A stretch of DNA of 64,000 nucleotides from Chloroflexota bacterium (GTDB lineage Bacteria; Chloroflexota; Ktedonobacteria; Ktedonobacterales; Ktedonobacteraceae): assembly GCA_902812455.1 (NCBI GenBank), contig CADDZH010000009.1, positions 13,361-77,360 of the forward strand, read 5' to 3'. Below the pieces are notes generated by a model that saw only the letters and a list, made by a program, of their open reading frames with translations, searched no databases and had not been told where the DNA came from. Made by a program: the position numbers and the translations under genes. Positions 1-64,000 of the stretch are shown here, piece after piece (the first letter of the stretch is position 1; every line of letters begins with the position of its first letter).

Positions 1-4
1 TTCC

Positions 5-895
5 ATGGTGAAAGAAGCTATCCCTCCATCGACAACTCAAACATCCTCAGCTTTTCAAACCAGCACGACGCCACGTGTGGGCAGTATAGCCGTGAAGTGC
101 TCAAAGTGCAAAGAGATGCTACTTGGCCGCGACTGGGAAAAGAACCTGAAAGTCTGCCCGCGCTGTAATTATCACTTCAGACTTTCCGCCCAGGAACGCA
201 TCGAGTTGCTGGTTGACCGCGATAGCTTTGTCGAACAAGATGCAGATATTATCTCTGTTGACCCCCTCAAGTTTGTCAGTCGTGCTCAGGTATACGCCCA
301 GAAGCTCGAAGAAGAGCGCAAAGACTCAGGCCTGAATGAAGCGGTTATCATTGGTCACGCGACCATTGAGTCCATGCCGCTTGCACTGGCTGTGATGGAT
401 TTCCGCTTCATCGGCGGCAGTATGGGTTCCGTTGTGGGTGAAAAGATCGTTCGCGCGATCGAATCAGCTATTGAGAAGAGCATGCCGCTCCTGATCTGCT
501 CGGCCTCCGGTGGCGCTCGCATGCAAGAGGGCCTGTATTCGTTGATGCAAATGGCTAAAACTTCGGCTGCTCTTGTCAGGCTCAAAGAAGCGAGGCTACC
601 TTTCATCAGCCTGCTAACAGACCCGACCACAGGCGGCGTTACTGCCAGCTTTGCCATGCTGGGCGATGTAATCCTGGCCGAGCCCGGCGCACTGGTATGC
701 TTTGCAGGGCCGCGTGTGATCGAGGGAGCCATGCATATCAAACTGCCTGAAGGGGCTGTAAGCTCAGAATTTGTGCTCCAGCATGGCATGATTGATGCTA
801 TCGTGCACCGGCGCGACCTACGCCCAACCGTGGCCCGCTTGTTGCGCCTATATACCTGTAAAGGGGAACAGCAAACCCGGCAGGCTGGGAAGTGA
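5..895 (+). CDS. accD: Acetyl-CoA carboxylase carboxyltransferase subunit beta
   Basis: Carboxyltransferase beta subunit of acetyl-CoA carboxylase. With AccA it moves the carboxyl group from biotin-BCCP to acetyl-CoA, giving malonyl-CoA for fatty acid synthesis in the cytosol. An N-terminal four-cysteine zinc ribbon is visible (C32, C35, C51, C54), followed by a crotonase-like carboxyltransferase fold with the glycine-rich segments SASGGARMQEG and TDPTTGGVTASFAMLGD. The length of 296 residues is usual for the family. The ATG lies five bases from the window edge, so no ribosome site can be seen and a slightly earlier start cannot be excluded. accA follows 12 bp downstream, so the two are almost certainly co-transcribed. 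Confidence 0.95.
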   Translation: MVKEAIPPSTTQTSSAFQTSTTPRVGSIAVKCSKCKEMLLGRDWEKNLKVCPRCNYHFRLSAQERIELLVDRDSFVEQDADIISVDPLKFVSRAQVYAQKLEEERKDSGLNEAVIIGHATIESMPLALAVMDFRFIGGSMGSVVGEKIVRAIESAIEKSMPLLICSASGGARMQEGLYSLMQMAKTSAALVRLKEARLPFISLLTDPTTGGVTASFAMLGDVILAEPGALVCFAGPRVIEGAMHIKLPEGAVSSEFVLQHGMIDAIVHRRDLRPTVARLLRLYTCKGEQQTRQAGK

Positions 896-907
896 TGGAG
901 AACTATC

Positions 908-1891
908 ATGGCATACGACCTGGAATTTGAGAAGCCACTGGCGGAACTCGAAAGAAGGATCATCAATTTGCAGCGCAAGGGCGAGCGCTTGCGGCCAGAA
1001 GAGCACATCCGGCTCCGGGAAGCAGAGCGCCAATTACGCCACCGCACGGAGGAGATTTACAGCAAGCTCACAGCCTGGCAGACAGTGCAGGTTGCCCGCC
1101 ACAAGGATCGACCTTATTCGGCAGATTACATTCGCCTCATGTGTGGTGACTTCTTTGAGTTGCATGGGGATCGCGCCTTCGGCGACGATCACGCCATTAT
1201 GGCCGGGCCGGCCAGGCTTGATGGCGAAACTGTCATGCTTATATGCCATCAAAAAGGGCGCGATACAAAAGAAAAGCAATTGCGTAACCTGGGCATGCCC
1301 AACCCGGAAGGCTACCGCAAGGCGGCACGCCTGATGCAGCAGGCAGAGCAATTTGGCTTCCCCATTATTTGTTTAATCGATACTCCGGCAGCATATCCAG
1401 GATTAGGGGCAGAAGAGCGCGGCCAGGCCACCTCTATCGCGGAAAATCTCTATTTGATGGCCTGCCTGCGCGTCCCCATCATCGCCGCCGTAATCGGTGA
1501 AGGCGGAAGTGGTGGCGCTCTTGCCATTAGCGTCGCCGATCGCCTCTTAATGATGGAGTTCAGCATCTATTCAGTTGCGCCCCCTGAAGCTGCTGCCAAT
1601 ATCCTCTGGCGCGATACAGCTTTCGCGCCACAAGCCGCTGAGGCGATGAAGATCACTGCCCGTGAGCTTAAAGCCCTTGGCCTCATAGACGAGCTCATCC
1701 CGGAGCCACTGGGTGGAGCGCACCATAACTATCGTGCGGCAGCAGACAATCTCAAAACCGCTCTCCTCAAAAACCTGGCCCAATTGAAGCAGCTCCCCCT
1801 AGATGAACTGCTGGAAATGCGCTACCAGAAGTACAGGAACATCGGGGAATTCGGCCACGCCAGCGAGCAACTATTGACTTCCCAGCACTGA
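908..1891 (+). CDS. accA: Acetyl-CoA carboxylase carboxyltransferase subunit alpha
   Basis: Alpha subunit of the acetyl-CoA carboxylase carboxyltransferase, partner of the AccD encoded just upstream. The N-terminal helical region (FEKPLAELERRI) and the crotonase-fold core with HGDRAFGDD, IDTPAAYPGLGAEERGQ and GEGGSGGALAI are typical AccA signatures. The length of 327 residues is normal. The ATG follows a GATGGAG-like ribosome site, and the gene pair is compact. No direct-repeat promoter of the kind found further right precedes these genes. They appear to be housekeeping genes outside the regulon. Confidence 0.95.
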   Translation: MAYDLEFEKPLAELERRIINLQRKGERLRPEEHIRLREAERQLRHRTEEIYSKLTAWQTVQVARHKDRPYSADYIRLMCGDFFELHGDRAFGDDHAIMAGPARLDGETVMLICHQKGRDTKEKQLRNLGMPNPEGYRKAARLMQQAEQFGFPIICLIDTPAAYPGLGAEERGQATSIAENLYLMACLRVPIIAAVIGEGGSGGALAISVADRLLMMEFSIYSVAPPEAAANILWRDTAFAPQAAEAMKITARELKALGLIDELIPEPLGGAHHNYRAAADNLKTALLKNLAQLKQLPLDELLEMRYQKYRNIGEFGHASEQLLTSQH

Positions 1892-1942
1892 TAGGCTATC
1901 ATACTCCTCGCACAGCAACGTGCATATCCCTCACTCAGACGA

Positions 1943-2023
1943 GCCGGTGTGGCGGAATGGAATACGCGCTTGTCTCAAAAACAAGTCCCGCAAGGGTTGT
2001 GAGTTCGAATCTCACCACCGGCA
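1943..2023 (+). tRNA. tRNA-Leu (anticodon CAA)
   Basis: Class II tRNA with acceptor arms GCCGGTG/CACCGGC, an anticodon stem CTTGT/ACAAG enclosing the loop CTCAAAA (anticodon CAA, reads UUG), a long variable arm and a T arm GTGAG-TTCGAAT-CTCAC. The discriminator is A; the 3' CCA is not encoded because CCC follows. It marks the left edge of the region where the TGTGA-array promoters begin (first box 57 bp downstream), so it could be an island boundary. I saw no repeated copy of its 3' end at the right side. Confidence 0.93.
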
Positions 2024-2079
2024 CCCATCGCATTAGCCATTTGAGAGATACCTCTCAGTCCTCACTCACACTTAAGAAA

Positions 2080-2144
2080 TGTGACCACGCTGTGATAAAA
2101 GAACCCCCTTTTGTGACGCTTCAGTGATATCCCCCTGGCATAAC
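2080..2144 (+). promoter_or_regulatory. Regulon promoter 1 (OsmC): TGTGA four-box array
   Basis: Boxes TGTGA at 2080, 2091 and 2112, and AGTGA at 2123 (offsets 0, 11, 32, 43), with a -10-like CATAAC at 2139-2144, 16 bp after the start of the last box. There is no TTGACA-like -35. It faces the OsmC gene, whose ATG is at 2194. Confidence 0.75.
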
Positions 2145-2160
2145 TATAGTAGTGAATGAA

Positions 2161-2178
2161 TATTCGCATAAACGAATA
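2161..2178. promoter_or_regulatory. Inverted repeat in OsmC leader, possible ArsR-type operator
   Basis: A perfect 6-bp inverted repeat TATTCG-N6-CGAATA sits between the predicted start site of promoter 1 and the OsmC ribosome site. ArsR/SmtB repressors often bind ATTC-N-GAAT type palindromes, and an ArsR gene lies 870 bp downstream. A repressor operator in the leader is therefore plausible, but this is inference. Confidence 0.4.
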
Positions 2179-2193
2179 GAAAGGAAGAACATC

Positions 2194-2679
2194 ATGGCTG
2201 AACACATGACTGTTACCACGAGGCTAGAGACGGGGATGCGTTTTGATGCCGAGGCCGGTTCCGGCCATCATGTCACCCTTGATGCAGCAGAGCACAGCGG
2301 AGGCCACAACGAGGGCTTTCGCCCAATGGAGTTGCTCTTAGCTGGCCTATCCGGCTGCACCGGCATGGATGTCATCTCCATCTTGCGCAAGAAGCGCCAG
2401 CAGGTGACAGCCTATGAGGTGCATGTAAGCGGAATCCGCGCGGAAGAGCATCCGATGGTCTTTGTAGAGATTACCGTTGAGCACATCGTCACCGGGTATG
2501 GCATTCAACCAGAAGCGGTAGCGCGAGCTATAGAGCTTTCTAAGGAACGCTACTGTGGCGCAGGTGCCATGCTTGGCAAAGTAGCTCATCTCACACACAC
2601 TTTCCGCATCATTGATGCTGGGAATGCTCAGGACGGGACTCTAGCAGACAAGCAACTTATTGCTCCAGCGACTGCCTGA
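2194..2679 (+). CDS. OsmC/Ohr family peroxiredoxin-like protein
   Basis: OsmC-fold protein of 161 residues. The family reduces organic hydroperoxides or carries sulfur and persulfide chemistry through two conserved cysteines. Both are visible: C55 in GLSGCTGMDV and C121 in ERYCGAGAML. The PMELLLAGLSGC block is typical of the YhfA-like branch. The start is chosen at the ATG preceded by AAAGGAAGAAC; an upstream in-frame ATG at 2152 lies at the predicted transcription start and has no ribosome site. It is driven by regulon promoter 1 and may also be repressed through the leader palindrome. Its neighbours (SQR remnant, ArsR, DUF302, DUF2892) point to a sulfide/persulfide handling locus. Confidence 0.85.
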   Translation: MAEHMTVTTRLETGMRFDAEAGSGHHVTLDAAEHSGGHNEGFRPMELLLAGLSGCTGMDVISILRKKRQQVTAYEVHVSGIRAEEHPMVFVEITVEHIVTGYGIQPEAVARAIELSKERYCGAGAMLGKVAHLTHTFRIIDAGNAQDGTLADKQLIAPATA

Positions 2680-2734
2680 GCATGTATTGGTTCAGTTGCC
2701 CACAACTTGGAGTGGGTGACCATAGCATTCTTCC

Positions 2735-3037
2735 GTGCCACACAGGCCGGAAGGAGCAAGCACACACTCGAAGAGCGGCTCAGCAGCACACTTTGAGGCG
2801 AAAGTGGTAGCCCACAGGCTTATCGCGGAAATCCGTGGCGAGGAGCCTGGCAACGGGGAGGCAACTTACGATGGGGAGGTCATGTGCTTCCTGGAGACGG
2901 GCCAGAACCGGGCAACCCAACTGGTCTTCAACTATGAGCATCCGCCCCATCCCCCGCGACCCAGCCTGTACTATCATATGGAGAAGCAGCTCTTCAACCG
3001 GGCGTACTGGCATATCGTGCCTCAAGGATTGGTCTGA
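2735..3037 (+). pseudogene. C-terminal remnant of sulfide:quinone oxidoreductase-like flavoprotein
   Basis: About 85 codons that read like the C-terminus of a sulfide:quinone oxidoreductase or NDH-2-type flavoprotein: AHFEAKVVAHRLIAEIRG, then YDGEVMCFLETG, FNYEHPPHPPRPS and NRAYWHIVPQG. In intact relatives these follow the FAD-binding GD motif and include the membrane-anchoring tail. Here the FAD and NAD domains (about 300 residues) are missing and the frame starts abruptly in unrelated sequence. It sits between OsmC and an ArsR regulator, where a full SQR would be expected in a sulfide-response operon. The identification rests on pattern memory, without alignment. Confidence 0.6.
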
Positions 3038-3041
3038 AAAG

Positions 3042-3398
3042 ATGGAACAAGAACGAGAAGAACAGCTCTATCGACTGCAGGCAGACCTCTGCCGGGTGCT
3101 GGCTGAACCGACGCGCTTAAAACTCCTCTCGTTGCTGGGGGAGAGACCGCGACCAGTCAAGGAGCTGGTCGAAGCAACAGGAGAGCGCCAGGCCAAGATC
3201 AGCCAGCACCTGGCCATCATGCGCCAGCGGGGTATCATGCGCACCCAACGCACTGGCACGGAAATTCACTACTCCCTGGCCGATCCACGCATCCTGGAAG
3301 CATGCCGTATCACGCGAGAGATCTTACTCCAGCAACTCACGCGACACGCGAGCCTGGCAGCGCCCCTTGTTGCAACCAGAGCAGAGCAGAAAGAATAA
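3042..3398 (+). CDS. ArsR/SmtB family transcriptional regulator
   Basis: Small winged-helix repressor of 118 residues. The core RVLAEPTRLKLLSLL, the recognition helix region QAKISQHLAIMRQRGI and the wing RTQRTGTEIHYSLADP match the ArsR fold. Two cysteines, C17 in helix 1 and C88 in the C-terminal helix, could form a redox or persulfide sensor as in SqrR/BigR-type ArsR proteins, although the positions do not obviously match those sensors. No CxC metal box is present. The start is the ATG at 3042, seven bases after the stop of the flavoprotein remnant. DUF302 follows 18 bp downstream. A likely target is the palindrome in the OsmC leader. Confidence 0.85.
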   Translation: MEQEREEQLYRLQADLCRVLAEPTRLKLLSLLGERPRPVKELVEATGERQAKISQHLAIMRQRGIMRTQRTGTEIHYSLADPRILEACRITREILLQQLTRHASLAAPLVATRAEQKE

Positions 3399-3416
3399 TG
3401 AAAGAAGGAGAGAACA

Positions 3417-3818
3417 ATGAACACGACCTATGGTTTTGGGACAAGCTTGCAAGTCCCTTATGAAGAAGCTATTGCGCGTGTAAAGGAGGCGCTCCAGGCC
3501 GAGGGCTTCGGGGTGCTGACCGAGATCGATGTCCAGCGCACGCTGCGCGAAAAACTGGGTGCCGAGATGCAACCCTACATCATCCTGGGAGCTTGCAATC
3601 CTCAACTGGCGCATCGCGCACTTCAGCAGGAGCCAGATATTGGCCTGCTCTTGCCATGCAATGTCGTTGTGCGCGCTCAGGGAAAGGGGAGCCGTATCGA
3701 CATCGCTGATCCACAGGAGATGCTGGGCATAGTTGGCAATGAACAATTGCACCCCATCGCCGAGGAAGCGAAACAACGTTTGCAACGTGTTGTTGCTTCA
3801 CTTGGTGGTCAGCCATAA
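3417..3818 (+). CDS. DUF302 domain protein
   Basis: 133-residue cytosolic protein that is a single DUF302 domain: VPYEEAIARVKEALQAEGFGVLTEIDVQ, then a LGACNPQLAHRAL block, LLLPCNVVVR and the IADPQEML tail. The biochemical role of the family is not established. It is commonly found beside sulfur-handling genes and heavy-metal or redox genes. A good GGAG ribosome site precedes the ATG. It forms an operon with the ArsR gene upstream. The two conserved cysteines in LGACNP and LLPCN are present. Confidence 0.85.
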   Translation: MNTTYGFGTSLQVPYEEAIARVKEALQAEGFGVLTEIDVQRTLREKLGAEMQPYIILGACNPQLAHRALQQEPDIGLLLPCNVVVRAQGKGSRIDIADPQEMLGIVGNEQLHPIAEEAKQRLQRVVASLGGQP

Positions 3819-3831
3819 ACCAAGGGGGGGA

Positions 3832-3849
3832 ACAAATATTTCTCCCCCC
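3832..3849. terminator. G/C hairpin between convergent DUF302 and DUF2892 genes
   Basis: A run of seven G and a run of six C separated by an A/T-rich loop just after the DUF302 stop can form a short stable hairpin. No clear T-tract follows. It may act as a bidirectional terminator between convergent genes. Confidence 0.35.
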
Positions 3850-3985
3850 GCCGGTCTCCGCTTTCCAGGCCGATATATGGCGGAGAGGATGATGCCTGCC
3901 ATCGTTCTCCCCGCCACACACCGGCCTCCGTTCTCGCCTGGCTGTGGGATTGCCCCCTCCACCGCACACGCCTGCACAGCAGTGT

Positions 3986-4225
3986 TTACGCATGCAGGCG
4001 ACGGCGAACAGCCGCGCCTGACAGCGGCGCCCCAAAGAGCGGAGCAAACAGGCATATATCGAAGGCACCCGCCAGCAAAGGAACCAGCCCCACAATGGCG
4101 ACAATCACGCCCGCCGTGACGCTGCCTGTCAGGTACAGGTAGACGCCGCCAGCGACAATAATCAGCCCGGCCACAATGCGCAGCATGCGCCCGGCAACAC
4201 TCGACATAAAGGATGCAAATGCCAT
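3986..4225 (-). CDS. DUF2892 family small membrane protein
   Basis: 79-residue protein with two hydrophobic segments (MLRIVAGLIIVAGGVYLYL and AGVIVAIVGLVPLLAGAF) and the DICLFAPLFGAPLSG signature of DUF2892. In other bacteria this domain is fused or adjacent to rhodanese/persulfide proteins, which fits the neighbouring sulfur-linked genes. The ATG is preceded by GAGGAGG with six-base spacing. It is convergent with DUF302; the 165 bp between them holds only the G/C hairpin. Confidence 0.8.
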   Translation of the reverse strand: MAFASFMSSVAGRMLRIVAGLIIVAGGVYLYLTGSVTAGVIVAIVGLVPLLAGAFDICLFAPLFGAPLSGAAVRRRLHA

Positions 4226-4368
4226 GAGAAACCTCCTCTGGGTACAATCGGCTCTTGCCCAGTGGACAAGAGCCCTGTGATACGCTCTATCCTTTCAATG
4301 CACGAGGAGCAAAAAGGTTACATTATCCTGTGGTATACTGCACCAAGAGACAGAAGGGAGGATCCGCT

Positions 4369-4962
4369 ATGCCTGATGATCAGGACTTGCTGACCCGGCT
4401 TCGCCAGCATGATGCTGCGGCCTTTACCGAGTTCTTTGAAGCCTATGCGGATCGCATCTACCGCTTAGCCCTCGGTTTACTGAAGCGGGAGGACGATGCG
4501 GAAGAGGTCGTGCAGACCACGTTTGTCTCCGCCTTTGAGGCTCTTGACCGGTTCGAGCCGCAGGCGCGTCTGGGCACGTGGCTCTATCGCATCGCCTACA
4601 ACCATGCGCTCATGTTGCTCCGGCGCTGGCATGCCATTGACCCTTTGCCCGAGGAAGAGGAGGAGGCCACTCCTTTTCCGGTCCAATTGGTCGATTGGAG
4701 CCAGCTTCCCGATCAGCAGGTCTTAAATGGCGAGGCCCAGGAGGTGCTGCGCACCGCCATCCATGAGCTTCCAGTGGGATTGCGTGCGGCCTTTGTGTTG
4801 CGTGATCTGGAGGGCCTCTCGACAGCGGAGTGCGCGCACATCCAGGAGTTGACGGAGGCGGCCTGCAAAGTGCGCTTACATCGTGCGCGTTTGCGCTTAC
4901 GTGAGCAAGTGAGTACCTACTTTAGTGAACGAAGCAGTACCCGGGCGGAGGAAACATCATGA
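4369..4962 (+). CDS. ECF-type RNA polymerase sigma factor
   Basis: Sigma-70 family extracytoplasmic-function factor of 197 residues. Region 2 is visible (FFEAYADRIYRLALGLLKREDDAEEVVQTTFVSAFEAL, then GTWLYRIAYNHALMLLRR). Region 4 is LRTAIHELPVGLRAAFVLRDLEGLSTAE followed by a helix-turn-helix. An acidic linker (PLPEEEEEATP) joins the two. The ATG at 4369 was chosen because AGAAGGGAGG precedes it by seven bases. The stop overlaps the start of the anti-sigma gene (ATGA), implying translational coupling. No TGTGA array precedes it. Confidence 0.92.
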   Translation: MPDDQDLLTRLRQHDAAAFTEFFEAYADRIYRLALGLLKREDDAEEVVQTTFVSAFEALDRFEPQARLGTWLYRIAYNHALMLLRRWHAIDPLPEEEEEATPFPVQLVDWSQLPDQQVLNGEAQEVLRTAIHELPVGLRAAFVLRDLEGLSTAECAHIQELTEAACKVRLHRARLRLREQVSTYFSERSSTRAEETS

Positions 4963-5198
4963 CGTGTGAGGAACTCGTCTCGTATTTATCTGCGTATCTA
5001 GATCAGGAATTGGATGAGGACTTGACGGCGGCCGCTCAAGAGCATCTGGCGACCTGTCCAAATTGTCAGGTGGTGCTGCATACCACCCAGAAGGTCATTC
5101 AACTGGGACAGGTACAGTATCAGGTGGCGCTGCCAGCATCGCGGCGCGCACGCTTATACACGCGGTTGCGCCAGGCTTTGCTGCAACGAGAACAGTGA
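4959..5198 (+). CDS. Zinc-binding anti-sigma factor (zf-HC2 type)
   Basis: 79-residue partner of the upstream ECF sigma factor. The anti-sigma zinc motif is clear: CEELVSYLSAYLDQEL followed by HLATCPNC (His-x3-Cys-x2-Cys). There is no transmembrane helix, so it is a soluble sensor rather than a membrane-bound one. Such proteins hold the sigma factor inactive until redox or another stress alters the zinc site. It overlaps the sigma gene by four bases. Confidence 0.88.
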   Translation: MTCEELVSYLSAYLDQELDEDLTAAAQEHLATCPNCQVVLHTTQKVIQLGQVQYQVALPASRRARLYTRLRQALLQREQ

Positions 5199-5244
5199 AG
5201 GAGTGCTTCAATTTCTCTGTCGCTCTCCCCAATACGAGGCAAGC

Positions 5245-5964
5245 TCAGCCCTGTGGTACTGGAGAGAACACGCTAGGGTCCTCGACCAGCAACGGTGCGG
5301 CGCTGCGAAAAATCTCGGCGTAGGCCACACCAAGCAGGCGACCATAGTATTGATCCTCTGCCTCGTATAGCGCCAGCAGGCGATCATCCCTCACCCGGAA
5401 AATCGACTGGTAGGCCGCCAGCGCCTGGCGCTTGCGTTCATACACCCCGCTCACATCGACGGCAAAGGCAAAATCAGTCCAGGGTGGTTCCATTTTGCAG
5501 TGTGGGAAGAAGAGGCGCTCGACTATCCAGGAGTCCTGGTTCGCCAGCATTTCGCCACCAGGCACGCGGTCCCACTGCCCCAAACGCGCCAGGAACACCG
5601 CTGCGCGGGTCAACCCCTCCATCGCCGCATGATCGGGATGCACGCATGCCTCACTCGTGCTATACACCCAGCGCGGGCGGTGTTTGCGAATGAGCTGAGC
5701 AAGCTGGAGCCGGACCTGTATCGTATCGGTGAGGAAGCGATCCCGTAGGTCCAAAGACAAGCGCTCGACGCCAAGAATGCGGGCTGCTTCATCTGCCTGC
5801 TTTGCACGCACCCCGTATTCAGCAAACTCGGTTGGCTCGCCATCGGTGAGATCAACCAACAGCACTCGTTGCCCCTTATCAGAGAGTTTAGCGAGCGTGC
5901 CGCCCATTTGAGCCTCGGCATCGTCTGGATGGGCAGATATAACCAGGGCATCATAACTCATCAT
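5245..5964 (-). CDS. PIG-L/LmbE family N-acetylglucosaminyl deacetylase-like hydrolase
   Basis: Zinc hydrolase of 239 residues. The metal-binding AHPDDAE near the N-terminus and the VHPDH motif mid-protein are the PIG-L/LmbE signature. Family members deacetylate N-acetylglucosamine conjugates, including BshB in bacillithiol synthesis, for which the length and LTDGEPTEF block fit. Substrate specificity cannot be assigned from sequence alone. The start at 5964 follows AAGGAGG with five-base spacing; a longer in-frame extension upstream has no ribosome site. It lies 117 bp downstream of the alcohol dehydrogenase on the same strand and may share its transcript. Confidence 0.82.
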   Translation of the reverse strand: MMSYDALVISAHPDDAEAQMGGTLAKLSDKGQRVLLVDLTDGEPTEFAEYGVRAKQADEAARILGVERLSLDLRDRFLTDTIQVRLQLAQLIRKHRPRWVYSTSEACVHPDHAAMEGLTRAAVFLARLGQWDRVPGGEMLANQDSWIVERLFFPHCKMEPPWTDFAFAVDVSGVYERKRQALAAYQSIFRVRDDRLLALYEAEDQYYGRLLGVAYAEIFRSAAPLLVEDPSVFSPVPQG

Positions 5965-6081
5965 TGGAACCTCCTTTCCCAGGATACCAACACCCAGCCT
6001 CTCTAGGAGAGAGGTTTGCTGGCGACAGCAAGCTAATATGCTCACCATGTCGCCAGGAAAACCTTGACGCCTTCCATAACC

Positions 6082-7095
6082 TTACATCATATCGAAGACC
6101 AGGCGAGCCGGAATGCGGGCTTTTTCGATCTCCTCAAAAGCCTGATTGACATCTTCTAGATGCCGTTTTTCATAGATCACACGCGTCCTGCCGTCCGCAT
6201 GCAGCTCGAACACTTCCGCCAGATCAAGGCGGGTCCCCACAATCGAGCCCACGATCTTGATGCCATTGAGCACAGTCTCGAAGATCGGCAGTTGCATGTA
6301 GTTATCGGCAGGCAGCACGACAAAGACCAGAGTGCCGCCGCGCCGCAAGGCCCGAAACGCCTGTTCAAAAGCGCGGGGCGAGACGGCCAGGCTGATGGCG
6401 GCATCCGCGCCGCCCAGCTTCTTGATAGCTTCAACAGGGTTCTCGCGTGTCCCATTGACGGTATAGTCGGCACCGAGTTGCTTCGCCAGCTCGAGCTTCT
6501 CATCCACGAGATCCACCGCCACCACCGAGGCGCCAGCAATTTTGGCATATTGCAAAGCCAGGTGGCCCAGCCCGCCAATGCCAAAGATCGCCACCAGATC
6601 GCTGGGGCGGGCCCCACTCATCTTCACGGCTTTGTAGGTCGTGACCCCCGCACAAGTCAAGGGTGCCGCTTCAAAGGGATCGACCCTGGCCGGCACTTTG
6701 ACCACATAGCGGCCAAAGGCCCTGGTATAGTCGGCATAGCCCCCATTCATAAAATAGCCGGTATTGATTTGCTGCTCGCACAGCGTCTCCCAGCCAGAGA
6801 CACAATACTCACACGTGCCACAGGCATAACCAAGCCAGGGGATAGCCACGCGATCTCCCTCTTTGATCGTTGTGACCCCCGGCCCAACCTGTTCGACAAT
6901 GCCTACTCCCTCATGGCCGGGAATAAACGGGAGATGCGGCTTGACGGGCCAATCGCCATGGGCGGCATGGATATCCGTATGGCAGATCCCCGACGTTTCA
7001 ATCTTAACAATAATTTGCTCTGGCCCAACTTCGGGTTTCGCGACATCTTCAACGCTCAAAGGTGACGTGAAATTATGAACGACAGCCGCTTTCAT
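6082..7095 (-). CDS. adhP: Zinc-dependent alcohol dehydrogenase (AdhP type)
   Basis: Medium-chain NAD(P)-dependent alcohol dehydrogenase of 337 residues, interconverting alcohols and aldehydes in the cytosol. The catalytic zinc ligands C38, H61 and C148 and the four structural zinc cysteines (C92, C95, C98, C106) are all present, as is the Rossmann motif GIGGLG at 172-177. The ATG at 7095 follows AAAGGAG. It is driven by regulon promoter 2, about 175 bp upstream. Reoxidising NADH by aldehyde reduction would fit a low-oxygen response. Confidence 0.92.
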   Translation of the reverse strand: MKAAVVHNFTSPLSVEDVAKPEVGPEQIIVKIETSGICHTDIHAAHGDWPVKPHLPFIPGHEGVGIVEQVGPGVTTIKEGDRVAIPWLGYACGTCEYCVSGWETLCEQQINTGYFMNGGYADYTRAFGRYVVKVPARVDPFEAAPLTCAGVTTYKAVKMSGARPSDLVAIFGIGGLGHLALQYAKIAGASVVAVDLVDEKLELAKQLGADYTVNGTRENPVEAIKKLGGADAAISLAVSPRAFEQAFRALRRGGTLVFVVLPADNYMQLPIFETVLNGIKIVGSIVGTRLDLAEVFELHADGRTRVIYEKRHLEDVNQAFEEIEKARIPARLVFDMM

Positions 7096-7268
7096 GGTGA
7101 GTTGCTCCTTTCCCTTTGTGAAACAGGGCGTGTTCCTGCAAAAGCAGGATATCAACATAACAATGAGTGTGCCTGAGAAGCCTGAGTGAAATGGGGATGT
7201 TCACTCCTGCTCCTCTCTGGTTACCACACAAGGACAAGTTCCAAACGTGTCCCGGTCATCTTCTGCAA

Positions 7269-7331
7269 GTATGCAAGAAGAATCTCACAAAACGCTCACA
7301 TTTGCTTGTCTTTCATCACAAATCCATCACA
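7269..7331 (-). promoter_or_regulatory. Regulon promoter 2 (adhP): TGTGA four-box array
   Basis: On the plus strand TCACA occurs at 7285, 7296, 7316 and 7327 (reading leftward: offsets 0, 11, 31, 42), with CATACT as -10 on the minus strand at 7274-7269. It faces adhP. Confidence 0.75.
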
Positions 7332-7369
7332 ACAACAAACATGGGAAAGGCTCGACCACAGCAGGACAT

Positions 7370-7434
7370 TGTGATGAGAATGTGAGGTGGTGTAGCCACT
7401 TTGTGAGGGCATTGTGAGCAGCAGGTAGTACCCT
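7370..7434 (+). promoter_or_regulatory. Regulon promoter 3 (USP): TGTGA four-box array
   Basis: TGTGA at 7370, 7381, 7402 and 7413, exact offsets 0, 11, 32, 43. TACCCT at 7429-7434 occupies the -10 position. It is divergent from promoter 2 and faces the double USP gene at 7585. Confidence 0.78.
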
Positions 7435-7584
7435 TCTCTATAGCAGAAGAGCGGGGCAGAGAGTGGTGGCAGCAGATGTGAGAAACGAACAAAGCGCTCT
7501 GTGAATCCTGGAGAGGTCCAACCCTAAAGCATGAGAGGCTGGCCAACCGAGGTTAGCCTTCCCGAACGAGAAAGGAATATCAAT

Positions 7585-8574
7585 ATGTTTCAGCATATTC
7601 TGGTCCCATTGGATGGCTCAGTCCTATCTGAGCAGGCCATCTCTCTGGCAGGGCGTCTTGCCCGCACAACGGGAGGATCGGTGACCCTGTTACGCGTCGT
7701 CCGCCCTCCTGACGCCTATGAGTATGAGTTCTCAATGTTGCGCTCAGCCTCGGTTGAACTCGATTCGAGCGTGCATACGGCCCTGGCAGAGGCCAGGCAT
7801 TACCTGCAAGGCGTAGCCACTTCCAGCGACCTGTCAGGGATCAAGACGAACGTGCTGGCCCGGCTCGGTTGGCCTGCCGCGATGATTGTCGCCGTGGCCA
7901 GGACCAGGGACATGGAACTGATTATTATGGGCAGCCGTGGCCATGCAGGCTTGCAGAACGGTATGCTCGGCAGCGTCGCGCAAGCCGTGACACGCTCTGC
8001 TCCGGTGCCGGTGCTGGTCTTGCACCGGCAGGCTACCCCTGGTGGCCTGCCTTCCTGCATGGAGCGACCCCCGCGGGTGCTCGTGCCCCTGGACGGCTCG
8101 CGGCTGGCCGAAGCGGTCATCGAACCTGCTGCACATCTGGCGGCTGCACTGGCGGCCCCAGGACAAGGAGCCATCCACCTGTTACGGGTCGTCCCACTCG
8201 AGCCAGGTTCGCAAGAGATCCTTGACGCGAACACACAAGAACGCCCGCTGCGCGAAGCGAAAGCCTACCTTGCCTCAGTAGCAGAAAGGATGCGCCAGGG
8301 CATCGCAGCCGGCCTGAAGCTATCAGTGACCTGGTCGGTGACGCTAAATAGCGAGATTGCTCAGGCCATCATCAGAGGAGCAGAGGAGGGTGAAGACCTC
8401 CGAGGTACAGGCGCGTATGGCGGGTGTGACCTCATCGCCCTGGCCACCCATGGGCGAGGGGGCTTGCAACTTCTGGAGCTGGGTAGCGTAGCCGGATCCC
8501 TTCTTGCTACGACCCGCTTACCTGTGCTCGTTGTCCGCCCGGAGCGAGCGGCAGTTGAGCAGGGGATGATCTAG
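7585..8574 (+). CDS. Tandem universal stress protein (two USP domains)
   Basis: 329-residue cytosolic protein with two USP domains: residues 1 to about 150 (ILVPLDGS, MGSRGHAGLQNGMLGSV) and about 165 to 320 (VLVPLDGS, ATHGRGGLQLLELGSV). Both keep the G-x2-G-x9-G-(S/T)-type ATP-binding loop. Related double-domain USPs are induced by hypoxia and growth arrest in actinobacteria. The ATG at 7585 follows GAAAGGAATATC. It is transcribed from promoter 3, with a leader of about 145 nt. Its intact two-domain form is the reference for the split copy at 8797-9843. Confidence 0.9.
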   Translation: MFQHILVPLDGSVLSEQAISLAGRLARTTGGSVTLLRVVRPPDAYEYEFSMLRSASVELDSSVHTALAEARHYLQGVATSSDLSGIKTNVLARLGWPAAMIVAVARTRDMELIIMGSRGHAGLQNGMLGSVAQAVTRSAPVPVLVLHRQATPGGLPSCMERPPRVLVPLDGSRLAEAVIEPAAHLAAALAAPGQGAIHLLRVVPLEPGSQEILDANTQERPLREAKAYLASVAERMRQGIAAGLKLSVTWSVTLNSEIAQAIIRGAEEGEDLRGTGAYGGCDLIALATHGRGGLQLLELGSVAGSLLATTRLPVLVVRPERAAVEQGMI

Positions 8575-8660
8575 GAAGAAGTCAAGCGAGCATCTTCTTA
8601 GCCCTCATCAAGAGCAGGCTAAGCAAGGCTCGCCAGGCGGCAAATGGGCACTACAACCAG

Positions 8661-8741
8661 GACAGGGGCAAGCCCTGTCCCTACCATACAACGGCTTGCG
8701 AAGCCGATCCGCGTATGGTAGGGGCGACCTTGCGGTCGCCC
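8661..8741. repeat. REP-like nested hairpin cassette
   Basis: Between convergent USP genes lie nested palindromes: GACAGGG/CCCTGTC (8661-8679), CGGCTT/AAGCCG (8692-8706) inside CCTACCAT/ATGGTAGG, and GGGCGACC/GGTCGCCC (8722-8741). The same GGGCGACC-type unit occurs near the right window edge (63783-63990), so this is a dispersed family rather than a simple terminator. Confidence 0.6.
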
Positions 8742-8796
8742 TAGAAGGTCATTCTTGGAGGCCAGCCAGACTATTACCGGGAACAACATGCCCTCT

Positions 8797-9405
8797 TTAG
8801 AACAGAGCAGGCCAGCTTTCTACTGCCGTCTTTGCCTCTCCAACTGGGCTTTGATCCGGGGACTCTGCCGCTTTCGCTACTGCTAGCGGGCGCACAATGA
8901 AGAGCGGCAGGCTGGTCCCATGCAGCACACGCTCGGTAACACTGCCCAGGACCCAGCGTGGCATACCGCTACGACCATGGGTTGCCATGGCGATCAGGTG
9001 ATAGCCGCGATACCCGGTCTCTCCTACCTTACTCTCGGCTTCGGCGGTCTTGATGATTGTTCCCCCCACGTCACTCTCCATTGCTACCATCGAGGTAATC
9101 GCGATAGCGCTGCCTTCTGGGATCGCCTGCTGGAGCTTATGGGTAATGGCGACGATATAGTCCATGGCTCCCTTTTCCACCCGAGTGATCGTATCAGAGA
9201 TAGTAGAGCCCTGGACGTTGCCGATCATGAGCGTAGCCGGCAGGCTGACAACGCGCAGCAGGTGCAGTTCTTTTGGCGCTCCAGGCGCCAGCGACATGAG
9301 CAGTTGGACGGTGGGTTCCAGCGCTGCTTCGGCACATTCAGAGCCATCGAGCGTGACGAGAACGCGCAGTGGAAGTGGATGGACCGTGATCGGCAGGAGC
9401 GGCAC
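8797..9405 (-). CDS. Universal stress protein, C-terminal half of a split double USP
   Basis: One USP domain (LRVLVTLDGSECAEAALEP near the start, ATHGRSGMPRWVLGSV near the end). It is in the same reading frame as the USP gene immediately upstream (9415-9843), separated only by a TAG codon at 9417-9415 and three sense codons. In the intact paralog at 7585 the two domains are joined at exactly this linker. If expressed separately it would begin at GTG 9405, with only a weak AAGGT upstream. Either a nonsense mutation has split the gene or translation restarts. Confidence 0.75.
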   Translation of the reverse strand: MPLLPITVHPLPLRVLVTLDGSECAEAALEPTVQLLMSLAPGAPKELHLLRVVSLPATLMIGNVQGSTISDTITRVEKGAMDYIVAITHKLQQAIPEGSAIAITSMVAMESDVGGTIIKTAEAESKVGETGYRGYHLIAMATHGRSGMPRWVLGSVTERVLHGTSLPLFIVRPLAVAKAAESPDQSPVGEAKTAVESWPALF

Positions 9406-9414
9406 CGGACCTTG

Positions 9415-9843
9415 CTAGCGCAGCACCAGCACCGGCACAGAGGTGTGGCGAACGATCTTTTCGGCCACACTGCCCAATACCCAGCGTTTGAAGCCACTGT
9501 AGCCATGACTGCACAGCACCACCAGGTCTGCTCTATAATCCTCGACAACTTCGAGCAGTCTCATGGCAGGCGGGCCAGCCTCCACAGCAGTGCTGACTTC
9601 GATACCCTTCAGGTCGTCGGATTGCGCGACCTGCTCCAGATACCGGCTTGCCTCCTCCTTTTCGTGTTTTTCATCCGGTAGGGCGGCTGGCAAGAACACG
9701 TAGGGGGCATAGTTGATCGGACTCTCCACGACGCGCACCAGGACAATTGACGCAGAAGAGGCGCGGGCAATATGTGCCGTGACGAAGATGGCTCGTTCTG
9801 CGCGAGGCGAACCATCCAGTGGCACGAGAATACGCTTAAACAC
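9415..9843 (-). CDS. Universal stress protein, N-terminal half of a split double USP
   Basis: 142-residue USP domain beginning FKRILVPLDGS and ending with CSHGYSGFKRWVLGSVAEKI and VPVLVLR. The start is the GTG at 9843, preceded by AAGGAG; longer in-frame extensions run into the promoter. It ends at an in-frame TAG and the reading frame continues into a second USP domain. It could function alone as a single-domain USP, which is a common length. It is controlled by regulon promoter 4. Confidence 0.82.
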   Translation of the reverse strand: MFKRILVPLDGSPRAERAIFVTAHIARASSASIVLVRVVESPINYAPYVFLPAALPDEKHEKEEASRYLEQVAQSDDLKGIEVSTAVEAGPPAMRLLEVVEDYRADLVVLCSHGYSGFKRWVLGSVAEKIVRHTSVPVLVLR

Positions 9844-9925
9844 TGTTCTTCTCCTTATAGCTTCTCTGGCTAGCATCTCTGCTACGCCAGGGGACAGAAA
9901 CATGCTTTCGATTTCTCTGCTATCT

Positions 9926-9990
9926 AGCATAGCCTCGTCCCGGCACAAACACATCACAACGAGCCAGCTTTATATCACAAGTTGCTCACA
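9926..9990 (-). promoter_or_regulatory. Regulon promoter 4 (split USP): TGTGA four-box array
   Basis: TCACA at 9986, 9975 and 9954 and GCACA at 9943 on the plus strand, exact spacing 11/21/11. The minus-strand -10 is TATGCT at 9931-9926. It faces the USP at 9843. Confidence 0.78.
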
Positions 9991-10051
9991 AAGCATGGCT
10001 TTGCCTTAGCACCTGCCAGGCAAGGGAGCGGTCAAGGCTGTCACGCTCAAT

Positions 10052-10116
10052 TGTGACCTGCCTGTGTGATCGCCTCCCGTAAATGTGACCATTCTGTGAA
10101 GCCAGCACCCTATACT
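10052..10116 (+). promoter_or_regulatory. Regulon promoter 5 (rubrerythrin): TGTGA four-box array
   Basis: TGTGA at 10052, TGTGT at 10063, TGTGA at 10084 and 10095; the -10 is TATACT at 10111-10116. It is divergent from promoter 4 and faces rubrerythrin at 10240. Confidence 0.76.
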
Positions 10117-10239
10117 GAAGCTAGCTGAACCTGAAATTCAGGCTTGTCCTATCAACAGTGATGGAGTTCATAGATAGCGCTTATAGCCACTCAAACAGGT
10201 GACTGTAGCGCTCAAACAAGAAATAGAGAGAGGTGTACC

Positions 10240-10659
10240 ATGACCACAAAGACAGACATCAACCTGGAAAAGGCTATTGCAGGCGAGGCGAAAGCTCGCT
10301 TGGAGTATATGGCCTTTGCCATGCAGGCCATGCAAGAGGGATATCCACAAATTGCCCAGTTGTTCATGGAGGCAGCGGGCGCGGAGACCATTCATGGCAT
10401 CAACCACCTGCATGCTGCCAAACAGATTGGCTCGACCTTCCAGAACCTGGACGAAGCGGCCAACGGGGAAAACTACGAGATTGAAGAGATGTATCCCACT
10501 TTCATCCGTGAAGCCGCACAGGAGGGTCGCGATGAGGCCGCATCCAGCTTCCACCTGGCTTTAGAGCGGGAGAAACATCACCGGGCCATGTTCAAAGAAG
10601 CCTTTGAGGAGTTCAAGGCTGGTTTAATGGAGCAGATGGAAATACCAGTCTCAAAATAA
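10240..10659 (+). CDS. Rubrerythrin family protein (ferritin-like diiron)
   Basis: 139-residue four-helix ferritin-like protein. Diiron ligand motifs are visible: GEAKARLEY in helix A, AGAETIHGINH in helix B, EAAQEGRDEAA and LEREKHHRAMF in the later helices. The C-terminal rubredoxin domain of classical rubrerythrin is absent, so an external electron donor would be needed. Such proteins reduce peroxide, mainly in anaerobic or microaerobic cells. The start has GAGAGAGGTG upstream. A strong hairpin follows at 10720. It belongs to the array-controlled set. Confidence 0.9.
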   Translation: MTTKTDINLEKAIAGEAKARLEYMAFAMQAMQEGYPQIAQLFMEAAGAETIHGINHLHAAKQIGSTFQNLDEAANGENYEIEEMYPTFIREAAQEGRDEAASSFHLALEREKHHRAMFKEAFEEFKAGLMEQMEIPVSK

Positions 10660-10719
10660 CAGCTTTCTCCTAAAGAACGCAGTTGTGCTCCTCGTTTGTA
10701 GTGTGTTTTGTAGCAAGCC

Positions 10720-10747
10720 GTGATTGCGCCGGCAGAGGCGCAATCAC
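10720..10747. terminator. Perfect 11-bp hairpin after rubrerythrin
   Basis: GTGATTGCGCC and GGCGCAATCAC separated by six bases. There is no T-tract, so rho-independent termination is uncertain. A second hairpin (GACATGCC/GGCATGTC, 10770-10799) follows directly before the next gene. Confidence 0.55.
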
Positions 10748-10820
10748 AGACAAGACGAGAAAAGACGTAGACATGCCTCTTCTTTGAAAGTGGCATGTCC
10801 ATGTGAAGAAAGGAAAAAAC

Positions 10821-11327
10821 ATGATGTCGAATATTATGAAACCACCGCCGGAATATGCTCCTCCACCTGTTGCTGGCTATGAACCGCCACCGGTCTATAG
10901 CCAGCCGCCGCGGAAGTCTTACCGCTGGGTATGGATTGTCCTTGGCGTCTTCGTGGCGGTGAGCATTGTAGTCGTGATGCTGCTCGCGTTAGGAGTAGGC
11001 TTTGCCATCAAGACCTATGGTGGTCCTACCATCGCCAGCGATCAGTACTACACCGCCCTCAGGAATCAGGACTATGCTGGGGCCTATTCGTTCCTGGGGT
11101 CGCACCTGAAGACAGTATATAGCCAGCAGGCGTTCACTCAGATGGCGCAGCAGCGTGATGCCGCCCATGGCAGAGTGAGCCACTACTCGTATACCAACGT
11201 CCCCACTGGCGATCCAGCGTACGTCACCCTGACGGTCACGCGCACAGATGGAAGCACCTACACCGTGCATCTGGAGATGCGACAAGAAAGTGGCGCGTGG
11301 AAAGTCACCGCCTTTGACGGCATCTGA
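10821..11327 (+). CDS. Membrane-anchored protein with NTF2-like (DUF4878-like) domain
   Basis: 168 residues: a proline-rich cytosolic tail (PPPEYAPPP, YEPPPVYSQPP), one transmembrane segment (about residues 35-60) and an extracytoplasmic domain beginning DQYYTALRNQDYAGAYSFL. That domain resembles DUF4878/NTF2-like folds; its function is unknown. The ATG at 10821 is preceded by AAAGGA. The first residues MSNIMKPP recur at the start of the hydrolase gene at 12109, and its C-terminal domain recurs in the protein at 14788, so the region contains shuffled paralogs. It probably shares a transcript with the next gene, 17 bp away. Confidence 0.7.
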   Translation: MMSNIMKPPPEYAPPPVAGYEPPPVYSQPPRKSYRWVWIVLGVFVAVSIVVVMLLALGVGFAIKTYGGPTIASDQYYTALRNQDYAGAYSFLGSHLKTVYSQQAFTQMAQQRDAAHGRVSHYSYTNVPTGDPAYVTLTVTRTDGSTYTVHLEMRQESGAWKVTAFDGI

Positions 11328-11344
11328 CGGAAAGGAGAAAACCT

Positions 11345-12016
11345 ATGGCAACCTATTCAAATCAAGGTCCGTCTATCCTGCCCCAGGGAGCACCCCGTTC
11401 TCTGAGCGAGGAGATCAAGGAGCTACCCAGGCAGTACCTCGATGTGCTGACCAAACCGGGCGTCGCCACCTTTGCTGCCGAGATAGGCAAAGCAAGCTGG
11501 CGTATGGTCTGGATACAACTCCTTGGCTGGGGAGTCATCTCCATGATCCTGGGGTGGATAGCACACGCGATCTTCGCGGGCATCAGCTATCGCTTTGCCG
11601 GCTCATTAAGCCCCGAGGTGATGCAGCAACTCTCGGCAAGTAGCAACTCCTATGGAGGGATCATCGGCGTCCCGCTGGGGTTCTTCATCTGGATGGGGCT
11701 GGTCTACCTGCTCTCGAAAGCCTTCCATGGGCAGGGCACCTTCCTGGCCCAGAGCTACACCAGCCTGCTGTTTCAAGCCCCGTTGGGCGTGATTAGCGGC
11801 ATCCTCGGCCTGGTCCCGTACTTTGGGCTGATCAGCTTTGCTGTGTTCATCTACGGGATTGTGCTGCAGGTGTTCGCGATCATGGCTGTCCACCGGCTGA
11901 GCGGGGGCAAAGCGACCGCAGTCATCTTCTTGCCCGCAGCGATCATCACGCTACTGGTGATCGTGCTGGTGATCGCCTTCCTCAGCGTGCTGGTAGGCGT
12001 GTTCCTGACCCGGTAA
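11345..12016 (+). CDS. Yip1-domain integral membrane protein
   Basis: 223-residue polytopic protein with about five hydrophobic segments and a Yip1-like arrangement. A soluble N-terminus (EEIKELPRQYLDVLTKP) is followed by membrane helices, with YLLSKAFHGQGTFLAQSYTSLLFQAPLGV in the middle. Bacterial Yip1-domain proteins have no assigned function. The ATG follows GGAAAGGAGAAAACC. The 17-bp gap to the upstream gene suggests one operon. Confidence 0.75.
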   Translation: MATYSNQGPSILPQGAPRSLSEEIKELPRQYLDVLTKPGVATFAAEIGKASWRMVWIQLLGWGVISMILGWIAHAIFAGISYRFAGSLSPEVMQQLSASSNSYGGIIGVPLGFFIWMGLVYLLSKAFHGQGTFLAQSYTSLLFQAPLGVISGILGLVPYFGLISFAVFIYGIVLQVFAIMAVHRLSGGKATAVIFLPAAIITLLVIVLVIAFLSVLVGVFLTR

Positions 12017-12042
12017 GCATAGAAGGGAACGTGCCTTAGCAC

Positions 12043-12074
12043 GGCACACGCTCGCCGCTGAGTGAGCGTGTGCC
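12043..12074. terminator. Hairpin between Yip1 and hydrolase genes
   Basis: An 11-bp perfect inverted repeat GGCACACGCTC/GAGCGTGTGCC with a 10-base loop lies 35 bp before the next start codon. No T-tract follows. It could be an intercistronic attenuator or mRNA processing element. Confidence 0.5.
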
Positions 12075-12108
12075 AACTCTCACCACCTTCGAAGAAAGGA
12101 GAAAGATT

Positions 12109-13488
12109 ATGTCGAATATCATGAAACCGCCAGCGCCGGAGAAGAATGCCGCACTCGCCCCGGAAGCCGCATCAGGTAAGCGTACAGGCCCTCGGTTCAG
12201 GTTCTCGCGGCGCTGGGTGTGGAGGGGTCTGGGCCTCCTCGCCCTGGTAGCCGTCGTGGCCCTGGCCGCCTTTGGGCCGTTCCCGTGGCAACTCCTCGGC
12301 CAGGGGACATTGCTGCTTTCCGTGGTTGTCGTCGTACTGCTCGCCCTGGTCGTGCTGCTCATTACCCTCGGCGTTGCGGCCATCACTCGCAGGCGCACGC
12401 GCATCTTGCCCTGGCTGGGGAGGCTCTTGCGCCTGTCCTTCGTCCTGGGGATCTTGTTGGTAGGCGTGGGCGGTGCCGTCGTCGGCTCCCAGTGGCATGC
12501 CTCGACGCCCCCGATTCTGGGCGCCAATGGCCAACCGCTCCCCGGCAGTATTGCCACCATGGAGCAGGTCACCCTCAATGGCAGCCAGCAGTGGATCACC
12601 ATACGTGGCACGAATGCCCATCATCCGGTGCTGCTCTGGCTCAACGGTGGTCCCGGTGGGGGCGGCTTCCCCTGGACGACCACGGCGCTTGGACCGTTGG
12701 AGCAGCAGTTTGTGGTCGTGAACTGGGACCAGCCCAACACAGGGAAGTCCTATGGCGATGTGCCGGCTGCTTCGCTCACCCCGCAGCGCTATGTCTCAGA
12801 TGCCTATGCCCTGACCCAACTGCTGCGCACGCGCTTCCACCAGGACAAAATCTACGTGATGGGAGAATCGTGGGGCACTATTCTGGGCATCATGCTGGTG
12901 CAGCAGCATCCCGAACTGTTCTACGCCTACATTGGCAGTGGGCAGATGGTCAACACCACCGAGAACGACGTGATGGGCTACCAGTTCGCGCTCAAGTATG
13001 CCGCCCAGCAGGGCGACACCGCCACGGTGAACACGCTACGCAGCAACGGGCCACCACCCTACGCCGGGGACGGGATGATCTGGAAGTATGTGGCATATAT
13101 GAACGTGCTGCAAAGCTATATGGGTTCGGCGGACTACAGACTGGGCGTCCTGCTCCTGCCCCAGTTTGCCCCCGAATACGGCATGTTGGATAAGGTGAAC
13201 TACGTGCGCGGCCTCATCGAGACGTTCACCATCCTGTACCCGCAACTGAAAGACCTCGATTTCACCACGCAAGCAAGCAGGTTGCAGGTGCCGGTGTACT
13301 TCTTTGAGGGGCGCAAGGACGTGAACGCCATGACGTCGCTGGTCGAACGCTATTACAGTGTCTTGCAATCACCGCACAAGGAACTGATCTGGTCGAACTC
13401 CGGGCATGGGATAAGTGGGGCTGATCCCAACCAGCTCATGGATGTGCTCGTGAACCACGTGCTCAAGCAGACCTGGCCTGGACGATGA
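12109..13488 (+). CDS. Membrane-anchored alpha/beta hydrolase (prolyl iminopeptidase-like)
   Basis: 459 residues. The N-terminal third has three hydrophobic segments; the rest is an alpha/beta hydrolase facing outside. The oxyanion motif LNGGPGGGG, nucleophile elbow GESWGT (GxSxG type), a candidate acid in FEGRKDVNA and the catalytic His in SGHGIS are all visible. The HGGPG-like motif resembles S33 peptidases, but the substrate is unknown. The ATG at 12109 follows AAAGGAG. Its MSNIMKPP leader copies that of the gene at 10821. A fragment of a related C-terminus survives at 14683-14786. Confidence 0.82.
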   Translation: MSNIMKPPAPEKNAALAPEAASGKRTGPRFRFSRRWVWRGLGLLALVAVVALAAFGPFPWQLLGQGTLLLSVVVVVLLALVVLLITLGVAAITRRRTRILPWLGRLLRLSFVLGILLVGVGGAVVGSQWHASTPPILGANGQPLPGSIATMEQVTLNGSQQWITIRGTNAHHPVLLWLNGGPGGGGFPWTTTALGPLEQQFVVVNWDQPNTGKSYGDVPAASLTPQRYVSDAYALTQLLRTRFHQDKIYVMGESWGTILGIMLVQQHPELFYAYIGSGQMVNTTENDVMGYQFALKYAAQQGDTATVNTLRSNGPPPYAGDGMIWKYVAYMNVLQSYMGSADYRLGVLLLPQFAPEYGMLDKVNYVRGLIETFTILYPQLKDLDFTTQASRLQVPVYFFEGRKDVNAMTSLVERYYSVLQSPHKELIWSNSGHGISGADPNQLMDVLVNHVLKQTWPGR

Positions 13489-13529
13489 GGGTATCGCGGA
13501 CCCTCACACCTGACCCGATGAGCCTGCCC

Positions 13530-13567
13530 CTCTCTGGATTGCACCTCCCTCGGTGCAATCCAGAGAG
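13530..13567. terminator. Strong 16-bp hairpin after hydrolase gene
   Basis: A perfect 16-bp inverted repeat (left arm 13530-13545, right arm 13552-13567, six-base loop), followed at a distance by TTCTTT. It probably ends the 10821-13488 operon. Confidence 0.7.
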
Positions 13568-13663
13568 ATGACAAAGACTGTGGCTTCTTTAAAGGGAGTG
13601 CATAAAATTATCCATCTGCTAGCAAGGTTTCTATCCGGTTAACTGGCAAGGAGGAATATACAG

Positions 13664-14080
13664 ATGAAACTGGCGAAGATCGCAAGAATGCTCCTGGGGT
13701 TATTATATGTGGGGGGCGGGATATTCAATCTTACCGTCACCACGAGCCTGATCCGGCGGAACCCCTTACTCTACAGCAAATGGGTGGCTAACCCGCTTGT
13801 GCCTTTCTACAAGCCCTTTTTTGCAGAGATCGTCACCCCCAACGCTCTCCTTCTAACCGTGCTTGTCGCTCTGTACGAACTCCTCATTGGAGGGCTTATC
13901 TGGAGTTCAGGGCGCGCTGTCAAAATTGGCTTGCTTGGTGGCATACTCTTCAATATTCTAATCGCACCCATGTGGAGTGGGCAAGCCGTCTTCAACCTCA
14001 TCCTCGCGGCATTACATGTCCCGCTCTTCAAATATAACTTTCCCCCCTTGTTTGCCCATAAATGGGGGATGAAATCGTGA
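13664..14080 (+). CDS. DoxX-like four-helix membrane protein
   Basis: 138-residue protein with four hydrophobic segments (ARMLLGLLYVGGGIFNL, ALLLTVLVALYELLIGGLI, GLLGGILFNILIAP, AVFNLILAALHVPLF). The layout is DoxX/DUF-type. Its role may be in redox or respiratory-chain accessory function, but this is not established. The ATG follows GGCAAGGAGGAATATAC. No TGTGA array precedes it. Confidence 0.65.
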   Translation: MKLAKIARMLLGLLYVGGGIFNLTVTTSLIRRNPLLYSKWVANPLVPFYKPFFAEIVTPNALLLTVLVALYELLIGGLIWSSGRAVKIGLLGGILFNILIAPMWSGQAVFNLILAALHVPLFKYNFPPLFAHKWGMKS

Positions 14081-14140
14081 CGGATTTGTGCTTGTGAAGG
14101 CTTCAAATGTGCTCTCTCTGTGAGGTTCATGCCATACACT
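14076..14140 (+). promoter_or_regulatory. Regulon promoter 6: TGTGA four-box array
   Basis: CGTGA at 14076, TGTGC at 14087 and 14108, TGTGA at 14119; the -10 is TACACT at 14135-14140. The spacing is exact although three boxes deviate by one base. The first box overlaps the stop codon of the upstream DoxX-like gene. Confidence 0.65.
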
Positions 14141-14250
14141 CCATAGTAGAGATGCTCGCACCATGAAGTGATGAGTGCGAAGCATTCAAAGTGAAAGCTG
14201 TCAGCGAAACATTTCAAGCTCTCTTCTACAGAGAAGAAAGGAGAAAACCG

Positions 14251-14682
14251 ATGTGGCGCTTTGTGATTGGAGTCCTACTGATCGTTCACGGGCTGATTGT
14301 AGGAGCGCAGTCTTTCGGTAATTTTGGAGGCAGTCCAGGCGGGGGTATCAATAACCCTTCCTGGCTGAGTTGGTGGTCGGCCAACCTTGGTCAATCCTGG
14401 CTGCTCACTAGTCTGGGCATCGAGAAGGGTCTTGCCTTCTGGTTGGTGGGACTGCTGTGGCTGGTGGCGATGATCTTTCTAGTGGCCGCGGGGTTTGGGG
14501 TGATGGGAGTGCTCATTCCACATACGTGGTGGCCGGCGCTGGCAGTGGCAGGGGCGGCGATTTCGCTCTGCTTGCTGTTGCTGTTCTTCCATCCCTTTTT
14601 TGCGCTGGGCACGCTTGTCGATATGGGTGTGCTCATAGCGCTCCTGTGGGCCGATTTCCCATCAAAAGTACTCGTGAGCTAG
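14251..14682 (+). CDS. Four-helix membrane protein of unknown function
   Basis: 143 residues with four hydrophobic segments and a glycine-rich, Trp-rich extracytoplasmic loop (NFGGSPGGGINNPSWLSWWS). No family is recognised with confidence. The size and helix pattern are loosely DoxX-like. The ATG at 14251 follows GAAAGGAGAAAACC. It is the first gene behind regulon promoter 6. Confidence 0.65.
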   Translation: MWRFVIGVLLIVHGLIVGAQSFGNFGGSPGGGINNPSWLSWWSANLGQSWLLTSLGIEKGLAFWLVGLLWLVAMIFLVAAGFGVMGVLIPHTWWPALAVAGAAISLCLLLLFFHPFFALGTLVDMGVLIALLWADFPSKVLVS

Positions 14683-14786
14683 CGCCTGCATTTGAACCGA
14701 ACAAAGTCGTGGATGTGCTGGTCAATCATATGTTGGCACAGACCTCCCACAAGATGGGCCTCATGGAGGTCCGGAAAGGAGCATAA
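14683..14786 (+). pseudogene. C-terminal remnant of alpha/beta hydrolase
   Basis: Reading from just after the upstream stop, the frame gives EPNKVVDVLVNHMLAQT, which matches the C-terminus DPNQLMDVLVNHVLKQT of the intact hydrolase at 12109-13488. Only the last 30 or so codons remain. It suggests that a second hydrolase copy once stood between the flanking membrane genes and was deleted. Confidence 0.6.
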
Positions 14787-14787
14787 G

Positions 14788-15612
14788 ATGATAAATATTA
14801 AAGACGAACAAACAACAAAGACAACGATTCCCGAGGAACCCATCCCCAGCGGGAGGATCACCTCCCCTCCTGACTATCAGGTTCAAGATGAGACCGATTA
14901 CCCAGACTGGGAGGGGTACCAGGAGACGTATGACAGGCAGACGGTTACTGTGCGCTCCGCCATCTTCGGCGGGCTGGCCGGTGGGATCTTCTTCTTTGGG
15001 CTGGCGGCGGCCATCCTCTCAGGCCAGTTCTGGCCGGTGTTCCTGCTGGCTCTGGCCATGACCTCGCTGGTAGGCTCGCTCAGCAGTGCCAAAGTCCAGG
15101 CCATTTATGCAGGCTTCCAGGGCTGTGTGTTCTTCCTGGGCCTGGCCGCTCTGGCTTATACCGGCTGGTGGTGGCCCGGCATCCTGGTCGTGCTGGGCAT
15201 CGCGGCCATTCTGGGCATCGGGAGCGGGGTTCTGGCACTCTGGCCCGTTACGAGGCCGGGCATGACCGTTGATCAGTACTACACAGCCTTGAGAGACCAC
15301 GACTATGCCCGGGCCTACCGATTCCTGGACGCGAGCCTTGCTGGTTCGCTCACTCAAGGACAGTTTACCAGGATGGCTCAGGAACAGGATATGGTGCAGG
15401 GCACCGTGAGCAAATACAGCATCGCCCCTGACCTGGAAGTCACGACCGCGCCGCTTCCGGGAGAACCATTCCCGGAGATACACTTCACGGGCAATCCGGC
15501 AGAGCATGTCATCGTGACCGTGAGGCGCACGCACGCGCCCTCCTACATGGTACATCTTATAGTCCGGCATGTAGGGCGGGGATGGAAAATTAGCGCCTTT
15601 GACCGCATCTAA
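14788..15612 (+). CDS. Membrane protein with C-terminal NTF2-like (DUF4878-like) domain
   Basis: 274 residues: a hydrophilic N-terminus, about four hydrophobic segments (residues 55-150), then a domain beginning DQYYTALRDHDYARAYRFLDASL and ending GRGWKISAFDRI. That domain is clearly paralogous to the one in the protein at 10821 (QYYTALRNQDY, GAWKVTAFDGI). Function is unknown. The ATG at 14788 follows GGAAAGGAGCATAAG; this ribosome site lies inside the hydrolase remnant. It probably belongs to the promoter 6 transcript. Confidence 0.7.
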   Translation: MINIKDEQTTKTTIPEEPIPSGRITSPPDYQVQDETDYPDWEGYQETYDRQTVTVRSAIFGGLAGGIFFFGLAAAILSGQFWPVFLLALAMTSLVGSLSSAKVQAIYAGFQGCVFFLGLAALAYTGWWWPGILVVLGIAAILGIGSGVLALWPVTRPGMTVDQYYTALRDHDYARAYRFLDASLAGSLTQGQFTRMAQEQDMVQGTVSKYSIAPDLEVTTAPLPGEPFPEIHFTGNPAEHVIVTVRRTHAPSYMVHLIVRHVGRGWKISAFDRI

Positions 15613-15671
15613 GGAAAAAGAGGGTGGTATGGCCTCTTCTTCATTTTGAAGAATGCGGTTGGAAGCGCAGT

Positions 15672-15700
15672 GCGGGAATCGCCATGATCGCGATTCCCGC
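15672..15700. terminator. Perfect 10-bp hairpin
   Basis: GCGGGAATCG and CGATTCCCGC with a nine-base loop lie between the gene ending at 15612 and the ferritin-VIT1 locus. No T-tract follows on either strand. Confidence 0.5.
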
Positions 15701-15742
15701 GTGAACACGCCAGCGTCAATCGCAGAGGAGAGAAGCGAGGAA

Positions 15743-16876
15743 ATGACAACACCGATGAAAACCGACAGTGAGCGCTATCAAGCTAATTTGCATGCTGAGC
15801 AAGAAGGCGCTACACTCTATGAATTACTCGCGCAAAAAGAACGCAATGCGCACCTGGCCGAACTCTATCGCTGGATGGCGGAGGTGGAGCGGCGGCATGC
15901 CTCTGTGTGGGCGGATTACCTGCGCCAGGCTGGCCAGCCAGTGCCCGCCTACACTCCTGGCTGGCGCATACGCGCCCTTGCCTGGCTGGCCCAGCGCTTC
16001 GGGGTCAGCGCGGTCCTCCCCATGATTTCCAGCATGGAACGCAAGGCCCTCAGTACCTACGCTACCCAGCCAGAAACGCAAGCCGCAGGCATGGCACAGG
16101 ATGAGCGCTCGCATGCCCGCATCTTTCGCTCCCTAGAAACGACCATGCGCGGCGGTCTTGCCGGTCCCCTGCTGGCTCAATTCGAGGGGCGTCACCGCGC
16201 TACCGGCGGCAATGCCTTGCGCGCAGCCGTGCTGGGAGCCAGCGATGGCCTCACCACCAACCTGAGCCTGGTGATGGGCGTAGCCGGAGCCAACCTGCCT
16301 GGGCACACGATCCTGTTCACCGGTCTGGCCGGCATGCTGGCGGGAGCGCTTTCAATGGCCATCGGCGAGTGACTCTCGGTGCAGAGTACCCGCGAACTCT
16401 ATGCCCGCCAGATTGAGGTCGAACGCCAGGAACTGGCCGAGGTTCCCGAGGAGGAGCAGGAGGAATTGTCTCTCATCTATCAGGCCAAGGGCATTGAACA
16501 GGAGACTGCCAGGCGGCTAGCTCAACGTATGGTAGGGCAGGACGCAACGGCGCTCGATACGCTTTCCCGTGAAGAACTGGGCATCAACCCGGATGAATTG
16601 GGAGGCTCGGCGTGGGAAGCCTCGATCACGTCGTTTCTGCTCTTCTCGATAGGGGCCATTGTCCCTGTGCTCCCCTTTGCCTTTGGCAGTGGCCTCGTCG
16701 TTGTGCTGATCAGCCTGTTCCTCAGCATCCTTGGCTTATTCGTCGTAGGAGTCGGTATTAGCCTGACCACGGGTACATCACTGCTCAAGGCAGGAGGTCG
16801 TCAGGTCCTTCTGGGCCTATTGGCAGCGGCTATCACGTTTAGCCTGGGATCGCTGGTTGGAGGCCGCCTGGGCTAG
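15743..16876 (+). pseudogene. Ferritin-like/VIT1 (CCC1) transporter, interrupted by in-frame TGA
   Basis: The frame encodes an N-terminal ferritin-like domain (HAEQEGATLYELLAQKE, EVERRHASVWADYL, DERSHARIF) followed by a VIT1/CCC1 iron/manganese transporter (LGASDGLTTNLSLVMGVAGA, AGMLAGALSMAIGE). Family members continue GE-W/Y-LSVQS, and here the codon after GE is TGA (16370-16372). The same frame then resumes LSVQSTRELYARQIEVERQEL through to three more membrane segments. A TGG-to-TGA change explains it. The full reading is 376 residues, the normal size for this fusion. A second product from GTG 16379 alone would lack the first helices. Confidence 0.8.
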
Positions 16877-16919
16877 CTGAGGAAACTGCTGTCGAGCCAT
16901 TCCGGCATTGAGAACCTCC

Positions 16920-16984
16920 TGTGATGGCACTGTGAGAGTGCAGCCCACGTTAGTGATGGCTTTGTGAGACCCCTGCTGTACACT
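16920..16984 (+). promoter_or_regulatory. Regulon promoter 7: TGTGA four-box array
   Basis: TGTGA at 16920, 16931 and 16963, and AGTGA at 16952; the -10 is TACACT at 16979-16984. It faces the small gene at 17069. Confidence 0.76.
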
Positions 16985-17068
16985 TTCTATAGGACAAAGG
17001 ATTGAGGCTTTGCGCAGGGAAGCGCAAGCGCTTTGGTTCGATTGTTACCAGAAAGTGAGCAAACAACG

Positions 17069-17293
17069 ATGAAAACTTGCTTATGGAGTGCCCTTGAGGA
17101 ATCACCTCTCGCACAAGCGAACACATACTGGTATGGTGACATTAAGGTACAGAAATGCGGAAATGACGATTACTTTCTCACATTGGCCCATGGAGAGCTG
17201 TCTAAACGAGGGTCATGGAAAGATACTATCAAGAACCTTGAGGACCTTAACGTCTCCGCAAACCGGACAATGTGGGAAGACATAAAGGAATGA
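17069..17293 (+). CDS. Small hypothetical protein
   Basis: 74 residues (MKTCLWSALEESPLAQ...), hydrophilic, no recognised domain. The segment YGDIKVQKCGNDDYFLTLAHGEL looks like a short beta-rich fold. The ATG at 17069 is about 78 bp downstream of the predicted start site of promoter 7; the ribosome site is weak (GTGAGC). It is probably the first gene of a small operon with the genes at 17345 and 17800. Confidence 0.5.
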   Translation: MKTCLWSALEESPLAQANTYWYGDIKVQKCGNDDYFLTLAHGELSKRGSWKDTIKNLEDLNVSANRTMWEDIKE

Positions 17294-17344
17294 GAGGACA
17301 ACAAGACTTTAGAGAGGTGAATGTGATAGAACAGGAGCTAAGAC

Positions 17345-17680
17345 ATGGTAGCCAGGAGATCAAAAGAGATTACAGAGGAGCAGCTTGCGCGTTGCAAGCG
17401 GCATGTTTCCAGGAACGGAAATGTGTTCTACACGGTGCGCTCGGAAAGCGATCCAACTGTTGTGCATATCGTGTGCCAGTACCGCAACACAAACGCCTGG
17501 TTCGACAATTGTCGGGCCGGAATCAACGGCATGAGCTGCAATCATAAGCGATGGGCTATAGAAGCCGAGCGACGCTACCGGGAACAAGAAGGCCTGGACC
17601 GCCACGACGGTCGAGCTATCGCCTATAACGGATGGGGTGCGTATCAGCGTAAACCCCTCGCATGGCTGAAAATTGCATGA
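17345..17680 (+). CDS. Hypothetical protein with SWIM-like Cys/His motif
   Basis: 111 residues, no confident family. YTVRSESDPTVVHIV followed by NCRAGINGMSCNH resembles the end of a SWIM zinc finger (spaced Cys, then Cys-x-His), although the usual CxC pair is reduced. The rest is basic and hydrophilic, possibly nucleic-acid binding. AGGAGC lies upstream of the ATG. It is located between promoter 7 and a membrane gene. Confidence 0.5.
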   Translation: MVARRSKEITEEQLARCKRHVSRNGNVFYTVRSESDPTVVHIVCQYRNTNAWFDNCRAGINGMSCNHKRWAIEAERRYREQEGLDRHDGRAIAYNGWGAYQRKPLAWLKIA

Positions 17681-17799
17681 AAAGGGGCTAGTCGATGACA
17701 ACCATCCATCATTCTCAGCCGCAGGAGGTCTAATAATTATGCCTTCTTGCTGGATGGTTAAGATAAAGCATGCACCAGAGGTGCAAAAGGAGGTTTCGG

Positions 17800-18531
17800 A
17801 TGTCAATTACCTTGTGGAGCCAGGTGATCTGGTTTTGTGCTCTGGCTCTTGGATCGTTTCTGGTGTCATGGGTCTTCACTGATCTGCTCCGCGTCAAACA
17901 GGCAGTCTACATAGCGGTCTTTGCAGTCGTCAGCGGAGCATTCTTGTATGGATACCTTCAGTGGAGCAACATTGACTGGGGGATCTTCATAAGCCAGCAG
18001 TGGCTTTGGGGGCTGCTTGTCGCAGTTGGAGTCGGTCTTGTAGCAATTGCGGGGTGTGCCTGGCTCGTGCGCTGGCAATCGCTTGCTCTGCTTCCATTGC
18101 GACCGCGAGGAATGCGGCTCGCCAGCATGCTCCTGGTCAGTGGTGTGGTGAATGGAGTAGCAGAAGCGCTCATGCTCTCGGTGCTGCCGGTGCTCATGGT
18201 CTGGCAGGCGGTCTCGCCTCTCGCCTGGTTCCACCAGTGGCCCGGTAACGCCCTCACCTTCGGGATCGCGCTCATAGCCAGTCTCATTATCATAACCACT
18301 CACCATCTTGGCTTTCGTGAACTGCGTAGCCATCTCATCATCTTCGTGATCCTGGGCAACGCTGCCTTCACGCTGGCCTATCTGCTGACCATAAACCCTC
18401 TGGCAGCAGTCGTTGCTCATATCATGATGCATATCGGAGCTGAGTTTCAGGGAATCGAGACGCCGATCCACCAGCAAAAGAGGGTTCCCGTGACAGCGAG
18501 CGGAGTGCTAGTACACTCACGCCGTGTCTAA
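17800..18531 (+). CDS. Polytopic membrane protein, possibly degenerate CPBP-like
   Basis: 243 residues with about seven hydrophobic segments. A GVAEALMLSVLP segment and a later AAVVAHIMMHIGAEFQG segment are placed like the motifs of CPBP (CAAX-protease-like) membrane proteins, but the paired glutamates and the usual arginine are missing. I cannot assign a function. The ATG at 17800 follows AAAAGGAGG, a strong ribosome site. It is followed by 70 bp before promoter 8. Confidence 0.6.
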   Translation: MSITLWSQVIWFCALALGSFLVSWVFTDLLRVKQAVYIAVFAVVSGAFLYGYLQWSNIDWGIFISQQWLWGLLVAVGVGLVAIAGCAWLVRWQSLALLPLRPRGMRLASMLLVSGVVNGVAEALMLSVLPVLMVWQAVSPLAWFHQWPGNALTFGIALIASLIIITTHHLGFRELRSHLIIFVILGNAAFTLAYLLTINPLAAVVAHIMMHIGAEFQGIETPIHQQKRVPVTASGVLVHSRRV

Positions 18532-18602
18532 ACGAGGAAAAATCTTTCATTCATCCTGAAATATTCCCATCACTCCTTGTCTGCCGTCACCTTTCTCTAC
18601 GC

Positions 18603-18667
18603 TGTGAGCGAAATGTGAGAGGAAGACATGTTGCCGTGATTGTTTTGTGATTTCAGGGGGGTATCCT
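18603..18667 (+). promoter_or_regulatory. Regulon promoter 8 (acu operon): TGTGA four-box array
   Basis: TGTGA at 18603, 18614 and 18646, and CGTGA at 18635; the -10 is TATCCT at 18662-18667. It faces 18742-acuB-acuCA. Confidence 0.77.
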
Positions 18668-18741
18668 TTTCTCTAATGAGAGAGTTATTTTGCAAAGCAT
18701 TATTCGACCACCGGGTCTGTTCGCCCGGAGAGGAGGGTCCC

Positions 18742-18942
18742 ATGTACCAGATGGATCATGAAGAAGCCCTTGTCATGCTGCGTAGGCTAGGGTTTTCTGC
18801 GCAAGAAATCGATCGGTTAAGCAGACTTCGTAGCAGGTTCGCTGGAAAACAGGAGATGGATCAAGCACCCCTCGATCTCCGGCGCCTGCAGTTTGTCCGT
18901 TGGCTGGTCGAGACCGGTAAACTGACAGATCAGCTCATCTGA
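18742..18942 (+). CDS. Small hypothetical protein upstream of acuB
   Basis: 66 residues, mostly helical and charged (EEALVMLRRLGFSAQEIDRLSRLRSRF, then LRRLQFVRWLVETGKLTDQ). No family is recognised. The ATG at 18742 follows GGAGAGGAGGG; an upstream in-frame ATG lacks a ribosome site. It is the first gene of the acu operon and ends 18 bp before acuB, so it may regulate or bind Acu proteins, which is inference from position only. Confidence 0.55.
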   Translation: MYQMDHEEALVMLRRLGFSAQEIDRLSRLRSRFAGKQEMDQAPLDLRRLQFVRWLVETGKLTDQLI

Positions 18943-18960
18943 ATCAAGAAGGAGGGAACA

Positions 18961-19722
18961 ATGATTGTCAGCGAAATCATGACCACCAAACTCATCACGG
19001 TGAAGACCGATGACACATTGAGCCATGCGGCCAATCTGTTGCGCCAATACCAGTTTCACCATCTGCCGGTTGTGCGAGCGATCTATGCAAAGGAAACACC
19101 TCCCTGGGGACGGAGTAGTGCCACAGCCAGGCTCTTGCTCCAGGGCCTGTTGACATCCCAGGATATCGATCTGGCCATGGCCCTGGATGAGCAAAGCATG
19201 GCTGGCGATATGCTCCATCAACCCTGGCAAGAACGGCGAGTTGCAGACGTCATGCATCCTGCCCCCATTTGTGTGACCCCAACGACTTCAGTCGCAGCAG
19301 CGGCCCAGCTCCTGGTCGAGCGCGGCCTAAACTGCTTACCTGTGGCCGTCAACGAAGAGACCGATCAAGAAGAGCAGCGTCTTGAAGAGGCAACACGACC
19401 TCTCCTCGTTGGCTTGCTGACACGCAGTGATCTGCTCATGGCCCTCGCCCGCTCTCTGGGAGCTTTTGAGCCCGGAACGGACATGATTCTCACGTTAAAC
19501 GGAGGCGATCTCAGGCCGTTAGCACAGGCGCTCCTGCTGGCATCCGAACTGCATATCCCGGTGCGCAGTGTGCTGGCTGTCCCACTGGAAGGAGGCGCCC
19601 CCCGTGTGGCAACGCTGCGCCTGGGCACCATTCATCCCACACCCATGTACCTGCGTTTGCAGGAAGCACAGATTCACTATCTCGTGGGCGAACCCATGTT
19701 GGAAGGAAAAAACGATGTCTAA
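18961..19722 (+). CDS. acuB: AcuB-like protein: two CBS domains plus C-terminal ACT-like domain
   Basis: 253 residues. CBS domain 1 begins VSEIMTTKLITVKTDDTL and CBS domain 2 begins VADVMHPAPICVTPTTSV. The C-terminal part (residues about 175-250) has an ACT-like pattern. In Bacillus, acuB lies with acuA and acuC, whose products acetylate and deacetylate acetyl-CoA synthetase; here the next gene carries both of those activities in one chain, which supports the name. CBS pairs usually bind adenine nucleotides and could report energy charge. There is a strong AAGGAGG ribosome site. It overlaps acuCA by eight bases. Confidence 0.82.
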   Translation: MIVSEIMTTKLITVKTDDTLSHAANLLRQYQFHHLPVVRAIYAKETPPWGRSSATARLLLQGLLTSQDIDLAMALDEQSMAGDMLHQPWQERRVADVMHPAPICVTPTTSVAAAAQLLVERGLNCLPVAVNEETDQEEQRLEEATRPLLVGLLTRSDLLMALARSLGAFEPGTDMILTLNGGDLRPLAQALLLASELHIPVRSVLAVPLEGGAPRVATLRLGTIHPTPMYLRLQEAQIHYLVGEPMLEGKNDV

Positions 19723-21706
19723 CACCCTTCCCCAGTCCAGGGCCTCTCTCCTCTTTGATGAGGGCGAACTCGCCTATGACTTTGGGGGAGATCATCCCTT
19801 TCAGTCGCGCCGCCTGGTTGCACTCATCGACCTCCTCGAGAGCAGTGGTTTATGGCACGAGAGCGATGAGAAAGGCCAGCTTCCCTTCCGAGCTGCTACC
19901 ACAGAAGAGTTGGAGCTTATTCATACACCGGCATATATTGCCGCCGTGCAGCAGCTCAGCACGCCACTGCCAGGCACAGCCAGCAAGGATGAACGCGCAG
20001 AACGCGAACGCCTTGCCACAGCCTATGGATTCGACGAAGGGGATACTCCCTCGGTGCCAGGGATGCACGAGGCAGCGGCCCGGGTCGCCGGTGGCACACT
20101 CATCGCCTTAAGTGCCGTCATGGGCCTGCCAGAAGGTGGAACTTACCATAGAGAGGAGGATCGTCCTCTGCATGTCTTTCATCCAGCCGGTGGCCTGCAT
20201 CATGCCTGGGCCGAGCGGGCTTCGGGCTTCTGTGTCTACAATGATGCCACCATTGCCATTGCGCACGTCCTGCGTGCAACTGAAGCGAAGGTGCTCTATG
20301 TTGACTTTGATGCCCATCACGGCGATGGCGTGCAGCGAGCCTTCTACGATGACCCACGTGTCATGACGGTTTCCTTCCATGAAACGGGGCACTTTCTCTT
20401 CCCTGGAACAGGCGACGTGCTTGAATTGGGGCAAGGGGAAGGACGTGGCTACTCCGTCAATGTCCCATTGGAGCCGTTTACCGAAGACGCTTCCTTTATC
20501 GAAGCGATCAATGCCCTGCTGCCTCCCCTGGTGCTGGCTTTTGCCCCTGATGTCATCGTCAGTCAACATGGCTGTGATAGCCACGCCTGGGACCCTTTGA
20601 CGCACCTGAAACTCACGCTGCGAAGTATGCAGGCACAAATAAAACTCGTCCATCAACTGGCGCATACCTATTGTCATGGTCGATGGGTAGCTTTAGGCGG
20701 TGGAGGGTATGACCTGTATCGCGTGGTCCCGCGTGCATGGAGCATGCTCTGGGCACAGATGTCGGAGCAGCCGCTCCCCCAACGCCTGCCAGAGGAATGG
20801 GTGGCGAGCTGGCATCCCGCCTGGCAAGCTGTAGCAGAGCAGGAGCAAGCAGAACAGCAAGCGTTAGGGAAGGCAGCACCTGCTTCCTCTTTTCCTACCA
20901 CCTTTCAGGATCGACCGGAAGAGTTTCCTGCGCAACCGCGTGAATGGTCAATCAGCCGCACGAACCAGCGCACGGTGGCGCTGCTTCGCCAGCTCCTGCT
21001 GCCGCCGCCGGTGCGGCAAGCCTTTCCTCACGCTCGCGAACCATCACCCATGTCAAGCATGATTGACTTGCTGCACATCCGGGGCCGTGCGACCCCTTCG
21101 CGCAGCAAAACGTTCGAGACGCTCAGGGGCCCGCTTCTGCTGCGGGACTTCTGCCCACTTTCGCTGGTGGAGCGGCTGAAAGTAGAGAGCGGCATGCATG
21201 CTTTTACCCGTGTGCCAGAACGCGAGCACCAGCTCCTCCTCACCATCGCGAAAAGCCCGGACTGTGCGCTCACGCTGGCGCATACGCCTGCTGGTGAGAT
21301 CGTGGGTGAAGTGAGCCTGGTCCCAGGGGAAGAATGGTTCAAGGGTCTGGTGGATGTTTATGAGGTCGCTGTCGAGGTCAGTTCCCACTGGCGAGGATTG
21401 GGAATTGCGCGAGCCTTATTGGCCTTTGCGCTCGAATTTGAAACCCTGGAAGACGTCATCCTGTTTGCCATGGGACTCTCCTGGCATTGGGATATGGAAG
21501 GGCTAGGCATTTCTGTGTACAGTTATCGAAAATTGATCTCACGGCTCTTTGGATCACAAGGCTTTGTAGAATATCCAACGACCGAGCCAGATATCAGGAT
21601 GGATCCCGGGAACATTTTTCTAGCCCGCATTGGCAAGCGTGTGGATCAGCAGAGTATCGATCGATTTATGAAGAACCTGCTCGCCTCACCCCTCTCCACT
21701 CATTAG
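19715..21706 (+). CDS. acuC: AcuC-AcuA fusion: class I deacetylase plus GNAT acetyltransferase
   Basis: 663 residues. Residues 1 to about 390 form a histone-deacetylase-family enzyme: FHPAGGLHHAWAERASGFC, the zinc ligands in YVDFDAHHGDGVQ, SFHETGHFLFPGTG and ALGGGGYD. Residues about 450-660 match AcuA: ETLRGPLLLRDFCPL, IVGEVSLVPGEEW, a GNAT motif A around HWRGLGIARALL, SWHWDMEGL, TTEPDIRMDP and ARIGKRV. In Bacillus these are separate proteins that set the acetylation state of acetyl-CoA synthetase. Fusing opposite activities in one chain resembles bifunctional regulators. The start is ATG 19715 with GGAAGGAAAA. It is expressed from promoter 8. Confidence 0.88.
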   Translation: MSNTLPQSRASLLFDEGELAYDFGGDHPFQSRRLVALIDLLESSGLWHESDEKGQLPFRAATTEELELIHTPAYIAAVQQLSTPLPGTASKDERAERERLATAYGFDEGDTPSVPGMHEAAARVAGGTLIALSAVMGLPEGGTYHREEDRPLHVFHPAGGLHHAWAERASGFCVYNDATIAIAHVLRATEAKVLYVDFDAHHGDGVQRAFYDDPRVMTVSFHETGHFLFPGTGDVLELGQGEGRGYSVNVPLEPFTEDASFIEAINALLPPLVLAFAPDVIVSQHGCDSHAWDPLTHLKLTLRSMQAQIKLVHQLAHTYCHGRWVALGGGGYDLYRVVPRAWSMLWAQMSEQPLPQRLPEEWVASWHPAWQAVAEQEQAEQQALGKAAPASSFPTTFQDRPEEFPAQPREWSISRTNQRTVALLRQLLLPPPVRQAFPHAREPSPMSSMIDLLHIRGRATPSRSKTFETLRGPLLLRDFCPLSLVERLKVESGMHAFTRVPEREHQLLLTIAKSPDCALTLAHTPAGEIVGEVSLVPGEEWFKGLVDVYEVAVEVSSHWRGLGIARALLAFALEFETLEDVILFAMGLSWHWDMEGLGISVYSYRKLISRLFGSQGFVEYPTTEPDIRMDPGNIFLARIGKRVDQQSIDRFMKNLLASPLSTH

Positions 21707-21765
21707 GAGTGACAACCGGGGTAGAGTAGAGAGTAGGCTGAACTATACAGTACCATACATGGACA

Positions 21766-22185
21766 TTACATCGCGGGGACAAGACCGAGTTGTTGCATCA
21801 TGCCCAGCCTGTCATCGAGGCCCCAATCTTCCACAATCCTGCCATTAGCGATGCGGGTGATTTCAATGGTCGTGACCGCTACCTGCTTCCCGGTTGGGGG
21901 GATACTTCCAAGCGTCCCCTGCTGTGTTCCATGGGTCGTAAATCTGGTGACTACCTTGTCCCCTTCCGCGATCATGTCCTCAATGGTGACGTGCAGATCA
22001 GGAAAACCCTCCAGCATCACGGCGATGGCTTGTTTGGTTCCCCCGGGGCTGGTTGGCAGGCCAGGAGGGAGTGTGTGATCGACGTGATCGAGTGCATAGA
22101 ATTCATCGAGGGCCGCCAGATTCCTCTTGTTGAACACTTCCTCGTAGAAACGGCGTATCAGGGCCTTGTTATCTTCAGTTGACAT
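21766..22185 (-). CDS. SnoaL-like ester cyclase family protein
   Basis: 139-residue NTF2-fold protein with the SnoaL-like layout: NKALIRRFYEEVFNKRNLAALDEFY, VDHTLPPG, FPDLHVTIEDMIAEGDKVVTRFTTHGTQQG and IVEDWGLDD. Members include polyketide cyclases and many proteins of unknown role; substrate unassigned. It is last in a five-gene minus-strand operon of membrane proteins. AAAGGAG precedes the ATG. Confidence 0.82.
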   Translation of the reverse strand: MSTEDNKALIRRFYEEVFNKRNLAALDEFYALDHVDHTLPPGLPTSPGGTKQAIAVMLEGFPDLHVTIEDMIAEGDKVVTRFTTHGTQQGTLGSIPPTGKQVAVTTIEITRIANGRIVEDWGLDDRLGMMQQLGLVPAM

Positions 22186-22228
22186 AGTAGAAACTCCTTT
22201 CTGTGTGTTGATCCCTTCTTCTCCTTAT

Positions 22229-22687
22229 TCACCTATGCTTCATTTGCAAGCGATGACGCTGATGTCCAGCCATCCAGAGGTACGTGGCCAGCCCGGTGAT
22301 CGCCAGGCCAAGCCCAAAGTACAGGCCCTCAACCCAGGATACTCCTTGCTTGAGCAGCACCACCTCTCCGCTGATAAACCCGGCCATGGCCAGTCCTGCC
22401 ACCACAGATGCAAGGGCGCCCTCGTCGCGGCCCATGAAGACCAGTACCGCTGCGATAAGCGAGCTTCCCCCGACGCCAACCGTCAGGATGAGCGCCGGAA
22501 TGGTGTAATCGCTGAACGGCGTGTTTTGCAGCCACTCAAGTGGGAAGCGGGCCTGTCCTCCCGCTTCGATCAGGACGCCATCCTGGTAGGTGCCGGTCAG
22601 CAGGGCGATACCACCCCCGATCGCCGATAGCCCGTTAAACGCCGCCGGCACACCCACAGCGATACGGATCAGTTTGTGTTGCATCAT
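22229..22687 (-). CDS. Four-helix membrane protein
   Basis: 152 residues with four hydrophobic segments (AFNGLSAIGGGIALL, YTIPALILTVGVGGSSLIAAVLVF, ALASVVAGLAMAGFISGEVVLL, LYFGLGLAITGLATYLW). No family is named with confidence. Tandem ATG codons follow GGAGGAGG. It lies 43 bp upstream of the SnoaL gene and 44 bp downstream of the DUF4386-like gene, within the same operon. Confidence 0.65.
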   Translation of the reverse strand: MMQHKLIRIAVGVPAAFNGLSAIGGGIALLTGTYQDGVLIEAGGQARFPLEWLQNTPFSDYTIPALILTVGVGGSSLIAAVLVFMGRDEGALASVVAGLAMAGFISGEVVLLKQGVSWVEGLYFGLGLAITGLATYLWMAGHQRHRLQMKHR

Positions 22688-22731
22688 CCTACCTCCTCCA
22701 ACTCGCTTTCGCGCAGCGCCGCACGTTCAGC

Positions 22732-23499
22732 TTACTCATCAGAAACCTCCTTTTTTATGGCCTTGTAGTTCTGCGCAAGCTGGAAAAGCCTGAGGGCAAT
22801 CAGGACATACCAGATCAGCAAACCTACGACAGAAATGAGCGAGAGGAAGACTCCTATCGCCGGCACGAAAAATCCGAGCGCGAGCACGTTTGCCACAATT
22901 CCCATAGAAGCGGTGACTTTCCCGAAGGTATTGCTCCGCAGCATCACAACCGAGATGATCAGAGGAGCAATGGCCAGAAGGACGTAACTCACAACGAAGG
23001 CAGTGCCCTGATAGATTGCAAGCATTGCCTGCCCTGAGGCCTCGATCAGCGATTTCTGCGCCGCTGTTGTGGCAGCCGCGTACTGGTTGCTGAGGGAAAG
23101 CATCTCGAAGGCCGTATTCGACGCGAAGTAGGTCGCTATCCCTACCAGCGCAAGGGTCGTAGCGATGGCCATGAACGATGGGCTGGCTCGCCTGAGGGCC
23201 ATGTAGAGGGCCAGAAACATCGGCACAAACAGGGCATAGTCAGCAAGACTCAAGAGATCAAGGTCCAGCAGCCCAAGGAGCGCATTCTTGTGGAAGAGCG
23301 TAAAGTAGCCGATCGCGGTGCTCGGTGGTGGCCAGGCGACCAAGACGATGATCTGGATCACATACAACACTACTACGGTCAGGGCAGCCGCTCCGCCAAC
23401 CCGGTAGAGACTCTTCCAGGCAAACTCTGTGGTTCCGGCATGAGGCTCTTCCATTGACTTCTGGCGAGCGTCCGAGGATACTATACTGGGCGTTTTCAT
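22732..23499 (-). CDS. DUF4386-like membrane protein (copy 2)
   Basis: 255 residues with about six hydrophobic segments. The arrangement WKSLYRVGGAAALTVVVLYV, a TLFHKN segment, MFLALYMALRR and SNQYAAATTAAQKSLIEASG is shared with the protein encoded upstream (23556-24302: LYRVGAVSAALYVVLV, FLALYMGLKHL, SDQYAAATTAAQ). The pair are tandem paralogs resembling DUF4386, whose function is unknown. The start is ATG 23499 with AAAGGAG; a GTG one codon earlier is possible. Confidence 0.7.
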   Translation of the reverse strand: MKTPSIVSSDARQKSMEEPHAGTTEFAWKSLYRVGGAAALTVVVLYVIQIIVLVAWPPPSTAIGYFTLFHKNALLGLLDLDLLSLADYALFVPMFLALYMALRRASPSFMAIATTLALVGIATYFASNTAFEMLSLSNQYAAATTAAQKSLIEASGQAMLAIYQGTAFVVSYVLLAIAPLIISVVMLRSNTFGKVTASMGIVANVLALGFFVPAIGVFLSLISVVGLLIWYVLIALRLFQLAQNYKAIKKEVSDE

Positions 23500-23555
23500 C
23501 ACATTGCTCCTTTCGCCTGCGTAGAGCCAAGAGCTTGACAGGCGTACTCAAGATT

Positions 23556-24302
23556 TCACACTGCATGCTCAGGCTCGCTGCTCGTTCCCAGCCTGTAGAG
23601 TTTCCAGCCGGCCGCGATAAACCAGATCGGCAGAAGCAGGCCGTACAGGAAGTAGCCAGGGCCTATCATGTTCCTAAGCACCTCGCTCACGATGCCTATA
23701 GCTCCCGTTGCTATACCCATATAAGCAATACCTTTAGGGAAAACGCCCTTCAGTATGACGAGCGAGATGATCAGAATGGCGAGCGCGGTCAAGATGCCAG
23801 CAGCATTCACTCCGTTCGTCATGGCGATCAGGCTCTCAGCGGCAGTCGCGAAGGCGGTGTGTTGCGCTGCGGTAGTGGCTGCCGCGTATTGATCGCTCAG
23901 GTACAGCAGGCCAGGGTTGAGCGATTGGGGACTGCTGTTGTAGGCCAGAGCGATCACCTCGGAAGCGATGCCGATAATGGCGCCCAGCGCGGCGTAGCTC
24001 TTGTTCAGATGCTTGAGCCCCATGTAGAGAGCCAGGAAGACAACCATGGCCGGGAGACTCAGCCCCACGAACGATACGAGTTCAGTGATGTAGACCAGCT
24101 TGTTTGAGGCGATGTATTGCAGCGTAGCGGCCCCACCCGCGAGCGGAGGCTGCGGGGTGGTAAACATCAGCACAAGTGGTACTATCACCAGGACGACATA
24201 GAGCGCTGCTGAGACAGCCCCGACTCGGTAGAGGCCTCTCCAGGATGGGTCTGGAGCAGCCTCAACTTCTCTTGATGATCGTTCGACACTTAACGTTTTC
24301 AT
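23556..24302 (-). CDS. DUF4386-like membrane protein (copy 1)
   Basis: 248 residues, six or seven hydrophobic segments, tandem paralog of the next gene. The conserved YAAATTAAQ loop lies between membrane segments. The ATG at 24302 follows GAAAGGAGGAAGAAAG; the longer frame upstream lacks a ribosome site. It is the second gene in the operon driven by promoter 9. Its role is unknown. Confidence 0.7.
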   Translation of the reverse strand: MKTLSVERSSREVEAAPDPSWRGLYRVGAVSAALYVVLVIVPLVLMFTTPQPPLAGGAATLQYIASNKLVYITELVSFVGLSLPAMVVFLALYMGLKHLNKSYAALGAIIGIASEVIALAYNSSPQSLNPGLLYLSDQYAAATTAAQHTAFATAAESLIAMTNGVNAAGILTALAILIISLVILKGVFPKGIAYMGIATGAIGIVSEVLRNMIGPGYFLYGLLLPIWFIAAGWKLYRLGTSSEPEHAV

Positions 24303-24348
24303 GTCTTTCTTCCTCCTTTCGGAGAGATGTTCTAGCACAACACCGGGA

Positions 24349-24654
24349 CTAGATGGTCCCAGGTTGGGTAGGGCTGCCGCCTCTTGTGCTTCTTGCTCGT
24401 GCCGCGTTCCTGGCGGGCCAACTATGCGCAGCCAGGTCGAGAATGACTGCCAGGGCGACAAAGAGCCAGCCCCAACCCGTCACACTTCCAGCGATGTAGT
24501 AGACGAGGACATAGGTCAGGGTAGTAATCGGCAATATGAGCAGCCCCAGCAATGGCAGGATCCAGCCCCCGTTAAACGCACGTTGTACTAAAGGCGTAGC
24601 TAGCCAGACGACCAGCAATGCTATACGGGCGAAAAGTGCAACTAACCAGCTCAT
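24349..24654 (-). CDS. Small membrane protein, first gene of DUF4386 operon
   Basis: 101 residues, three hydrophobic segments (ALFARIALLVVWLATPLV, WILPLLGLLILPITTLTYVLVYYIAG, WLFVALAVILDLAAHS) and a basic C-terminal tail. No family is recognised beyond similarity in layout to small actinobacterial and Chloroflexi membrane proteins. The ATG is preceded by AAAGGAGG. It lies about 65 bp downstream of the predicted start site of promoter 9. Confidence 0.65.
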   Translation of the reverse strand: MSWLVALFARIALLVVWLATPLVQRAFNGGWILPLLGLLILPITTLTYVLVYYIAGSVTGWGWLFVALAVILDLAAHSWPARNAARARSTRGGSPTQPGTI

Positions 24655-24722
24655 GATCGAAACCTCCTTTTCTTACGAATGGATGTCAAGCCCATCTCAA
24701 TGCTGCATTTCCCTTCAAGGAG

Positions 24723-24787
24723 ACCATACTATGCACACCTCACACCGGCGTCACGTTTCTCAGTTCTGGTCTCTCACTCGCGTCACA
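24723..24787 (-). promoter_or_regulatory. Regulon promoter 9 (DUF4386 operon): TGTGA-type array
   Basis: Plus-strand boxes TCACA 24783, TCTCA 24772, TCACG 24751, TCACA 24740, exact offsets. The minus-strand -10 is TATGGT at 24728-24723. It faces the operon beginning at 24654. Confidence 0.62.
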
Positions 24788-25071
24788 ATCCTTTCCTGCT
24801 CCTATCGTTGTAGAGCAGGAAGAAGCGCCTCCACCTCGTTAAAGAGCATCCGAGCCCAGGTGGCGGCTCGCTCCACTTCCCAGCCAGCAGGGGGCCCTCC
24901 GCTTTCATGGCCTTTACGAAGAAGTTTTCAGGCGGAACGATCGGTTCGATTCCCAGCGTTGGCGATTGGTCCCTATAGCCAGCACACAAAAAAGCTTTAC
25001 CTTCCCCTGGGATGCTCTATGAAACAGCCTAGAGATGTCGCTTATGAGCAAGCTGTTGTATGTTCTCTGGT

Positions 25072-25136
25072 TGTGAGTTTTTTGTGAGATTGTTGCCCGC
25101 TCTCGTGATATGTTTGTGATATGCACGACCTAAGAT
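25072..25136 (+). promoter_or_regulatory. Regulon promoter 10 (ferredoxin oxidoreductase operon)
   Basis: TGTGA at 25072, 25083 and 25115, CGTGA at 25104; the -10 is TAAGAT at 25131-25136. It faces the gene at 25245. Between this and promoter 9 (24788-25071) I see no gene. Confidence 0.77.
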
Positions 25137-25244
25137 TGCTTCTATACAAAACGATTTCCGGCGGCAACAATGCCTGAACCCCGGTGAAAAGAGAGCGCCG
25201 GGGCTGTGCCGGAAGCAAGAAGCTACTTGTGAGAGGAGGTTGAG

Positions 25245-27221
25245 ATGGCCTATCGCTTTCAGGTCAATCAACAGACATGTATTAATTGTGGTATTTGTAT
25301 GGATTTATGCCCGGTACGCTGCCTGGACATGACCCGGCCAGCAGGGGAAGGCGAACACGGGCAGGAGGAACAACTGCTGAGTCCTATTCCTGATGGTTCG
25401 GCGATGCACCCATGGATGATGCTAGCGCCAGTCCAGGTCGCCCCATGCATCGGCTGCCAGGTCTGCGCCCAGGAATGTCCCACCAATGCCATCACGATCG
25501 AGAGCAGCGTCCAGGAAGTCGTGTACAGCCAGCGCGGTATTGTCACCCACGTGCCGGACGAGCGCGGCTGGCACTCGCTGGATGCCTATACCCGCGCCAC
25601 CGCCGAAGAGCCGGGGGAAACTCCTTGGGGCGAGGGACGCGCCTGGCATGTGGCCGAGCGGCAGGCTGTCTGGCAGAGCTGGCGGAGCTGGCTAGGGGAG
25701 CGCAAAGAAGACCTGCGGGCTCCCTGCCAGGCGGCCTGCCCGGTTGGTACCAACGCGGGGCTGTATGTGAGCCTGATTGCCCAGGGCCGCTATGACGAAG
25801 CGCTGGAGGTAGCTTCGGAACCCAACCCGTTCCCGGCTATTTGCGGGCGGGTCTGTACGGCGCCCTGCGAGGATGCCTGCCGCCGGGGGGAGTTTGATCT
25901 GCCCATTGCTATCCGCGATCTCAAGCGCTTTGCCACCGACCATGGCACACCCGGCAAGCGCAGAGTGAGACCGCCAAAGCAGCATTACGCCGAGAAAGTG
26001 GCCATTGTGGGCGCCGGGCCAACCGGGCTCTCCGCGGCTTACTACCTGGCCCGCCGGGGCTACACGGTGACCGTCTTTGATGCCATGCCGGTCGCCGGGG
26101 GCATGATGGCGATCGGTATCCCCGAATATCGCCTGCCACGCGCCGAGTTGAACCGCGATATTGACGCTATGCGCGAGCTGGGCGTCGAGATCCGCCTGAA
26201 CACGGCTCTGGGGCGCGATATCTCGCTGGAAGAACTCCAGGAGAGCTATCAGGCGGTGTTGTTAGCAGTTGGCGCACAACGCAGCCAGACGCTCAATATT
26301 CCGGGCGAGGGCCAGCTCTCTGGCGTCCTGCCGGCGACCACTTTCCTCAAGGATTTTAACCTCAACCCGGATACCCGGCTCAGCGGCGATGTGGCCGTCA
26401 TCGGTGGTGGCAGCACGGCGATGGATGCCGCCCGCTCCGCCTTGCGCGCAGGCGCCTCGAGCGTGCACGTGCTCTACCGGCGCCGGCGCGTCGATATGCC
26501 GGCCCAACTCGAAGAGGTGCGGGCTGCGCTGGCTGAAGGCATCCAGATCCACGAACTCGCGAGCCCACGCCTCTTCATTGGGACGGAAGAAGGCCATGTA
26601 CAGGCCATTCGCTGCCAGCGCATGACCGTAGGGGAACCAGATGCCAGAGGCCGGCGCAACCCGCTGCCCATTCCAGGCGAGGAGTTCGACTTGGCCGCCG
26701 ATGTGGTGCTGGTGGCCATTGGTGAGGCGCCCGATCCGTCCTTCTTACCACAGGGCACCAGTGTAGGCGTGGCTCCCTGGGGTGGGCTGCTCATCAATCC
26801 GGTGACCCTGGCCACCGGGGCTCCCGGCATCTTTGCCGCAGGCGATGTGACCTATGGACCCAAGTCGATTATTCACGCGGCGGCCCATGGCCGCAAAGCG
26901 GCACAGTCCATCCATGCCTACCTGCGCAAGCGCTCCCCGGCTGAGGTCTCTGAGATGCCTGAGGATGAATTCCAGACGGTCTCTACGCTGCCACCTGATG
27001 GTCGCATCACGCTCGACCTGCGGCCTACCCCGCGCGAGGTCATGCCACTGAGAGATGGCAATGCCTCAAGGGACCGCTCTATTGAATTCGCCACAGGCTT
27101 TACCGAAGAGCAAGCCCGGCGCGAGGCGAGCCGTTGCTTGCGCTGCGACCTGGCCTACCTTTGCCCAACTGTCCATGTCATTGCTGCCGAGAGCGTCACG
27201 CTGGCCCCGGCCAACCGGTGA
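25245..27221 (+). CDS. Ferredoxin-domain / GltD-like FAD-NAD(P) oxidoreductase
   Basis: 658 residues. Residues 1-90 carry two [4Fe-4S] motifs (CINCGICMDLCPVRC and CIGCQVCAQECP). Residues about 165-230 form the GltD-type iron-sulfur region (CQAACPVGTN, CGRVCTAPCEDACRRG). Then follow FAD binding (VAIVGAGPTGLSAAYYLA), NAD(P) binding (VAVIGGGSTAMDAARSAL) and a second FAD motif (GIFAAGDV). A C-terminal CLRCD motif ends the chain. Such enzymes pass electrons between ferredoxin and NAD(P)H. Together with PFOR (31868), also array-controlled, it would link pyruvate oxidation to pyridine nucleotides. The ATG follows GAGAGGAGG. It is first in an operon with two membrane proteins. Confidence 0.88.
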   Translation: MAYRFQVNQQTCINCGICMDLCPVRCLDMTRPAGEGEHGQEEQLLSPIPDGSAMHPWMMLAPVQVAPCIGCQVCAQECPTNAITIESSVQEVVYSQRGIVTHVPDERGWHSLDAYTRATAEEPGETPWGEGRAWHVAERQAVWQSWRSWLGERKEDLRAPCQAACPVGTNAGLYVSLIAQGRYDEALEVASEPNPFPAICGRVCTAPCEDACRRGEFDLPIAIRDLKRFATDHGTPGKRRVRPPKQHYAEKVAIVGAGPTGLSAAYYLARRGYTVTVFDAMPVAGGMMAIGIPEYRLPRAELNRDIDAMRELGVEIRLNTALGRDISLEELQESYQAVLLAVGAQRSQTLNIPGEGQLSGVLPATTFLKDFNLNPDTRLSGDVAVIGGGSTAMDAARSALRAGASSVHVLYRRRRVDMPAQLEEVRAALAEGIQIHELASPRLFIGTEEGHVQAIRCQRMTVGEPDARGRRNPLPIPGEEFDLAADVVLVAIGEAPDPSFLPQGTSVGVAPWGGLLINPVTLATGAPGIFAAGDVTYGPKSIIHAAAHGRKAAQSIHAYLRKRSPAEVSEMPEDEFQTVSTLPPDGRITLDLRPTPREVMPLRDGNASRDRSIEFATGFTEEQARREASRCLRCDLAYLCPTVHVIAAESVTLAPANR

Positions 27222-27265
27222 TGCTCCACGTCGTCTGTTTTTGTTTGAAAGAAGGAGCTATTCCG

Positions 27266-27904
27266 ATGAGTGTTGATCAACTGACGCAAGCCATTATTAA
27301 TGGCATCAATGCCGGAGGTGAGCAGTTCCTGGAAGGCACGCTCGCCGCAGTCTTGCCCATCATGTGGCTGGCCATCCTGGGCTTGCACCTGGGCCGGCCT
27401 TACATCCTGGACATGATCGACCGCTTTACCCTGCGCCTGGGCGCCGACCTGCTCTGGCTGGTCTACATCGCCCTGCGCGATTTGCTGATCGTCTCTGGCG
27501 TGGTGATGAGTTTTATGTTTTTCTTCCCCGATGTGGTGATAACTGACCAGCTCCCGCTCACCGGTGGTCTGGCCGCTGCCAGCCTGTTCGGCGTCCTGCT
27601 GGTCAAACTGATGGGCGATCCCGATCATAACCTGCGGGACTTCCAAATTGTCACCGTGTTGCTGGGGATTGGAGCGATTTTTTACTTTGTCCCCTATGTC
27701 TTTGGCGTACAGTTCAGCAGCCTGGCTCCAGGCTCTCTTGCCCCGGTCAGCAATTTCCTGGTAACAAACAGTAATCCAGGCTGGGCCGTGGGCATGGCCT
27801 ATGTCTCTATCGCCTTGCTGGCTATTATGGGAGCAGTTGCGGCTGGCTATACCCTGCTCACCGGTGGGCGCGCCGAGGTCGAGGAACCGGCAGCCAATCA
27901 GTAG
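27266..27904 (+). CDS. Five-helix membrane protein, oxidoreductase-linked (paralog A)
   Basis: 212 residues with about five hydrophobic segments. It is paralogous to the next gene: both share LHLGRPYxL, then R-x2-LR-GAD-x2-W-x-Y, an Arg-Asp in the second helix region, and a DLPITG/QLPLTG-like loop. There is no heme or quinone motif that I can name. The ATG follows AAGAAGGAGC. It lies 44 bp after the oxidoreductase, so it is probably a membrane partner of that enzyme; this is inference from operon position. Confidence 0.7.
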   Translation: MSVDQLTQAIINGINAGGEQFLEGTLAAVLPIMWLAILGLHLGRPYILDMIDRFTLRLGADLLWLVYIALRDLLIVSGVVMSFMFFFPDVVITDQLPLTGGLAAASLFGVLLVKLMGDPDHNLRDFQIVTVLLGIGAIFYFVPYVFGVQFSSLAPGSLAPVSNFLVTNSNPGWAVGMAYVSIALLAIMGAVAAGYTLLTGGRAEVEEPAANQ

Positions 27905-27946
27905 AACATACGCTAGAAGCCCAAAGAACGAAAAAGGAGAGTTCTC

Positions 27947-28618
27947 ATGAAACCTGATGATGTCGCTACTGCGATAACCAATGCCTTGATCCAGGGAGGA
28001 GCCCAGTGGCTGGTGAGTACCATCGTGGCCTTCTTACCCGCCCTGTGGACCATGACCCTGCTCTTACACCTGGGCCGGCCCTACATGCTGCGCACGCTGC
28101 GTCGCTGTGGCTTGCGCTTTGGGGCAGATGTGTGGTGGATGTCCTACTTGCTTATGCGTGATGCCGTCCTGCTGATGACCTTCGCGCTGAGCTGGATTTT
28201 CTTCTCGCCGGCCATTGTGGCCAATGCGTCCCTGCCAATCACCGGTCCCCTTGCCGCGCTCTGCCTGCTCCTGGCGCTGGCAGTCAAGCTCTCGCGGCGC
28301 GTGGATGATGACCGGCAGGCCTATCGCCTCTCGACGGTCTTCCTGGTGGTGGGAGCGACGCTGTACTATGCCGTGCAGGTCTTCGCGGTGGAAGCCACCA
28401 GCCAATCCTACTATGGCTTTGCGCAATCCTTCGTGAGCAGCGCCAACCCGGCGGTGGCCCTCGTGATCATGTGGATATCGATGGCAGGCGTGGCGCTGGT
28501 CGCTGCATGGCTGTTCGTGCGGCTCTTGATTTCCGCCAATCGCTCGATGGCACGCCGGTTGGCCAGGGAAGAATCCCAACCCCAGCCTCCTCGCGAACGG
28601 ATTCCGGCTGTGCAATAG
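27947..28618 (+). CDS. Five-helix membrane protein, oxidoreductase-linked (paralog B)
   Basis: 223 residues, paralog of the upstream gene: an amphipathic N-terminus (ALIQGGAQWLVSTIVAFLPALW), LLHLGRPYML, LRFGADVWWMSYLLMRD and five hydrophobic segments, with a basic C-terminal tail. No known family is recalled. The ATG follows AAAAAGGAGAG. A hetero-oligomeric membrane module with paralog A is plausible. Confidence 0.7.
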   Translation: MKPDDVATAITNALIQGGAQWLVSTIVAFLPALWTMTLLLHLGRPYMLRTLRRCGLRFGADVWWMSYLLMRDAVLLMTFALSWIFFSPAIVANASLPITGPLAALCLLLALAVKLSRRVDDDRQAYRLSTVFLVVGATLYYAVQVFAVEATSQSYYGFAQSFVSSANPAVALVIMWISMAGVALVAAWLFVRLLISANRSMARRLAREESQPQPPRERIPAVQ

Positions 28619-28779
28619 GGCATAAGAGAATCAAGTCTGGCCCAAGTGCGTATTATATAAAGGAAGGGCAGGGCTACCTCATGAAGAGAGGCCCCGCCTT
28701 TCAACCCCTTTCGCACAACTCCGGCTTCAGAAAAGAGGAACAGAAGTATAGCTGAGCTCTGTGATGGTAGTGATTAGCG

Positions 28780-28798
28780 AGGCTTAACCAATAAGCCT
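28780..28798. terminator. Hairpin between convergent operons
   Basis: AGGCTTA and TAAGCCT with a five-base loop lie exactly at the 3' end of the response regulator gene and after the membrane protein operon. No strong T-tract follows. Confidence 0.4.
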
Positions 28799-29526
28799 TA
28801 TATTGCCTGTGTGATCTCAGGGTGGGTGGCGAGATAATAGCCGACGCCCACTTTGGTCAGGATATAGCGCGGATGAGCAGGATCGGCTTCCAGTTTGTGC
28901 CGTAAGCGGTTGATATTCACCTGGAGCATATGGCTCTCTCCCACATACTCGGCTCCCCATACACGCTCCAACAGGAGGTCCTGCGTCACCACCCGCCCCG
29001 CATTTTGCGCCAGGTAGGCAAGGATACTATACTCTGTGGGAGTTAGAGGCACCTCCTGGCCAGCCAGGGTGACCAGGTGCTGGGAGTAATCAATGGTGAG
29101 ATCTCCAATGCTGAACATTGCCTGCAGGCCCTGTGTATGTTCTTTTGCCATCAACTGTGAGCGGCGCAAGACCGCCCGCACTCGTGCCAGCAGTTCGTCA
29201 ACGCTAAACGGCTTGGTCAGGTAGTCATCTGCTCCCAGGTCGAGGCCACGTACTTTGTCCTGTTCCTGTCCACGAGCAGTGAGAATAATGATCGGTACGG
29301 TTGAGTACTCGCGTACCCGTTGGCAAACGGTGAAGCCGTCCATCTTAGGCATCATCACATCAAGGATGACCAGATCGGGCATGCGGCTCTCAATCTGCTC
29401 CAGGGCTTGCTGGCCATCGCTAACCGGGATGACATCATAGCCTTCCAGTTCGAGGTTGCGCGTGACCAGCCTCAGAAGCTGCGGGTCATCGTCGGCTGCG
29501 ACAATGGTTATTTTCTTTGCTGGCAT
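28798..29526 (-). CDS. OmpR/PhoB-family response regulator
   Basis: 242 residues. Receiver domain: acidic pair D12-D14 region, phosphoacceptor D56 in LVILDVMMP, the conserved Thr in IILTARG and Lys in LTKPFS. The C-terminal winged helix (about 135-235) contains PLTPTEYSILAYLAQNAGRVVTQDLLLERVW and MLQVNINRLRHKLE, typical of the PhoB/KdpE branch. This class binds tandem direct repeats about 11 bp apart, the same geometry as the 25 arrays listed here. It lies 36 bp downstream of its kinase, and the operon itself is preceded by an array, so it is the best candidate for the regulator of the whole set. Confidence 0.92.
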   Translation of the reverse strand: MPAKKITIVAADDDPQLLRLVTRNLELEGYDVIPVSDGQQALEQIESRMPDLVILDVMMPKMDGFTVCQRVREYSTVPIIILTARGQEQDKVRGLDLGADDYLTKPFSVDELLARVRAVLRRSQLMAKEHTQGLQAMFSIGDLTIDYSQHLVTLAGQEVPLTPTEYSILAYLAQNAGRVVTQDLLLERVWGAEYVGESHMLQVNINRLRHKLEADPAHPRYILTKVGVGYYLATHPEITQAI

Positions 29527-29562
29527 AGTATCTGTCGTCCCTTCTGTGTATTCTGTCCATCT

Positions 29563-31074
29563 CTATTGTATACTTTTTAGCCGATGGATGTCTTCTACGC
29601 TCGTGCTTGGCTCATCTATTGGCAGCAGGACATGGAAGGCGCTTCCTTCTCCCGGTGAGCTCTCAGCCCAGATGCTACCGTCATGCAATTCGACAATGCG
29701 CTTGCAGATTGCCAAACCGAGTCCAAGGCCACCCGTTTCTCTCGTGAGTCGCATATCGACGCGATGGAAACGGTCGAAGATGCGTCCAAGTTGCCCGGCA
29801 GGGATACCCATCCCGGTATCAGAGATGCACAGTTCTAACATGGGCTGTGGCGGCTCGACTGGTGTTTGAGTATCAGGGCTTCTGGTATGACCATTGGGGT
29901 CGAATGCTGATACCTGCTCGAGAGCGCGCCGGCTTTGCATGACTGGACGTACCAGAACGCGGATGGTGCCGCCTTGCGGGGAATAGGTGATCGCATTCTC
30001 AAGCACATTGTCCAGCACTTCTCGCAGGCGCCGCCGGTCGGCCTGGATCAGCGGAACGGTTGTGGCGGACTTTCTGTCCAGTGTCTCCAGTTGCAGGTGG
30101 AGAGTGAAGCGGCCAGGAGCCTGCTGGTTGACCCGCTCCTCGAGAGCAATAAGCGCTTCCTGCACCAGGCGGGCCATGTCCACCGGCGAGCGCTGGATGC
30201 TGATCGCCCCGGTATCCAGTTGCGACATTTCCAGCAAGCGCTCAATAATGAGTTCCAGCCGGTCGCTCGCCTCGTTAATAGCGAGCAAGAACTGGTGCCG
30301 CTCCTCGCGAGACAGACGCCGCTCATGGCGCAAGAGCGTGGCGGCATAGCCTTTAATAGAGGCCAGTGGGCTGCGCAGTTCATGGCTGATGGTGGCCAGC
30401 AGTTCCGCTTTGAGCAACTCCATGCCTCGCAGGGCTTCCCGCTCTGCCGTCTTCTCAAGTTCCTGGATACGTTCAGCCTGCAAGAGGCTCACGATCACAG
30501 CACCAACGGCATCTGCCACAAAAGGCAGGATTTTGTGCCCTTGTTCGGAGGCCCTGGCGCACACCCCTTCTTCCAACCCATCCCAGCCCAGGACTAGTTG
30601 AACATGCAGGCGCTCCTTCCCCAGCGTGGCTGGCATCCCTGCCTGGCTTTGAGAGAAGCTGCTTTCTCCCGCAGGCCCATCGAGAGCTACATGATACATG
30701 ATCCAGCATGAGAGGTCTGGTGTGGCCTGGATGGCAGCGGCAGCGGCTCCTGCTGATGGAGAGGTAGACAGCAGCGAGGATGCCTCTTCCTCGTGCATCC
30801 TATGCATGGCTAACACACGCGTTCCCTTGCGGTCCGGCACTCGAGGCGAAGCGGATGGTTCAGGTGCTACAGGCTCCTCACTTGTTAGAAGGAATATAGC
30901 TCCACGTTGTGCCGAACAAAGCGCGAGCAGGCGCTCTAGCAATCTATCTGCCACCCGCTGCCCTGTCGCTTCTGAGCCGATCCCCACGATCTTCGCGAGT
31001 TTCGCCAGATCGATCAGTGCCGCCGTTACTTCAGGCATAGCTAATCCAGGGGATGTTATTTCGGGCGCTTCCAT
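29563..31074 (-). CDS. Soluble sensor histidine kinase with N-terminal GAF-like domain
   Basis: 503 residues, no transmembrane segment, so it senses a cytosolic signal. Residues about 15-200 look like a GAF domain (LLERLLALCSAQRGAIFLLT, later HKILPFVADAVGAVIVSLL). Residues 221-290 are the dimerisation/phosphoacceptor domain with H231 in ATISHELRSPLASIKG. The ATPase domain has the N box DNVLENAITYSPQGG, G1 DTGMGIPAG and G2 TGGLGLGLAICKRIVELHDG. GAF kinases can bind heme, nucleotides or other ligands; the ligand here is unknown. Cys53, Cys123 and Cys172 are possible redox residues. It forms an operon with the response regulator and is preceded by promoter 11. Confidence 0.9.
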   Translation of the reverse strand: MEAPEITSPGLAMPEVTAALIDLAKLAKIVGIGSEATGQRVADRLLERLLALCSAQRGAIFLLTSEEPVAPEPSASPRVPDRKGTRVLAMHRMHEEEASSLLSTSPSAGAAAAAIQATPDLSCWIMYHVALDGPAGESSFSQSQAGMPATLGKERLHVQLVLGWDGLEEGVCARASEQGHKILPFVADAVGAVIVSLLQAERIQELEKTAEREALRGMELLKAELLATISHELRSPLASIKGYAATLLRHERRLSREERHQFLLAINEASDRLELIIERLLEMSQLDTGAISIQRSPVDMARLVQEALIALEERVNQQAPGRFTLHLQLETLDRKSATTVPLIQADRRRLREVLDNVLENAITYSPQGGTIRVLVRPVMQSRRALEQVSAFDPNGHTRSPDTQTPVEPPQPMLELCISDTGMGIPAGQLGRIFDRFHRVDMRLTRETGGLGLGLAICKRIVELHDGSIWAESSPGEGSAFHVLLPIDEPSTSVEDIHRLKSIQ

Positions 31075-31145
31075 GTTCTTTCTCTACCATTCCATCTTAG
31101 GCGCTTTATGATACATTCATACCCCGCTTGCGTTCTGTTTTATTA

Positions 31146-31209
31146 ACTATACGAAGGAATGCTCACAACCAAATCACGAAATGTGCGCTCGTATCACAAT
31201 CACATCACA
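31146..31209 (-). promoter_or_regulatory. Regulon promoter 11 (two-component system): autoregulatory array
   Basis: Plus-strand TCACA at 31205, 31194 and 31163, TCACG at 31174; the minus-strand -10 is TATAGT at 31151-31146, 16 bp after the last box. It drives the kinase/regulator operon, implying autoregulation. Confidence 0.78.
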
Positions 31210-31259
31210 AAAGCAAGTTCTCTCTTCTCTGAGAGGCAAGCTTGTTTACTTTTGCCTGG

Positions 31260-31505
31260 CTATGGCACCGGGCTACTTTCTATGCTCGTTTCTGCTGTGA
31301 TGGTGCGCGTAAGGGACTCGGCAACGGCACGGACAAATGCCTGGCCACAGTCAAGGCAGAAGAATCCCCCATCGTTGTGATATTTCCCACCGATAGCCGT
31401 GAGCTGCCGGACAGCAGGCTTCCCACACCACTCACACAACTGCCCTTCCGGGGCAAAGTCAACAGAAACAGGCTGGCGAAATTCATTGGATTCATTCTTA
31501 AACAT
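31260..31505 (-). CDS. Small zinc-ribbon protein
   Basis: 81 residues with two CxxC knuckles (LCEWCGKPA and FFCLDCGQAF) separated by about 25 residues, suggesting one structural zinc site. No family name is recalled; it may be a small nucleic-acid or protein-binding ribbon. The ATG at 31505 follows GAAAGGAGGAAG. It is controlled by promoter 12. It ends 51 bp before the promoter 11 array of the two-component operon. Confidence 0.65.
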   Translation of the reverse strand: MFKNESNEFRQPVSVDFAPEGQLCEWCGKPAVRQLTAIGGKYHNDGGFFCLDCGQAFVRAVAESLTRTITAETSIESSPVP

Positions 31506-31544
31506 CAGCTTCCTCCTTTCCTGTTCACGCAGGTCCATGCTACC

Positions 31545-31609
31545 AGCGTACAGGATTGATCTCACAACCCGCTCACAATCTGGCAAGCAGGCATCACAAA
31601 ATAGTAACA
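31545..31609 (-). promoter_or_regulatory. Regulon promoter 12 (zinc ribbon): TGTGA four-box array
   Basis: Plus-strand TAACA 31605, TCACA 31594, 31573 and 31562; the minus-strand -10 is TACGCT at 31550-31545. It faces the gene at 31505. Confidence 0.7.
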
Positions 31610-31733
31610 GCATTGGCATAGGAGATGGCTATGTACTTGCTTCATTCCTGGGGTTCACCATTGGACAGGAAACCGGTCGGGTTGACCGTCACTCACTTCA
31701 GGATCAGCAAACAATTATGCCTCTTGCATAGAA

Positions 31734-31798
31734 TGTGATGATTTTGTGATATCCCAATCGCAGGCTGTAACCATTTTGTGATATCAAGCGCATATGCT
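31734..31798 (+). promoter_or_regulatory. Regulon promoter 13 (PFOR): TGTGA four-box array
   Basis: TGTGA at 31734, 31745 and 31777, TGTAA at 31766; the -10 is TATGCT at 31793-31798. It faces nifJ/PFOR at 31868. Confidence 0.8.
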
Positions 31799-31867
31799 TG
31801 AAGCTAAGCATTGTATCAATGGCGAAGAAGAGCCTTCTAAACCTCGTCCTAGATATTGGAGGAAGAA

Positions 31868-34800
31868 ATGGAACGTACCTGGGTCACTTTGGAGGGGAAT
31901 GAGGCAGTCGCCCATATCGCGTACGCCTTGAGCGACGTGGCGGCGATATACCCCATTACCCCATCAACGCCAATGGGCGAACTTGCTGATGCATGGTCTG
32001 CGGAGGGCCGCCCCAACCTATGGGGAACGGTGCCGATCATTATCGAGATGCAATCGGAGGGTGGAGCTGCTGGGGCACTGCATGGGGCGCTGCAAACAGG
32101 AGCGCTCGCAACAACCTTTACCGCTTCTCAAGGATTGCTCTTGATGATTCCCAACATGTACAAGATTGCTGGCGAATTAACATCCACTGTCTTCCACGTG
32201 GCGGCCCGCTCACTGGCGGCGCAGGCGCTTTCGATCTTTGGCGATCACTCGGATGTGATGGCCACACGCTCTACCGGCTTTGCCCTGCTCGCCTCTAGCT
32301 CGGTGCAGGAAGCCCAGGATATGGCTTTGATTGCCCATGCTTCAACGCTCGAAGCCCGTGTCCCCTTCCTGCATTTCTTCGATGGCTTTCGCACCTCACA
32401 TGAGATCAGTAAGATCGAGCAACTGGCGCGAGACGATATGCGCGCCATGATCGATGACCGCCTGGTAGCGGCGCACCGGCAACGGGCTCTCTCGCCGGAG
32501 CATCCCTTCATTCGTGGCACCGCCCAGAACCCTGATGTGTATTTTCAGGCTCGCGAGACGGTCAATCCCTACTACCAGGCATGTCCAGGTATTGTACAGA
32601 ACACCATGGACAAATTTGCCGCCTTGATTGGCCGCTCTTATCACCTGTTTGACTATGTAGGAGCGCCAGATGCTGAACGTGTGATCGTCGTTATGGGCTC
32701 CGGGGCTGAGACTGCGCAAATGATGGCCAAATACTTGATTGCTCACGGTGCAAAGGTCGGAGTGGTTAACGTCCATCTCTATCGTCCCTTTTCTGTAGAG
32801 CGCTTCTTGCAGGCGCTGCCGTCTACTGTGAAGACCATAGCAGTGCTGGACCGCACAAAAGAGCCGGGCAGCATTGGGGAACCGCTCTACCTGGATGTCG
32901 TGGCTGCGGTCAACGAAGGCCAGGAGCAGGGAATGTCCCTCTCGCCGCGCATCATTGGCGGGCGTTATGGTCTCTCCTCAAAAGAATTCACGCCTGCCAT
33001 GGCCAGGGCAATCTTCGATGAAATGGGCCAGGACGAGCCAAAACAGCACTTTACGATTGGCATCAATGATGATGTGACGCATACCAGCCTGGAGTACGAT
33101 CCGGCCCTCTCCGTCGAGCCCGGAGATACCGTACAGTGCGTCTTCTGGGGGCTGGGTTCCGATGGTACCGTGGGAGCCAATAAAAACTCGATCAAGATCA
33201 TCGGCGAAGAGACGGATAATTACGCCCAGGGCTACTTCGTCTATGACTCCAAGAAATCCGGGTCGGTGACTATCTCCCACCTGCGCTTTGGCCCCAGCGC
33301 GATTCGCGCTCCCTACCAGATCGGGGCTGGCCAGGCTCATTTTGTCGCCTGCCACCAGTTCTCGCTTCTGGAGCGCTTTGATATCCTCAAGTACGCCTCG
33401 CCAGGTGGCATTTTCCTGCTTAATAGCATCTATGGGCCGGAGGACGTATGGAATCACCTGCCCGGCGAGGTGCAACAGGCAATCATAGACAAGGAACTGC
33501 GCTTCTACGTCATCGATGCCTACAAAGTGGCAGCGGCCACCGGTATGGGAGGACGCATCAATACCGTGATGCAAACCTGCTTCTTTGCGATCAGCGATAT
33601 CCTGCCGCGCGAACAGGCCATTGCCCAGATCAAGAAGAGCATCAAGAAGACCTATGGCAAACGCGGCGAAGCGGTCGTGCAAAAGAACTTCCAGGCCGTT
33701 GATGAAACCCTGGCGCATCTCTACGAAGTACATGTTCCTTCACCTCGAGAAGGAGAGATGAGCGCAGATACTGTTACAGCGAAGCGGCGCGCGCCTATCG
33801 CCTTGCCGGTGCTCACACGCCGCCCGCCGGTCCCATGTGAGGCTCCCGATTTTGTGCGCCAGGTGCTGGGCAAGTTGATTGCCGGAGAAGGGGATTCCTT
33901 GCCCGTCAGCGCCTTGCCCGTTGACGGCACGTATCCTTCCGGCACCGCTCAATGGGAGAAGCGCAACCTGACATTGGAGATGCCGGTGTGGGATCCCGAT
34001 ATCTGCATCCAATGCGGCAAATGTGTCATGGTCTGCCCCCATGCGGTTATTCGCGAGAAAGTCTATGACCCGGCCAATCTGGAAGGCGCTCCGGATTCAT
34101 TCCTGTCAACAGACGCGCATTTCAAAGAGTTTCCCGGCATGAAATACACGCTCCAGGTCTCGCCCGAAGACTGCACCGGCTGCAGCCTCTGTATCGAAGC
34201 CTGCCCGGTCAAAGATAAGCGGCAGGTGGGCCGTAAGGCCATCAATATGGCTCCGCAGCCACCCATTCGTGAACGGGAAAAGGAAAACTGGCAGTTCTTC
34301 CTCTCGTTGCCCGACGTCGATGCGACAGGCCTCAACCTGGCCGCGATCAAGAACTCGCAACTGCTCGCGCCCCTGTTCGAGTTCTCGGGCGCCTGTGAGG
34401 GGTGCGGCGAAACGCCCTATATCAAGCTGGCAACACAGTTGTTCGGCGACCATATGGTCGTTGCCAACGCAACCGGTTGTTCATCCATCTATGGCGGCAA
34501 TCTACCTACCACACCCTGGACGGTCAACCGCGAAGGACACGGTCCAGCCTGGTCGAATTCGCTCTTTGAAGACAATGCCGAGTTTGGCCTCGGTATGCGT
34601 ATATCCTTAGATAAACAGCAAGAATATGCGGGTGAGTTGCTCTCGCAATGTACAGACATTATCGGTGAGGAACTGATCTCTGCATTACGCAGCACCGATC
34701 AAACCACCTTAGCAGGAGTACAGGCACAGCGCGAGCGGGTTGCCGTGCTCAAACAGCGCTTGCAGAACCTGCAAAGCGATGATCCTTCCGTCACCTCGTG

Positions 34801-35506
34801 CGCACAGAACTTGCTCAGCGTGGCCGATGCCCTCATTAAGAAAAGCGTCTGGATCATCGGGGGCGATGGCTGGGCCTACGATATTGGCTATGGCGGGCTT
34901 GACCATGTGCTGGCTTCCGGTCGCAATGTGAACATCCTGGTGCTGGATACCGAGGTTTACTCGAACACGGGCGGCCAGGCATCCAAATCCACGCCGCGCG
35001 GAGCCGTAGCGAAATTCGCGGCTCGCGGCAAGGCTACCCCCAAGAAAGACCTGGGCCTGCTTGCTATGGCCTATGGCAACGTCTATGTCGCCCGGGTCGC
35101 GCTGGGGGCAAACGATCAGCAGACGCTGAAAGCGTTCCTGGAAGCCGAGGCCTACGATGGCCCATCGCTGATTATTGTCTACAGCCACTGTATCGCTCAT
35201 GGCATCGAGATGAGCAGAGGGCTTGAGCAGCAGCGACTGGCGGTGCAGTCAGGATACTGGACGTTGTACCGCTATAACCCTGACCTGCGCGAAGAAGGCA
35301 AGAACCCTCTGATCATCGACTCGAAAGAACCCACGCTTCCCCTGGAGCGCTACGCCTACAACGAGACGCGCTACCGTATGCTCGTGCAGAGCAATGAGCA
35401 GCGAGCCGAAGCCTTGATCCACCTCGCTCAAGAAGATGTGCGCGAGCACTGGGATATGTACCAGCAACTGGCCACAATGAACGGCCAGCATGAAAGTGAG
35501 AAGTAA
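31868..35506 (+). CDS. nifJ: Pyruvate:ferredoxin (flavodoxin) oxidoreductase
   Basis: 1212-residue single-chain PFOR: pyruvate + CoA + oxidised ferredoxin give acetyl-CoA + CO2 + reduced ferredoxin. Seen in order: N-terminal pyrimidine-binding domain (YPITPSTPMGE), domain II, gamma-type domain, a two-cluster ferredoxin domain (CIQCGKCVMVCPH and CTGCSLCIEACP), the proximal-cluster cysteines in GACEGCGE, and the TPP-binding C-terminal domain (GGDGWAYDIGYGG, YSNTGGQ). The length is normal. The start is ATG 31868 with GGAGGAAG; a TTG 12 bp earlier is less likely. A DHODH-like gene follows immediately. As an oxygen-sensitive enzyme under an array promoter, it supports a low-oxygen response. Confidence 0.95.
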   Translation: MERTWVTLEGNEAVAHIAYALSDVAAIYPITPSTPMGELADAWSAEGRPNLWGTVPIIIEMQSEGGAAGALHGALQTGALATTFTASQGLLLMIPNMYKIAGELTSTVFHVAARSLAAQALSIFGDHSDVMATRSTGFALLASSSVQEAQDMALIAHASTLEARVPFLHFFDGFRTSHEISKIEQLARDDMRAMIDDRLVAAHRQRALSPEHPFIRGTAQNPDVYFQARETVNPYYQACPGIVQNTMDKFAALIGRSYHLFDYVGAPDAERVIVVMGSGAETAQMMAKYLIAHGAKVGVVNVHLYRPFSVERFLQALPSTVKTIAVLDRTKEPGSIGEPLYLDVVAAVNEGQEQGMSLSPRIIGGRYGLSSKEFTPAMARAIFDEMGQDEPKQHFTIGINDDVTHTSLEYDPALSVEPGDTVQCVFWGLGSDGTVGANKNSIKIIGEETDNYAQGYFVYDSKKSGSVTISHLRFGPSAIRAPYQIGAGQAHFVACHQFSLLERFDILKYASPGGIFLLNSIYGPEDVWNHLPGEVQQAIIDKELRFYVIDAYKVAAATGMGGRINTVMQTCFFAISDILPREQAIAQIKKSIKKTYGKRGEAVVQKNFQAVDETLAHLYEVHVPSPREGEMSADTVTAKRRAPIALPVLTRRPPVPCEAPDFVRQVLGKLIAGEGDSLPVSALPVDGTYPSGTAQWEKRNLTLEMPVWDPDICIQCGKCVMVCPHAVIREKVYDPANLEGAPDSFLSTDAHFKEFPGMKYTLQVSPEDCTGCSLCIEACPVKDKRQVGRKAINMAPQPPIREREKENWQFFLSLPDVDATGLNLAAIKNSQLLAPLFEFSGACEGCGETPYIKLATQLFGDHMVVANATGCSSIYGGNLPTTPWTVNREGHGPAWSNSLFEDNAEFGLGMRISLDKQQEYAGELLSQCTDIIGEELISALRSTDQTTLAGVQAQRERVAVLKQRLQNLQSDDPSVTSCAQNLLSVADALIKKSVWIIGGDGWAYDIGYGGLDHVLASGRNVNILVLDTEVYSNTGGQASKSTPRGAVAKFAARGKATPKKDLGLLAMAYGNVYVARVALGANDQQTLKAFLEAEAYDGPSLIIVYSHCIAHGIEMSRGLEQQRLAVQSGYWTLYRYNPDLREEGKNPLIIDSKEPTLPLERYAYNETRYRMLVQSNEQRAEALIHLAQEDVREHWDMYQQLATMNGQHESEK

Positions 35507-36505
35507 ATGAGCATGCCTGATCTGACAACGACCTACCTGGGTCTCCGGCTCAAAAACCCGCTGGTTGCTTCCGCTTCGCCGCTTTCGCGAAAAGTGGAGA
35601 CGGCGCGCCGCCTGGAGGATGGTGGAGCAGCGGCCATCGTGATGTACTCCTTGTTTGAGGAGCAGATCACGCATGAGAGCCAGGAGCTTGATCACTACCT
35701 GGAGCGAGGCACGAACTCCTATGCCGAGTCGCTGAGCTACTTCCCCGACCTGGATTTTTATAACCTGGGACCTGAGCCTTACCTTGAGCACCTGTACCGC
35801 ATCAAGCAGGCGGTGGATATTCCTGTCATCGGTAGCCTGAACGGTATCTCGTCGGGCGGCTGGATAGAGTACGCCCACAAGATCGAGCAGGCGGGCGCCG
35901 ATGCTCTGGAATTGAATATCTATTACCTGCCGACCGATCCGGACTTGAGCGGCACAGAACTGGAAGAGACCTATGTGAACCTGGTCAGGGATGTGCGCGC
36001 TACGGTGAAGATTCCCCTGGCGCTCAAGCTCAGCCCCTTTTTCACCTCCCTGCCTCATATGGCGAAGCGCTTTGTCGCAGCGGGCGCGAACGGGCTGGTG
36101 CTCTTCAATCGTTTTTACCAGCCTGATTTTGACCTGGACAACCTGGAAGTCATTCCCAACCTGGAGCTCAGCTCTTCGCATGACCTGCGCCTGCCTTTGC
36201 GCTGGATTGCCATCCTCTATGGGCGTATCCCAGCCGATTTCGCCCTGACCAGTGGCGTGCATACGGCGCAGGATGTGCTCAAAGCCATGATGGCCGGCGC
36301 CAGCGTGACCATGCTTGCCTCCACGCTGCTGGCAAACGGTATTGGCCGGCTGATGCATATCTTGACGGATCTCCAGGAGTGGATGGTCGAGCACGAATAC
36401 CCATCGATCGCCTATATGAAGGGCAGCATGAGCCAGCAGGCCGTAGCCGATCCAGCCGCTTTCGAGCGTGCCAATTACATGAAGGCCCTTAGCTCCTTTT
36501 TTTGA
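35507..36505 (+). CDS. Dihydroorotate dehydrogenase-like flavoprotein
   Basis: 332-residue TIM-barrel protein of the DHODH/PreA type ([79 protein letters not shown]). The gene begins on the base after the PFOR stop. Such DHODH-like genes are frequently found beside nifJ, and their reaction there is not established; they probably do not make orotate. FMN binding is likely. The start may be ATG 35507 or ATG 35513. Confidence 0.88.
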
Positions 36506-36563
36506 TCCAGAGCTGCTCAATATTCCCTCGTTGTGAGCAAAAGAAGCAGCCAGAGGGCAAGGG

Positions 36564-36592
36564 TTGACATTAAGCATTATCATTAGCATTAG
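36564..36592 (+). promoter_or_regulatory. Candidate Fur-type operator overlapping NnrS promoter
   Basis: TTGACA (36564-36569) looks like a -35. It overlaps CATTAA and is followed by three adjacent hexamers CATTAT, CATTAG, CATTAG (36575-36592). Arrays of NATWAT-like hexamers are how Fur sites are built. No TGTGA array is present here. Confidence 0.4.
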
Positions 36593-36664
36593 AGAAGGGG
36601 CATCTGGCATGGCTGCCCTTATCCCGTACCAATTCTTCTACCAATTCTTCGCGATGCTCTGTAT

Positions 36665-38149
36665 ATGGGGACATCTGGTAATAGTGGAGATGCGGGCTGC
36701 GTGATTTCTGACAAAAACAAAACAGCTATTTCAGGCCATACCAGAGCAGCTCATCAAGAGCCTTTCGAACGTGTCACGCCGGTTCTCATGGCGGCGCTAT
36801 TATTAGGCACCGGCGGCGGTTTCGTACTGGCCTGTATCCTGACCCTTACCTCTATGCTTCACCTGGTCACTGGCCCCTGGTGGACCAGCGTTGTACAAGC
36901 CCATGGCCACCTGCAGCTCTATGGCTGGGCGGGACTCTTTGTGATAGGAGTAGCTTTCCATTTCCTCCCGCGCTTGCGGGGCATACCACTTGCTTTCCCA
37001 CGGCTCGTCCCCTGGATTCTTGGCTGTCAAGTCACAGGGTTAGTTTTAAGGGCATTCAGCCAGCCGCTTGTGACAACGACAGGAGCCGACATCTACCGTG
37101 TTGCCCTGGGCGTTAGCGGTGTGCTCGAAGGCATTGCGCTCCCCGGCGCGGCCTGGATACTCATTGTGACGATCATTCGTGGTCCCTCGCTGGCTCAACG
37201 GGCTGCATTCCGTGGCGTGCTCCCGTTGATTGTTGGCGCGTTCGCAGCACTCGGCTTCGCATCCATCGTTAACCTGATCAACGTGGTCATCGCGGCTGCC
37301 TCCAGCGGTATAATCATAAACACCTACGATGATCTCAACGTGACGCTTGGTCTCTTCGGCTTCCTTGTCCCAATGGCGCTGGCTATGTCCGCTCAATCAC
37401 TACCTCTGTACGCCGGGCTTGATACATTTCCACGCCGCATCTTGTGGCCACTTGCCGGTACCTATATGGCTGGGCTCATCCTGCTGTGCAGCAGCATACT
37501 TGCCAATAGACAAGCTGCTGCGCTCCCCGGCATGCTTGACGGCTCGGGCATGTTGTTGATAGGAATGGTGCTCCTGATCTTTATCGGAGTCTTTCTTAAC
37601 CTCATGCGTAAACGCGGGCGTCTTCCCCGTCGCGTCGCTGAATTAGCCCCTAAACGCGAAGCGCTTGCGAGTTCATACAGAGCAAAAGTATCGATCGAGC
37701 GAAGCGCTTTCGGGCCATTTGTCGAGCTTATCGCTAGCGCATACATATGGGCTATTCTTGCAAGCCTGTTGCTGGTTATCGATGGGGGCCTACTGCTCCT
37801 GGGTGGGGAGCCGCTCTTCGCAATTGACGCTATCCGCCATAGTTTAACAGTGGGCTTTATTACGCTTTTGATCTGTGGTATCGCACCACGCATGATTACA
37901 GGATTCTCAAGAGGAAAAATTGTCTCGCCGCACCTGGTGACGATAACATTATGGCTCGGCAATATAGCTGCGCTGCTGCGGGTAGGCTCAGTTCTCTTTT
38001 TGCCGCTACTCAGCTCACTCAGCACTGGGGGTTTCTCCCTGTATAGCATCCTTTTTGGGCTATCAGGCCCCGCCGGACTGGCGCTCTCAGCCTGCCTGAC
38101 GATCAATCTGTGGCCCGCGCTCAAACCGGCTAAGCCAAGAGCAGGTTAA
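36665..38149 (+). CDS. NnrS-family heme/copper membrane protein
   Basis: About 494 residues and 12 hydrophobic segments. The conserved histidine-rich helix QAHGHLQLYGWAGLFVIGVAFHFLPR and the C-terminal GFITLLICGIAPRMITGFSRG block identify NnrS, a family tied to nitric oxide and nitrosative stress tolerance. The start is uncertain: ATG 36665 has no clear ribosome site, and GTG 36701 is preceded by GGAG. The promoter region carries a Fur-like hexamer array rather than the TGTGA array, so this gene is apparently controlled differently from its neighbours. Confidence 0.85.
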   Translation: MGTSGNSGDAGCVISDKNKTAISGHTRAAHQEPFERVTPVLMAALLLGTGGGFVLACILTLTSMLHLVTGPWWTSVVQAHGHLQLYGWAGLFVIGVAFHFLPRLRGIPLAFPRLVPWILGCQVTGLVLRAFSQPLVTTTGADIYRVALGVSGVLEGIALPGAAWILIVTIIRGPSLAQRAAFRGVLPLIVGAFAALGFASIVNLINVVIAAASSGIIINTYDDLNVTLGLFGFLVPMALAMSAQSLPLYAGLDTFPRRILWPLAGTYMAGLILLCSSILANRQAAALPGMLDGSGMLLIGMVLLIFIGVFLNLMRKRGRLPRRVAELAPKREALASSYRAKVSIERSAFGPFVELIASAYIWAILASLLLVIDGGLLLLGGEPLFAIDAIRHSLTVGFITLLICGIAPRMITGFSRGKIVSPHLVTITLWLGNIAALLRVGSVLFLPLLSSLSTGGFSLYSILFGLSGPAGLALSACLTINLWPALKPAKPRAG

Positions 38150-38205
38150 AAGTCAACTCCCCTTCTAACTTTTGAGAAACGTCTAACCTGCTTAGTAACC
38201 TTTCT

Positions 38206-39378
38206 TCATGGGGTCATCTCCCCAACATAGTTGGCTGCCGCACCACCGGCAGTAAACCATAGCTTGCCAGATGGGTCAAGCGTGAGACCGAAGGGTGCAC
38301 TAGATGGCAGGGAGAGCTGGAAGAACGTCAAGGTTCGCTTGCCAGGTGAATAGCAGACCAGCATGTTGGCGCCCACATCCACGAACCAGATATGTTCCTG
38401 GCGGTCAACGACAAGGTTGTACAGGGCAGGAGGACCACCGGCAAGCGTTGGCACGGGCAGTTCGATCAAGCTGTCCGTCGCCGGATCAAACATACCCAGC
38501 CTGCCGGGTAAGACTTCCGTGAACCAGAGGCGTCCTGCGGCATCAGTCGCCATCGCATAGACCATGACCTGTGAGTTGGGCAGGTGATAGAGGGTGATAT
38601 GGTTCGTGAGCGGGTCCAGGCTACCGATCGCACCGCCTGCCATCTCCCCGAACCAGACCCGTCCGGTAGGCGTGATGGTCAGACTATAGGGAGCTGAAGG
38701 AATCCCTGGAGCGGGAGAAGGAACAGGCCACAGGCGGATAGCGCCACTCCTGGGATCGAGCCGTCCAATTGCTCCAGCGGCTACTGCTGTAAACCAGAGA
38801 GAGCCATTGCGATCGAATTGGAGGTCTTGTGGCCCGAGCGGGCTCCCCTTCCAGGTCCCGAGAGGGAAGATACGAAATGCCTGCTGCCTGGGATCAAAGC
38901 GCCCAATGTAGTTGGCATTCTGTTCGGCGAACCAGACATTTCCCTCGACATCAATGGTCGTGGTCATGATGCCATACCTGGCCTCAGGTGGAGTCCAGTT
39001 GGTCACGGCGCCTGTGCGTGAGTTGAGGCGACCGAGACGATTGGCATGCATCTCGCCCACCCAGACATTGCCCTGCGCATCCACTGCTGGCTGCATCAAG
39101 CCCACATTGGACGTGGAAAAGGTATACAGATGCTCCTGCCCGGTGCGCACGGTCGTCGAGATGTTGGGTGCCGGGATAACATGCACCCGCACCTGTTGCG
39201 CGAACGGAGCTTGGGCTAGAGGGGCAGTCAGAGCGGCCTTCCCGGCACCCGCAAGAGCACAACCGCCCAAGAAGACGAGCAAGAAGCAGAGGGCCAGCAA
39301 CGCCACAAAGAAGGTCACTGATTCCCGCCGTCCTCTCGCTTGCTCGCGAGGTGCCCTGATTCTGTGAGTACCAAACAT
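38206..39378 (-). CDS. Lipoprotein with virginiamycin B lyase-like beta-propeller
   Basis: 390 residues. A basic N-terminus, a hydrophobic stretch (FFVALLALCFLLVFLGGC) ending in a lipobox-like LGGC, then six or seven propeller blades with repeats such as GNVWVGEMHANRLGRLNSRTG, NVWFAEQNANYIGRFDP, SLWFTAVAAGAIGRLDP and LWFTEVLPGRLGMFDP. This is the Vgb/SMP-30-like propeller, but lyase activity cannot be assumed. It is probably co-transcribed with the cupredoxin upstream (106 bp). The start at ATG 39378 follows GGGAGAACGAGG. Confidence 0.78.
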   Translation of the reverse strand: MFGTHRIRAPREQARGRRESVTFFVALLALCFLLVFLGGCALAGAGKAALTAPLAQAPFAQQVRVHVIPAPNISTTVRTGQEHLYTFSTSNVGLMQPAVDAQGNVWVGEMHANRLGRLNSRTGAVTNWTPPEARYGIMTTTIDVEGNVWFAEQNANYIGRFDPRQQAFRIFPLGTWKGSPLGPQDLQFDRNGSLWFTAVAAGAIGRLDPRSGAIRLWPVPSPAPGIPSAPYSLTITPTGRVWFGEMAGGAIGSLDPLTNHITLYHLPNSQVMVYAMATDAAGRLWFTEVLPGRLGMFDPATDSLIELPVPTLAGGPPALYNLVVDRQEHIWFVDVGANMLVCYSPGKRTLTFFQLSLPSSAPFGLTLDPSGKLWFTAGGAAANYVGEMTP

Positions 39379-39484
39379 CCTCGTTCTCCCTTTCCCGCTT
39401 CGCAAAAGTGCCCCGCTGTCCTTCACATGCTCCATTCCCGGCTCAGCCATCTTGAACAGGGCAGACCGGTGAGCAAAGCCATCT

Positions 39485-40141
39485 TCATCCCTGAACGGTC
39501 AAGGTGCCCAGCATGTATCCCCTGGTCAGCATCGGGCCTTGCCAGCCACTTGAGCCTGTCCCACAGGGATCAAAACAGCGGAAGTAGTAGGAGCCAGCCG
39601 CTCCCGTGTGGAAGGTAAAGCGCACCTCGACATAGGGTTTGCCAGTCGTCGTATCCCCAGGAATGGGTACATTGATGTTGAGCTGTGGCACGGTAAAGGT
39701 ATGGGCCACTTTCTCTGGCGCTAAGGCCTTGTAGGCATGCCCATCCGCGTATGCCATACCACCTACGACGCCCTGCACTGCCGTGAAGGGAGAGCCCTGG
39801 GGGAGGGGAGTATCACCCAAATCGTAGTTGCGAATGGTGACGGTCACAAGACTATTGGCAGGCACAACCAGGGTGGTGGGCGCATAAGCCGGCCAGTCCT
39901 TCTGGTAGCCAGCTTGATTGATGACAATATTCAGGTTCACCTGGACATGGCGCTCAACCCGTGCTGCGTGCGCCACCGGCGGCCTCGGGCTTCCTAAAGT
40001 GGCTTCAAGGGCGAAATAGACCCCTGTGACGAATGCAATGGATACCAGGATGCCAACGAAGACTTCTACATACAAGAATGCTAAAGAAGCAAGTTTTTGT
40101 TTCCCCCGGCTGCGCGGAGCTGTTCTCGGTAGTTGACTCAT
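39485..40141 (-). CDS. Membrane-anchored cupredoxin-like protein
   Basis: 218 residues: one N-terminal transmembrane segment (residues 18-45) and an exported beta-sandwich. The C-terminal loop AGSYYFRCFDPCGTGSSGWQG followed by PM resembles the metal loop of CuA or blue copper proteins (Cys-x3-Cys ... Met), with a candidate upstream His in VAHTFTVPQ. The usual second His of CuA is not in its place. Electron transfer outside the membrane is the likely role. It is driven by the six-box promoter 14. Confidence 0.72.
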   Translation of the reverse strand: MSQLPRTAPRSRGKQKLASLAFLYVEVFVGILVSIAFVTGVYFALEATLGSPRPPVAHAARVERHVQVNLNIVINQAGYQKDWPAYAPTTLVVPANSLVTVTIRNYDLGDTPLPQGSPFTAVQGVVGGMAYADGHAYKALAPEKVAHTFTVPQLNINVPIPGDTTTGKPYVEVRFTFHTGAAGSYYFRCFDPCGTGSSGWQGPMLTRGYMLGTLTVQG

Positions 40142-40194
40142 TTCTTTCCTCCTGAAACTATATGGATATGACGCTCTCTTTGAGATTTATAAAG

Positions 40195-40290
40195 AGCATA
40201 TTCACCGCGTATCTCAAACACATCACAGCAGCGCCAAAAAGCATCACATTGCAATCACAGAATTCGGAAACAGGTCACAGCGATATCACA
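40195..40290 (-). promoter_or_regulatory. Regulon promoter 14 (cupredoxin): extended six-box array
   Basis: Plus-strand TCACA at 40286, 40275, 40255, 40244 and 40223, degenerate TCTCA at 40212, forming three 11-bp pairs. The minus-strand -10 is TATGCT at 40200-40195. The distal boxes overlap the stop codon of the upstream gene. Confidence 0.72.
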
Positions 40291-41065
40291 GCACCTTCAC
40301 CTTTCCTGATTGGTTGTATTCGATCTCAATAATCTTGAATTTGAACCAGGTAAAATCTCCGGAGGCAAGATGCCAGGTGACTTCACTTCTGGTGGGGATC
40401 CACATCCCCTCGACCTCCTTATAGTCGCTGGACTCTGCCGTCCAGGGATCGAGCCGGTAGTGTCCATGCTCTTCCCTATACCGTTGCGCCGTCAAGTGGG
40501 TCAGTTGGCCCTGCTCATTCACATGCAGCGTCCCCGAAGCTGTCACACCCTGATGATGAATAGTGGCCTGCACTGAGCTAGCATCGATGGCTTGCCATTT
40601 AATAGCATCCGAGAGCCAGGCCGCCGGGAACCAGGCCATTTCAAGCAGGAAGCGCTGCAACTCGCCCTGGTCCATTTCTGGCCCACGGGCATTGCCCAGC
40701 GGAATGACAGACCAGAGCTTGATGCGCATGCTGCCGTGTCCCTGCCAGAACTGATCGGTGGCCGAGATCGAGGCGAGTGGAAACGGCCGGATCGTGGTGT
40801 GCCAGAGAAAGGCAGGGGGAGTCGTCGTGAAGTATTGTTCGGCGACCATGGGAAGCCATTTCTGCCCTGGCTGCATTCTCATGTACCCCTGTTGCCTGAG
40901 GCGTACAGTGCGGATGGCTTCTTTGCCCACCACCTGCGCATAGCTGAGATACCGTTGTGCTGGTTCAGGTAAGGCCAGCACCTGATCTTGCGTGATGAGA
41001 CGAGGCTGTGCCTGTTCACCGTGCTGCAACAGTGCTAGCCCATCATGGTGTATCGTCTTTTTCAT
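40286..41065 (-). CDS. DUF6544-like protein
   Basis: 259 residues with the pattern LPEPAQRYLSYAQVVGKEAIRTVRLRQQG, AEQYFTTTPPAFLWHTTI, GELQRFLLEMAWFPAAWL and YKEVEGMWIPTRSEVTWHL, which I associate with DUF6544. Function is unknown. The ATG at 41065 has a weak ribosome site. Its leader contains an inverted repeat and -10 matching those of the CPBP gene upstream (see finding), but the TGTGA boxes there are not recognisable. Confidence 0.7.
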   Translation of the reverse strand: MKKTIHHDGLALLQHGEQAQPRLITQDQVLALPEPAQRYLSYAQVVGKEAIRTVRLRQQGYMRMQPGQKWLPMVAEQYFTTTPPAFLWHTTIRPFPLASISATDQFWQGHGSMRIKLWSVIPLGNARGPEMDQGELQRFLLEMAWFPAAWLSDAIKWQAIDASSVQATIHHQGVTASGTLHVNEQGQLTHLTAQRYREEHGHYRLDPWTAESSDYKEVEGMWIPTRSEVTWHLASGDFTWFKFKIIEIEYNQSGKVKVL

Positions 41066-41079
41066 GATTCATCTTCTAG

Positions 41080-41100
41080 CGGAACGACTCTCCCATTCCG
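41080..41100. promoter_or_regulatory. Inverted repeat in leader of DUF6544-like gene
   Basis: CGGAACG-N7-CATTCCG. A related palindrome with the same flank (TTCTAGCGGAA) lies at 42115-42134 before the CPBP gene. It could be a TetR-like operator or an RNA hairpin. Confidence 0.45.
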
Positions 41101-41221
41101 AACACCATCTTCCAGAGGAAGTATCTCTCCGTTCCACATTCTTCCTCTTTTACTTAGGGACGTACACCCAGCGACTGCTTGCCGGAACAGAGGATACACG
41201 GCGAGAGTGAGCTCCTTCTCT

Positions 41222-42094
41222 CTATGAGGCAACGTGAGCAGCTACGACCATCTCGGCTTGTTGTGGCTGCTGTGCCGTCCACCAGCCGCGATCCAGCAGG
41301 ATCACTGCTCCGGCGGCAGCCCACCAGACCAGATCGATCAGCAGTGCCCACAGCGCGTAGACGGCGCTCGAGGGATAGTTCACCGCAAGCAGGAAGGCGC
41401 TTGAGGAGATACACATGTGAAACAGCACGCAAGGGAGCCTCTTGCTCTGCGTGCGGTTGTACACCCAGGTGATCAAAATGCGCTGCGCCATGAGCAGAAT
41501 CGGAGCTTGCAGGACAACCAGTACAACGCCCCACCAGCCGCGATTCCCAAAAGCCCCAAGGTAGTCAGCGTACAGGTGCCAGACACCTCCCCAGAAGAGC
41601 CCGACAAGCAGCGCCGCAAGGAGTGGATTGAAACGCCGTTGCAACTTGGGCAACATGAACCCGCTCCAGCCCATTTCCTCAAAGAAGCCGGAGAAGAGTC
41701 CAATCCCGATGGCAGGACCAATCAGCAGCGGGATCGGGCCTATCGACACTCCCCCTACAGTGTATGCATACAGGACATACATGGCAATCGTGATCAGCGG
41801 TGGAATAAGCAAGGTGAGCCACCACCGTCCGACACGCCACCGCTTCAGCCGAGCCAGTAGAGCGCTGACGCTTCCCCTACCATCCACGATACGTGTCAGG
41901 ATAAGTCCGCCCAGGATTGGCCCTGCCAACCCAATAATCATCAACACAATCGCTGCCGGGTGCATCGGCGTAGCAAAGAGAGTCCCGATGGGAACCACCG
42001 TCAAGAAAAGCGCCCACCAGCTAAACGACCAGAGCATGACGAAGGCACAATAGCTCAGAACAGGGTGTTGCTTAATGCGATAACTCAGTTCCAT
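41222..42094 (-). CDS. CPBP family intramembrane metalloprotease
   Basis: 290 residues, about eight hydrophobic segments. Motif 1 is FFEEMGWSGF (paired glutamates), motif 2 GGVWHLY and motif 3 LFHMCISSS, placing it in the CPBP/CAAX-protease family. Its substrate is unknown; relatives include bacteriocin self-immunity proteins. The ATG at 42094 follows AAAAAGGAGC. It is transcribed from promoter 15; the leader also carries a palindrome at 42115. Confidence 0.85.
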   Translation of the reverse strand: MELSYRIKQHPVLSYCAFVMLWSFSWWALFLTVVPIGTLFATPMHPAAIVLMIIGLAGPILGGLILTRIVDGRGSVSALLARLKRWRVGRWWLTLLIPPLITIAMYVLYAYTVGGVSIGPIPLLIGPAIGIGLFSGFFEEMGWSGFMLPKLQRRFNPLLAALLVGLFWGGVWHLYADYLGAFGNRGWWGVVLVVLQAPILLMAQRILITWVYNRTQSKRLPCVLFHMCISSSAFLLAVNYPSSAVYALWALLIDLVWWAAAGAVILLDRGWWTAQQPQQAEMVVAAHVAS

Positions 42095-42114
42095 TGTTGT
42101 GCTCCTTTTTCTAG

Positions 42115-42134
42115 CGGAATGCAATTCCATTCTG
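42115..42134. promoter_or_regulatory. Inverted repeat in leader of CPBP gene
   Basis: CGGAATG-N6-CATTCTG sits between the start site of promoter 15 and the ribosome site. It is the counterpart of the repeat at 41080-41100. Confidence 0.45.
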
Positions 42135-42175
42135 AATAACGTCTTCACATGGAGCACCTTTTTACTCCAGAGGAA

Positions 42176-42240
42176 AGTATCGTCGATTGACCTCACATTG
42201 CCATCACAACGGCTCGCTCGATTCTCACAGAATGATCACA
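42176..42240 (-). promoter_or_regulatory. Regulon promoter 15 (CPBP): TGTGA four-box array
   Basis: Plus-strand TCACA at 42236, 42225, 42204 and 42193, all perfect; the minus-strand -10 is GATACT at 42181-42176. Confidence 0.8.
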
Positions 42241-42308
42241 GCTCGGGCTTCCCTGAAAATGGGGAGAGGGTAAAACATTTTCATGGACAGTGGGGTGCCT
42301 GACAACAT

Positions 42309-42375
42309 TGTGAGTGATTTGAGATAAAATAATCCCTAATTGTGATATGCCTGTGAGAGAGATGATGTATATACT
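42309..42375 (+). promoter_or_regulatory. Regulon promoter 16 (cupredoxin): TGTGA four-box array
   Basis: TGTGA at 42309, 42341 and 42352, TGAGA at 42320; the -10 is TATATA at 42368 or TATACT at 42370. It faces the gene at 42421. Confidence 0.72.
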
Positions 42376-42420
42376 CGGTAGGATAGAACAGTTATACCTA
42401 TCCAGACGGGAGGAATCAAG

Positions 42421-42837
42421 ATGCGTAACCGAGCAGTGTGGTTCTTCGTAGGTGCAATCCTGGTGAGTGTTCTGGCATTGGCCAGCACAGGCATAGCTCT
42501 TGCCGCGATGCATGGAGCCTTCGGGACGGCGGAGAGGCCAGCGGCGCAAGAAGCAGCGGGCGTGGGTGTAACGCACGTGTTCATGCGCAACGACCAGTAC
42601 TTCCCCTCACGTATCCAGGTAGTCACCGGCACGACCGTGACCTGGACCAACCAGGACAACGTCCCTCATAGTGTGATCCTAACCCCTGTGGTGATCTCTT
42701 CGACGGCTGATATCTGGGAGAGCGGCCTGCTCAGCCCAGGGCAGTCCTTCAGCTATACCTTCACCGTACGGGGAACCTTCAAGTACTACTGTTCCGAGCA
42801 TCCTAATGAGATGATCGGGATAGTAACCGTGACGTAA
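42421..42837 (+). CDS. Plastocyanin-like cupredoxin
   Basis: 138 residues with an N-terminal signal or anchor helix (WFFVGAILVSVLALASTGIALA) and a type-1 copper domain. All four ligands are visible: His in NVPHSV, then Cys, His and Met in YYCSEHPNEM. It is probably an exported one-electron carrier. The ATG follows GACGGGAGGAATCAAG. It is divergent from the CPBP gene, and both have arrays. Confidence 0.88.
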   Translation: MRNRAVWFFVGAILVSVLALASTGIALAAMHGAFGTAERPAAQEAAGVGVTHVFMRNDQYFPSRIQVVTGTTVTWTNQDNVPHSVILTPVVISSTADIWESGLLSPGQSFSYTFTVRGTFKYYCSEHPNEMIGIVTVT

Positions 42838-42841
42838 GTGG

Positions 42842-44866
42842 TTAGTCGCTCTCCTGCTCAGCAGCAAGGGGGAGTGCCAAGAAGAAGGTCGAGCCTTTGC
42901 CTTCTTCTGACTCAAACCAGAGCGCTCCCCCGTGCTGCACGACCAGTTCGCGGCTGATGTACAGGCCCAGCCCCGTCCCGCTAATCCCCCAGGCCAGGGC
43001 GTTCTCCGCACGCATGAAGCGCCCGAAGATCTGGGCGTGTTGATGCTCAGGGATGCCGATGCCCCTATCCTGGACACTGATGCGCACAACCCGGCTGGCC
43101 GTTTCTTCCAAGATGCTTATGGTGATCGGGCCTCCCTGCGGGCTGTACTTGATAGCGTTACCGATCAGATTGGTAAGGACTTGCTCGATACGCCCCGGGT
43201 CGATGTCTGCCACCACTGCTGCCTGCGCCGTGCGCACCTCCACCTGGTGCCGCGTCGTCGTCTGCTGCAACTGCGCCGCGACACGCTGTGCCAGGGGGAT
43301 CATATTGGTTGGTGCCCGCTGCAAGTGCAAGCGCCCGGCCTGTAAGCGTGTCACGTCCAAGAGTTCCTCCGTAAGCGTGGCCAGGCGGGTTGTGGCCAGC
43401 TCGATCTCCTCCAGCGCTTCCTGCTGCCAATCAGCGAGCTCCGGCCCGCGCCCCCGCGCCGTTTGGACGAGCAGCATATCGGCAAAGCCCTTGAGCGCGG
43501 CCAGGGGCGTCCGCAATTCATGGGCCACAATGCCCACAAACTCATCCTTGAGCCGTTCGGCTTCTTTGAGGGCGCTGACATCTTGATGCACCACCAGGGC
43601 CACACCTTCGCCAGCTCCCCCCTGTACATATTGCCCTGCCTCCCGCTGCGATGGGCTTCCCAGGCGCGCTCCTGGCAAAGGCACCGCGCTGACCAGTACA
43701 GGCAGGCTCGAGCCGCCAGGTTGTCGGATCAACTCCTGCTGTTGCAAGACCGTCTCTCCCTGCCGCACTGCACGGATGGTCGCATATCGCTCAGGGGCAA
43801 TGAGTCGCCCTTGCGCATCAAAGATGCCGATGCCGTGCCTGCTGAGAAACGCCAGCATCGGCTGCTCAACCGGCCACTGTGCTCCCCAGACGCTGGCGGC
43901 TGCACGATTGGCGAGCATCAGGCGGGCATCTGGCCCATGCACGAGATAGACCCCACTGGGCAAGGCATCCAGCACATCCCGCAGGAAGTCCAGGCGTGCC
44001 ACCGTCTCGGCATGGGCCGCTTGCTCAGCCTGCTCAAGCTGGCGGCGCCGGGTGATATTCCGGTTGATCTCCAGGATGGCAACGGGCTGGCCCTGCTCAT
44101 CGCGCACCAGAGCCCAGCGACTTTCCACGATCACGATGCTCCCATCCCGGCTAGTATGCACGAGTTCGCCCTCCCAGCGGCCATCGCGCTCAAGCTGGGC
44201 ATCAATGTCTGAGAGAGCACTGGGGAAACGCGTTTTGAGCAACGTATGGATGACCCGGCCCTGCGCCTCTTGTGCCGACCAGCCATACAGCTCCTCGGCT
44301 CCCTTATTCCAGAAAGTGATGCGACCAACGGGGTCACGCTCGATGATGGCATCATGCGCGAGATTGATCAGGCAGGCCTGCTGGCGAATCTGCTGTAATT
44401 GCTGGAGCCGCTCTCGCTCGGCGGCTCGCTGAGCGCTCATATCGCGAATGGCAGCCAGGACATGCAGCGCCCCATCCAGCAGCACAGGACTCAGGCTGAT
44501 TTCCACCGGAAATTCGGTGCCGTCCTTGCGCCATCCGGCCAGGTGCAGCCCTATACCCATCGGACGCGTGCGCGGGGCAGCAAAATAGCGCTTCATATGG
44601 GCAGCATGCACCTCACGGAAGCGCGGCGGCAGCAGCAGTTCGAGTGGCTGCCCTACTAGCTCCTCTCGCGAATAGCCAAAGGCGGTTTCTGCCTGCCTGT
44701 TCACCATCGTGATGGCCCCAGCTTGATTGACAACCACCAACGCATCAGGCAACACGTTCAGGAACGGAAGAATATCGGCAGAAGAGATGGGGATGGATAC
44801 TGATGAGGAAGAAGCAAGGCCGTTCTGAGATTTCCGTATGCCAGTCATTCGTAGATGTTCCTTCAT
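42842..44866 (-). CDS. Multi-PAS sensor histidine kinase
   Basis: 674 residues, soluble. PAS 1 (about 35-150: PDALVVVNQAGAITMVNRQAETAFGYSREELVG), PAS 2 (about 165-290: DAIIERDPVGRITFWNKGAEELYGWS), a third PAS-like domain (about 305-440: LDALPSGVYLVHGPDARLMLANRAAAS). Then the phosphoacceptor in FVGIVAHELRTPLAALKGFA and the ATPase boxes NLIGNAIKYSPQGG, DRGIGIPEH and GTGLGLYISRELV. No response regulator is adjacent, so it may feed an orphan regulator, possibly the one at 28798. The start is ATG 44866 after AGAGGTACT. No array precedes it. Confidence 0.9.
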   Translation of the reverse strand: MKEHLRMTGIRKSQNGLASSSSVSIPISSADILPFLNVLPDALVVVNQAGAITMVNRQAETAFGYSREELVGQPLELLLPPRFREVHAAHMKRYFAAPRTRPMGIGLHLAGWRKDGTEFPVEISLSPVLLDGALHVLAAIRDMSAQRAAERERLQQLQQIRQQACLINLAHDAIIERDPVGRITFWNKGAEELYGWSAQEAQGRVIHTLLKTRFPSALSDIDAQLERDGRWEGELVHTSRDGSIVIVESRWALVRDEQGQPVAILEINRNITRRRQLEQAEQAAHAETVARLDFLRDVLDALPSGVYLVHGPDARLMLANRAAASVWGAQWPVEQPMLAFLSRHGIGIFDAQGRLIAPERYATIRAVRQGETVLQQQELIRQPGGSSLPVLVSAVPLPGARLGSPSQREAGQYVQGGAGEGVALVVHQDVSALKEAERLKDEFVGIVAHELRTPLAALKGFADMLLVQTARGRGPELADWQQEALEEIELATTRLATLTEELLDVTRLQAGRLHLQRAPTNMIPLAQRVAAQLQQTTTRHQVEVRTAQAAVVADIDPGRIEQVLTNLIGNAIKYSPQGGPITISILEETASRVVRISVQDRGIGIPEHQHAQIFGRFMRAENALAWGISGTGLGLYISRELVVQHGGALWFESEEGKGSTFFLALPLAAEQESD

Positions 44867-45210
44867 AGTACCTCTTCTGTGCAGTAGGTGAGCCAATGCT
44901 TGATAAATACTGCCAGGTGCTGTATGAAGAGGCTTGCCAGTTACAGGCGCTCCAGACGGCTCAGGACAAGCAAGCTAGAGGAACTATCGCTGTTCCAGCA
45001 AAGCCCATACTCGTTTCTGCCCGCTCTTCATCCAAAGAAACAACTCTTTCTCTACCGAACAGATTACGCGATTTCTGCCCCAAAAGCAAGTATGACTTGT
45101 AAAAGATTGTGATTGTGTTGCTATCTGTGCGGTTATCGAAACATGCCGAGGCCCTTGCACTTAATATGCAGGGATATAGGGCGCGATGCACGTAGGCCTG
45201 GGTCTATGCA
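44867..45210. other. Intergenic stretch without recognised features
   Basis: 344 bp between the PAS kinase start and the 3' end of the PP2C gene. TGTGA-like pentamers at 45108 and nearby do not have the 11/21/11 spacing. No credible ORF or hairpin stands out. Confidence 0.5.
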
Positions 45211-46092
45211 TTATCCAGGGCACCCTGCTCTGCTCACGCGCGCCACAATAGCGCTCACGTTATCATCGCCTCCGCCTGCCAGGGCCGCCTGAAGAAGTGT
45301 ACGGGCCGCCTGCGAGGAATCACTCGTAGAGGATGACAAGATGGCGGCGATCTGAGGGTCACGCACCATTTCCCACAGCCCATCAGAACAGAGCAGCAGG
45401 ATATCACCGGGAGCAAGCGCTACCGCATACGTGTCTACCTCCACGGTCGATTTCTCCCCCAGGCAGCGATAGATGAGATTGCGGTTTGGATGGCTATAGA
45501 TGTCTTCTGGCTGGATCATCCTTGCCGCTGCCAGGGCGGCAATCAGCGAGTGATCACGCGTGATCTGTGACAAACCCTCGGGCTGGCGATAGAGGTAGAG
45601 CCGGCTATCGCCCACGTGCGCCACATACGCCCTGGCATCGACTACCAGTGCTGCCGTCATCGTCGTTCCCATGCGGGTATTCTGCTCCTGATTGCGCTGG
45701 TACACCGCCTGGTTAGCTGACTGGACACCTGCTTTGAGCAGGGGGAGAAAATCCTCCGCCTTCACCGGCTGTGAGTAGAGGAAACGAGCTACATACTCTG
45801 CCAGGATATGAACTGCAAGCTGGCTCGCTTCTTGCCCATGGCCCTGTCCCCCCATGCCATCTGCCACCATGAGCAGGACAAACGGTCGCGGCGGCGCAGA
45901 GGGGGTAGAAGGAATAACCCCGCGAGTGATGGAAATGGTATCCTCGTTTGGGAGCTGCTTACGTTTTATACCCGGATCAAGAGCGGATCCCACTTGCAAT
46001 GTGAGTGGTCTCGTATCAACGCTCTTTGTTGGCCTGACCAGCGTTTGCAATCGTCCCTCTTGTGAGGCCTCATTTACTTGTTGTAGAAGCAT
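45211..46092 (-). CDS. PP2C-family Ser/Thr protein phosphatase
   Basis: 293 residues. The metal-binding motifs of PPM phosphatases are visible: VADGMGGQGHG, GTTMTAALV, AHVGDSRLYLYR, LLLCSDGLWEMV and GGGDDNVSAIV. It removes phosphate from Ser/Thr in proteins, opposing kinases such as the one at 59871. The ATG at 46092 follows AGGAGGCATTAAG. It is controlled by promoter 17. Confidence 0.92.
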   Translation of the reverse strand: MLLQQVNEASQEGRLQTLVRPTKSVDTRPLTLQVGSALDPGIKRKQLPNEDTISITRGVIPSTPSAPPRPFVLLMVADGMGGQGHGQEASQLAVHILAEYVARFLYSQPVKAEDFLPLLKAGVQSANQAVYQRNQEQNTRMGTTMTAALVVDARAYVAHVGDSRLYLYRQPEGLSQITRDHSLIAALAAARMIQPEDIYSHPNRNLIYRCLGEKSTVEVDTYAVALAPGDILLLCSDGLWEMVRDPQIAAILSSSTSDSSQAARTLLQAALAGGGDDNVSAIVARVSRAGCPG

Positions 46093-46225
46093 CTTAATGC
46101 CTCCTTCTGTGCAGGAGAGATGAAGCCCTCTCCGCTTTTAGAGCGAACCAATGCCTGTTGCTGCTATATATCCACCTGCAACTTGCGGATGTAATCAAAC
46201 AACCTACTCTCTTCATTCATACATA

Positions 46226-46290
46226 AGTGTACTGCTCTGGCCACACAAGACCATCACAAATCAGCCATTTCCTATCACGTAAGCATCACA
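46226..46290 (-). promoter_or_regulatory. Regulon promoter 17 (PP2C): TGTGA four-box array
   Basis: Plus-strand TCACA 46286, TCACG 46275, TCACA 46254, ACACA 46243; the minus-strand -10 is TACACT at 46231-46226. Confidence 0.72.
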
Positions 46291-46328
46291 GATCTAAGCA
46301 TCAGGGCCATTTGATATGGTGTAGTGTC

Positions 46329-46394
46329 TGTGACATATCTGTGATTTGCCCTTCATCACTTTGTGATTGAATTGTGAGGTGCCGGTGCTATCTT
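46329..46394 (+). promoter_or_regulatory. Regulon promoter 18 (MaoC-Pta): TGTGA four-box array
   Basis: TGTGA at 46329, 46340, 46362 and 46373 (offsets 0, 11, 33, 44); the -10 is TATCTT at 46389-46394. It is divergent from promoter 17. Confidence 0.76.
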
Positions 46395-46410
46395 TCCTTA
46401 TAATCAAAGG

Positions 46411-47829
46411 ATGCAGAAAGCGAGCAGTATACTCATGGATATGATTGAAAATCGGACGTTTGATGAGATCAAGCCGGGTGATACAGCCAGCCTTGTACGT
46501 ACTCTGAGCAAGGAGGATATCGACCTCTTCGCTCTCATGTCGGGCGATGTCAACCCTGCCCATGTCGACGAGGAGTATGCCAAAAGCGACATGTTTCACA
46601 AGATCATTGCCCATGGCATGTGGGGTGCCTCGCTGATCTCCACGCTGCTGGGCACGAAGCTTCCCGGCCCCGGCACCATCTATCTCGACCAGACGCTGCA
46701 CTTCCACCACCCGGTCACGATAGGCGATCGCATCACCGCCAGCGTGACAGTCACAGCGAAAGAAAGAGATGGGCAGCGGGTCAGCCTGGACTGTCAATGT
46801 ATCAACCAGCGCGGCGAAGTCGTGATCAGCGGCAGCGCCGAGGTGATGGCGCCGGCCACCAAGGTGAAACGGCCCAGGACCATCCTGCCTGAGATCCACC
46901 TGCATGAACATGGGAACTGGTACCGGCATATGCTTAGCCTGGCAGCCGGGGTGGCACCGATCCGCATGGCAGTGGTCCATCCGGTGGATAGCAATGTGCT
47001 CGTGGGAGCCATCGAGGCGGTCCAGGCCCACCTGATCACCCCGATCCTGATCGGTCCGGAGCAGCGCATTCGCCAGGTCGCCGAGGCCGAGGACGTTGAT
47101 CTCTCACCCTATACCATCATTCCGACGGAGCATAGCCATGCCGCAGCCGAACAAGCCGTAGCCATGGCCCGGGCCGGGGAAGTGGATGCGCTCATGAAAG
47201 GGAGCCTGCATACCGATGAACTGATGCATGCTGTGCTCGCCCCTGGTATCGGTTTGAGGACTGATCGCCGCATGAGCCATGTCTTTATGCTGGATGTGCC
47301 CGCCTATCCACGCCCACTCTTCATTACCGATGCCGCCTTGAATATCTTGCCAGATCTGCCTGCCAAGCGCGATATCGTGCAAAACGCCATTGACCTGGTG
47401 CATGCGCTGGGGATTGAGACTCCCAGAGTCGCGATCCTCTCGGCCGTTGAGATGGTCAATCCCGATCTGCCTTCCACGCTGGATGCGGCAGCGCTCTGCA
47501 AGATGGCCGATCGTGGCCAGATCACCGGCGGGGTGGTCGATGGCCCGCTGGCCTTTGATAACGCGGTCTCACCGGAGGCCGCTCGTACAAAGGGGATCAT
47601 CTCCCCGGTGGCCGGTCTGGCCGATATCCTGGTCGTGCCGGACCTGGAGGCGGGCAACATGCTGGCCAAACAACTGGAGTACCTGGCCGATGCGCAGGCA
47701 GCGGGGATCGTCTTGGGCGCGCGCGTCCCGATTGTCCTGACCAGCCGGGCCGATAACCCTCTCTCCCACATGGCCTCCTGCGCGCTCGCGTTACTGCTGG
47801 TGCAGAGTAAACGGAAGGTGAAGCCATGA
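46411..47829 (+). CDS. Bifunctional MaoC-like enoyl-CoA hydratase / phosphate acetyl(butyryl)transferase
   Basis: 472 residues. Residues 10-150 are a MaoC hot-dog domain (GDVNPAHVDEEYA, IAHGMWGASLIS, GTIYLDQTLHFHHPVTIGD). Residues 170-470 are a phosphotransacetylase/phosphotransbutyrylase domain (VDALMKGSLHTDELM, ITDAALNILPDLPAKRDIVQNAIDL, GLADILVVPDLEAGNMLAKQLEYLA). This fusion is known in many bacteria and makes acyl phosphate from acyl-CoA. With PFOR and acuCA it fits substrate-level ATP formation through acetyl phosphate. The start codon is only about 10 nt after the predicted transcription start; ATG 46435, 24 nt in, is an alternative. Confidence 0.9.
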   Translation: MQKASSILMDMIENRTFDEIKPGDTASLVRTLSKEDIDLFALMSGDVNPAHVDEEYAKSDMFHKIIAHGMWGASLISTLLGTKLPGPGTIYLDQTLHFHHPVTIGDRITASVTVTAKERDGQRVSLDCQCINQRGEVVISGSAEVMAPATKVKRPRTILPEIHLHEHGNWYRHMLSLAAGVAPIRMAVVHPVDSNVLVGAIEAVQAHLITPILIGPEQRIRQVAEAEDVDLSPYTIIPTEHSHAAAEQAVAMARAGEVDALMKGSLHTDELMHAVLAPGIGLRTDRRMSHVFMLDVPAYPRPLFITDAALNILPDLPAKRDIVQNAIDLVHALGIETPRVAILSAVEMVNPDLPSTLDAAALCKMADRGQITGGVVDGPLAFDNAVSPEAARTKGIISPVAGLADILVVPDLEAGNMLAKQLEYLADAQAAGIVLGARVPIVLTSRADNPLSHMASCALALLLVQSKRKVKP

Positions 47830-47849
47830 ACAGCAGCAGGGAGCTATGA

Positions 47850-49782
47850 ATGGACAAGCAAGCCATCGCCGTATTGCCGGCGCAACAGGCGCTTGGGCAG
47901 CTACATACTTCGCTCGAAGGGTTGAGTTCGAGCGAAGCCGAGCAACGTCGTGCGACCTCCGGCCCCAATATTCTCACCAAAAGCAAGCATACAGCGCTGG
48001 GCATCCTTGTAAGGCAATTGAAAAGTTCCCTCATTTACCTGTTAGCCTTTGCCAGTCTCTTCAGCTTTGTCCTCGGCGATCTTTCGGATGGCATCATCAT
48101 CGCCATCATCCTCGTGATCAACACCTCACTCGGCTTTGTGCAGGAATACCGCGCAGAGCGAGCTGTCGAAAAGCTCTCTTCCTTTATTCGCAAGAAGGTG
48201 GTCGTCAAACGGCTCTCCTCGCTGGAGGATCTCGGCAATATTACGCTGCTCTGCACCGATAAAACGGGAACGCTGACCGAGGGGAAGATGCGCATTCAGA
48301 AGATCGTGGCAGAGGATCCCCTGCGCTGGCAGCTTTTCGCCGCTGCCAGCGTCGAGTCTACGGGGGAAAAAGGCGCATTGCAGTCAAACTCCTACGATGC
48401 GGCCTTTCTCGCCTACATCTCGCCCGAGATGCAGGAGCAGGCCAGGGAGTACCGGCAGGTGCAGGCCTTCCCCTTTGATCCAGAGCGGCGCAGGAGATGC
48501 GTGGTCCTCGAAGCGAGCAGCACGCACACACGTTACCTGGTCGTGCTGGGCGCGGTCGAGACCCTGCTTGCGCTCAGCGATGGCCAGGATCAGCAAAAAG
48601 AGCAGTATCTCGCCGAAGGGGCTGCGCGACCTGGCCCTGGCTTATCGCGAGCTACCTGCCTCCAGGCCCATTGACATCCCGCAGTATGAGCAGCAGCTAA
48701 CTTTTTTGGGTTTTGTCACGCTCGCCGATCCCCTGCGGCCAACTGCGAAACAGGCCATCGAGCAGGCAGAAAACCTGGGGGTGGCCATCAAAATCCTGAG
48801 TGGCGATAGCAGGGAAGTCGCGGCCTACATCGGGAACCAGATCGGACTTGGAGGGGATGTTTATACCGGCGATGAACTGGCAAAGATGCCCCCTGACGAA
48901 CTCGAGCGCGTGGTGAAGAGTTGTAACGTCTTTGCCCGTGTTTCTCCTGCCCAGAAATATACCATCATTGAGACCCTTAAACGCGATCACGTTGTTGGCT
49001 ACCAGGGCGATGGCATCAACGATGCCCCGGCGCTCAAACTGGAGGATGTAGCCCTGGCGGTAGATAGCGCGGCGGACGTGGCCAAAGAAAGCGCCGATAT
49101 AGTGCTGCTGAACAAGGACCTGGGCGTGATCATCAATGGCATTTACGGCGGGCGAGCAATCTTCCTCAATATCGATAAGTACCTGAAATACACCATGGTC
49201 GGCAACTTCGGCAATTTGTTTGCCCTGGCTATTCTCTACCTCCTCTCGCTCAACTTGCCGCTCCTTCCCGTGCAGGTATTGTTAAGCAGTCTGATCACGG
49301 ATGTCCCCCTGATTACCATCGCTTCCGACAGGGTCGCGAGCCGGGAGGTGATGAGGCCAGAGCAGTACAATACGCGATCGTTGATGCTGATCTCGCTGGT
49401 GCTGGGCTCGTGTACGGCGCTGTTCGAGCTGCTCTACTTTGCGCTCGTGAGCACCCGGCCACCGTTGTTCGTCCAGACCAACATGTTCCTCTTTCTCACC
49501 TTGCTCCAGTTCATTGTCATTGTGTCCATCCGCAACCGTGATTTCTTGTGGAGAGGCACAAGGCCATCGAAGCTCTTAGCGACTGCCGTCGTGTTGGCAC
49601 TGGTCGTCTCGTTTGCGTTACCCTATATCCCGCTCTCAGCGCACCTGTTCTCGTTTACACCGCTGCCAGGGCCCGAGCTGGCGATCGTCTTCGGGCTGGC
49701 CCTGCTCTACCTGGTGGTCCTGGATGTCCTGAAGGTCTGGTACTACCGGCTCATTGAACGAGAAGCCAGTATCGTGATGTGA
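47850..49782 (+). pseudogene. P-type cation ATPase, actuator domain deleted and frameshifted
   Basis: The N-terminus (residues 1-120) has the P2/P3-type cation ATPase start with M1-M2, ending SSFIRKKVVVKR. It then jumps directly to LSSLEDLGNITLLCTDKTGTLTEGKM, the phosphorylation site. The actuator domain with TGES and helices M3-M4 (roughly 150 residues) are absent. In intact relatives a KK-x-VVKR-like string occurs at both ends of the missing part, so recombination between them could explain the loss. A second lesion is one extra G in the GGGG run at 48618-48621: the first frame stops at 48674, while GLRDLALAYRELP onward continues in the +1 frame to 49782 with GDGINDAPALK and six C-terminal helices. 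It follows MaoC-Pta closely. Confidence 0.85.
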
Positions 49783-49837
49783 TTGTGACAGTCGGGCCAG
49801 GGTATGTGACAGCAATGTGACGCCTGGGCTCTATTCT
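49773..49837 (+). promoter_or_regulatory. Regulon promoter 19 (USP remnant): TGTGA four-box array
   Basis: CGTGA at 49773, TGTGA at 49784, 49805 and 49816; the -10 is TATTCT at 49832-49837. The array is intact although the gene behind it is decayed. The first box lies in the last codons of the ATPase. Confidence 0.74.
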
Positions 49838-49852
49838 TGAGAGAAGAAAAGT

Positions 49853-49951
49853 CTGGGGCAGACAGAGACGCTCCTTCGCAATGGCGAGGTACTCGTCGCT
49901 GGCGGCGGCGATCTCACACCCATCACCTCTGCTGAACTGTTCACCCGTTAG
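49853..49951 (+). pseudogene. Possible Kelch-repeat fragment
   Basis: A short open frame gives TETLLRNGEVLVAGGG followed by SAELFTR and a stop. TLLPNGKVLVAGG ... SAELYDP is the consensus of one Kelch-type repeat, so this may be the last repeat of a lost propeller protein. Only 33 codons remain; identification is tentative. Confidence 0.35.
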
Positions 49952-49999
49952 GCAAGGTTCAAACATGAACGATAGAACTTGACAATTGAACAGTCATAT

Positions 50000-50031
50000 C
50001 ATGTCATCCTGAGCGAAGCGAAGGACCTCTG
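50000..50031. repeat. Dispersed-repeat-like segment (CATCCTGAGCGAAGCG)
   Basis: The segment with core CATCCTGAGCGAAGCGAAG followed by GACCTC resembles a short repeat that I recall as common in intergenic DNA of diverse environmental genomes. There is only one copy in this window, so the call rests on memory. Confidence 0.3.
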
Positions 50032-50078
50032 TCACGTTCATTTGAACCATGCCTTAGCCATAGAAAAGGAGTAACAAG

Positions 50079-50204
50079 ATGTTCCAGCGCATTCTGGTTC
50101 CTTTGGATGGATCGCTGCGTGCGGAGCGGGCCCTTCCGGTCGCAGCGCGCATTGCACGGGCCTCTGCTGGTTCAATCACAAGGCATGGTAACTTTGAAGC
50201 CTGA
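50079..50204 (+). pseudogene. Universal stress protein N-terminal remnant
   Basis: The ATG follows AAAAGGAG and encodes FQRILVPLDGSLRAERALP and VAARIARASAGSI, the start of a USP domain. It then loses homology and stops after 41 codons. The matching C-terminal part lies inverted on the other strand at 50245-50411, suggesting an inversion or two decayed copies. It is located behind the intact regulon promoter 19. Confidence 0.75.
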
Positions 50205-50244
50205 AAAGAGAGCGCAGGTTGGTCAAAGAGCATCAAGGGGATAG

Positions 50245-50411
50245 CTAGCTTACCTGCTCATGGGTGGCATTTTCTTCAGGGGCAGGTCTCACAATGAGCA
50301 GGGGAATGCTTGTCGCACCGAGCACACGCTCTGTCACACTCCCCACAGCCCAGCATTTGAGCCAGCCCCGCCCATGCGTGACCATAGCGATGATATCACA
50401 GCCACCCAGCC
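50245..50411 (-). pseudogene. Universal stress protein C-terminal remnant
   Basis: Directly after the murB stop on the minus strand the frame reads GGCDIIAMVTHGRGWLKCW then AVGSVTERVLGATSIPLLIVRP, the ATP-binding end of a USP domain, with no start codon or N-terminal domain. It is most similar in pattern to the second domains of the USPs at 7585 and 8797. Confidence 0.75.
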
Positions 50412-50413
50412 CT

Positions 50414-51445
50414 TTATTGCCACTCCCCCAGCAGTTCGACATTGAGCGCGAGATGGACACCACTTTGTACGAGCACCTGCTGGTGCGCTTCGACGATCAG
50501 AGCGGCAATATCAGCCGCATAGGCTCCCTTTGTGTTCACGATGTAGTTCGCGTTGCGTTTGGAGATCTGCGCGCCGCCGCGCATTCTTCCTGCTAAGCCT
50601 GCTCGCTCAATCAGCGCCCGTGCCGTGGTCCCAGGAGGATCTTTAAAAATCGACCCGCAATGCCGCCATTCAGGGTCATCCTGGTTACGCTCCTTCACGT
50701 GCCGCTCAAGCAATACCCTCAACACTGCCGGATCTTGCCGGTGCACTTGCAGAGCGAGGGTGACCACGAGTTCGGCAGGCTCAATCAGGCCGCGCGCAGG
50801 AAACACCACCTGCCCTTGCTCATCAATGTGGGTAAGCCGCTGTTCACGGAAGCGGCTATGGCGATAGCCCAGATCCAGCTCGTCATGCTGGTAGCGACTA
50901 CGTACAATGGCCGGGAATGCAGGTGGTTCTGTCGCCTCACGATTACACGCACGGGCATCCAGCACTTCGATCCATTCCAGGGCCTGCCCCAGCTCCTGGT
51001 CGTGCGCGCCCACGTTACTGATGACCCCCGCGCCCAGCGTTCCAGGAATGCCTACGGCAAATTCCAGCCCTCCCCAGCCGAGTGGGACCAGCTCCTTGAG
51101 CAGGTGTCCCCAGCGCACGCCGGCTTCAGCAATGAGCAGGGCCATCTGCTCGGACTGCTCTTCGATGCGATAATTTTGCATGGCGAGACTGGCGACAATG
51201 CCGCGCACCCCGGCATCGGCGTAAAGGATATTGGAACCTGCCCCCACAACGAGCACTGGCCATTGCTCTCTGGCGCACAGGCTGAGCAGATCACTTAATT
51301 CCTGCTGTGTTTCAATCAATAGCCAGAGGTCTGCCAGGCCACCAACGCCAAAGGAACTATGCCTTGAGAGGGGTTCGTACAGGCGCAAGCGGTGTTGAAA
51401 GTATGGATGCAGGATGTCATAGACAAGAGCGCTCTCAAAGGCCAT
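50414..51445 (-). CDS. murB: UDP-N-acetylmuramate dehydrogenase
   Basis: 343 residues. Flavoprotein that reduces UDP-GlcNAc-enolpyruvate to UDP-MurNAc in peptidoglycan synthesis. FAD-binding: HSSFGVGG, VVGAGSNILYADAG, PGTLGAGVISNVGAH. Catalytic Ser in HCGSIFKDP; substrate loop GLAGRMRGGAQISKRNANYIVN; C-terminal Glu in NVELLG. The length fits. It stands alone, away from other mur genes, about 490 nt downstream of the leftward regulon promoter 20. The ATG at 51445 follows GAAAGGAACG. Confidence 0.9.
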   Translation of the reverse strand: MAFESALVYDILHPYFQHRLRLYEPLSRHSSFGVGGLADLWLLIETQQELSDLLSLCAREQWPVLVVGAGSNILYADAGVRGIVASLAMQNYRIEEQSEQMALLIAEAGVRWGHLLKELVPLGWGGLEFAVGIPGTLGAGVISNVGAHDQELGQALEWIEVLDARACNREATEPPAFPAIVRSRYQHDELDLGYRHSRFREQRLTHIDEQGQVVFPARGLIEPAELVVTLALQVHRQDPAVLRVLLERHVKERNQDDPEWRHCGSIFKDPPGTTARALIERAGLAGRMRGGAQISKRNANYIVNTKGAYAADIAALIVEAHQQVLVQSGVHLALNVELLGEWQ

Positions 51446-51789
51446 ATGTTCGTTCCTTTCGCAAGAGTGTCTCTATATTCGCCTGGGGTTTGAGACTATC
51501 TGTTCATATGTCGCAGACGAAACTCTCCAAAGAGACAAAACATCATGATGGCTCCAAGCAAGATACATTCAATAGTATCTATGATGATAGCCTGTGGCGT
51601 GGCCGTTGTAGTCATGACACGCCAGATCTCAGCAATACTTATGATTATGATATAGAGCTCAATCTGCCGGAGCAGCCATTTCCTGGTCACGAAACACCTT
51701 TTTTCTTTTTGAGAGGAAGCCAATTCTCCTCAAACAAGGGTTGTGGGCTGTGACGCTCACGGAGACGAAGAACTGATCAGCTCATTACT

Positions 51790-51897
51790 TCACACAGGGG
51801 TATAACCCAAGTTATTAACCAGCCTGCCTATCTCAAAACATGTGTCCTTGCCCTCGCGTCACAGCCCACATGGTCTGCAACTGTCATCTTCTGACAT
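51790..51897 (-). CDS. Short ORF with in-frame TGA behind regulon promoter 20
   Basis: The ATG at 51897 is preceded by AAAGGAG and lies about 40 nt after the predicted start site of promoter 20. It encodes MSEDDSCRPCGL and then TGA (51861-51859). The same frame continues REGKDTCFEIGRLVNNLGY to TPV and a second TGA at 51792-51790. As it stands the product is 12 residues with a CxxC motif; with TGA read through or reverted to TGG it would be 35 residues. No relative is recognised. It may be a decaying microprotein gene. Confidence 0.4.
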
Positions 51898-51943
51898 GTG
51901 CTCCTTTCTTTTCCCCTCCGCCACCCGTCCTCCTCACACATAA

Positions 51944-52008
51944 AGCATACAACGCTCTTCTCACAACTGCATCACGAAAACACAAGACGGCATCACAAAG
52001 CTATCACA
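51944..52008 (-). promoter_or_regulatory. Regulon promoter 20 (leftward, toward short ORF and murB)
   Basis: Plus-strand TCACA 52004, 51993 and 51961, TCACG 51972; the minus-strand -10 is TATGCT at 51949-51944. Confidence 0.76.
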
Positions 52009-52024
52009 TTCCCTCATGCGCTTT

Positions 52025-52138
52025 CCTTTCTTTGCTTCATTGAAGGAACAGCCTGCTTATTAGGCTTTCATCAGACATAGGCGAGCCTATGCGGGATCTC
52101 ACAATCCCTGCGGGGGAACATCGTCTACAGTTCCCCAT
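52025..52138 (-). ncRNA. Candidate structured small RNA (four consecutive hairpins)
   Basis: Starting at the predicted start site of promoter 21 (about 52137, minus strand) come four stem-loops: GGGGAAC/GTTCCCC (52136-52113), GGGAT/ATCCC (52108-52093), CATAGGC/GCCTATG (52091-52076) and AGCCT/AGGCT (52066-52050). No known RNA family is recognised and no clear T-tract follows. An alternative is a leaderless 33-residue ORF from ATG 52138 to TGA at 52037. Confidence 0.5.
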
Positions 52139-52143
52139 TGAGA

Positions 52144-52208
52144 AGCATAGTATGATGGACTCACATACTCATCACAGAAAGCCCCTGTGACATCACAGTT
52201 GGGACACA
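52144..52208 (-). promoter_or_regulatory. Regulon promoter 21 (leftward, toward candidate RNA)
   Basis: Plus-strand ACACA 52204, TCACA 52193, 52172 and 52161; the minus-strand -10 is TATGCT at 52149-52144. Confidence 0.75.
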
Positions 52209-52275
52209 ATGCTCCCTATGCGCACACCATCCCTATGCCTCCACTGATTGCAGTCGAAAACACAGCATGGAAACT

Positions 52276-52340
52276 TGTGACGAAATTGTGACGAGGAGGA
52301 TTTTCTCTGTGACCATTTTGTGAAACCTATGGGCTATCCT
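52276..52340 (+). promoter_or_regulatory. Regulon promoter 22 (PhoU): TGTGA four-box array
   Basis: TGTGA at 52276, 52287, 52308 and 52319, all perfect; the -10 is TATCCT at 52335-52340. Confidence 0.82.
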
Positions 52341-52436
52341 TAAAAAGGAGTGAATGGCATAGCCGGCCTTCTCTCAGTGTTGATTGCAGCCCGCAAGGGC
52401 AGGCTACGAGTACAACGGCTCCCTAAGGAGGATCCT

Positions 52437-53225
52437 ATGAACACTTTGACGCTCGATCAAGAATTGCACGAACTGAACAGCCAGATAATCCAGCTCGGTA
52501 CTTTAGTAAAACATGCCCTGGCAAGGGCGCTTGGAGCGCTCGAAACAGGCGATCAGGATCAGGCAGGCGCTGTGGTGATGGAGGACACCCCCATCGATGA
52601 TCTGCATTTAGCTATCGAAGAGCATACCCTCCACATCTTGAGCCTGCACCAGCCTCGTCTCGGAGCGCGCGATATCCGCTTCCTCGCTTCAGCGCCTCCC
52701 ATCGGCATCGACCTTGAACACATGGGAGACGAGGCCGCAGGGATCGCCCAATATGTCTTGCGCATGCTGCCGCTTCGTACTCAAGCAAGAGCCACCGGAG
52801 AGACCTCGCTCGCACCTGATCCAGCAGGACTACAGCCCACTGGTAATGGAACCGGAAACGATCAACTTCACGAGACGCTCTTCATCCAGCGCTTGCTTGC
52901 TATCGGCCAGGAGGTTGTCTCTCTCATCCACAGAACGATGAAGGCCTTCAGCAAGCGTGATGCGCAGGCGGCGCGCAGCATCTGGGAGCAAGACATCAGC
53001 GTGCACAGGCATGAATACACCGTGCATCACGACTTGATGGCAGTCCTCGCAGATGACCTGGCCATGGCCGCCCTGGATCATGATCCCCACATCTTGCAGC
53101 GGGTGACCTACCTGCTCTGGATCGGCTACGAATTGGGGCGCATCGCCGACCACTGCGCCAACATCTGTGAACGCATTGTCTTTATCGTTGAAAGCGAGAC
53201 GGATATCCTTGCCCCGCTCGACTGA
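52437..53225 (+). CDS. PhoU-family protein
   Basis: 262 residues: two three-helix PhoU domains (residues 8-115 and about 150-255). Metal-binding-like DIEHMGDEAAGIA-type motifs are visible: IDLEHMGDEAAGIA in the first and LGRIADHCANICE in the second. PhoU links phosphate transport to the PhoR/PhoB system and to persistence. Here no pst genes are adjacent. A variable linker (about 118-142) separates the domains. The ATG follows TAAGGAGGATCC. It is controlled by promoter 22. Confidence 0.85.
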   Translation: MNTLTLDQELHELNSQIIQLGTLVKHALARALGALETGDQDQAGAVVMEDTPIDDLHLAIEEHTLHILSLHQPRLGARDIRFLASAPPIGIDLEHMGDEAAGIAQYVLRMLPLRTQARATGETSLAPDPAGLQPTGNGTGNDQLHETLFIQRLLAIGQEVVSLIHRTMKAFSKRDAQAARSIWEQDISVHRHEYTVHHDLMAVLADDLAMAALDHDPHILQRVTYLLWIGYELGRIADHCANICERIVFIVESETDILAPLD

Positions 53226-53241
53226 ACCAGCTCCCTCTGCC

Positions 53242-53306
53242 TGTGACAGAATTGTGAGAGAAGTTTCTCTCCTTGTGATGGCATTGTGAACTGGTGGGCT
53301 TATGCT
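53242..53306 (+). promoter_or_regulatory. Regulon promoter 23 (adenylate kinase): TGTGA four-box array
   Basis: TGTGA at 53242, 53253, 53274 and 53285, all perfect; the -10 is TATGCT at 53301-53306. Confidence 0.83.
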
Positions 53307-53436
53307 TTCTCCGGATGAAAAGTAATGGCTGGGATACGGCTACGGTCTCTGCCATACAGTGATACAATACAGTGAGGCAGTGTTCATAGTTACATGCATC
53401 CTCATTGTCGCCAGTGAGGTGCAAGAAAGGAAAGCC

Positions 53437-54105
53437 ATGGATATACTTCTGATCGGGGCACCGGGAGCAGGGAAAGGAACGCAGGCAGAGAAACTTTCTA
53501 AGCTGTTCACTCTACGTCATATTGCCAGTGGAGACCTGTTCCACAAGGCCTTTGAAGAGCAGGCTGAACTCTGGCGAAAGGCTCAAATGTATGTTGATCT
53601 TGGGGAACTGGTCCCCGACGAGATGACGATCCCGATGGTAATGCGCCACATTGAAGAACCTGAAAGCATGCAAGGGGTGCTGCTGGATGGCTTTCCGCGG
53701 ACGCTTGCGCAAGCACAGGCGCTGGATACAGAACTCCAGCATCTCAACCGCCAGATCGATCTGGCGATCTACCTGAAGGTTGCTCAAGGGGAGTTACATC
53801 AGCGGCTCGAAGGCAGACTGTTCTGCCAGGCACACCAGCACATCTACCACGTCAAATTTCGTCCACCACAGATAGCCGATCGCTGTGATCTGGATGGAAG
53901 CAGCCTCTACCAACGCCCTGATGATACCGGAGAAGCAGCGCGCAGGCGACTGGTCATTTTCTTCAGTCAAACCGTTCAGGTGCTCGACTACTACCGTATG
54001 CAGCACAAGCTGAAAGAAGTGGATGGAAATCAAAGTATCGATCAAGTCCATACGGCGCTCTTGAGTACCATCAACGACTACACTGGAAGAGCAAGGCAGG
54101 CTTGA
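53437..54105 (+). CDS. adk: Adenylate kinase
   Basis: 222 residues. Interconverts ATP + AMP and 2 ADP. P-loop IGAPGAGKGTQ, AMP-binding ASGDLF and GFPRTLAQAQ are visible. The LID carries C-x2-H ... C-x2-D (RLFCQAHQ, ADRCDLD), a variant of the zinc LID. Adk is usually encoded in the ribosomal protein cluster; here it stands alone behind a stress-type array, so it may be a second, condition-specific copy. The ATG at 53437 follows AGAAAGGAAAGCC. Confidence 0.92.
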   Translation: MDILLIGAPGAGKGTQAEKLSKLFTLRHIASGDLFHKAFEEQAELWRKAQMYVDLGELVPDEMTIPMVMRHIEEPESMQGVLLDGFPRTLAQAQALDTELQHLNRQIDLAIYLKVAQGELHQRLEGRLFCQAHQHIYHVKFRPPQIADRCDLDGSSLYQRPDDTGEAARRRLVIFFSQTVQVLDYYRMQHKLKEVDGNQSIDQVHTALLSTINDYTGRARQA

Positions 54106-54174
54106 AGAGTCTTACATCACTTTGTGATGATAACGAGGAAAAGAACCTATTCTCTCGAAGGGTAGGGCAAAGAA

Positions 54175-54226
54175 CTAACAAATTCGTCACAATGCAACGC
54201 TGCAATCTAACAAATCGGTCACAATT
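54175..54226 (+). repeat. Two direct repeats CTAACAAAT..GTCACAAT, 32 bp apart
   Basis: A CTAACAAAT block followed by TCGTCACAATG (54175-54194) and by CGGTCACAATT (54207-54226). The 32-bp period equals the box-to-box period of the regulon arrays, but 11-bp partners are missing. Confidence 0.5.
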
Positions 54227-54262
54227 TCAAGAGCGGATCGCAAACATACGGCATAAAAAATG

Positions 54263-54299
54263 AAGCGGCTGGAAAGTCTTGAGAACTTGCCAGCCGCTT
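54263..54299 (-). terminator. Terminator of DoxX gene 1
   Basis: Hairpin AAGCGGCTGG/CCAGCCGCTT followed, on the minus strand, by TTCATTTTTT. A good rho-independent terminator for the gene ending at 54369. Confidence 0.8.
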
Positions 54300-54368
54300 T
54301 GGGAGTTGCCAGTTGGCTCCCAACTGGCCTGCTCCGCTCCTAGCTTCCCTCCCCCTATGGTTATTATG

Positions 54369-55013
54369 TTACACAGCTAGGGGCTTGGCTTTCGGCTCGC
54401 TCTTGTGGATCAGCCGGCCAGTCCAGGGGGTGCCAAGCAAGGGCAGCACGTAGCTATCCAGGCCATAGTAGCCTGCGACACGCCAGGCCAGGATGACGAA
54501 CAGCGCCAGGAGGCCCAGGATCGGGTTCGTGCTGACCGTGCCTGCTAGCAGGTAGTTCATATTCATGAACACCCCGAAGAAGGAGGCGATGCCCGTCAGC
54601 AGTCCCAGGATCAGCGCGATGCCAACCAATACTTCACCGAAGGTGACCATGTAGGCAAAGATGCCGGCATTAGGCAGCACGACTGTCTGCAAGAACCAGG
54701 CATACCAGCTCTGCACAGCCGGATGCGGGCCTGCTGTTTGCGCCAGCGCTCCTTTGACAAAGCCGGCAACAGCGGCTCCATCATGGCCACTAAAGACCCA
54801 GGGGCTCCCGATCTTGGTGCCAAAGGACGAATCGAAGGTAAATGAATAGCCCGTCAGCTTCTCCAGGCCGGCGGTGAGCCATTCATAGCCAATATACAAG
54901 CGGACGATCAACCAGAACCAGGCCATGCGGGTATCGGCAAACAGGAACTTCGCAATCGGGGGTTCTGGAATATGGGTTGCTTCTTTTGGTCGAATGACCG
55001 TTGTGTTACGCAT
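54369..55013 (-). CDS. DoxX family membrane protein 1
   Basis: 214 residues, four main hydrophobic segments. WLIVRLYIGYEWLTAGLEKLTG, a loop with GFVKGALAQTAGPHPAVQSWYAWFLQTVVLPNA, then NMNYLLAGTVSTNPILGLLALFVILAWRVAGYYGLD. The pattern is DoxX/DoxD; relatives are subunits of thiosulfate:quinone oxidoreductase or partners in oxidative-stress complexes. It is a clear paralog of the next gene (55318-56091). The start is ATG 55013 with GAGAGGAG. It is controlled by promoter 24. Confidence 0.85.
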   Translation of the reverse strand: MRNTTVIRPKEATHIPEPPIAKFLFADTRMAWFWLIVRLYIGYEWLTAGLEKLTGYSFTFDSSFGTKIGSPWVFSGHDGAAVAGFVKGALAQTAGPHPAVQSWYAWFLQTVVLPNAGIFAYMVTFGEVLVGIALILGLLTGIASFFGVFMNMNYLLAGTVSTNPILGLLALFVILAWRVAGYYGLDSYVLPLLGTPWTGRLIHKSEPKAKPLAV

Positions 55014-55092
55014 GTTGTCTACTCCTCTCTCATGCAATGAGAGCTTGTATCTGTTGAGATAATCTCACAACTTCACGAAAGAACGTTTTCCT

Positions 55093-55118
55093 GTCGAATG
55101 GATCTTGTTTCATTCGAC
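55093..55118. promoter_or_regulatory. Palindrome in DoxX 1 leader
   Basis: GTCGAATG-N10-CATTCGAC, a perfect 8-bp inverted repeat just downstream of the promoter 24 -10. Possible operator or RNA hairpin. Confidence 0.45.
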
Positions 55119-55124
55119 ATCCTT

Positions 55125-55189
55125 ATGATAACCCCCTGAAATCACAGCACGGTCACTTTAGTGGGCAAAAATATCACATGCGCATCACA
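55125..55189 (-). promoter_or_regulatory. Regulon promoter 24 (DoxX 1): TGTGA four-box array
   Basis: Plus-strand TCACA 55185, 55174 and 55142, TCACT 55153; the minus-strand -10 is TATCAT at 55130-55125. Confidence 0.75.
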
Positions 55190-55255
55190 ATTACCAGGTA
55201 GCTCTAATAGGAAGAGAGGCATGTATTCTGCAAGGATAAGCGCTATAGCAAAAAA

Positions 55256-55284
55256 GTCTCCGGCTGCTTGAAGCAGCCAGAGAC
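55256..55284 (-). terminator. Terminator of DoxX gene 2
   Basis: Hairpin GTCTC-x-GGCTGCTT/AAGCAGCC-x-GAGAC with a one-base loop as written, followed on the minus strand by TTTTTT. Rho-independent terminator for the gene ending at 55318. Confidence 0.85.
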
Positions 55285-55317
55285 AATTCATTACCATACC
55301 CATGGCGACGCGAGAGC

Positions 55318-56091
55318 CTACGTCCGGCGAACCGTGGCAGCCGGTTGAGGTCGGAATATGGCTCCCGGTTTCCAGGGCAGGCCTAACGCAGGAAGCAACC
55401 AGCGGTCAAAGCCGATCCAGCCACAGACCCTCCATGACAGAACCAGGAATAGGCCGAGCACTCCCAGCACGGGATTGACACTGACCGTGCCCGCCAGCAG
55501 GTAATTCAGGTTCATTAACACCCCAAAGCCTGCCGCTATCCCCGTCAGGATGCCCAGGAGCAGTCCTACGCCCACCGCAAATTCTCCCCACGTGATCAGC
55601 ATCGACCAGACGCCCGCATTGGGCAGCACAATATGCTGTAAAAACCAGGCATACCAGCCTTGCACCGCTGGATTGGGGCCGGCACTCTTGGCCAACGCCC
55701 CTGCCACAAAGCCTTTGATCGCTTTGCCTGATATGCCCCAGGCAGGCGAGGTAATCTTTTCCCACCCGGCCAGCAACCACTCGGCCCCCACATACATGCG
55801 CACCACAAACCACATGGGAGACGATCCAGTTGAGCCGAGGAAAAAGCGGGAGATCGATGGCTCAGGAAACTGCTCGGCTGGAGCACTCACCACTAAAGCA
55901 GAGCGCTCCTGGGCATATCGCACAAAGGCCAGGATCAGCGCGAGGACAAACAGGATAGGCAGCGCTATCCCCCAATAGTCATTAGCCGTTGAAGCGGTAA
56001 TGTCCAGGATGATATGCAGAAGTGTCCACACTCCTGCCAGAACAACAATAATCAAAGCCAGAGTAAACGTTGCATTCCGTTGTGTAGGCAT
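55318..56091 (-). CDS. DoxX family membrane protein 2
   Basis: 257 residues. Two extra N-terminal hydrophobic segments (residues 8-30 and 40-58) precede a DoxX core nearly parallel to DoxX 1: FVVRMYVGAEWLLAGWEKI, GFVAGALAKSAGPNPAVQGWYAWFLQHIVLPNA, NLNYLLAGTVSVNPVLGVLGLFLVLSWRVCGWIGFD. The ATG at 56091 follows GAAAGGAGGAAAG. It is controlled by promoter 25; its leader has TGGAAC-N6-GTTCCA (56113-56130). Confidence 0.85.
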   Translation of the reverse strand: MPTQRNATFTLALIIVVLAGVWTLLHIILDITASTANDYWGIALPILFVLALILAFVRYAQERSALVVSAPAEQFPEPSISRFFLGSTGSSPMWFVVRMYVGAEWLLAGWEKITSPAWGISGKAIKGFVAGALAKSAGPNPAVQGWYAWFLQHIVLPNAGVWSMLITWGEFAVGVGLLLGILTGIAAGFGVLMNLNYLLAGTVSVNPVLGVLGLFLVLSWRVCGWIGFDRWLLPALGLPWKPGAIFRPQPAATVRRT

Positions 56092-56145
56092 AACCTCTTT
56101 CCTCCTTTCAAGTGGAACCCATTCGTTCCAACTTCCAATACTCTT

Positions 56146-56209
56146 ATTTTTGAACATCAACATCACAAAGGAGTCACATCAGGGCTTTACGCATCACGAA
56201 CACGTCACA
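56146..56209 (-). promoter_or_regulatory. Regulon promoter 25 (DoxX 2): TGTGA four-box array
   Basis: Plus-strand TCACA 56205, TCACG 56194, TCACA 56174 and 56163. The -10 position (AAAAAT at 56151-56146) is poor. It is the rightmost array in the window. Confidence 0.65.
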
Positions 56210-56213
56210 ATCC

Positions 56214-56428
56214 GTGAGGATACCGCCAGCAGAAACGACCCATTGAAATGTGCTATTGCCTTAGGATGGCGTAAAGGCGTTGAAATTGAAACGGTGCCCC
56301 TCAAACTTGAAACAACAGAAGGCTGGCTGTATGGGATTCCTGCCAGCACCGGGATTCCCACCCGCCTCGTGACGAACATTGACGGCAACACCTTTAATGA
56401 GTACTGGGGTAATATCCTTTGCCGTTAG
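56214..56428 (+). pseudogene. Unidentified ORF fragment ended by the MITE
   Basis: An open frame without a start codon reads IALGWRKGVEIETVPLKL then ETTEGWLYGIPASTG and ends NEYWGNILCR. Its stop TAG is supplied by the first bases of the inverted-repeat element at 56426. It is probably the remnant of a gene cut by that insertion. No family is recognised. Confidence 0.4.
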
Positions 56429-56521
56429 TAGTCAGTCCATTTTGAAATTTGTGATCTCTTGAGGGAAAGCAAGGCGCAAGAGGCTTATCTTCCCCCAAAA
56501 ATCAGATTGGACTGACTACTA
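56426..56521. mobile_element. MITE-like element, about 96 bp, with 14-bp terminal inverted repeats
   Basis: Perfect terminal inverted repeats TAGTAGTCAGTCCA (56426-56439) and TGGACTGACTACTA (56508-56521), with further imperfect pairing inside and an internal CTCTTG/CAAGAG stem. TA at both outer ends would fit a TA-target IS630/Tc1-like transposase. It has no coding capacity. Confidence 0.7.
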
Positions 56522-56577
56522 GCTTTAGAAGATGATCTTGATTCTCCTGAATCTTTGGCATCTACCCATGTATTATT

Positions 56578-57954
56578 GTGTTATATAATAAATACGCTGA
56601 GGAAAATGTCACAAACCCGTGGGGAAACGTGGATCCGGGTCTGAAAGCGAACTATCCTGTTTTGGCGACCAGAACTAACACAGTCCTTGATACAACTACA
56701 AAGACACCACAGTTGCCGGTGAGTAAGGGCCGGCGCTGGCTGATGTGGTGCGTGGCGACGCTGGCATATTTACTCATTGTCTCGCAGCGCTTTGCTCCGG
56801 CGGCGGTCGTGGGCACAATGATGCAGCGTTTCACCATTGGCGCGGCGGAAATTGGTATTCTGGCCGCCTTGCAGTTCTTCGTATACATGCTGCTACAAAT
56901 CCCGGCGGGTACCCTGGCCGATTTACTAGGCCCGCGCCGCGTGCTTTGCTGCGGTACAGCCCTGGCCGGTATAGGAACGATTATTTTTGGCCTCTCGCTC
57001 ACTTTCCCCGTCGCGCTTGTGGGCCGCGCCCTGCTTGGTCTCGGTGACGCGCTGATGTTCGTGAACATCATGCGCCTGCAAGCCTCATGGTTCGAGCCGC
57101 GTGAGTATGCCACGCTGAGCGGGCTGGTGATGTGTGCAAGCGGCCTGGGTGGGGTGCTGGCAACAGCCCCGCTGGTGGTGCTCGTCGATCTGGCAGGGTT
57201 CACTATGTCCTTTGTGGGCGCCGGCATCCTCCTGCTGATGCTCTCCGTCCTCATTGTACTAGTGGTGCGTGATCGCCAGGCCGGAATACTAGAGCAGCGC
57301 CCAGGCCTGTTGCGCCCGCTCATCTCCATCGCCAGCAATGCGCGGAGCTGGCCGCCCTTCCTGGTCCAGTTTGGCATCGTTGGCCCTGTTGTGACCTTTA
57401 CCAGTGTCTGGGGAATCCCATTTTTGATGGAAGCGCGTGACATGAGCCATACCGCCGCTGCTGTGGCGCTGGGCCTCTTCTCTATTGGGATGAGCATTGG
57501 CGGACCATTGATCGGCTTCATCTCGGATAGAATAGAGCGACGCCGCATCCCTTTGATCGTCGCAACCGGCACTGCGGCCTGCCTGTGGCTGGTTCTCATT
57601 GCTGGTGGGACTTCTCTGCCGTTGAGCTTAATTATAGGAACCATCTTTCTCCTCGGGATGGTATCGTCTATCTCCTCAGTAGGCTTTGCGCTGATCAAAG
57701 AAGTTAATGATGTGTGCTACTCTGGCCAGGGTGCGGGCTTCATGAACGCGGGCGGATTTCTATGCGTGACCGGGCTGCAACTGGCCGTTGGCTACCTGCT
57801 CAGCATCCAGTGGACTGGCGAGATTGTCGCTGGCGAGCGCGTCTATTCGGCGCAGGCGTTCAGCCACTCGTTCTGGCTGCTGCTGGCGATGACGCTAGTC
57901 GCGCTGCTCGGAGCGCTCCTCGCTCGCGAAACATATGGCCAGCAAGAACAATAG
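56578..57954 (+). CDS. MFS transporter
   Basis: Up to 458 residues with 12 hydrophobic segments and MFS features: AALQFFVYMLLQIPAGTLADLLGPRRVL between helices 2 and 3, and GRALLGLGDALMF. A second-half GFISDRIERRRIP loop is also visible. The substrate is unknown. The start is uncertain: the frame opens at GTG 56578, close to the MITE; an internal start could be used since the first 55 residues are hydrophilic and unlike the family. No array precedes it. Confidence 0.8.
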   Translation: MLYNKYAEENVTNPWGNVDPGLKANYPVLATRTNTVLDTTTKTPQLPVSKGRRWLMWCVATLAYLLIVSQRFAPAAVVGTMMQRFTIGAAEIGILAALQFFVYMLLQIPAGTLADLLGPRRVLCCGTALAGIGTIIFGLSLTFPVALVGRALLGLGDALMFVNIMRLQASWFEPREYATLSGLVMCASGLGGVLATAPLVVLVDLAGFTMSFVGAGILLLMLSVLIVLVVRDRQAGILEQRPGLLRPLISIASNARSWPPFLVQFGIVGPVVTFTSVWGIPFLMEARDMSHTAAAVALGLFSIGMSIGGPLIGFISDRIERRRIPLIVATGTAACLWLVLIAGGTSLPLSLIIGTIFLLGMVSSISSVGFALIKEVNDVCYSGQGAGFMNAGGFLCVTGLQLAVGYLLSIQWTGEIVAGERVYSAQAFSHSFWLLLAMTLVALLGALLARETYGQQEQ

Positions 57955-58041
57955 GAAATACCTTCTGAAGGTGGTATAATAGGGCCATCGAATGGCAGAA
58001 GTATATGGCCGGGTAATCAATACGAGAAAGAATGAGAGCCT

Positions 58042-58185
58042 ATGGCGCTGGAACGCCGGCAAACAATGAGTGTTGAAGAATACTTTCTTCTGGAGGAGAG
58101 CGATCCTGACACGCGCTATGAATATATTGATGGCTATGTGTACGTGACGGCAGGAGGATCCTCCTCGTTAGCTCGCAATCCATGA
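58042..58185 (+). pseudogene. Uma2-family endonuclease, N-terminal remnant
   Basis: The frame gives ERRQTMSVEEYFLLEESD then DTRYEYIDGYVYVTAGGS, the recognisable start of Uma2 (DUF820) proteins, which stops after 47 codons. The expected middle (about 90 residues, with the catalytic Asp/Glu) is missing. The C-terminal part continues in the overlapping next frame at 58182. Confidence 0.7.
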
Positions 58186-58457
58186 ACATGGAACTCTACC
58201 GGAAAGAACAAAACATATGGGTCTACTATCCCCTTAAGGACAATGACGTGATTAAGGTTCAAGACGTATGGACCTACTATGCTCTTGGGGACAACGACGA
58301 GATTAAGGTACAAAACAAATGGGTCTACTATGCGTTCGGTGGCAATGACGAGATTGAGTTAGCATGCCTGGGAGTTCACTTTCCGGTGGCGGAGGCTTAT
58401 GAAGGCGTAGACTTTGAAGAGGACTTTTCGGCAGAAGAGGGAAACGATACCTTATGA
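58182..58457 (+). CDS. Uma2 C-terminal remnant with three 17-residue tandem repeats
   Basis: 91 codons: ELYRKEQNIWVYY leads into three 51-bp tandem repeats beginning at the Trp codons 58218, 58269 and 58320 (WVYYPLKDNDVIKVQDV, WTYYALGDNDEIKVQNK, WVYYAFGGNDEIELACL). It ends GVHFPVAEAYEGVDFEED. Single copies of the WVYYAFG...ELASIGVRFPV unit are normal in Uma2 C-termini, so this is probably a deleted Uma2 gene whose tail unit has expanded. ATG 58182 overlaps the stop of the N-terminal remnant, and the stop overlaps the M20 gene start (ATGA). Translation as a small protein is possible. Confidence 0.55.
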   Translation: MNMELYRKEQNIWVYYPLKDNDVIKVQDVWTYYALGDNDEIKVQNKWVYYAFGGNDEIELACLGVHFPVAEAYEGVDFEEDFSAEEGNDTL

Positions 58458-59890
58458 CAACCACATCGTATGAGCGTGTTGACCAGGCAGTTGAGCAAGC
58501 TAGTCCAGCGATCAAACGCATTGTTAGCGAAGTGTGGCAGCTCGCCGAGCTATCGCTGCAAGAGGTCAAATCGGCGCAACTGCTGATCAATATTTTGCGG
58601 GAACATGGCTTCACGATCACCAGCACGGGTACGGCTGGAGTCCCAACGGCCTTCATCGCTGAGTATGGCTCCGGGTCGCCCATCCTCGGCTTCCTGGCTG
58701 AATACGATGCGCTGCCAGGCCTCGGCAACGAGCCGGTACCCTATCGAGAGCCGCGCAAAGATGGCAACACGAGCGGCCACGGCTGCGGGCACAACCTGCT
58801 AGGGGCAGCGTGTGTTGGGGCAGCCATCGCCCTGAAGCAGGTGATGGCCGAACAACACATTCCGGGCACCATTCGTGTCTATGGCTGCGCCGCCGAGGAG
58901 ACCGAAGGAGCCAAGGTCTACATGGCTCGCGCCGGACTGTTCAAAGACCTGGATGTCGCGCTACACTGGCATCCCGGCCCGCTGGCCAGGGTCTCCAACT
59001 TCAAATCGACGGCCGTCGACCAGTTGCAGATCGAGTTCTCTGGCAAAGCCGCTCACGCCGCAGCGGCGCCCTGGCAGGGACGTAGCGCTCTGCATGCCGC
59101 GGAACTCTTCGCCCATGGCATCAACCTGATGCGCGAGCATATCGAGCCGTCAGCGCGACTCCATTACGTCTACGAGAGCGCAGGAATGGCCCCGAATGTC
59201 ATACCAGATTACGCCAGGCTGCGCCTGTATGTGCGCGACAAGGACCGGGCACAAGTCGAGGCCTCGACCGCATGGATAAAGCAGATAGCCGAGGGCGCCG
59301 CCCTTGCGACGCAGACCACCTCAAAAGTACTGGTCTACACCGGCCTCTACGACCTCTTGCCGAACACTCCCCTGGCCGAATGCATGCAGGTCCATCTTGA
59401 ACGCGTTGGCGTCCCTGCGTATACCGAAGAGGAACAGGCCTTTGCGAGAGAGCTACAGCGAAACTTCGGCGTTGAGCCGGAGGGCATGACTTCAGAGACA
59501 CAGCCTCCACCTGATGAAAATAGCTCGATGGGCGCTTCGACGGATGTCGGGGATGTCAGTTGGAACGTGCCAACGATGGGCTGCGGTATGCCCACTGTCC
59601 CGCTCGGCATCGCCATGCATACCTGGGCGGCCACAGCGTGTCACGGCACGAGCATCGGGTTGAAAGGGGCGCTTCAGGCAGCCAGGGTACTCGCGGCAAC
59701 CGGCCTGGATATATTGACGGATGCCGGACTACGCCAGGCTGCTCGCGCTGACTTTGAGCGCCGCGTGAGCGGGCAGGCCTATGTCTCGCCGCTCTCGCCC
59801 GAAATGGAGCGGCCTCTGGGAATTCCTGACTGGCTCAGCAGTGACGTTTTGCAGGATGGGGCGCAAGATGTTATGGGGAGGCAGGCGTAA
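58454..59890 (+). CDS. M20-family amidohydrolase (AbgB-like)
   Basis: 478 residues. Zinc peptidase/amidohydrolase: FLAEYDALPGLGNE, HGCGHNLLGAACVGAAIALK, CAAEETEGAKVYMARAG with the catalytic Glu pair, ALHWHPG, and the dimerisation domain FSGKAAHAAAAPWQGRSALHA. A late DVGDVSWNVPTMG segment is typical of the AbgB (p-aminobenzoyl-glutamate hydrolase) branch; the true substrate is unknown. The start overlaps the preceding frame by four bases. It is convergent with the kinase gene, with about 20 bp overlap at the 3' ends. Confidence 0.88.
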   Translation: MTTTSYERVDQAVEQASPAIKRIVSEVWQLAELSLQEVKSAQLLINILREHGFTITSTGTAGVPTAFIAEYGSGSPILGFLAEYDALPGLGNEPVPYREPRKDGNTSGHGCGHNLLGAACVGAAIALKQVMAEQHIPGTIRVYGCAAEETEGAKVYMARAGLFKDLDVALHWHPGPLARVSNFKSTAVDQLQIEFSGKAAHAAAAPWQGRSALHAAELFAHGINLMREHIEPSARLHYVYESAGMAPNVIPDYARLRLYVRDKDRAQVEASTAWIKQIAEGAALATQTTSKVLVYTGLYDLLPNTPLAECMQVHLERVGVPAYTEEEQAFARELQRNFGVEPEGMTSETQPPPDENSSMGASTDVGDVSWNVPTMGCGMPTVPLGIAMHTWAATACHGTSIGLKGALQAARVLAATGLDILTDAGLRQAARADFERRVSGQAYVSPLSPEMERPLGIPDWLSSDVLQDGAQDVMGRQA

Positions 59891-61460
59891 TCTTCCAGGT
59901 GCCGTACTGCCCTGAACAATACCCGCTGCCATCGAGTGCGCAAAAGTTCCCTACAATAGCGCCGTTGGCCTCGACTGAGCCGGTAAATAGGAGCGCTGCA
60001 CGCCCTGTATTGTCCAGCACGATAAAGCGGACATGCCCGGACGTATCGACCGTTCCCGTAAACACGCCGCTGATCCGAGGACTGCTATTGACCGTGAAGG
60101 AACCGCTGATATTTCCCCCAGATTGCTGTATTCTAATGTTTGATACGTAGACCGTCTGGTTTTGCGGTGTATCGTACATGACGCCCTGGTACAATCCCGC
60201 TATATGTGGATAGCCCGGCGACGCAGGGGTAGGTACGGGTGTAGGAACAGCGGGAGGAGCCGCCGCAGGGGACGAAGCAGAAACGCTAGCAGTGGAAGTT
60301 ACCGCCGGCTCAGGACTGCCAATAGATGTAGGAGCAGGAGCAAGAACCCTGGCCCGCTTTGGCGAGGCTGGAAGAGCGGCGTGATCATTGCGCTGGCCTC
60401 CAGCGCCAGCGTAGGACAAGAATGCAGCGCCGATACCCAGGCCAATCACGAATCCTAATATAATAAGGATAAGCGCACCCAGGAGCCACGAGCGGCGGGT
60501 CGTGGGCCTCTTACCTGAAGCTGCCTGCGTCATGCCACTTTTCGCAAGCTGGCCGGTAGCAACGACTCGATGCCCTGGAACTGGTAGCAGAGCAGGTTTA
60601 ACCGCCGCCTGCTCCCTTGAGCCGGCATGCAGCGCCCGGCGAAACGCCTCCACTGTTGGGAAACGGGTATTTCTGTTAAGAGACAACCCGCGCTGTATAG
60701 CCTGTGATACAGCCCTCGGAACAGATGGTACTATCCAGTGTAGCGGGATGAGAGGATCAGCTCTTCCTTCGCTCAGCTCCATCATGCGATGCAGGGCATC
60801 GGCAGGGACCTGCCCGGCCAGCAGCGTGTAGAGGGTTGCAGCAAGCGCATAGATATCCGAACGTGGGCCTGTCCCTCGTGTGTATTGCTCCGGCGCGCTA
60901 TACCCGGCTGAACAATGCCGAACAGCGGTCGTCGTCCCTTCTGCTTCATACTTCTTGGCAATACCAAAATCAACAAGAGCAGGAGTACCACCTTTCGTTG
61001 GGACAATAATGTTTGCCGGTTTGATGTCCCGGTGGATAATAGGCGGGTCTTGACGATGTAAATAGGCAACAGCATCCATGATAGGCTCTACAATTGCCAG
61101 CGCTTGAGGCAGTGAAAACCGCTGACCCGGCTGCTGTTGTCGCAGCGTTTCCAGGTTTGGCCCCTCAACATAATTCATGAGCATATATGCTCGATGATGC
61201 TCGTCATCGCGAAACACACGAAAAACATGGGGCAAAGCCGGGTGTTCGAGCCGAGTCAACACTTCACACTCAAAGGCAAAGCTCTCAAGTTCTCGCTTAT
61301 CGGGATCAATTACCTCTTTGAGTGCAAAAAGGTTCCCCTGCTCCTCTCGATCCTTCACCAGGTAAACTGCGCTAAAACCACCGGTGCCAAGTACCTCTTC
61401 TACAACATAACGGCCTTCTATAATGGTACCGGTGGGAAAAGGAGACCTTACCTGCTGCAT
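59871..61460 (-). CDS. PknB-type Ser/Thr protein kinase, membrane-anchored
   Basis: 529 residues. The kinase domain (about 12-285) has GTGGFSAVY, the Lys in LFALKEV, IHRDIKPANI, VDFGIAKKY and SAPEQY. A juxtamembrane linker follows, one transmembrane helix (LLGALILIILGFVIGLGIGAAFL), a Pro/Ser/Thr-rich stalk, and an exported beta-rich domain (YQGVMYDTPQNQTVYVSNIRI ... SGSFTVNSS). It probably couples an outside signal to cytosolic phosphorylation and may be opposed by the PP2C at 45211. The start is ATG 61460 after GAGGTGCAGA; upstream in-frame starts lack ribosome sites. Confidence 0.9.
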   Translation of the reverse strand: MQQVRSPFPTGTIIEGRYVVEEVLGTGGFSAVYLVKDREEQGNLFALKEVIDPDKRELESFAFECEVLTRLEHPALPHVFRVFRDDEHHRAYMLMNYVEGPNLETLRQQQPGQRFSLPQALAIVEPIMDAVAYLHRQDPPIIHRDIKPANIIVPTKGGTPALVDFGIAKKYEAEGTTTAVRHCSAGYSAPEQYTRGTGPRSDIYALAATLYTLLAGQVPADALHRMMELSEGRADPLIPLHWIVPSVPRAVSQAIQRGLSLNRNTRFPTVEAFRRALHAGSREQAAVKPALLPVPGHRVVATGQLAKSGMTQAASGKRPTTRRSWLLGALILIILGFVIGLGIGAAFLSYAGAGGQRNDHAALPASPKRARVLAPAPTSIGSPEPAVTSTASVSASSPAAAPPAVPTPVPTPASPGYPHIAGLYQGVMYDTPQNQTVYVSNIRIQQSGGNISGSFTVNSSPRISGVFTGTVDTSGHVRFIVLDNTGRAALLFTGSVEANGAIVGNFCALDGSGYCSGQYGTWKITPASP

Positions 61461-61690
61461 TCTGCACCTCGAAAACTTCCCAGACTGCATGCTCATGTAA
61501 CAACTTCCTACACTTGCAAACCGCTTACGGAGGTTCACTTATATACACGCAGATGCATATAGAAGTAGATTAAGTTTCATTAGTCCGGCCTCTCAGCAAG
61601 GATAAGTTGCAATCTGCCAGAAAATGCCGTAGAATTATGTTCAGGCAGAACTCATAGGCGTCATCTTTTCCTAGCGTTGCTTGATCTAGC

Positions 61691-61710
61691 TTGCGGTAGC
61701 CTTACCGCAA
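61691..61710. terminator. Short hairpin in the kinase-DUF3311 intergenic region
   Basis: TTGCGGTA and TACCGCAA with a four-base loop. The rest of 61461-61758 shows no gene and no TGTGA array. Confidence 0.4.
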
Positions 61711-61758
61711 TAGTATCCCTCTTGTTCCGCACAAGAGGAAAAAGAAAGGAGAAACGTC

Positions 61759-61959
61759 ATGTTGACCCGTCCAAGAAGGAGAGCCACTCCCTGGCTCTTG
61801 CTCCTCCTGCTTATTCCTTTCGTTGCCCTGCTCTGGCCACCATTCTATAACTTTGACAAGCCAGAGTTCATCGGCATCCCGTTTTTCTACTGGTACCAGA
61901 TACTGTGGATCATTCTCGTTGCCATCTTGATGGCGATAGTCTACTTCCTGGGGGCCTGA
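61759..61959 (+). CDS. DUF3311 small membrane subunit
   Basis: 66 residues with two hydrophobic segments around PPFYNFDKPEFIGIPFFYWYQ, the DUF3311 signature. It is usually encoded just before a sodium:solute symporter, as here, and thought to be an accessory subunit. The ATG follows AAAGAAAGGAGAAACG. Gap to the symporter gene 110 bp. Confidence 0.85.
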   Translation: MLTRPRRRATPWLLLLLLIPFVALLWPPFYNFDKPEFIGIPFFYWYQILWIILVAILMAIVYFLGA

Positions 61960-62069
61960 ATGAAACGATAGCAGCCCGGTAGCTCATCCGGCATAAGTAT
62001 TTTGCAGGAGCTATCTGGCAGCAGGCATCTCGTTCCATCTGGCAAAGTATTTACGGAAAGGAGAAGCCA

Positions 62070-63665
62070 TTGAAACCCAATCTCAATCTGGTCTCTCTCA
62101 TTGTCTTCATTGTTTTCTTCGTACTCGTCACGGTCGTCGGTTTTATAGCCGCGCGCTGGCGGCGTGGCAACCTCGACCTGCTGAATGAATGGGGCCTGGC
62201 AGGGAGGCGCTTTGGCACCGTCGTCACATGGTTCCTGCTAGGCGGTGACCTCTACACGGCTTACACCTTCATCGCCGTACCCGCCGCCATGTTCGGCCTG
62301 GGCGCCCTGAATGGCTGGTTTGCTGTGCCTTACACCATTCTCGTCTTCCCGATCGTCTATGTGCTGATGCCCAGATTATGGACCGTGTGCAAGACGCGCG
62401 GCTATGTCACCGCCTCCGATTTTGTCAAGGCCCGCTTTGGCAGCGGCCTGCTTGCCCTGGCAATGGCCATTACCGGCATCGTAGCCACCTTACCTTACAT
62501 TGCCCTGCAAATGTTTGGTATCGAGGTCAGCCTTGCCGCGCTTGGTATCCCGCTGAACATCCATCTTGGTAGTGTGAGCTTTGACCTGCCTCTGCTCATT
62601 GCCTTCCTCATCCTGGCCGCCTATACCTATACCAGCGGGCTGCGCGCCCCGGCCATGATCGCTCTGGTCAAAGACATCATGATCTTGACCGTGATATTCG
62701 TGGCGATCATCTATATTCCCATTCACCTGGGCGGCTTCGGCCACATTTTCGCGGCAGTACACGCCAAAGCTGCAAAGTCTACCCCGAAGGCTCCTTTCTA
62801 CGAGTTCCTACCACCTAATCTGTTCCTGGCCTACACCACGCTGGCAGTGGGTTCTGCTCTTGCACTCTTCCTGTACCCGCACGCCATCACCAGCACATTG
62901 AGCAGTAGTAGCAGCGGGGTAGTCAAGCGCAACACCGCCCTGTTGCCCATCTATTCGCTGATGCTGGCCTTTATCGCCCTGCTTGGCTATATGGCTATCG
63001 CTGCAAAAGTCAACCCGCTCGCCGGATTCCAGGCCAACGGCTCGGTTCCAGCCCTCATCCTCCAACAGTTCCCGGACTGGTTCGCAGGCTTCGCCTTCGC
63101 CGCCATTGCCATCGGCGCGCTGGTGCCTGCTTCTGTGATGTCCATTGCGGCAGCTAACCTGTTCGCGCGCAATGTTTACAAGGAGTATCTGCACAGGAAT
63201 GCGAGCGATCGGGAAGAGTCGAGCGTCGCCAAGCTGGCCTCGTTCATCTTGAAGTTCGGTGCCGTGCTGTTCATCCTCTACATCCCAACGGCTGAGGTGA
63301 TCAACTACCAGCTCCTGGGCGGTATCTGGATCCTGCAAACGCTCCCTGCAGTCTTCCTGGGCCTGTTCACACGCTGGTTCAACCGCTGGGCGCTGCTAAT
63401 TGGCTGGATCGCAGCAGAGGTGGTAGGCACGATCATGTTCTTCAACGCGGGGCTTAAGACTGTCTTTACCCTTCATCTCGGCTCGCTTACCCTTATTGCC
63501 TATGCTGCTGTCTTCGCCCTGGTCGCCAATCTTATTCTCTCCATCGTGCTGACGCCGGTCTTCGACGCCATTGGCTTGAGGTCCGGCATGGATGAGACCA
63601 AGCCAGCCGATTACGTGGAACCGATTGCGGAGCCGAAGGAGGTGCTGCCAGAGGCGCTGGGATAA
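62070..63665 (+). CDS. Sodium:solute symporter (monocarboxylate/MctP-like)
   Basis: 531 residues, 13 or so hydrophobic segments. GLAGRRFGTVVTWFLLGGDLYTAYTFIAVPAAMFG near the N-terminus and the PHAITSTLSSSSSGVVKRNTALLPIYSL block are typical of SSSF-type monocarboxylate carriers preceded by DUF3311. Likely substrates are acetate, pyruvate or lactate. The start is TTG 62070 after AAAGGAG, the only well-placed codon. It lies outside the array zone. Confidence 0.87.
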   Translation: MKPNLNLVSLIVFIVFFVLVTVVGFIAARWRRGNLDLLNEWGLAGRRFGTVVTWFLLGGDLYTAYTFIAVPAAMFGLGALNGWFAVPYTILVFPIVYVLMPRLWTVCKTRGYVTASDFVKARFGSGLLALAMAITGIVATLPYIALQMFGIEVSLAALGIPLNIHLGSVSFDLPLLIAFLILAAYTYTSGLRAPAMIALVKDIMILTVIFVAIIYIPIHLGGFGHIFAAVHAKAAKSTPKAPFYEFLPPNLFLAYTTLAVGSALALFLYPHAITSTLSSSSSGVVKRNTALLPIYSLMLAFIALLGYMAIAAKVNPLAGFQANGSVPALILQQFPDWFAGFAFAAIAIGALVPASVMSIAAANLFARNVYKEYLHRNASDREESSVAKLASFILKFGAVLFILYIPTAEVINYQLLGGIWILQTLPAVFLGLFTRWFNRWALLIGWIAAEVVGTIMFFNAGLKTVFTLHLGSLTLIAYAAVFALVANLILSIVLTPVFDAIGLRSGMDETKPADYVEPIAEPKEVLPEALG

Positions 63666-64000
63666 CAGCGGTTCATCTACCCACAATATACAAGGGTTAT
63701 TGCAAGAATAGAGGTTCCAGGGCAGAGGAGGCCAGCGGAGCTCTGCTCTACCTCGTGCTGATTCCGAATTGAGGTTTTACAAGGGCGATCCTTGCAGTCG
63801 CCCTTGCTTGTCTTCGTGCACCGATTCGCCTTCCTATCGCATTCGCCTGCAAAGTCCAAAGGCCCACTCAAGCGCCGGAGGGGAGGGACGGGCGACCAGG
63901 ACAGGGACAAGTGTTTGTGGAGGCATGGTGTGTGCGAAGGGACGGACGGGCGACCATAAAGGCCCACCCAACCGCCCCGCATCCACCCTCGCCCCTACGA
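63666..64000. repeat. Dispersed GGGCGACC-type repeats at window edge
   Basis: No gene is seen. A hairpin GGGCGA/TCGCCC (63783-63803) and two related segments (AAAGGCCCACTCAAGCGCC near 63858, AAAGGCCCACCCAACCGCC near 63958), each associated with a GACGGGCGACC unit, recall the cassette at 8661-8741. Confidence 0.5.

What the first reader, a model, noticed from the sequence alone, without database searches (positions are those of the whole stretch)
2080..56209. Clustered regulon of 25 promoters with one rigid architecture: two TGTGA-N6-TGTGA pairs plus a TATGCT-type -10
Reading every intergenic region, I found 25 sites where TGTGA (or a one-base variant) occurs four times at offsets 0, 11, 32 and 43 (31/42 or 33/44 in a few), with a -10 hexamer starting about 16 bp after the last box in nearly all cases. 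TATGCT appears as -10 at 9926, 31793, 40195, 51944, 52144 and 53301. No -35 is evident. First-box or lowest coordinates: 2080, 7285(-), 7370, 9943(-), 10052, 14076, 16920, 18603, 24740(-), 25072, 31163(-), 31562(-), 31734, 40212(-), 42193(-), 42309, 46243(-), 46329, 49773, 51961(-), 52161(-), 52276, 53242, 55142(-), 56163(-). Direct repeats of 11 bp that replace the -35, about 11 nt upstream of -10, are how PhoB/OmpR-family activators work. The double pair, two helical turns apart, implies two dimers. I know of no described regulon with this exact site, and such density in 54 kb is remarkable.
Basis: partly seen in the sequence, partly recalled or inferred. Interest (0 to 1): 0.95.

Follow-up and report, generated by a model that had tools for sequence, protein, structure and literature searches.

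The report
Class-wide four-box promoter regulon in Ktedonobacteria
This stretch of DNA, likely from a Ktedonobacteria bacterium, carries 26 sites with one rigid four-box layout in front of a promoter-like element, and the same layout recurs beside one response-regulator gene in dozens of related genomes; that regulator likely binds the boxes as two dimers and is predicted to switch on genes for stress and low-oxygen survival.

Summary
Confirmed and extended. All 25 listed sites are there; I add one (54176, minus strand) and a third pair at one promoter (40244). Simulated sequences give about 0.01 site per window; of all 1024 five-letter words TGTGA, with its reverse complement, ranks first in this geometry. 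All 26 have A at +17 from the start of box 4, 22 T at +16, 24 T at +21: a -10-like TANNNT. The pattern occurs in 41 of 47 genomes of the class, in 7 of 263 other genomes of the phylum (once each), never reversed. It clusters around orthologs of the OmpR/PhoB-type regulator at 28798-29526: sites near 43 of 52 orthologs, 0 of 20 paralogs; in 27 of 49 testable loci a same-strand site lies upstream of the regulator, likely autoregulation. Next genes are rich in universal stress proteins, DoxX, copper and Fe-S redox proteins and one of two cytochrome bd groups; a neighbouring kinase has a FixL-like PAS domain. Best reading: a class-wide low-oxygen/redox stress regulon, likely activated by two head-to-tail dimers in place of a -35. 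Binding, transcription starts, dimer number and signal are untested.

The parts
28798..29526 (-). Candidate regulator: OmpR/PhoB-type response regulator (receiver + winged helix), likely phospho-acceptor Asp56
   Evidence: Pfam Response_reg and Trans_reg_C; Asp12, Asp13, Asp56, Thr83, Lys105 invariant in 44 of 44 aligned sequences; linked to the motif
29563..31074 (-). Partner histidine kinase 1, upstream of the regulator in the same apparent operon; Pfam matches only in the kinase part
   Evidence: HisKA and HATPase_c; site 31163(-) in front of it; first 211 residues without PDB match up to E 10
42842..44896 (-). Histidine kinase 2 with PAS domains; first PAS resembles the heme PAS of FixL; relatives lie beside the regulator in many genomes
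2080..2127 (+). Four-box site, offset 32; next gene OsmC-like 2152-2679
7285..7331 (-). Four-box site, offset 31, exact; next gene zinc-type alcohol dehydrogenase 6082-7158
7370..7417 (+). Four-box site, offset 32, exact; next gene tandem Usp 7531-8574
9943..9990 (-). Four-box site, offset 32, TATGCT at 9926; next genes Usp 9415-9957 (start probably internal) and Usp 8797-9405
10052..10099 (+). Four-box site, offset 32; next gene rubrerythrin 10240-10659
14076..14123 (+). Four-box site, 3 mismatches; next ORF 14191-14682 without Pfam match
16920..16967 (+). Four-box site, offset 32; next ORF small 17033-17293 (no Pfam match), then 17770-18531
18603..18650 (+). Four-box site, offset 32; next gene CBS-domain protein 18961-19722, then histone-deacetylase-like 19568-21706
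24740..24787 (-). Four-box site, 2 mismatches; next gene 23556-24461 (DUF4386), 278 nt away
25072..25119 (+). Four-box site, offset 32; next gene Fe-S/FAD oxidoreductase 25245-27221
31163..31209 (-). Four-box site, offset 31, in front of the kinase 1 - regulator operon (likely autoregulation)
   Evidence: a same-strand upstream site also in 27 of 49 testable ortholog loci
31562..31609 (-). Four-box site, offset 32; next ORF small 31260-31538
31734..31781 (+). Four-box site, offset 32, TATGCT at 31793; next gene pyruvate:ferredoxin oxidoreductase 31856-35506
40212..40290 (-). Six-box array (three pairs; 40212 and 40244), TATGCT at 40195; next gene 39485-40141 without Pfam match
42193..42240 (-). 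Four-box site, exact; next gene Rce1-like 41222-42157
42309..42356 (+). Four-box site; next gene cupredoxin 42421-42837
46243..46290 (-). Four-box site, 2 mismatches; next gene PP2C-type phosphatase 45211-46092
46329..46377 (+). Four-box site, offset 33, exact; next gene enoyl-CoA hydratase/phosphate acetyltransferase 46411-47829
49773..49820 (+). Four-box site; no ORF of 70 aa or more starting within about 340 nt
51961..52008 (-). Four-box site, TATGCT at 51944; small ORF 51496-51723, then MurB-like 50414-51445
52161..52208 (-). Four-box site, TATGCT at 52144; no ORF of 70 aa or more starting within about 340 nt
52276..52323 (+). Four-box site, exact; next gene PhoU-like 52350-53225
53242..53289 (+). 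Four-box site, exact, TATGCT at 53301; next gene adenylate kinase 53359-54105
54176..54223 (-). Additional four-box site not in the finding (2 mismatches); next ORF small and doubtful
55142..55189 (-). Four-box site; next gene DoxX-like 54369-55037
56163..56209 (-). Four-box site, offset 31, weak -10; next gene 55318-56091

Best explanation
The 26 sites are one rigid promoter-like element that recurs beside orthologs of a single OmpR/PhoB-type response regulator across what is likely the class Ktedonobacteria, and the regulator likely activates these promoters by binding as two head-to-tail dimers in place of a -35. Likely sequence of events: one or both neighbouring histidine kinases (one with a FixL-like PAS domain) would sense low oxygen or redox state and phosphorylate Asp56; each phosphorylated dimer would read one TGTGA-N6-TGTGA pair; the proximal pair (box starts about -39 and -28 if the -10 hexamer starts at -12) would hold sigma region 4 over a good -10, and the distal pair, 32 bp or about three turns upstream on the same face, would stabilise it. 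The regulator operon would feed back on itself through its own site. The output is predicted to be survival at low oxygen or under redox stress. Shown by my calls: motif, spacing, -10-like element, conservation, linkage, gene content. Inferred: binding, dimer number, activation, signal, physiological role.
For: Non-chance architecture. Pattern (offset 32, up to 2 mismatches) in 41 of 47 class genomes, reversed control 0 in all; single hits in 7 of 263 other genomes of the phylum. Regulator orthologs (64% identity or more) stand apart from paralogs (57% or less); the 37 ortholog genomes have 222 hits in 231.9 Mb, the 10 others 7 in 51.8 Mb; two or more hits in 31 of 37 against 1 of 10. 109 sites (up to 3 mismatches, offset 31-33) in the ortholog loci, 868 kb, 43 of 52 loci and (my count) 34 of 37 genomes; 0 in 20 paralog loci, 344 kb. 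Same-strand site within 2.3 kb upstream of the regulator in 27 of 49 testable loci, 17 of the 27 with offset 31; 0 of 20 paralogs. Positions 202 and 204 in the presumed recognition helix are Gln in 43 and Asn in 41 of 44 ortholog sequences, Arg and Tyr in 20 of 20 paralogs. Best TANNNT at +16 in 112 and +17 in 18 of 154 distinct sites. Of 129 next-gene proteins given to Pfam: 22 histidine kinases, 21 Usp, 15 DoxX, 7 multicopper oxidases, 4 cytochrome bd subunit I. Site just in front of cytochrome bd in 7 of 18 loci of the high-scoring group, no site in 12 of 12 of the other. Kinase 2 PAS: best PDB match FixL, E 5e-18, its His aligned with one in FixL and present in 10 of 10 sequences covering it.
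Against: No binding or transcription data. 9 of 52 ortholog loci have no site in the fetched stretch, and 22 of 49 testable lack a same-strand site within 2.3 kb upstream; some are second or third copies in one genome, and three genomes (G003, G008, G013) have no site near their fetched ortholog. A few of the 27 upstream sites lie far from the regulator and may serve another gene (for example L189, L245, L246). One genome with an ortholog (G013, 2.7 Mb) has no hit at all, and five without have one or more. Linkage is also what co-inherited genes would give, and loci share descent, so counts are not independent. Other DNA-binding genes that the window lacks were not looked for near the sites. 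Kinase 1 N-termini differ between relatives, so the signal may differ. In the FixL alignment the residue at the oxygen-contacting Arg is Leu in this window (role of the Arg recalled).
Confidence: 0.75

Rival explanations
1. The sites are bound by a different regulator encoded elsewhere, and the response regulator at 28798 is merely one of its co-inherited targets.
For: The kinase-regulator operon itself carries a site (31163), as a target would; ten genomes without an ortholog have 7 hits in all, three of them in G050. Regulators absent from the window were not searched for.
Against: Sites lie near regulator copies on two different contigs of one genome in G018, G030, G031 and G042 (some further copies there have none); 11-bp direct repeats are what OmpR/PhoB winged helices read. 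Of the window's own genes, those with relatives in 10 or more of 52 ortholog loci are the regulator, both kinases, three Usp, one small ORF (50245-50463), DoxX 54369-55037 and its neighbour 55318-56166; the other DNA-binding candidate, the sigma factor at 4255, has a relative in 1 of 52.
Confidence: 0.13
2. A CRP/FNR-family protein binds TGTGA half-sites.
For: TGTGA is the CRP half-site and 11 bp its half-site distance (recalled).
Against: Exact pairs are direct (29); inverted TGTGA-N6-TCACA occurs 0 times in the window.
Confidence: 0.02
3. The regulon exists but serves something other than low oxygen (for example general stationary-phase, metal or oxidative stress).
For: OsmC, rubrerythrin, Usp, multicopper oxidase and cupredoxin genes also fit oxidative or metal stress; the sensor part of kinase 1 is unknown and variable.
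Against: Pyruvate:ferredoxin oxidoreductase, cytochrome bd and the FixL-like PAS point to oxygen.
Confidence: 0.35
4. The repeats are a mobile or structural repeat family unrelated to transcription.
For: High local density, 26 in 54 kb.
Against: Apart from the boxes and the -10-like hexamer little is conserved, spacers are free; sites stand in front of same-strand ORFs in 137 of 154 cases.
Confidence: 0.02

Closest known systems
Escherichia coli PhoB and the pho box
   Same: Two direct repeats of 11 bp, each CTGTCAT plus 4 bp, bound by the PhoB C-terminal domain (passage of PMC2648988); TGTCA against TGTGA differs at one base; boxes in place of the -35 (recalled).
   Different: Here two pairs at a fixed 32-bp distance in nearly every promoter; the regulator does not reach the PhoB model cut-off (207.2 of 296.2 bits); of the window targets one PhoU-like protein recalls phosphate control.
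Mycobacterium tuberculosis PhoP
   Same: Two 7-bp direct repeats 11 bp apart (passages of PMC9645806); consensus TCACAGC-N4-TCACAGC (recalled) reads GCTGTGA on the other strand, the same half-site; PhoP is among the PDB relatives.
   Different: Double pairs at fixed spacing are not the rule there (recalled); RegX3, RpaA and MtrA are closer PDB matches to this regulator.
DosR dormancy regulon of mycobacteria
   Same: Low-oxygen survival, universal stress proteins, two sensor kinases, clustered targets (recalled).
   Different: DosR has a LuxR/NarL-type helix-turn-helix (recalled); here a winged helix.
Low-oxygen-activated (lxa) locus of Burkholderia cenocepacia
   Same: One gene cluster with six universal stress proteins, tied to limited oxygen (passages of PMC6127331).
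   Different: The word motif occurs 0 times in the main text of that paper; homology of the regulators not tested.

Membership tests
OmpR/PhoB response-regulator family | Receiver domain with phospho-acceptor Asp plus C-terminal winged helix | tested here: met
   Pfam PF00072 and PF00486 above cut-off; Asp56 in 44 of 44
OmpR/PhoB response-regulator family | Binds direct repeats head to tail | not testable with these tools
   Direct repeats of 11 bp are present at the linked promoters; binding needs an experiment
PhoB (phosphate regulon) | Scores above the curated PhoB model | tested here: not met
   TIGR02154: 207.2 bits, cut-off 296.2; none of the 25 NCBIfam models shown (of 86 matched) was reached
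MtrA, YycF/WalR, RpaB, KdpE | Scores above the curated equivalog model | tested here: not met
   YycF 241.9 of 340, RpaB 238.4 of 330, MtrA 231.3 of 300, KdpE 199.9 of 325
CRP/FNR regulon | Inverted half-sites (recalled) | tested here: not met
   0 inverted against 29 direct exact pairs
DosR regulon | LuxR/NarL-type regulator (recalled) | tested here: not met
   Trans_reg_C winged helix instead
FixL-type heme PAS (kinase 2) | Sequence relationship and heme-ligand His | tested here: met
   Best PDB match FixL, E 5e-18; a His is aligned and present in 10 of 10 sequences covering it; that this His is the heme ligand of FixL is recalled
FixL-type heme PAS (kinase 2) | Binds heme and senses oxygen | not testable with these tools
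   FixL's oxygen-contacting Arg (recalled) aligns with Leu here

The most novel reading that the evidence does not exclude
A whole bacterial class runs its low-oxygen survival programme through one undescribed regulator whose promoters demand two dimers locked 32 bp apart on one face of the helix, extendable to three (six-box arrays), with a 31-bp version favoured for its own operon: a DosR-like regulon reinvented on a PhoB chassis.
Probability: 0.5. Interest if true: 0.78.

Novelty: new variant of a known kind. Interest (0 to 1): 0.66.

Why it matters
The searches named here showed no described regulon or binding motif for Ktedonobacteria (a class of Chloroflexota with large genomes; recalled). 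This gives one: a motif specific enough to list likely targets in genomes of the class from sequence alone, a candidate regulator and two candidate sensors. The fixed double-pair spacing also makes a clean test case for how PhoB-type activators cooperate across helical turns, since 31, 32 and 33 bp variants and six-box arrays occur naturally.

Tried and rejected
CRP-type reading: rejected by orientation. An island inserted at tRNA-Leu (1943-2025), next to which the first site lies: no copy of 12 bases or more of the tRNA and its 35-nt flank elsewhere in the window and G+C between 0.54 and 0.59 throughout, so not supported. A conserved middle box in the 21-bp gap: none seen. The ECF sigma factor at 4255 as driver: relative in only 1 of 52 ortholog loci. 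That a 31-bp pair offset goes with a -10 at +17: 10 of 28 against 8 of 101, Fisher 7e-4; related operon promoters weigh in these counts, so I draw no mechanism from it. Sensor part of kinase 1: no PDB match, structure prediction unavailable. In one search I passed on 129 of the 137 downstream ORFs; dropped were one duplicate, one alternative start of the same ORF and six small ORFs (some other small ones stayed in). For 17 of 154 distinct sites no downstream ORF was found. Twelve orthologs were not: ten were added, two were already held (L001, L002).

Full report
Observation. Printing the 25 listed places and scanning the window with four TGTGA boxes at offsets 0, 11, 31-33, 42-44 and up to three mismatches recovered all 25. 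It added 54176(-) and a third pair at 40244(-) in front of 40212(-). Sequences simulated with the window's dinucleotide frequencies give 0.01 match per window. A scan over pair offsets 16 to 59 at up to two mismatches peaks at 32 (21), 31 (4) and 33 (1), with 12 elsewhere. Running all 1024 five-letter words through the same geometry puts TGTGA and its reverse complement first (28 each); the other ten of the 12 words shown are shifted forms. Aligned on box 4, the 26 sites show conserved letters in the four boxes and at +16 (T, 22 of 26), +17 (A, 26 of 26), +18 (T, 18), +20 (C, 18) and +21 (T, 24), a -10-like hexamer. Apart from the boxes I see no further -35-like hexamer and no conserved box in the 21-bp gap. 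Exact pairs are direct (29) and never inverted (0), and 27 of 29 lie outside my gene calls.

Where the window comes from. No genome is held for it. Its regulator's closest relatives by translated search are Ktedonobacteraceae and Thermogemmatispora contigs (76, 75 and 71% identity), so I take it to be a member of Ktedonobacteria; this is an inference from one gene. The class and phylum searched are those of G003, the genome of L003 (named Ktedonobacteraceae); the tool does not print their names.

Conservation of the motif. With the pattern fixed at offset 32 and up to two mismatches, 41 of 47 genomes of the class have matches, 229 in all in 283.7 Mb, and the reversed pattern has none (totals from the printed table). 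In 301 genomes of the phylum, 38 of them from this class, 33 of the 38 match, and 7 of the other 263 match, once each; the reversed pattern again has none (the split by handle is my count). Around the regulator's more distant relatives in other taxa (L004 to L080, 77 loci) a scan at up to two mismatches found no site.

The regulator. The response regulator at 28798-29526 has a receiver and a winged-helix domain and reaches none of the 25 NCBIfam cut-offs shown. Class-wide, the listed matches fall into two groups with a gap: 64% identity or more (52 genes in 37 genomes), and 57% or less. Two or more motif hits occur in 31 of 37 genomes with the first group against 1 of 10 without (Fisher 3e-5), zero hits in 1 of 37 against 5 of 10. 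I fetched up to 20 kb around all 52 orthologs (53 loci in the count, one contig held twice and without sites) and, as control, around 20 paralogs. Sites at up to three mismatches: 109 in the ortholog loci, in 43 of 52 loci and 34 of 37 genomes; none in the paralog loci. A same-strand site within 2.3 kb upstream of the regulator is present in 27, absent in 22 and not testable (contig end) in 3; in paralogs 0 of 20. Of the 27, 17 have the 31-bp offset also seen in the window's operon site (31163). In most of them the site lies just in front of the kinase-regulator operon; in a few (L189, L245, L246) it may serve another gene. At positions 202 and 204, in the presumed recognition helix, ortholog sequences have Gln (43 of 44) and Asn (41 of 44), paralogs Arg and Tyr (20 of 20 each) (the 44 are the window and 43 loci). 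These facts make this regulator much the likeliest reader of the boxes, though linkage alone cannot prove it.

The promoter geometry across the class. Among 154 distinct sites (window, 43 regulator loci and 39 motif loci) the best TANNNT within +13 to +20 starts at +16 in 112, at +17 in 18, elsewhere in 5, and is weak in 19. In 40 ortholog loci the pair offsets at up to two mismatches are 31 (24), 32 (41), 33 (1) and 21, 42 or 43 (4 together). Six-box arrays also occur in Usp loci L222 and L234 at up to three mismatches, and in L220 and L228 only if four are allowed.

What it may control. In the window the genes next to sites include OsmC, Usp proteins, rubrerythrin, pyruvate:ferredoxin oxidoreductase, an Fe-S/FAD oxidoreductase, a cupredoxin, a phosphotransacetylase, DoxX, a PhoU-like protein and adenylate kinase. 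Of 129 next-gene proteins from the window and relatives: 22 HisKA kinases, 21 Usp, 15 DoxX, 7 multicopper oxidases, 5 cupredoxins, 4 cytochrome bd subunit I; loci were chosen around the regulator or the motif and some are close relatives, so the kinase count partly reflects that choice. The class has 567 Usp matches in 283.7 Mb, so 16% Usp among next genes is far above background. From the other side, 19 of the 30 Usp loci returned (best Usp score per genome) hold a site on either strand within their roughly 3.4 kb: 19 of 27 in genomes with the regulator and 0 of 3 without. Of 30 cytochrome bd loci, the 18 of the high-scoring group (558 bits or more) include 7 with a same-strand site just upstream, two with one 2.3-2.4 kb upstream and several with only an opposite-strand site or none; the 12 of the other group (501 bits or less) have none (the split by score is mine).

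Signal. A second kinase, 42842-44896, has relatives of 40% identity or more in 39 of 52 ortholog loci, many of them over the kinase half only; in paralog loci the best match is 39% (by a length criterion alone one search counted 39 of 52 and 7 of 20). Its first PAS domain matches FixL best among solved structures (E 5e-18), then a multi-sensor kinase entry, further FixL entries and the oxygen sensor DosP. The FixL His position is kept in 10 of the 10 aligned sequences that cover it; in most other loci the match starts after this domain, so the input part differs. The N-terminal part of kinase 1 has no PDB match and varies; in 4 of the 17 aligned sequences it looks PAS-like by eye.

Mechanism and its status. 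Direct 11-bp repeats, a winged-helix regulator and a -10 without -35 fit PhoB-type activation, in which the activator contacts sigma at the -35 place (recalled). Two pairs 32 bp apart would put two dimers on the same face of the helix. Dimer number, activation, phosphorylation by either kinase and oxygen as the signal are inferred.

Comparison. PhoB's box is two 11-bp repeats with CTGTCAT (passage). M. tuberculosis PhoP reads two 7-bp repeats 11 bp apart (passages), whose recalled consensus is the same TGTGA half-site on the other strand. The Burkholderia lxa locus is a comparable stress cluster (passages). None of the searches (listings only, showing 8 of 360 papers) showed a paper with this motif or a regulon for this class; subscription journals are mostly not covered.

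Noticed in passing
window 18961-21706 (+): A CBS-domain protein followed by a histone-deacetylase-like protein with a weak acetyltransferase match at its C-terminal part; the pair recalls AcuB and a fused AcuC-AcuA (names recalled).
   Followed up: partly
window 15653-16876 (+): A rubrerythrin-VIT1 gene appears as two ORFs in the same frame separated by a TGA stop (16370-16372); the first carries the start and the second the rest of the VIT1 profile.
   Followed up: partly
window 47850-49782 (+): A P-type cation ATPase appears as two overlapping ORFs carrying the N- and C-terminal families.
   Followed up: partly
window 40212-40290 (-); L222, L234 (and, with four mismatches, L220, L228): Six-box arrays: a third TGTGA pair 31-33 bp further upstream.
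   Followed up: partly
window 49773 (+) and 52161 (-): Four-box sites without an ORF of 70 aa or more starting within about 340 nt; possible small RNAs or short proteins.
   Followed up: no
window 59871-61538 (-): Ser/Thr protein kinase domain just outside the cluster.
   Followed up: no
G050, G173: G050 has three motif hits but no close regulator ortholog; G173, outside the class, has one hit with a single mismatch.
   Followed up: no
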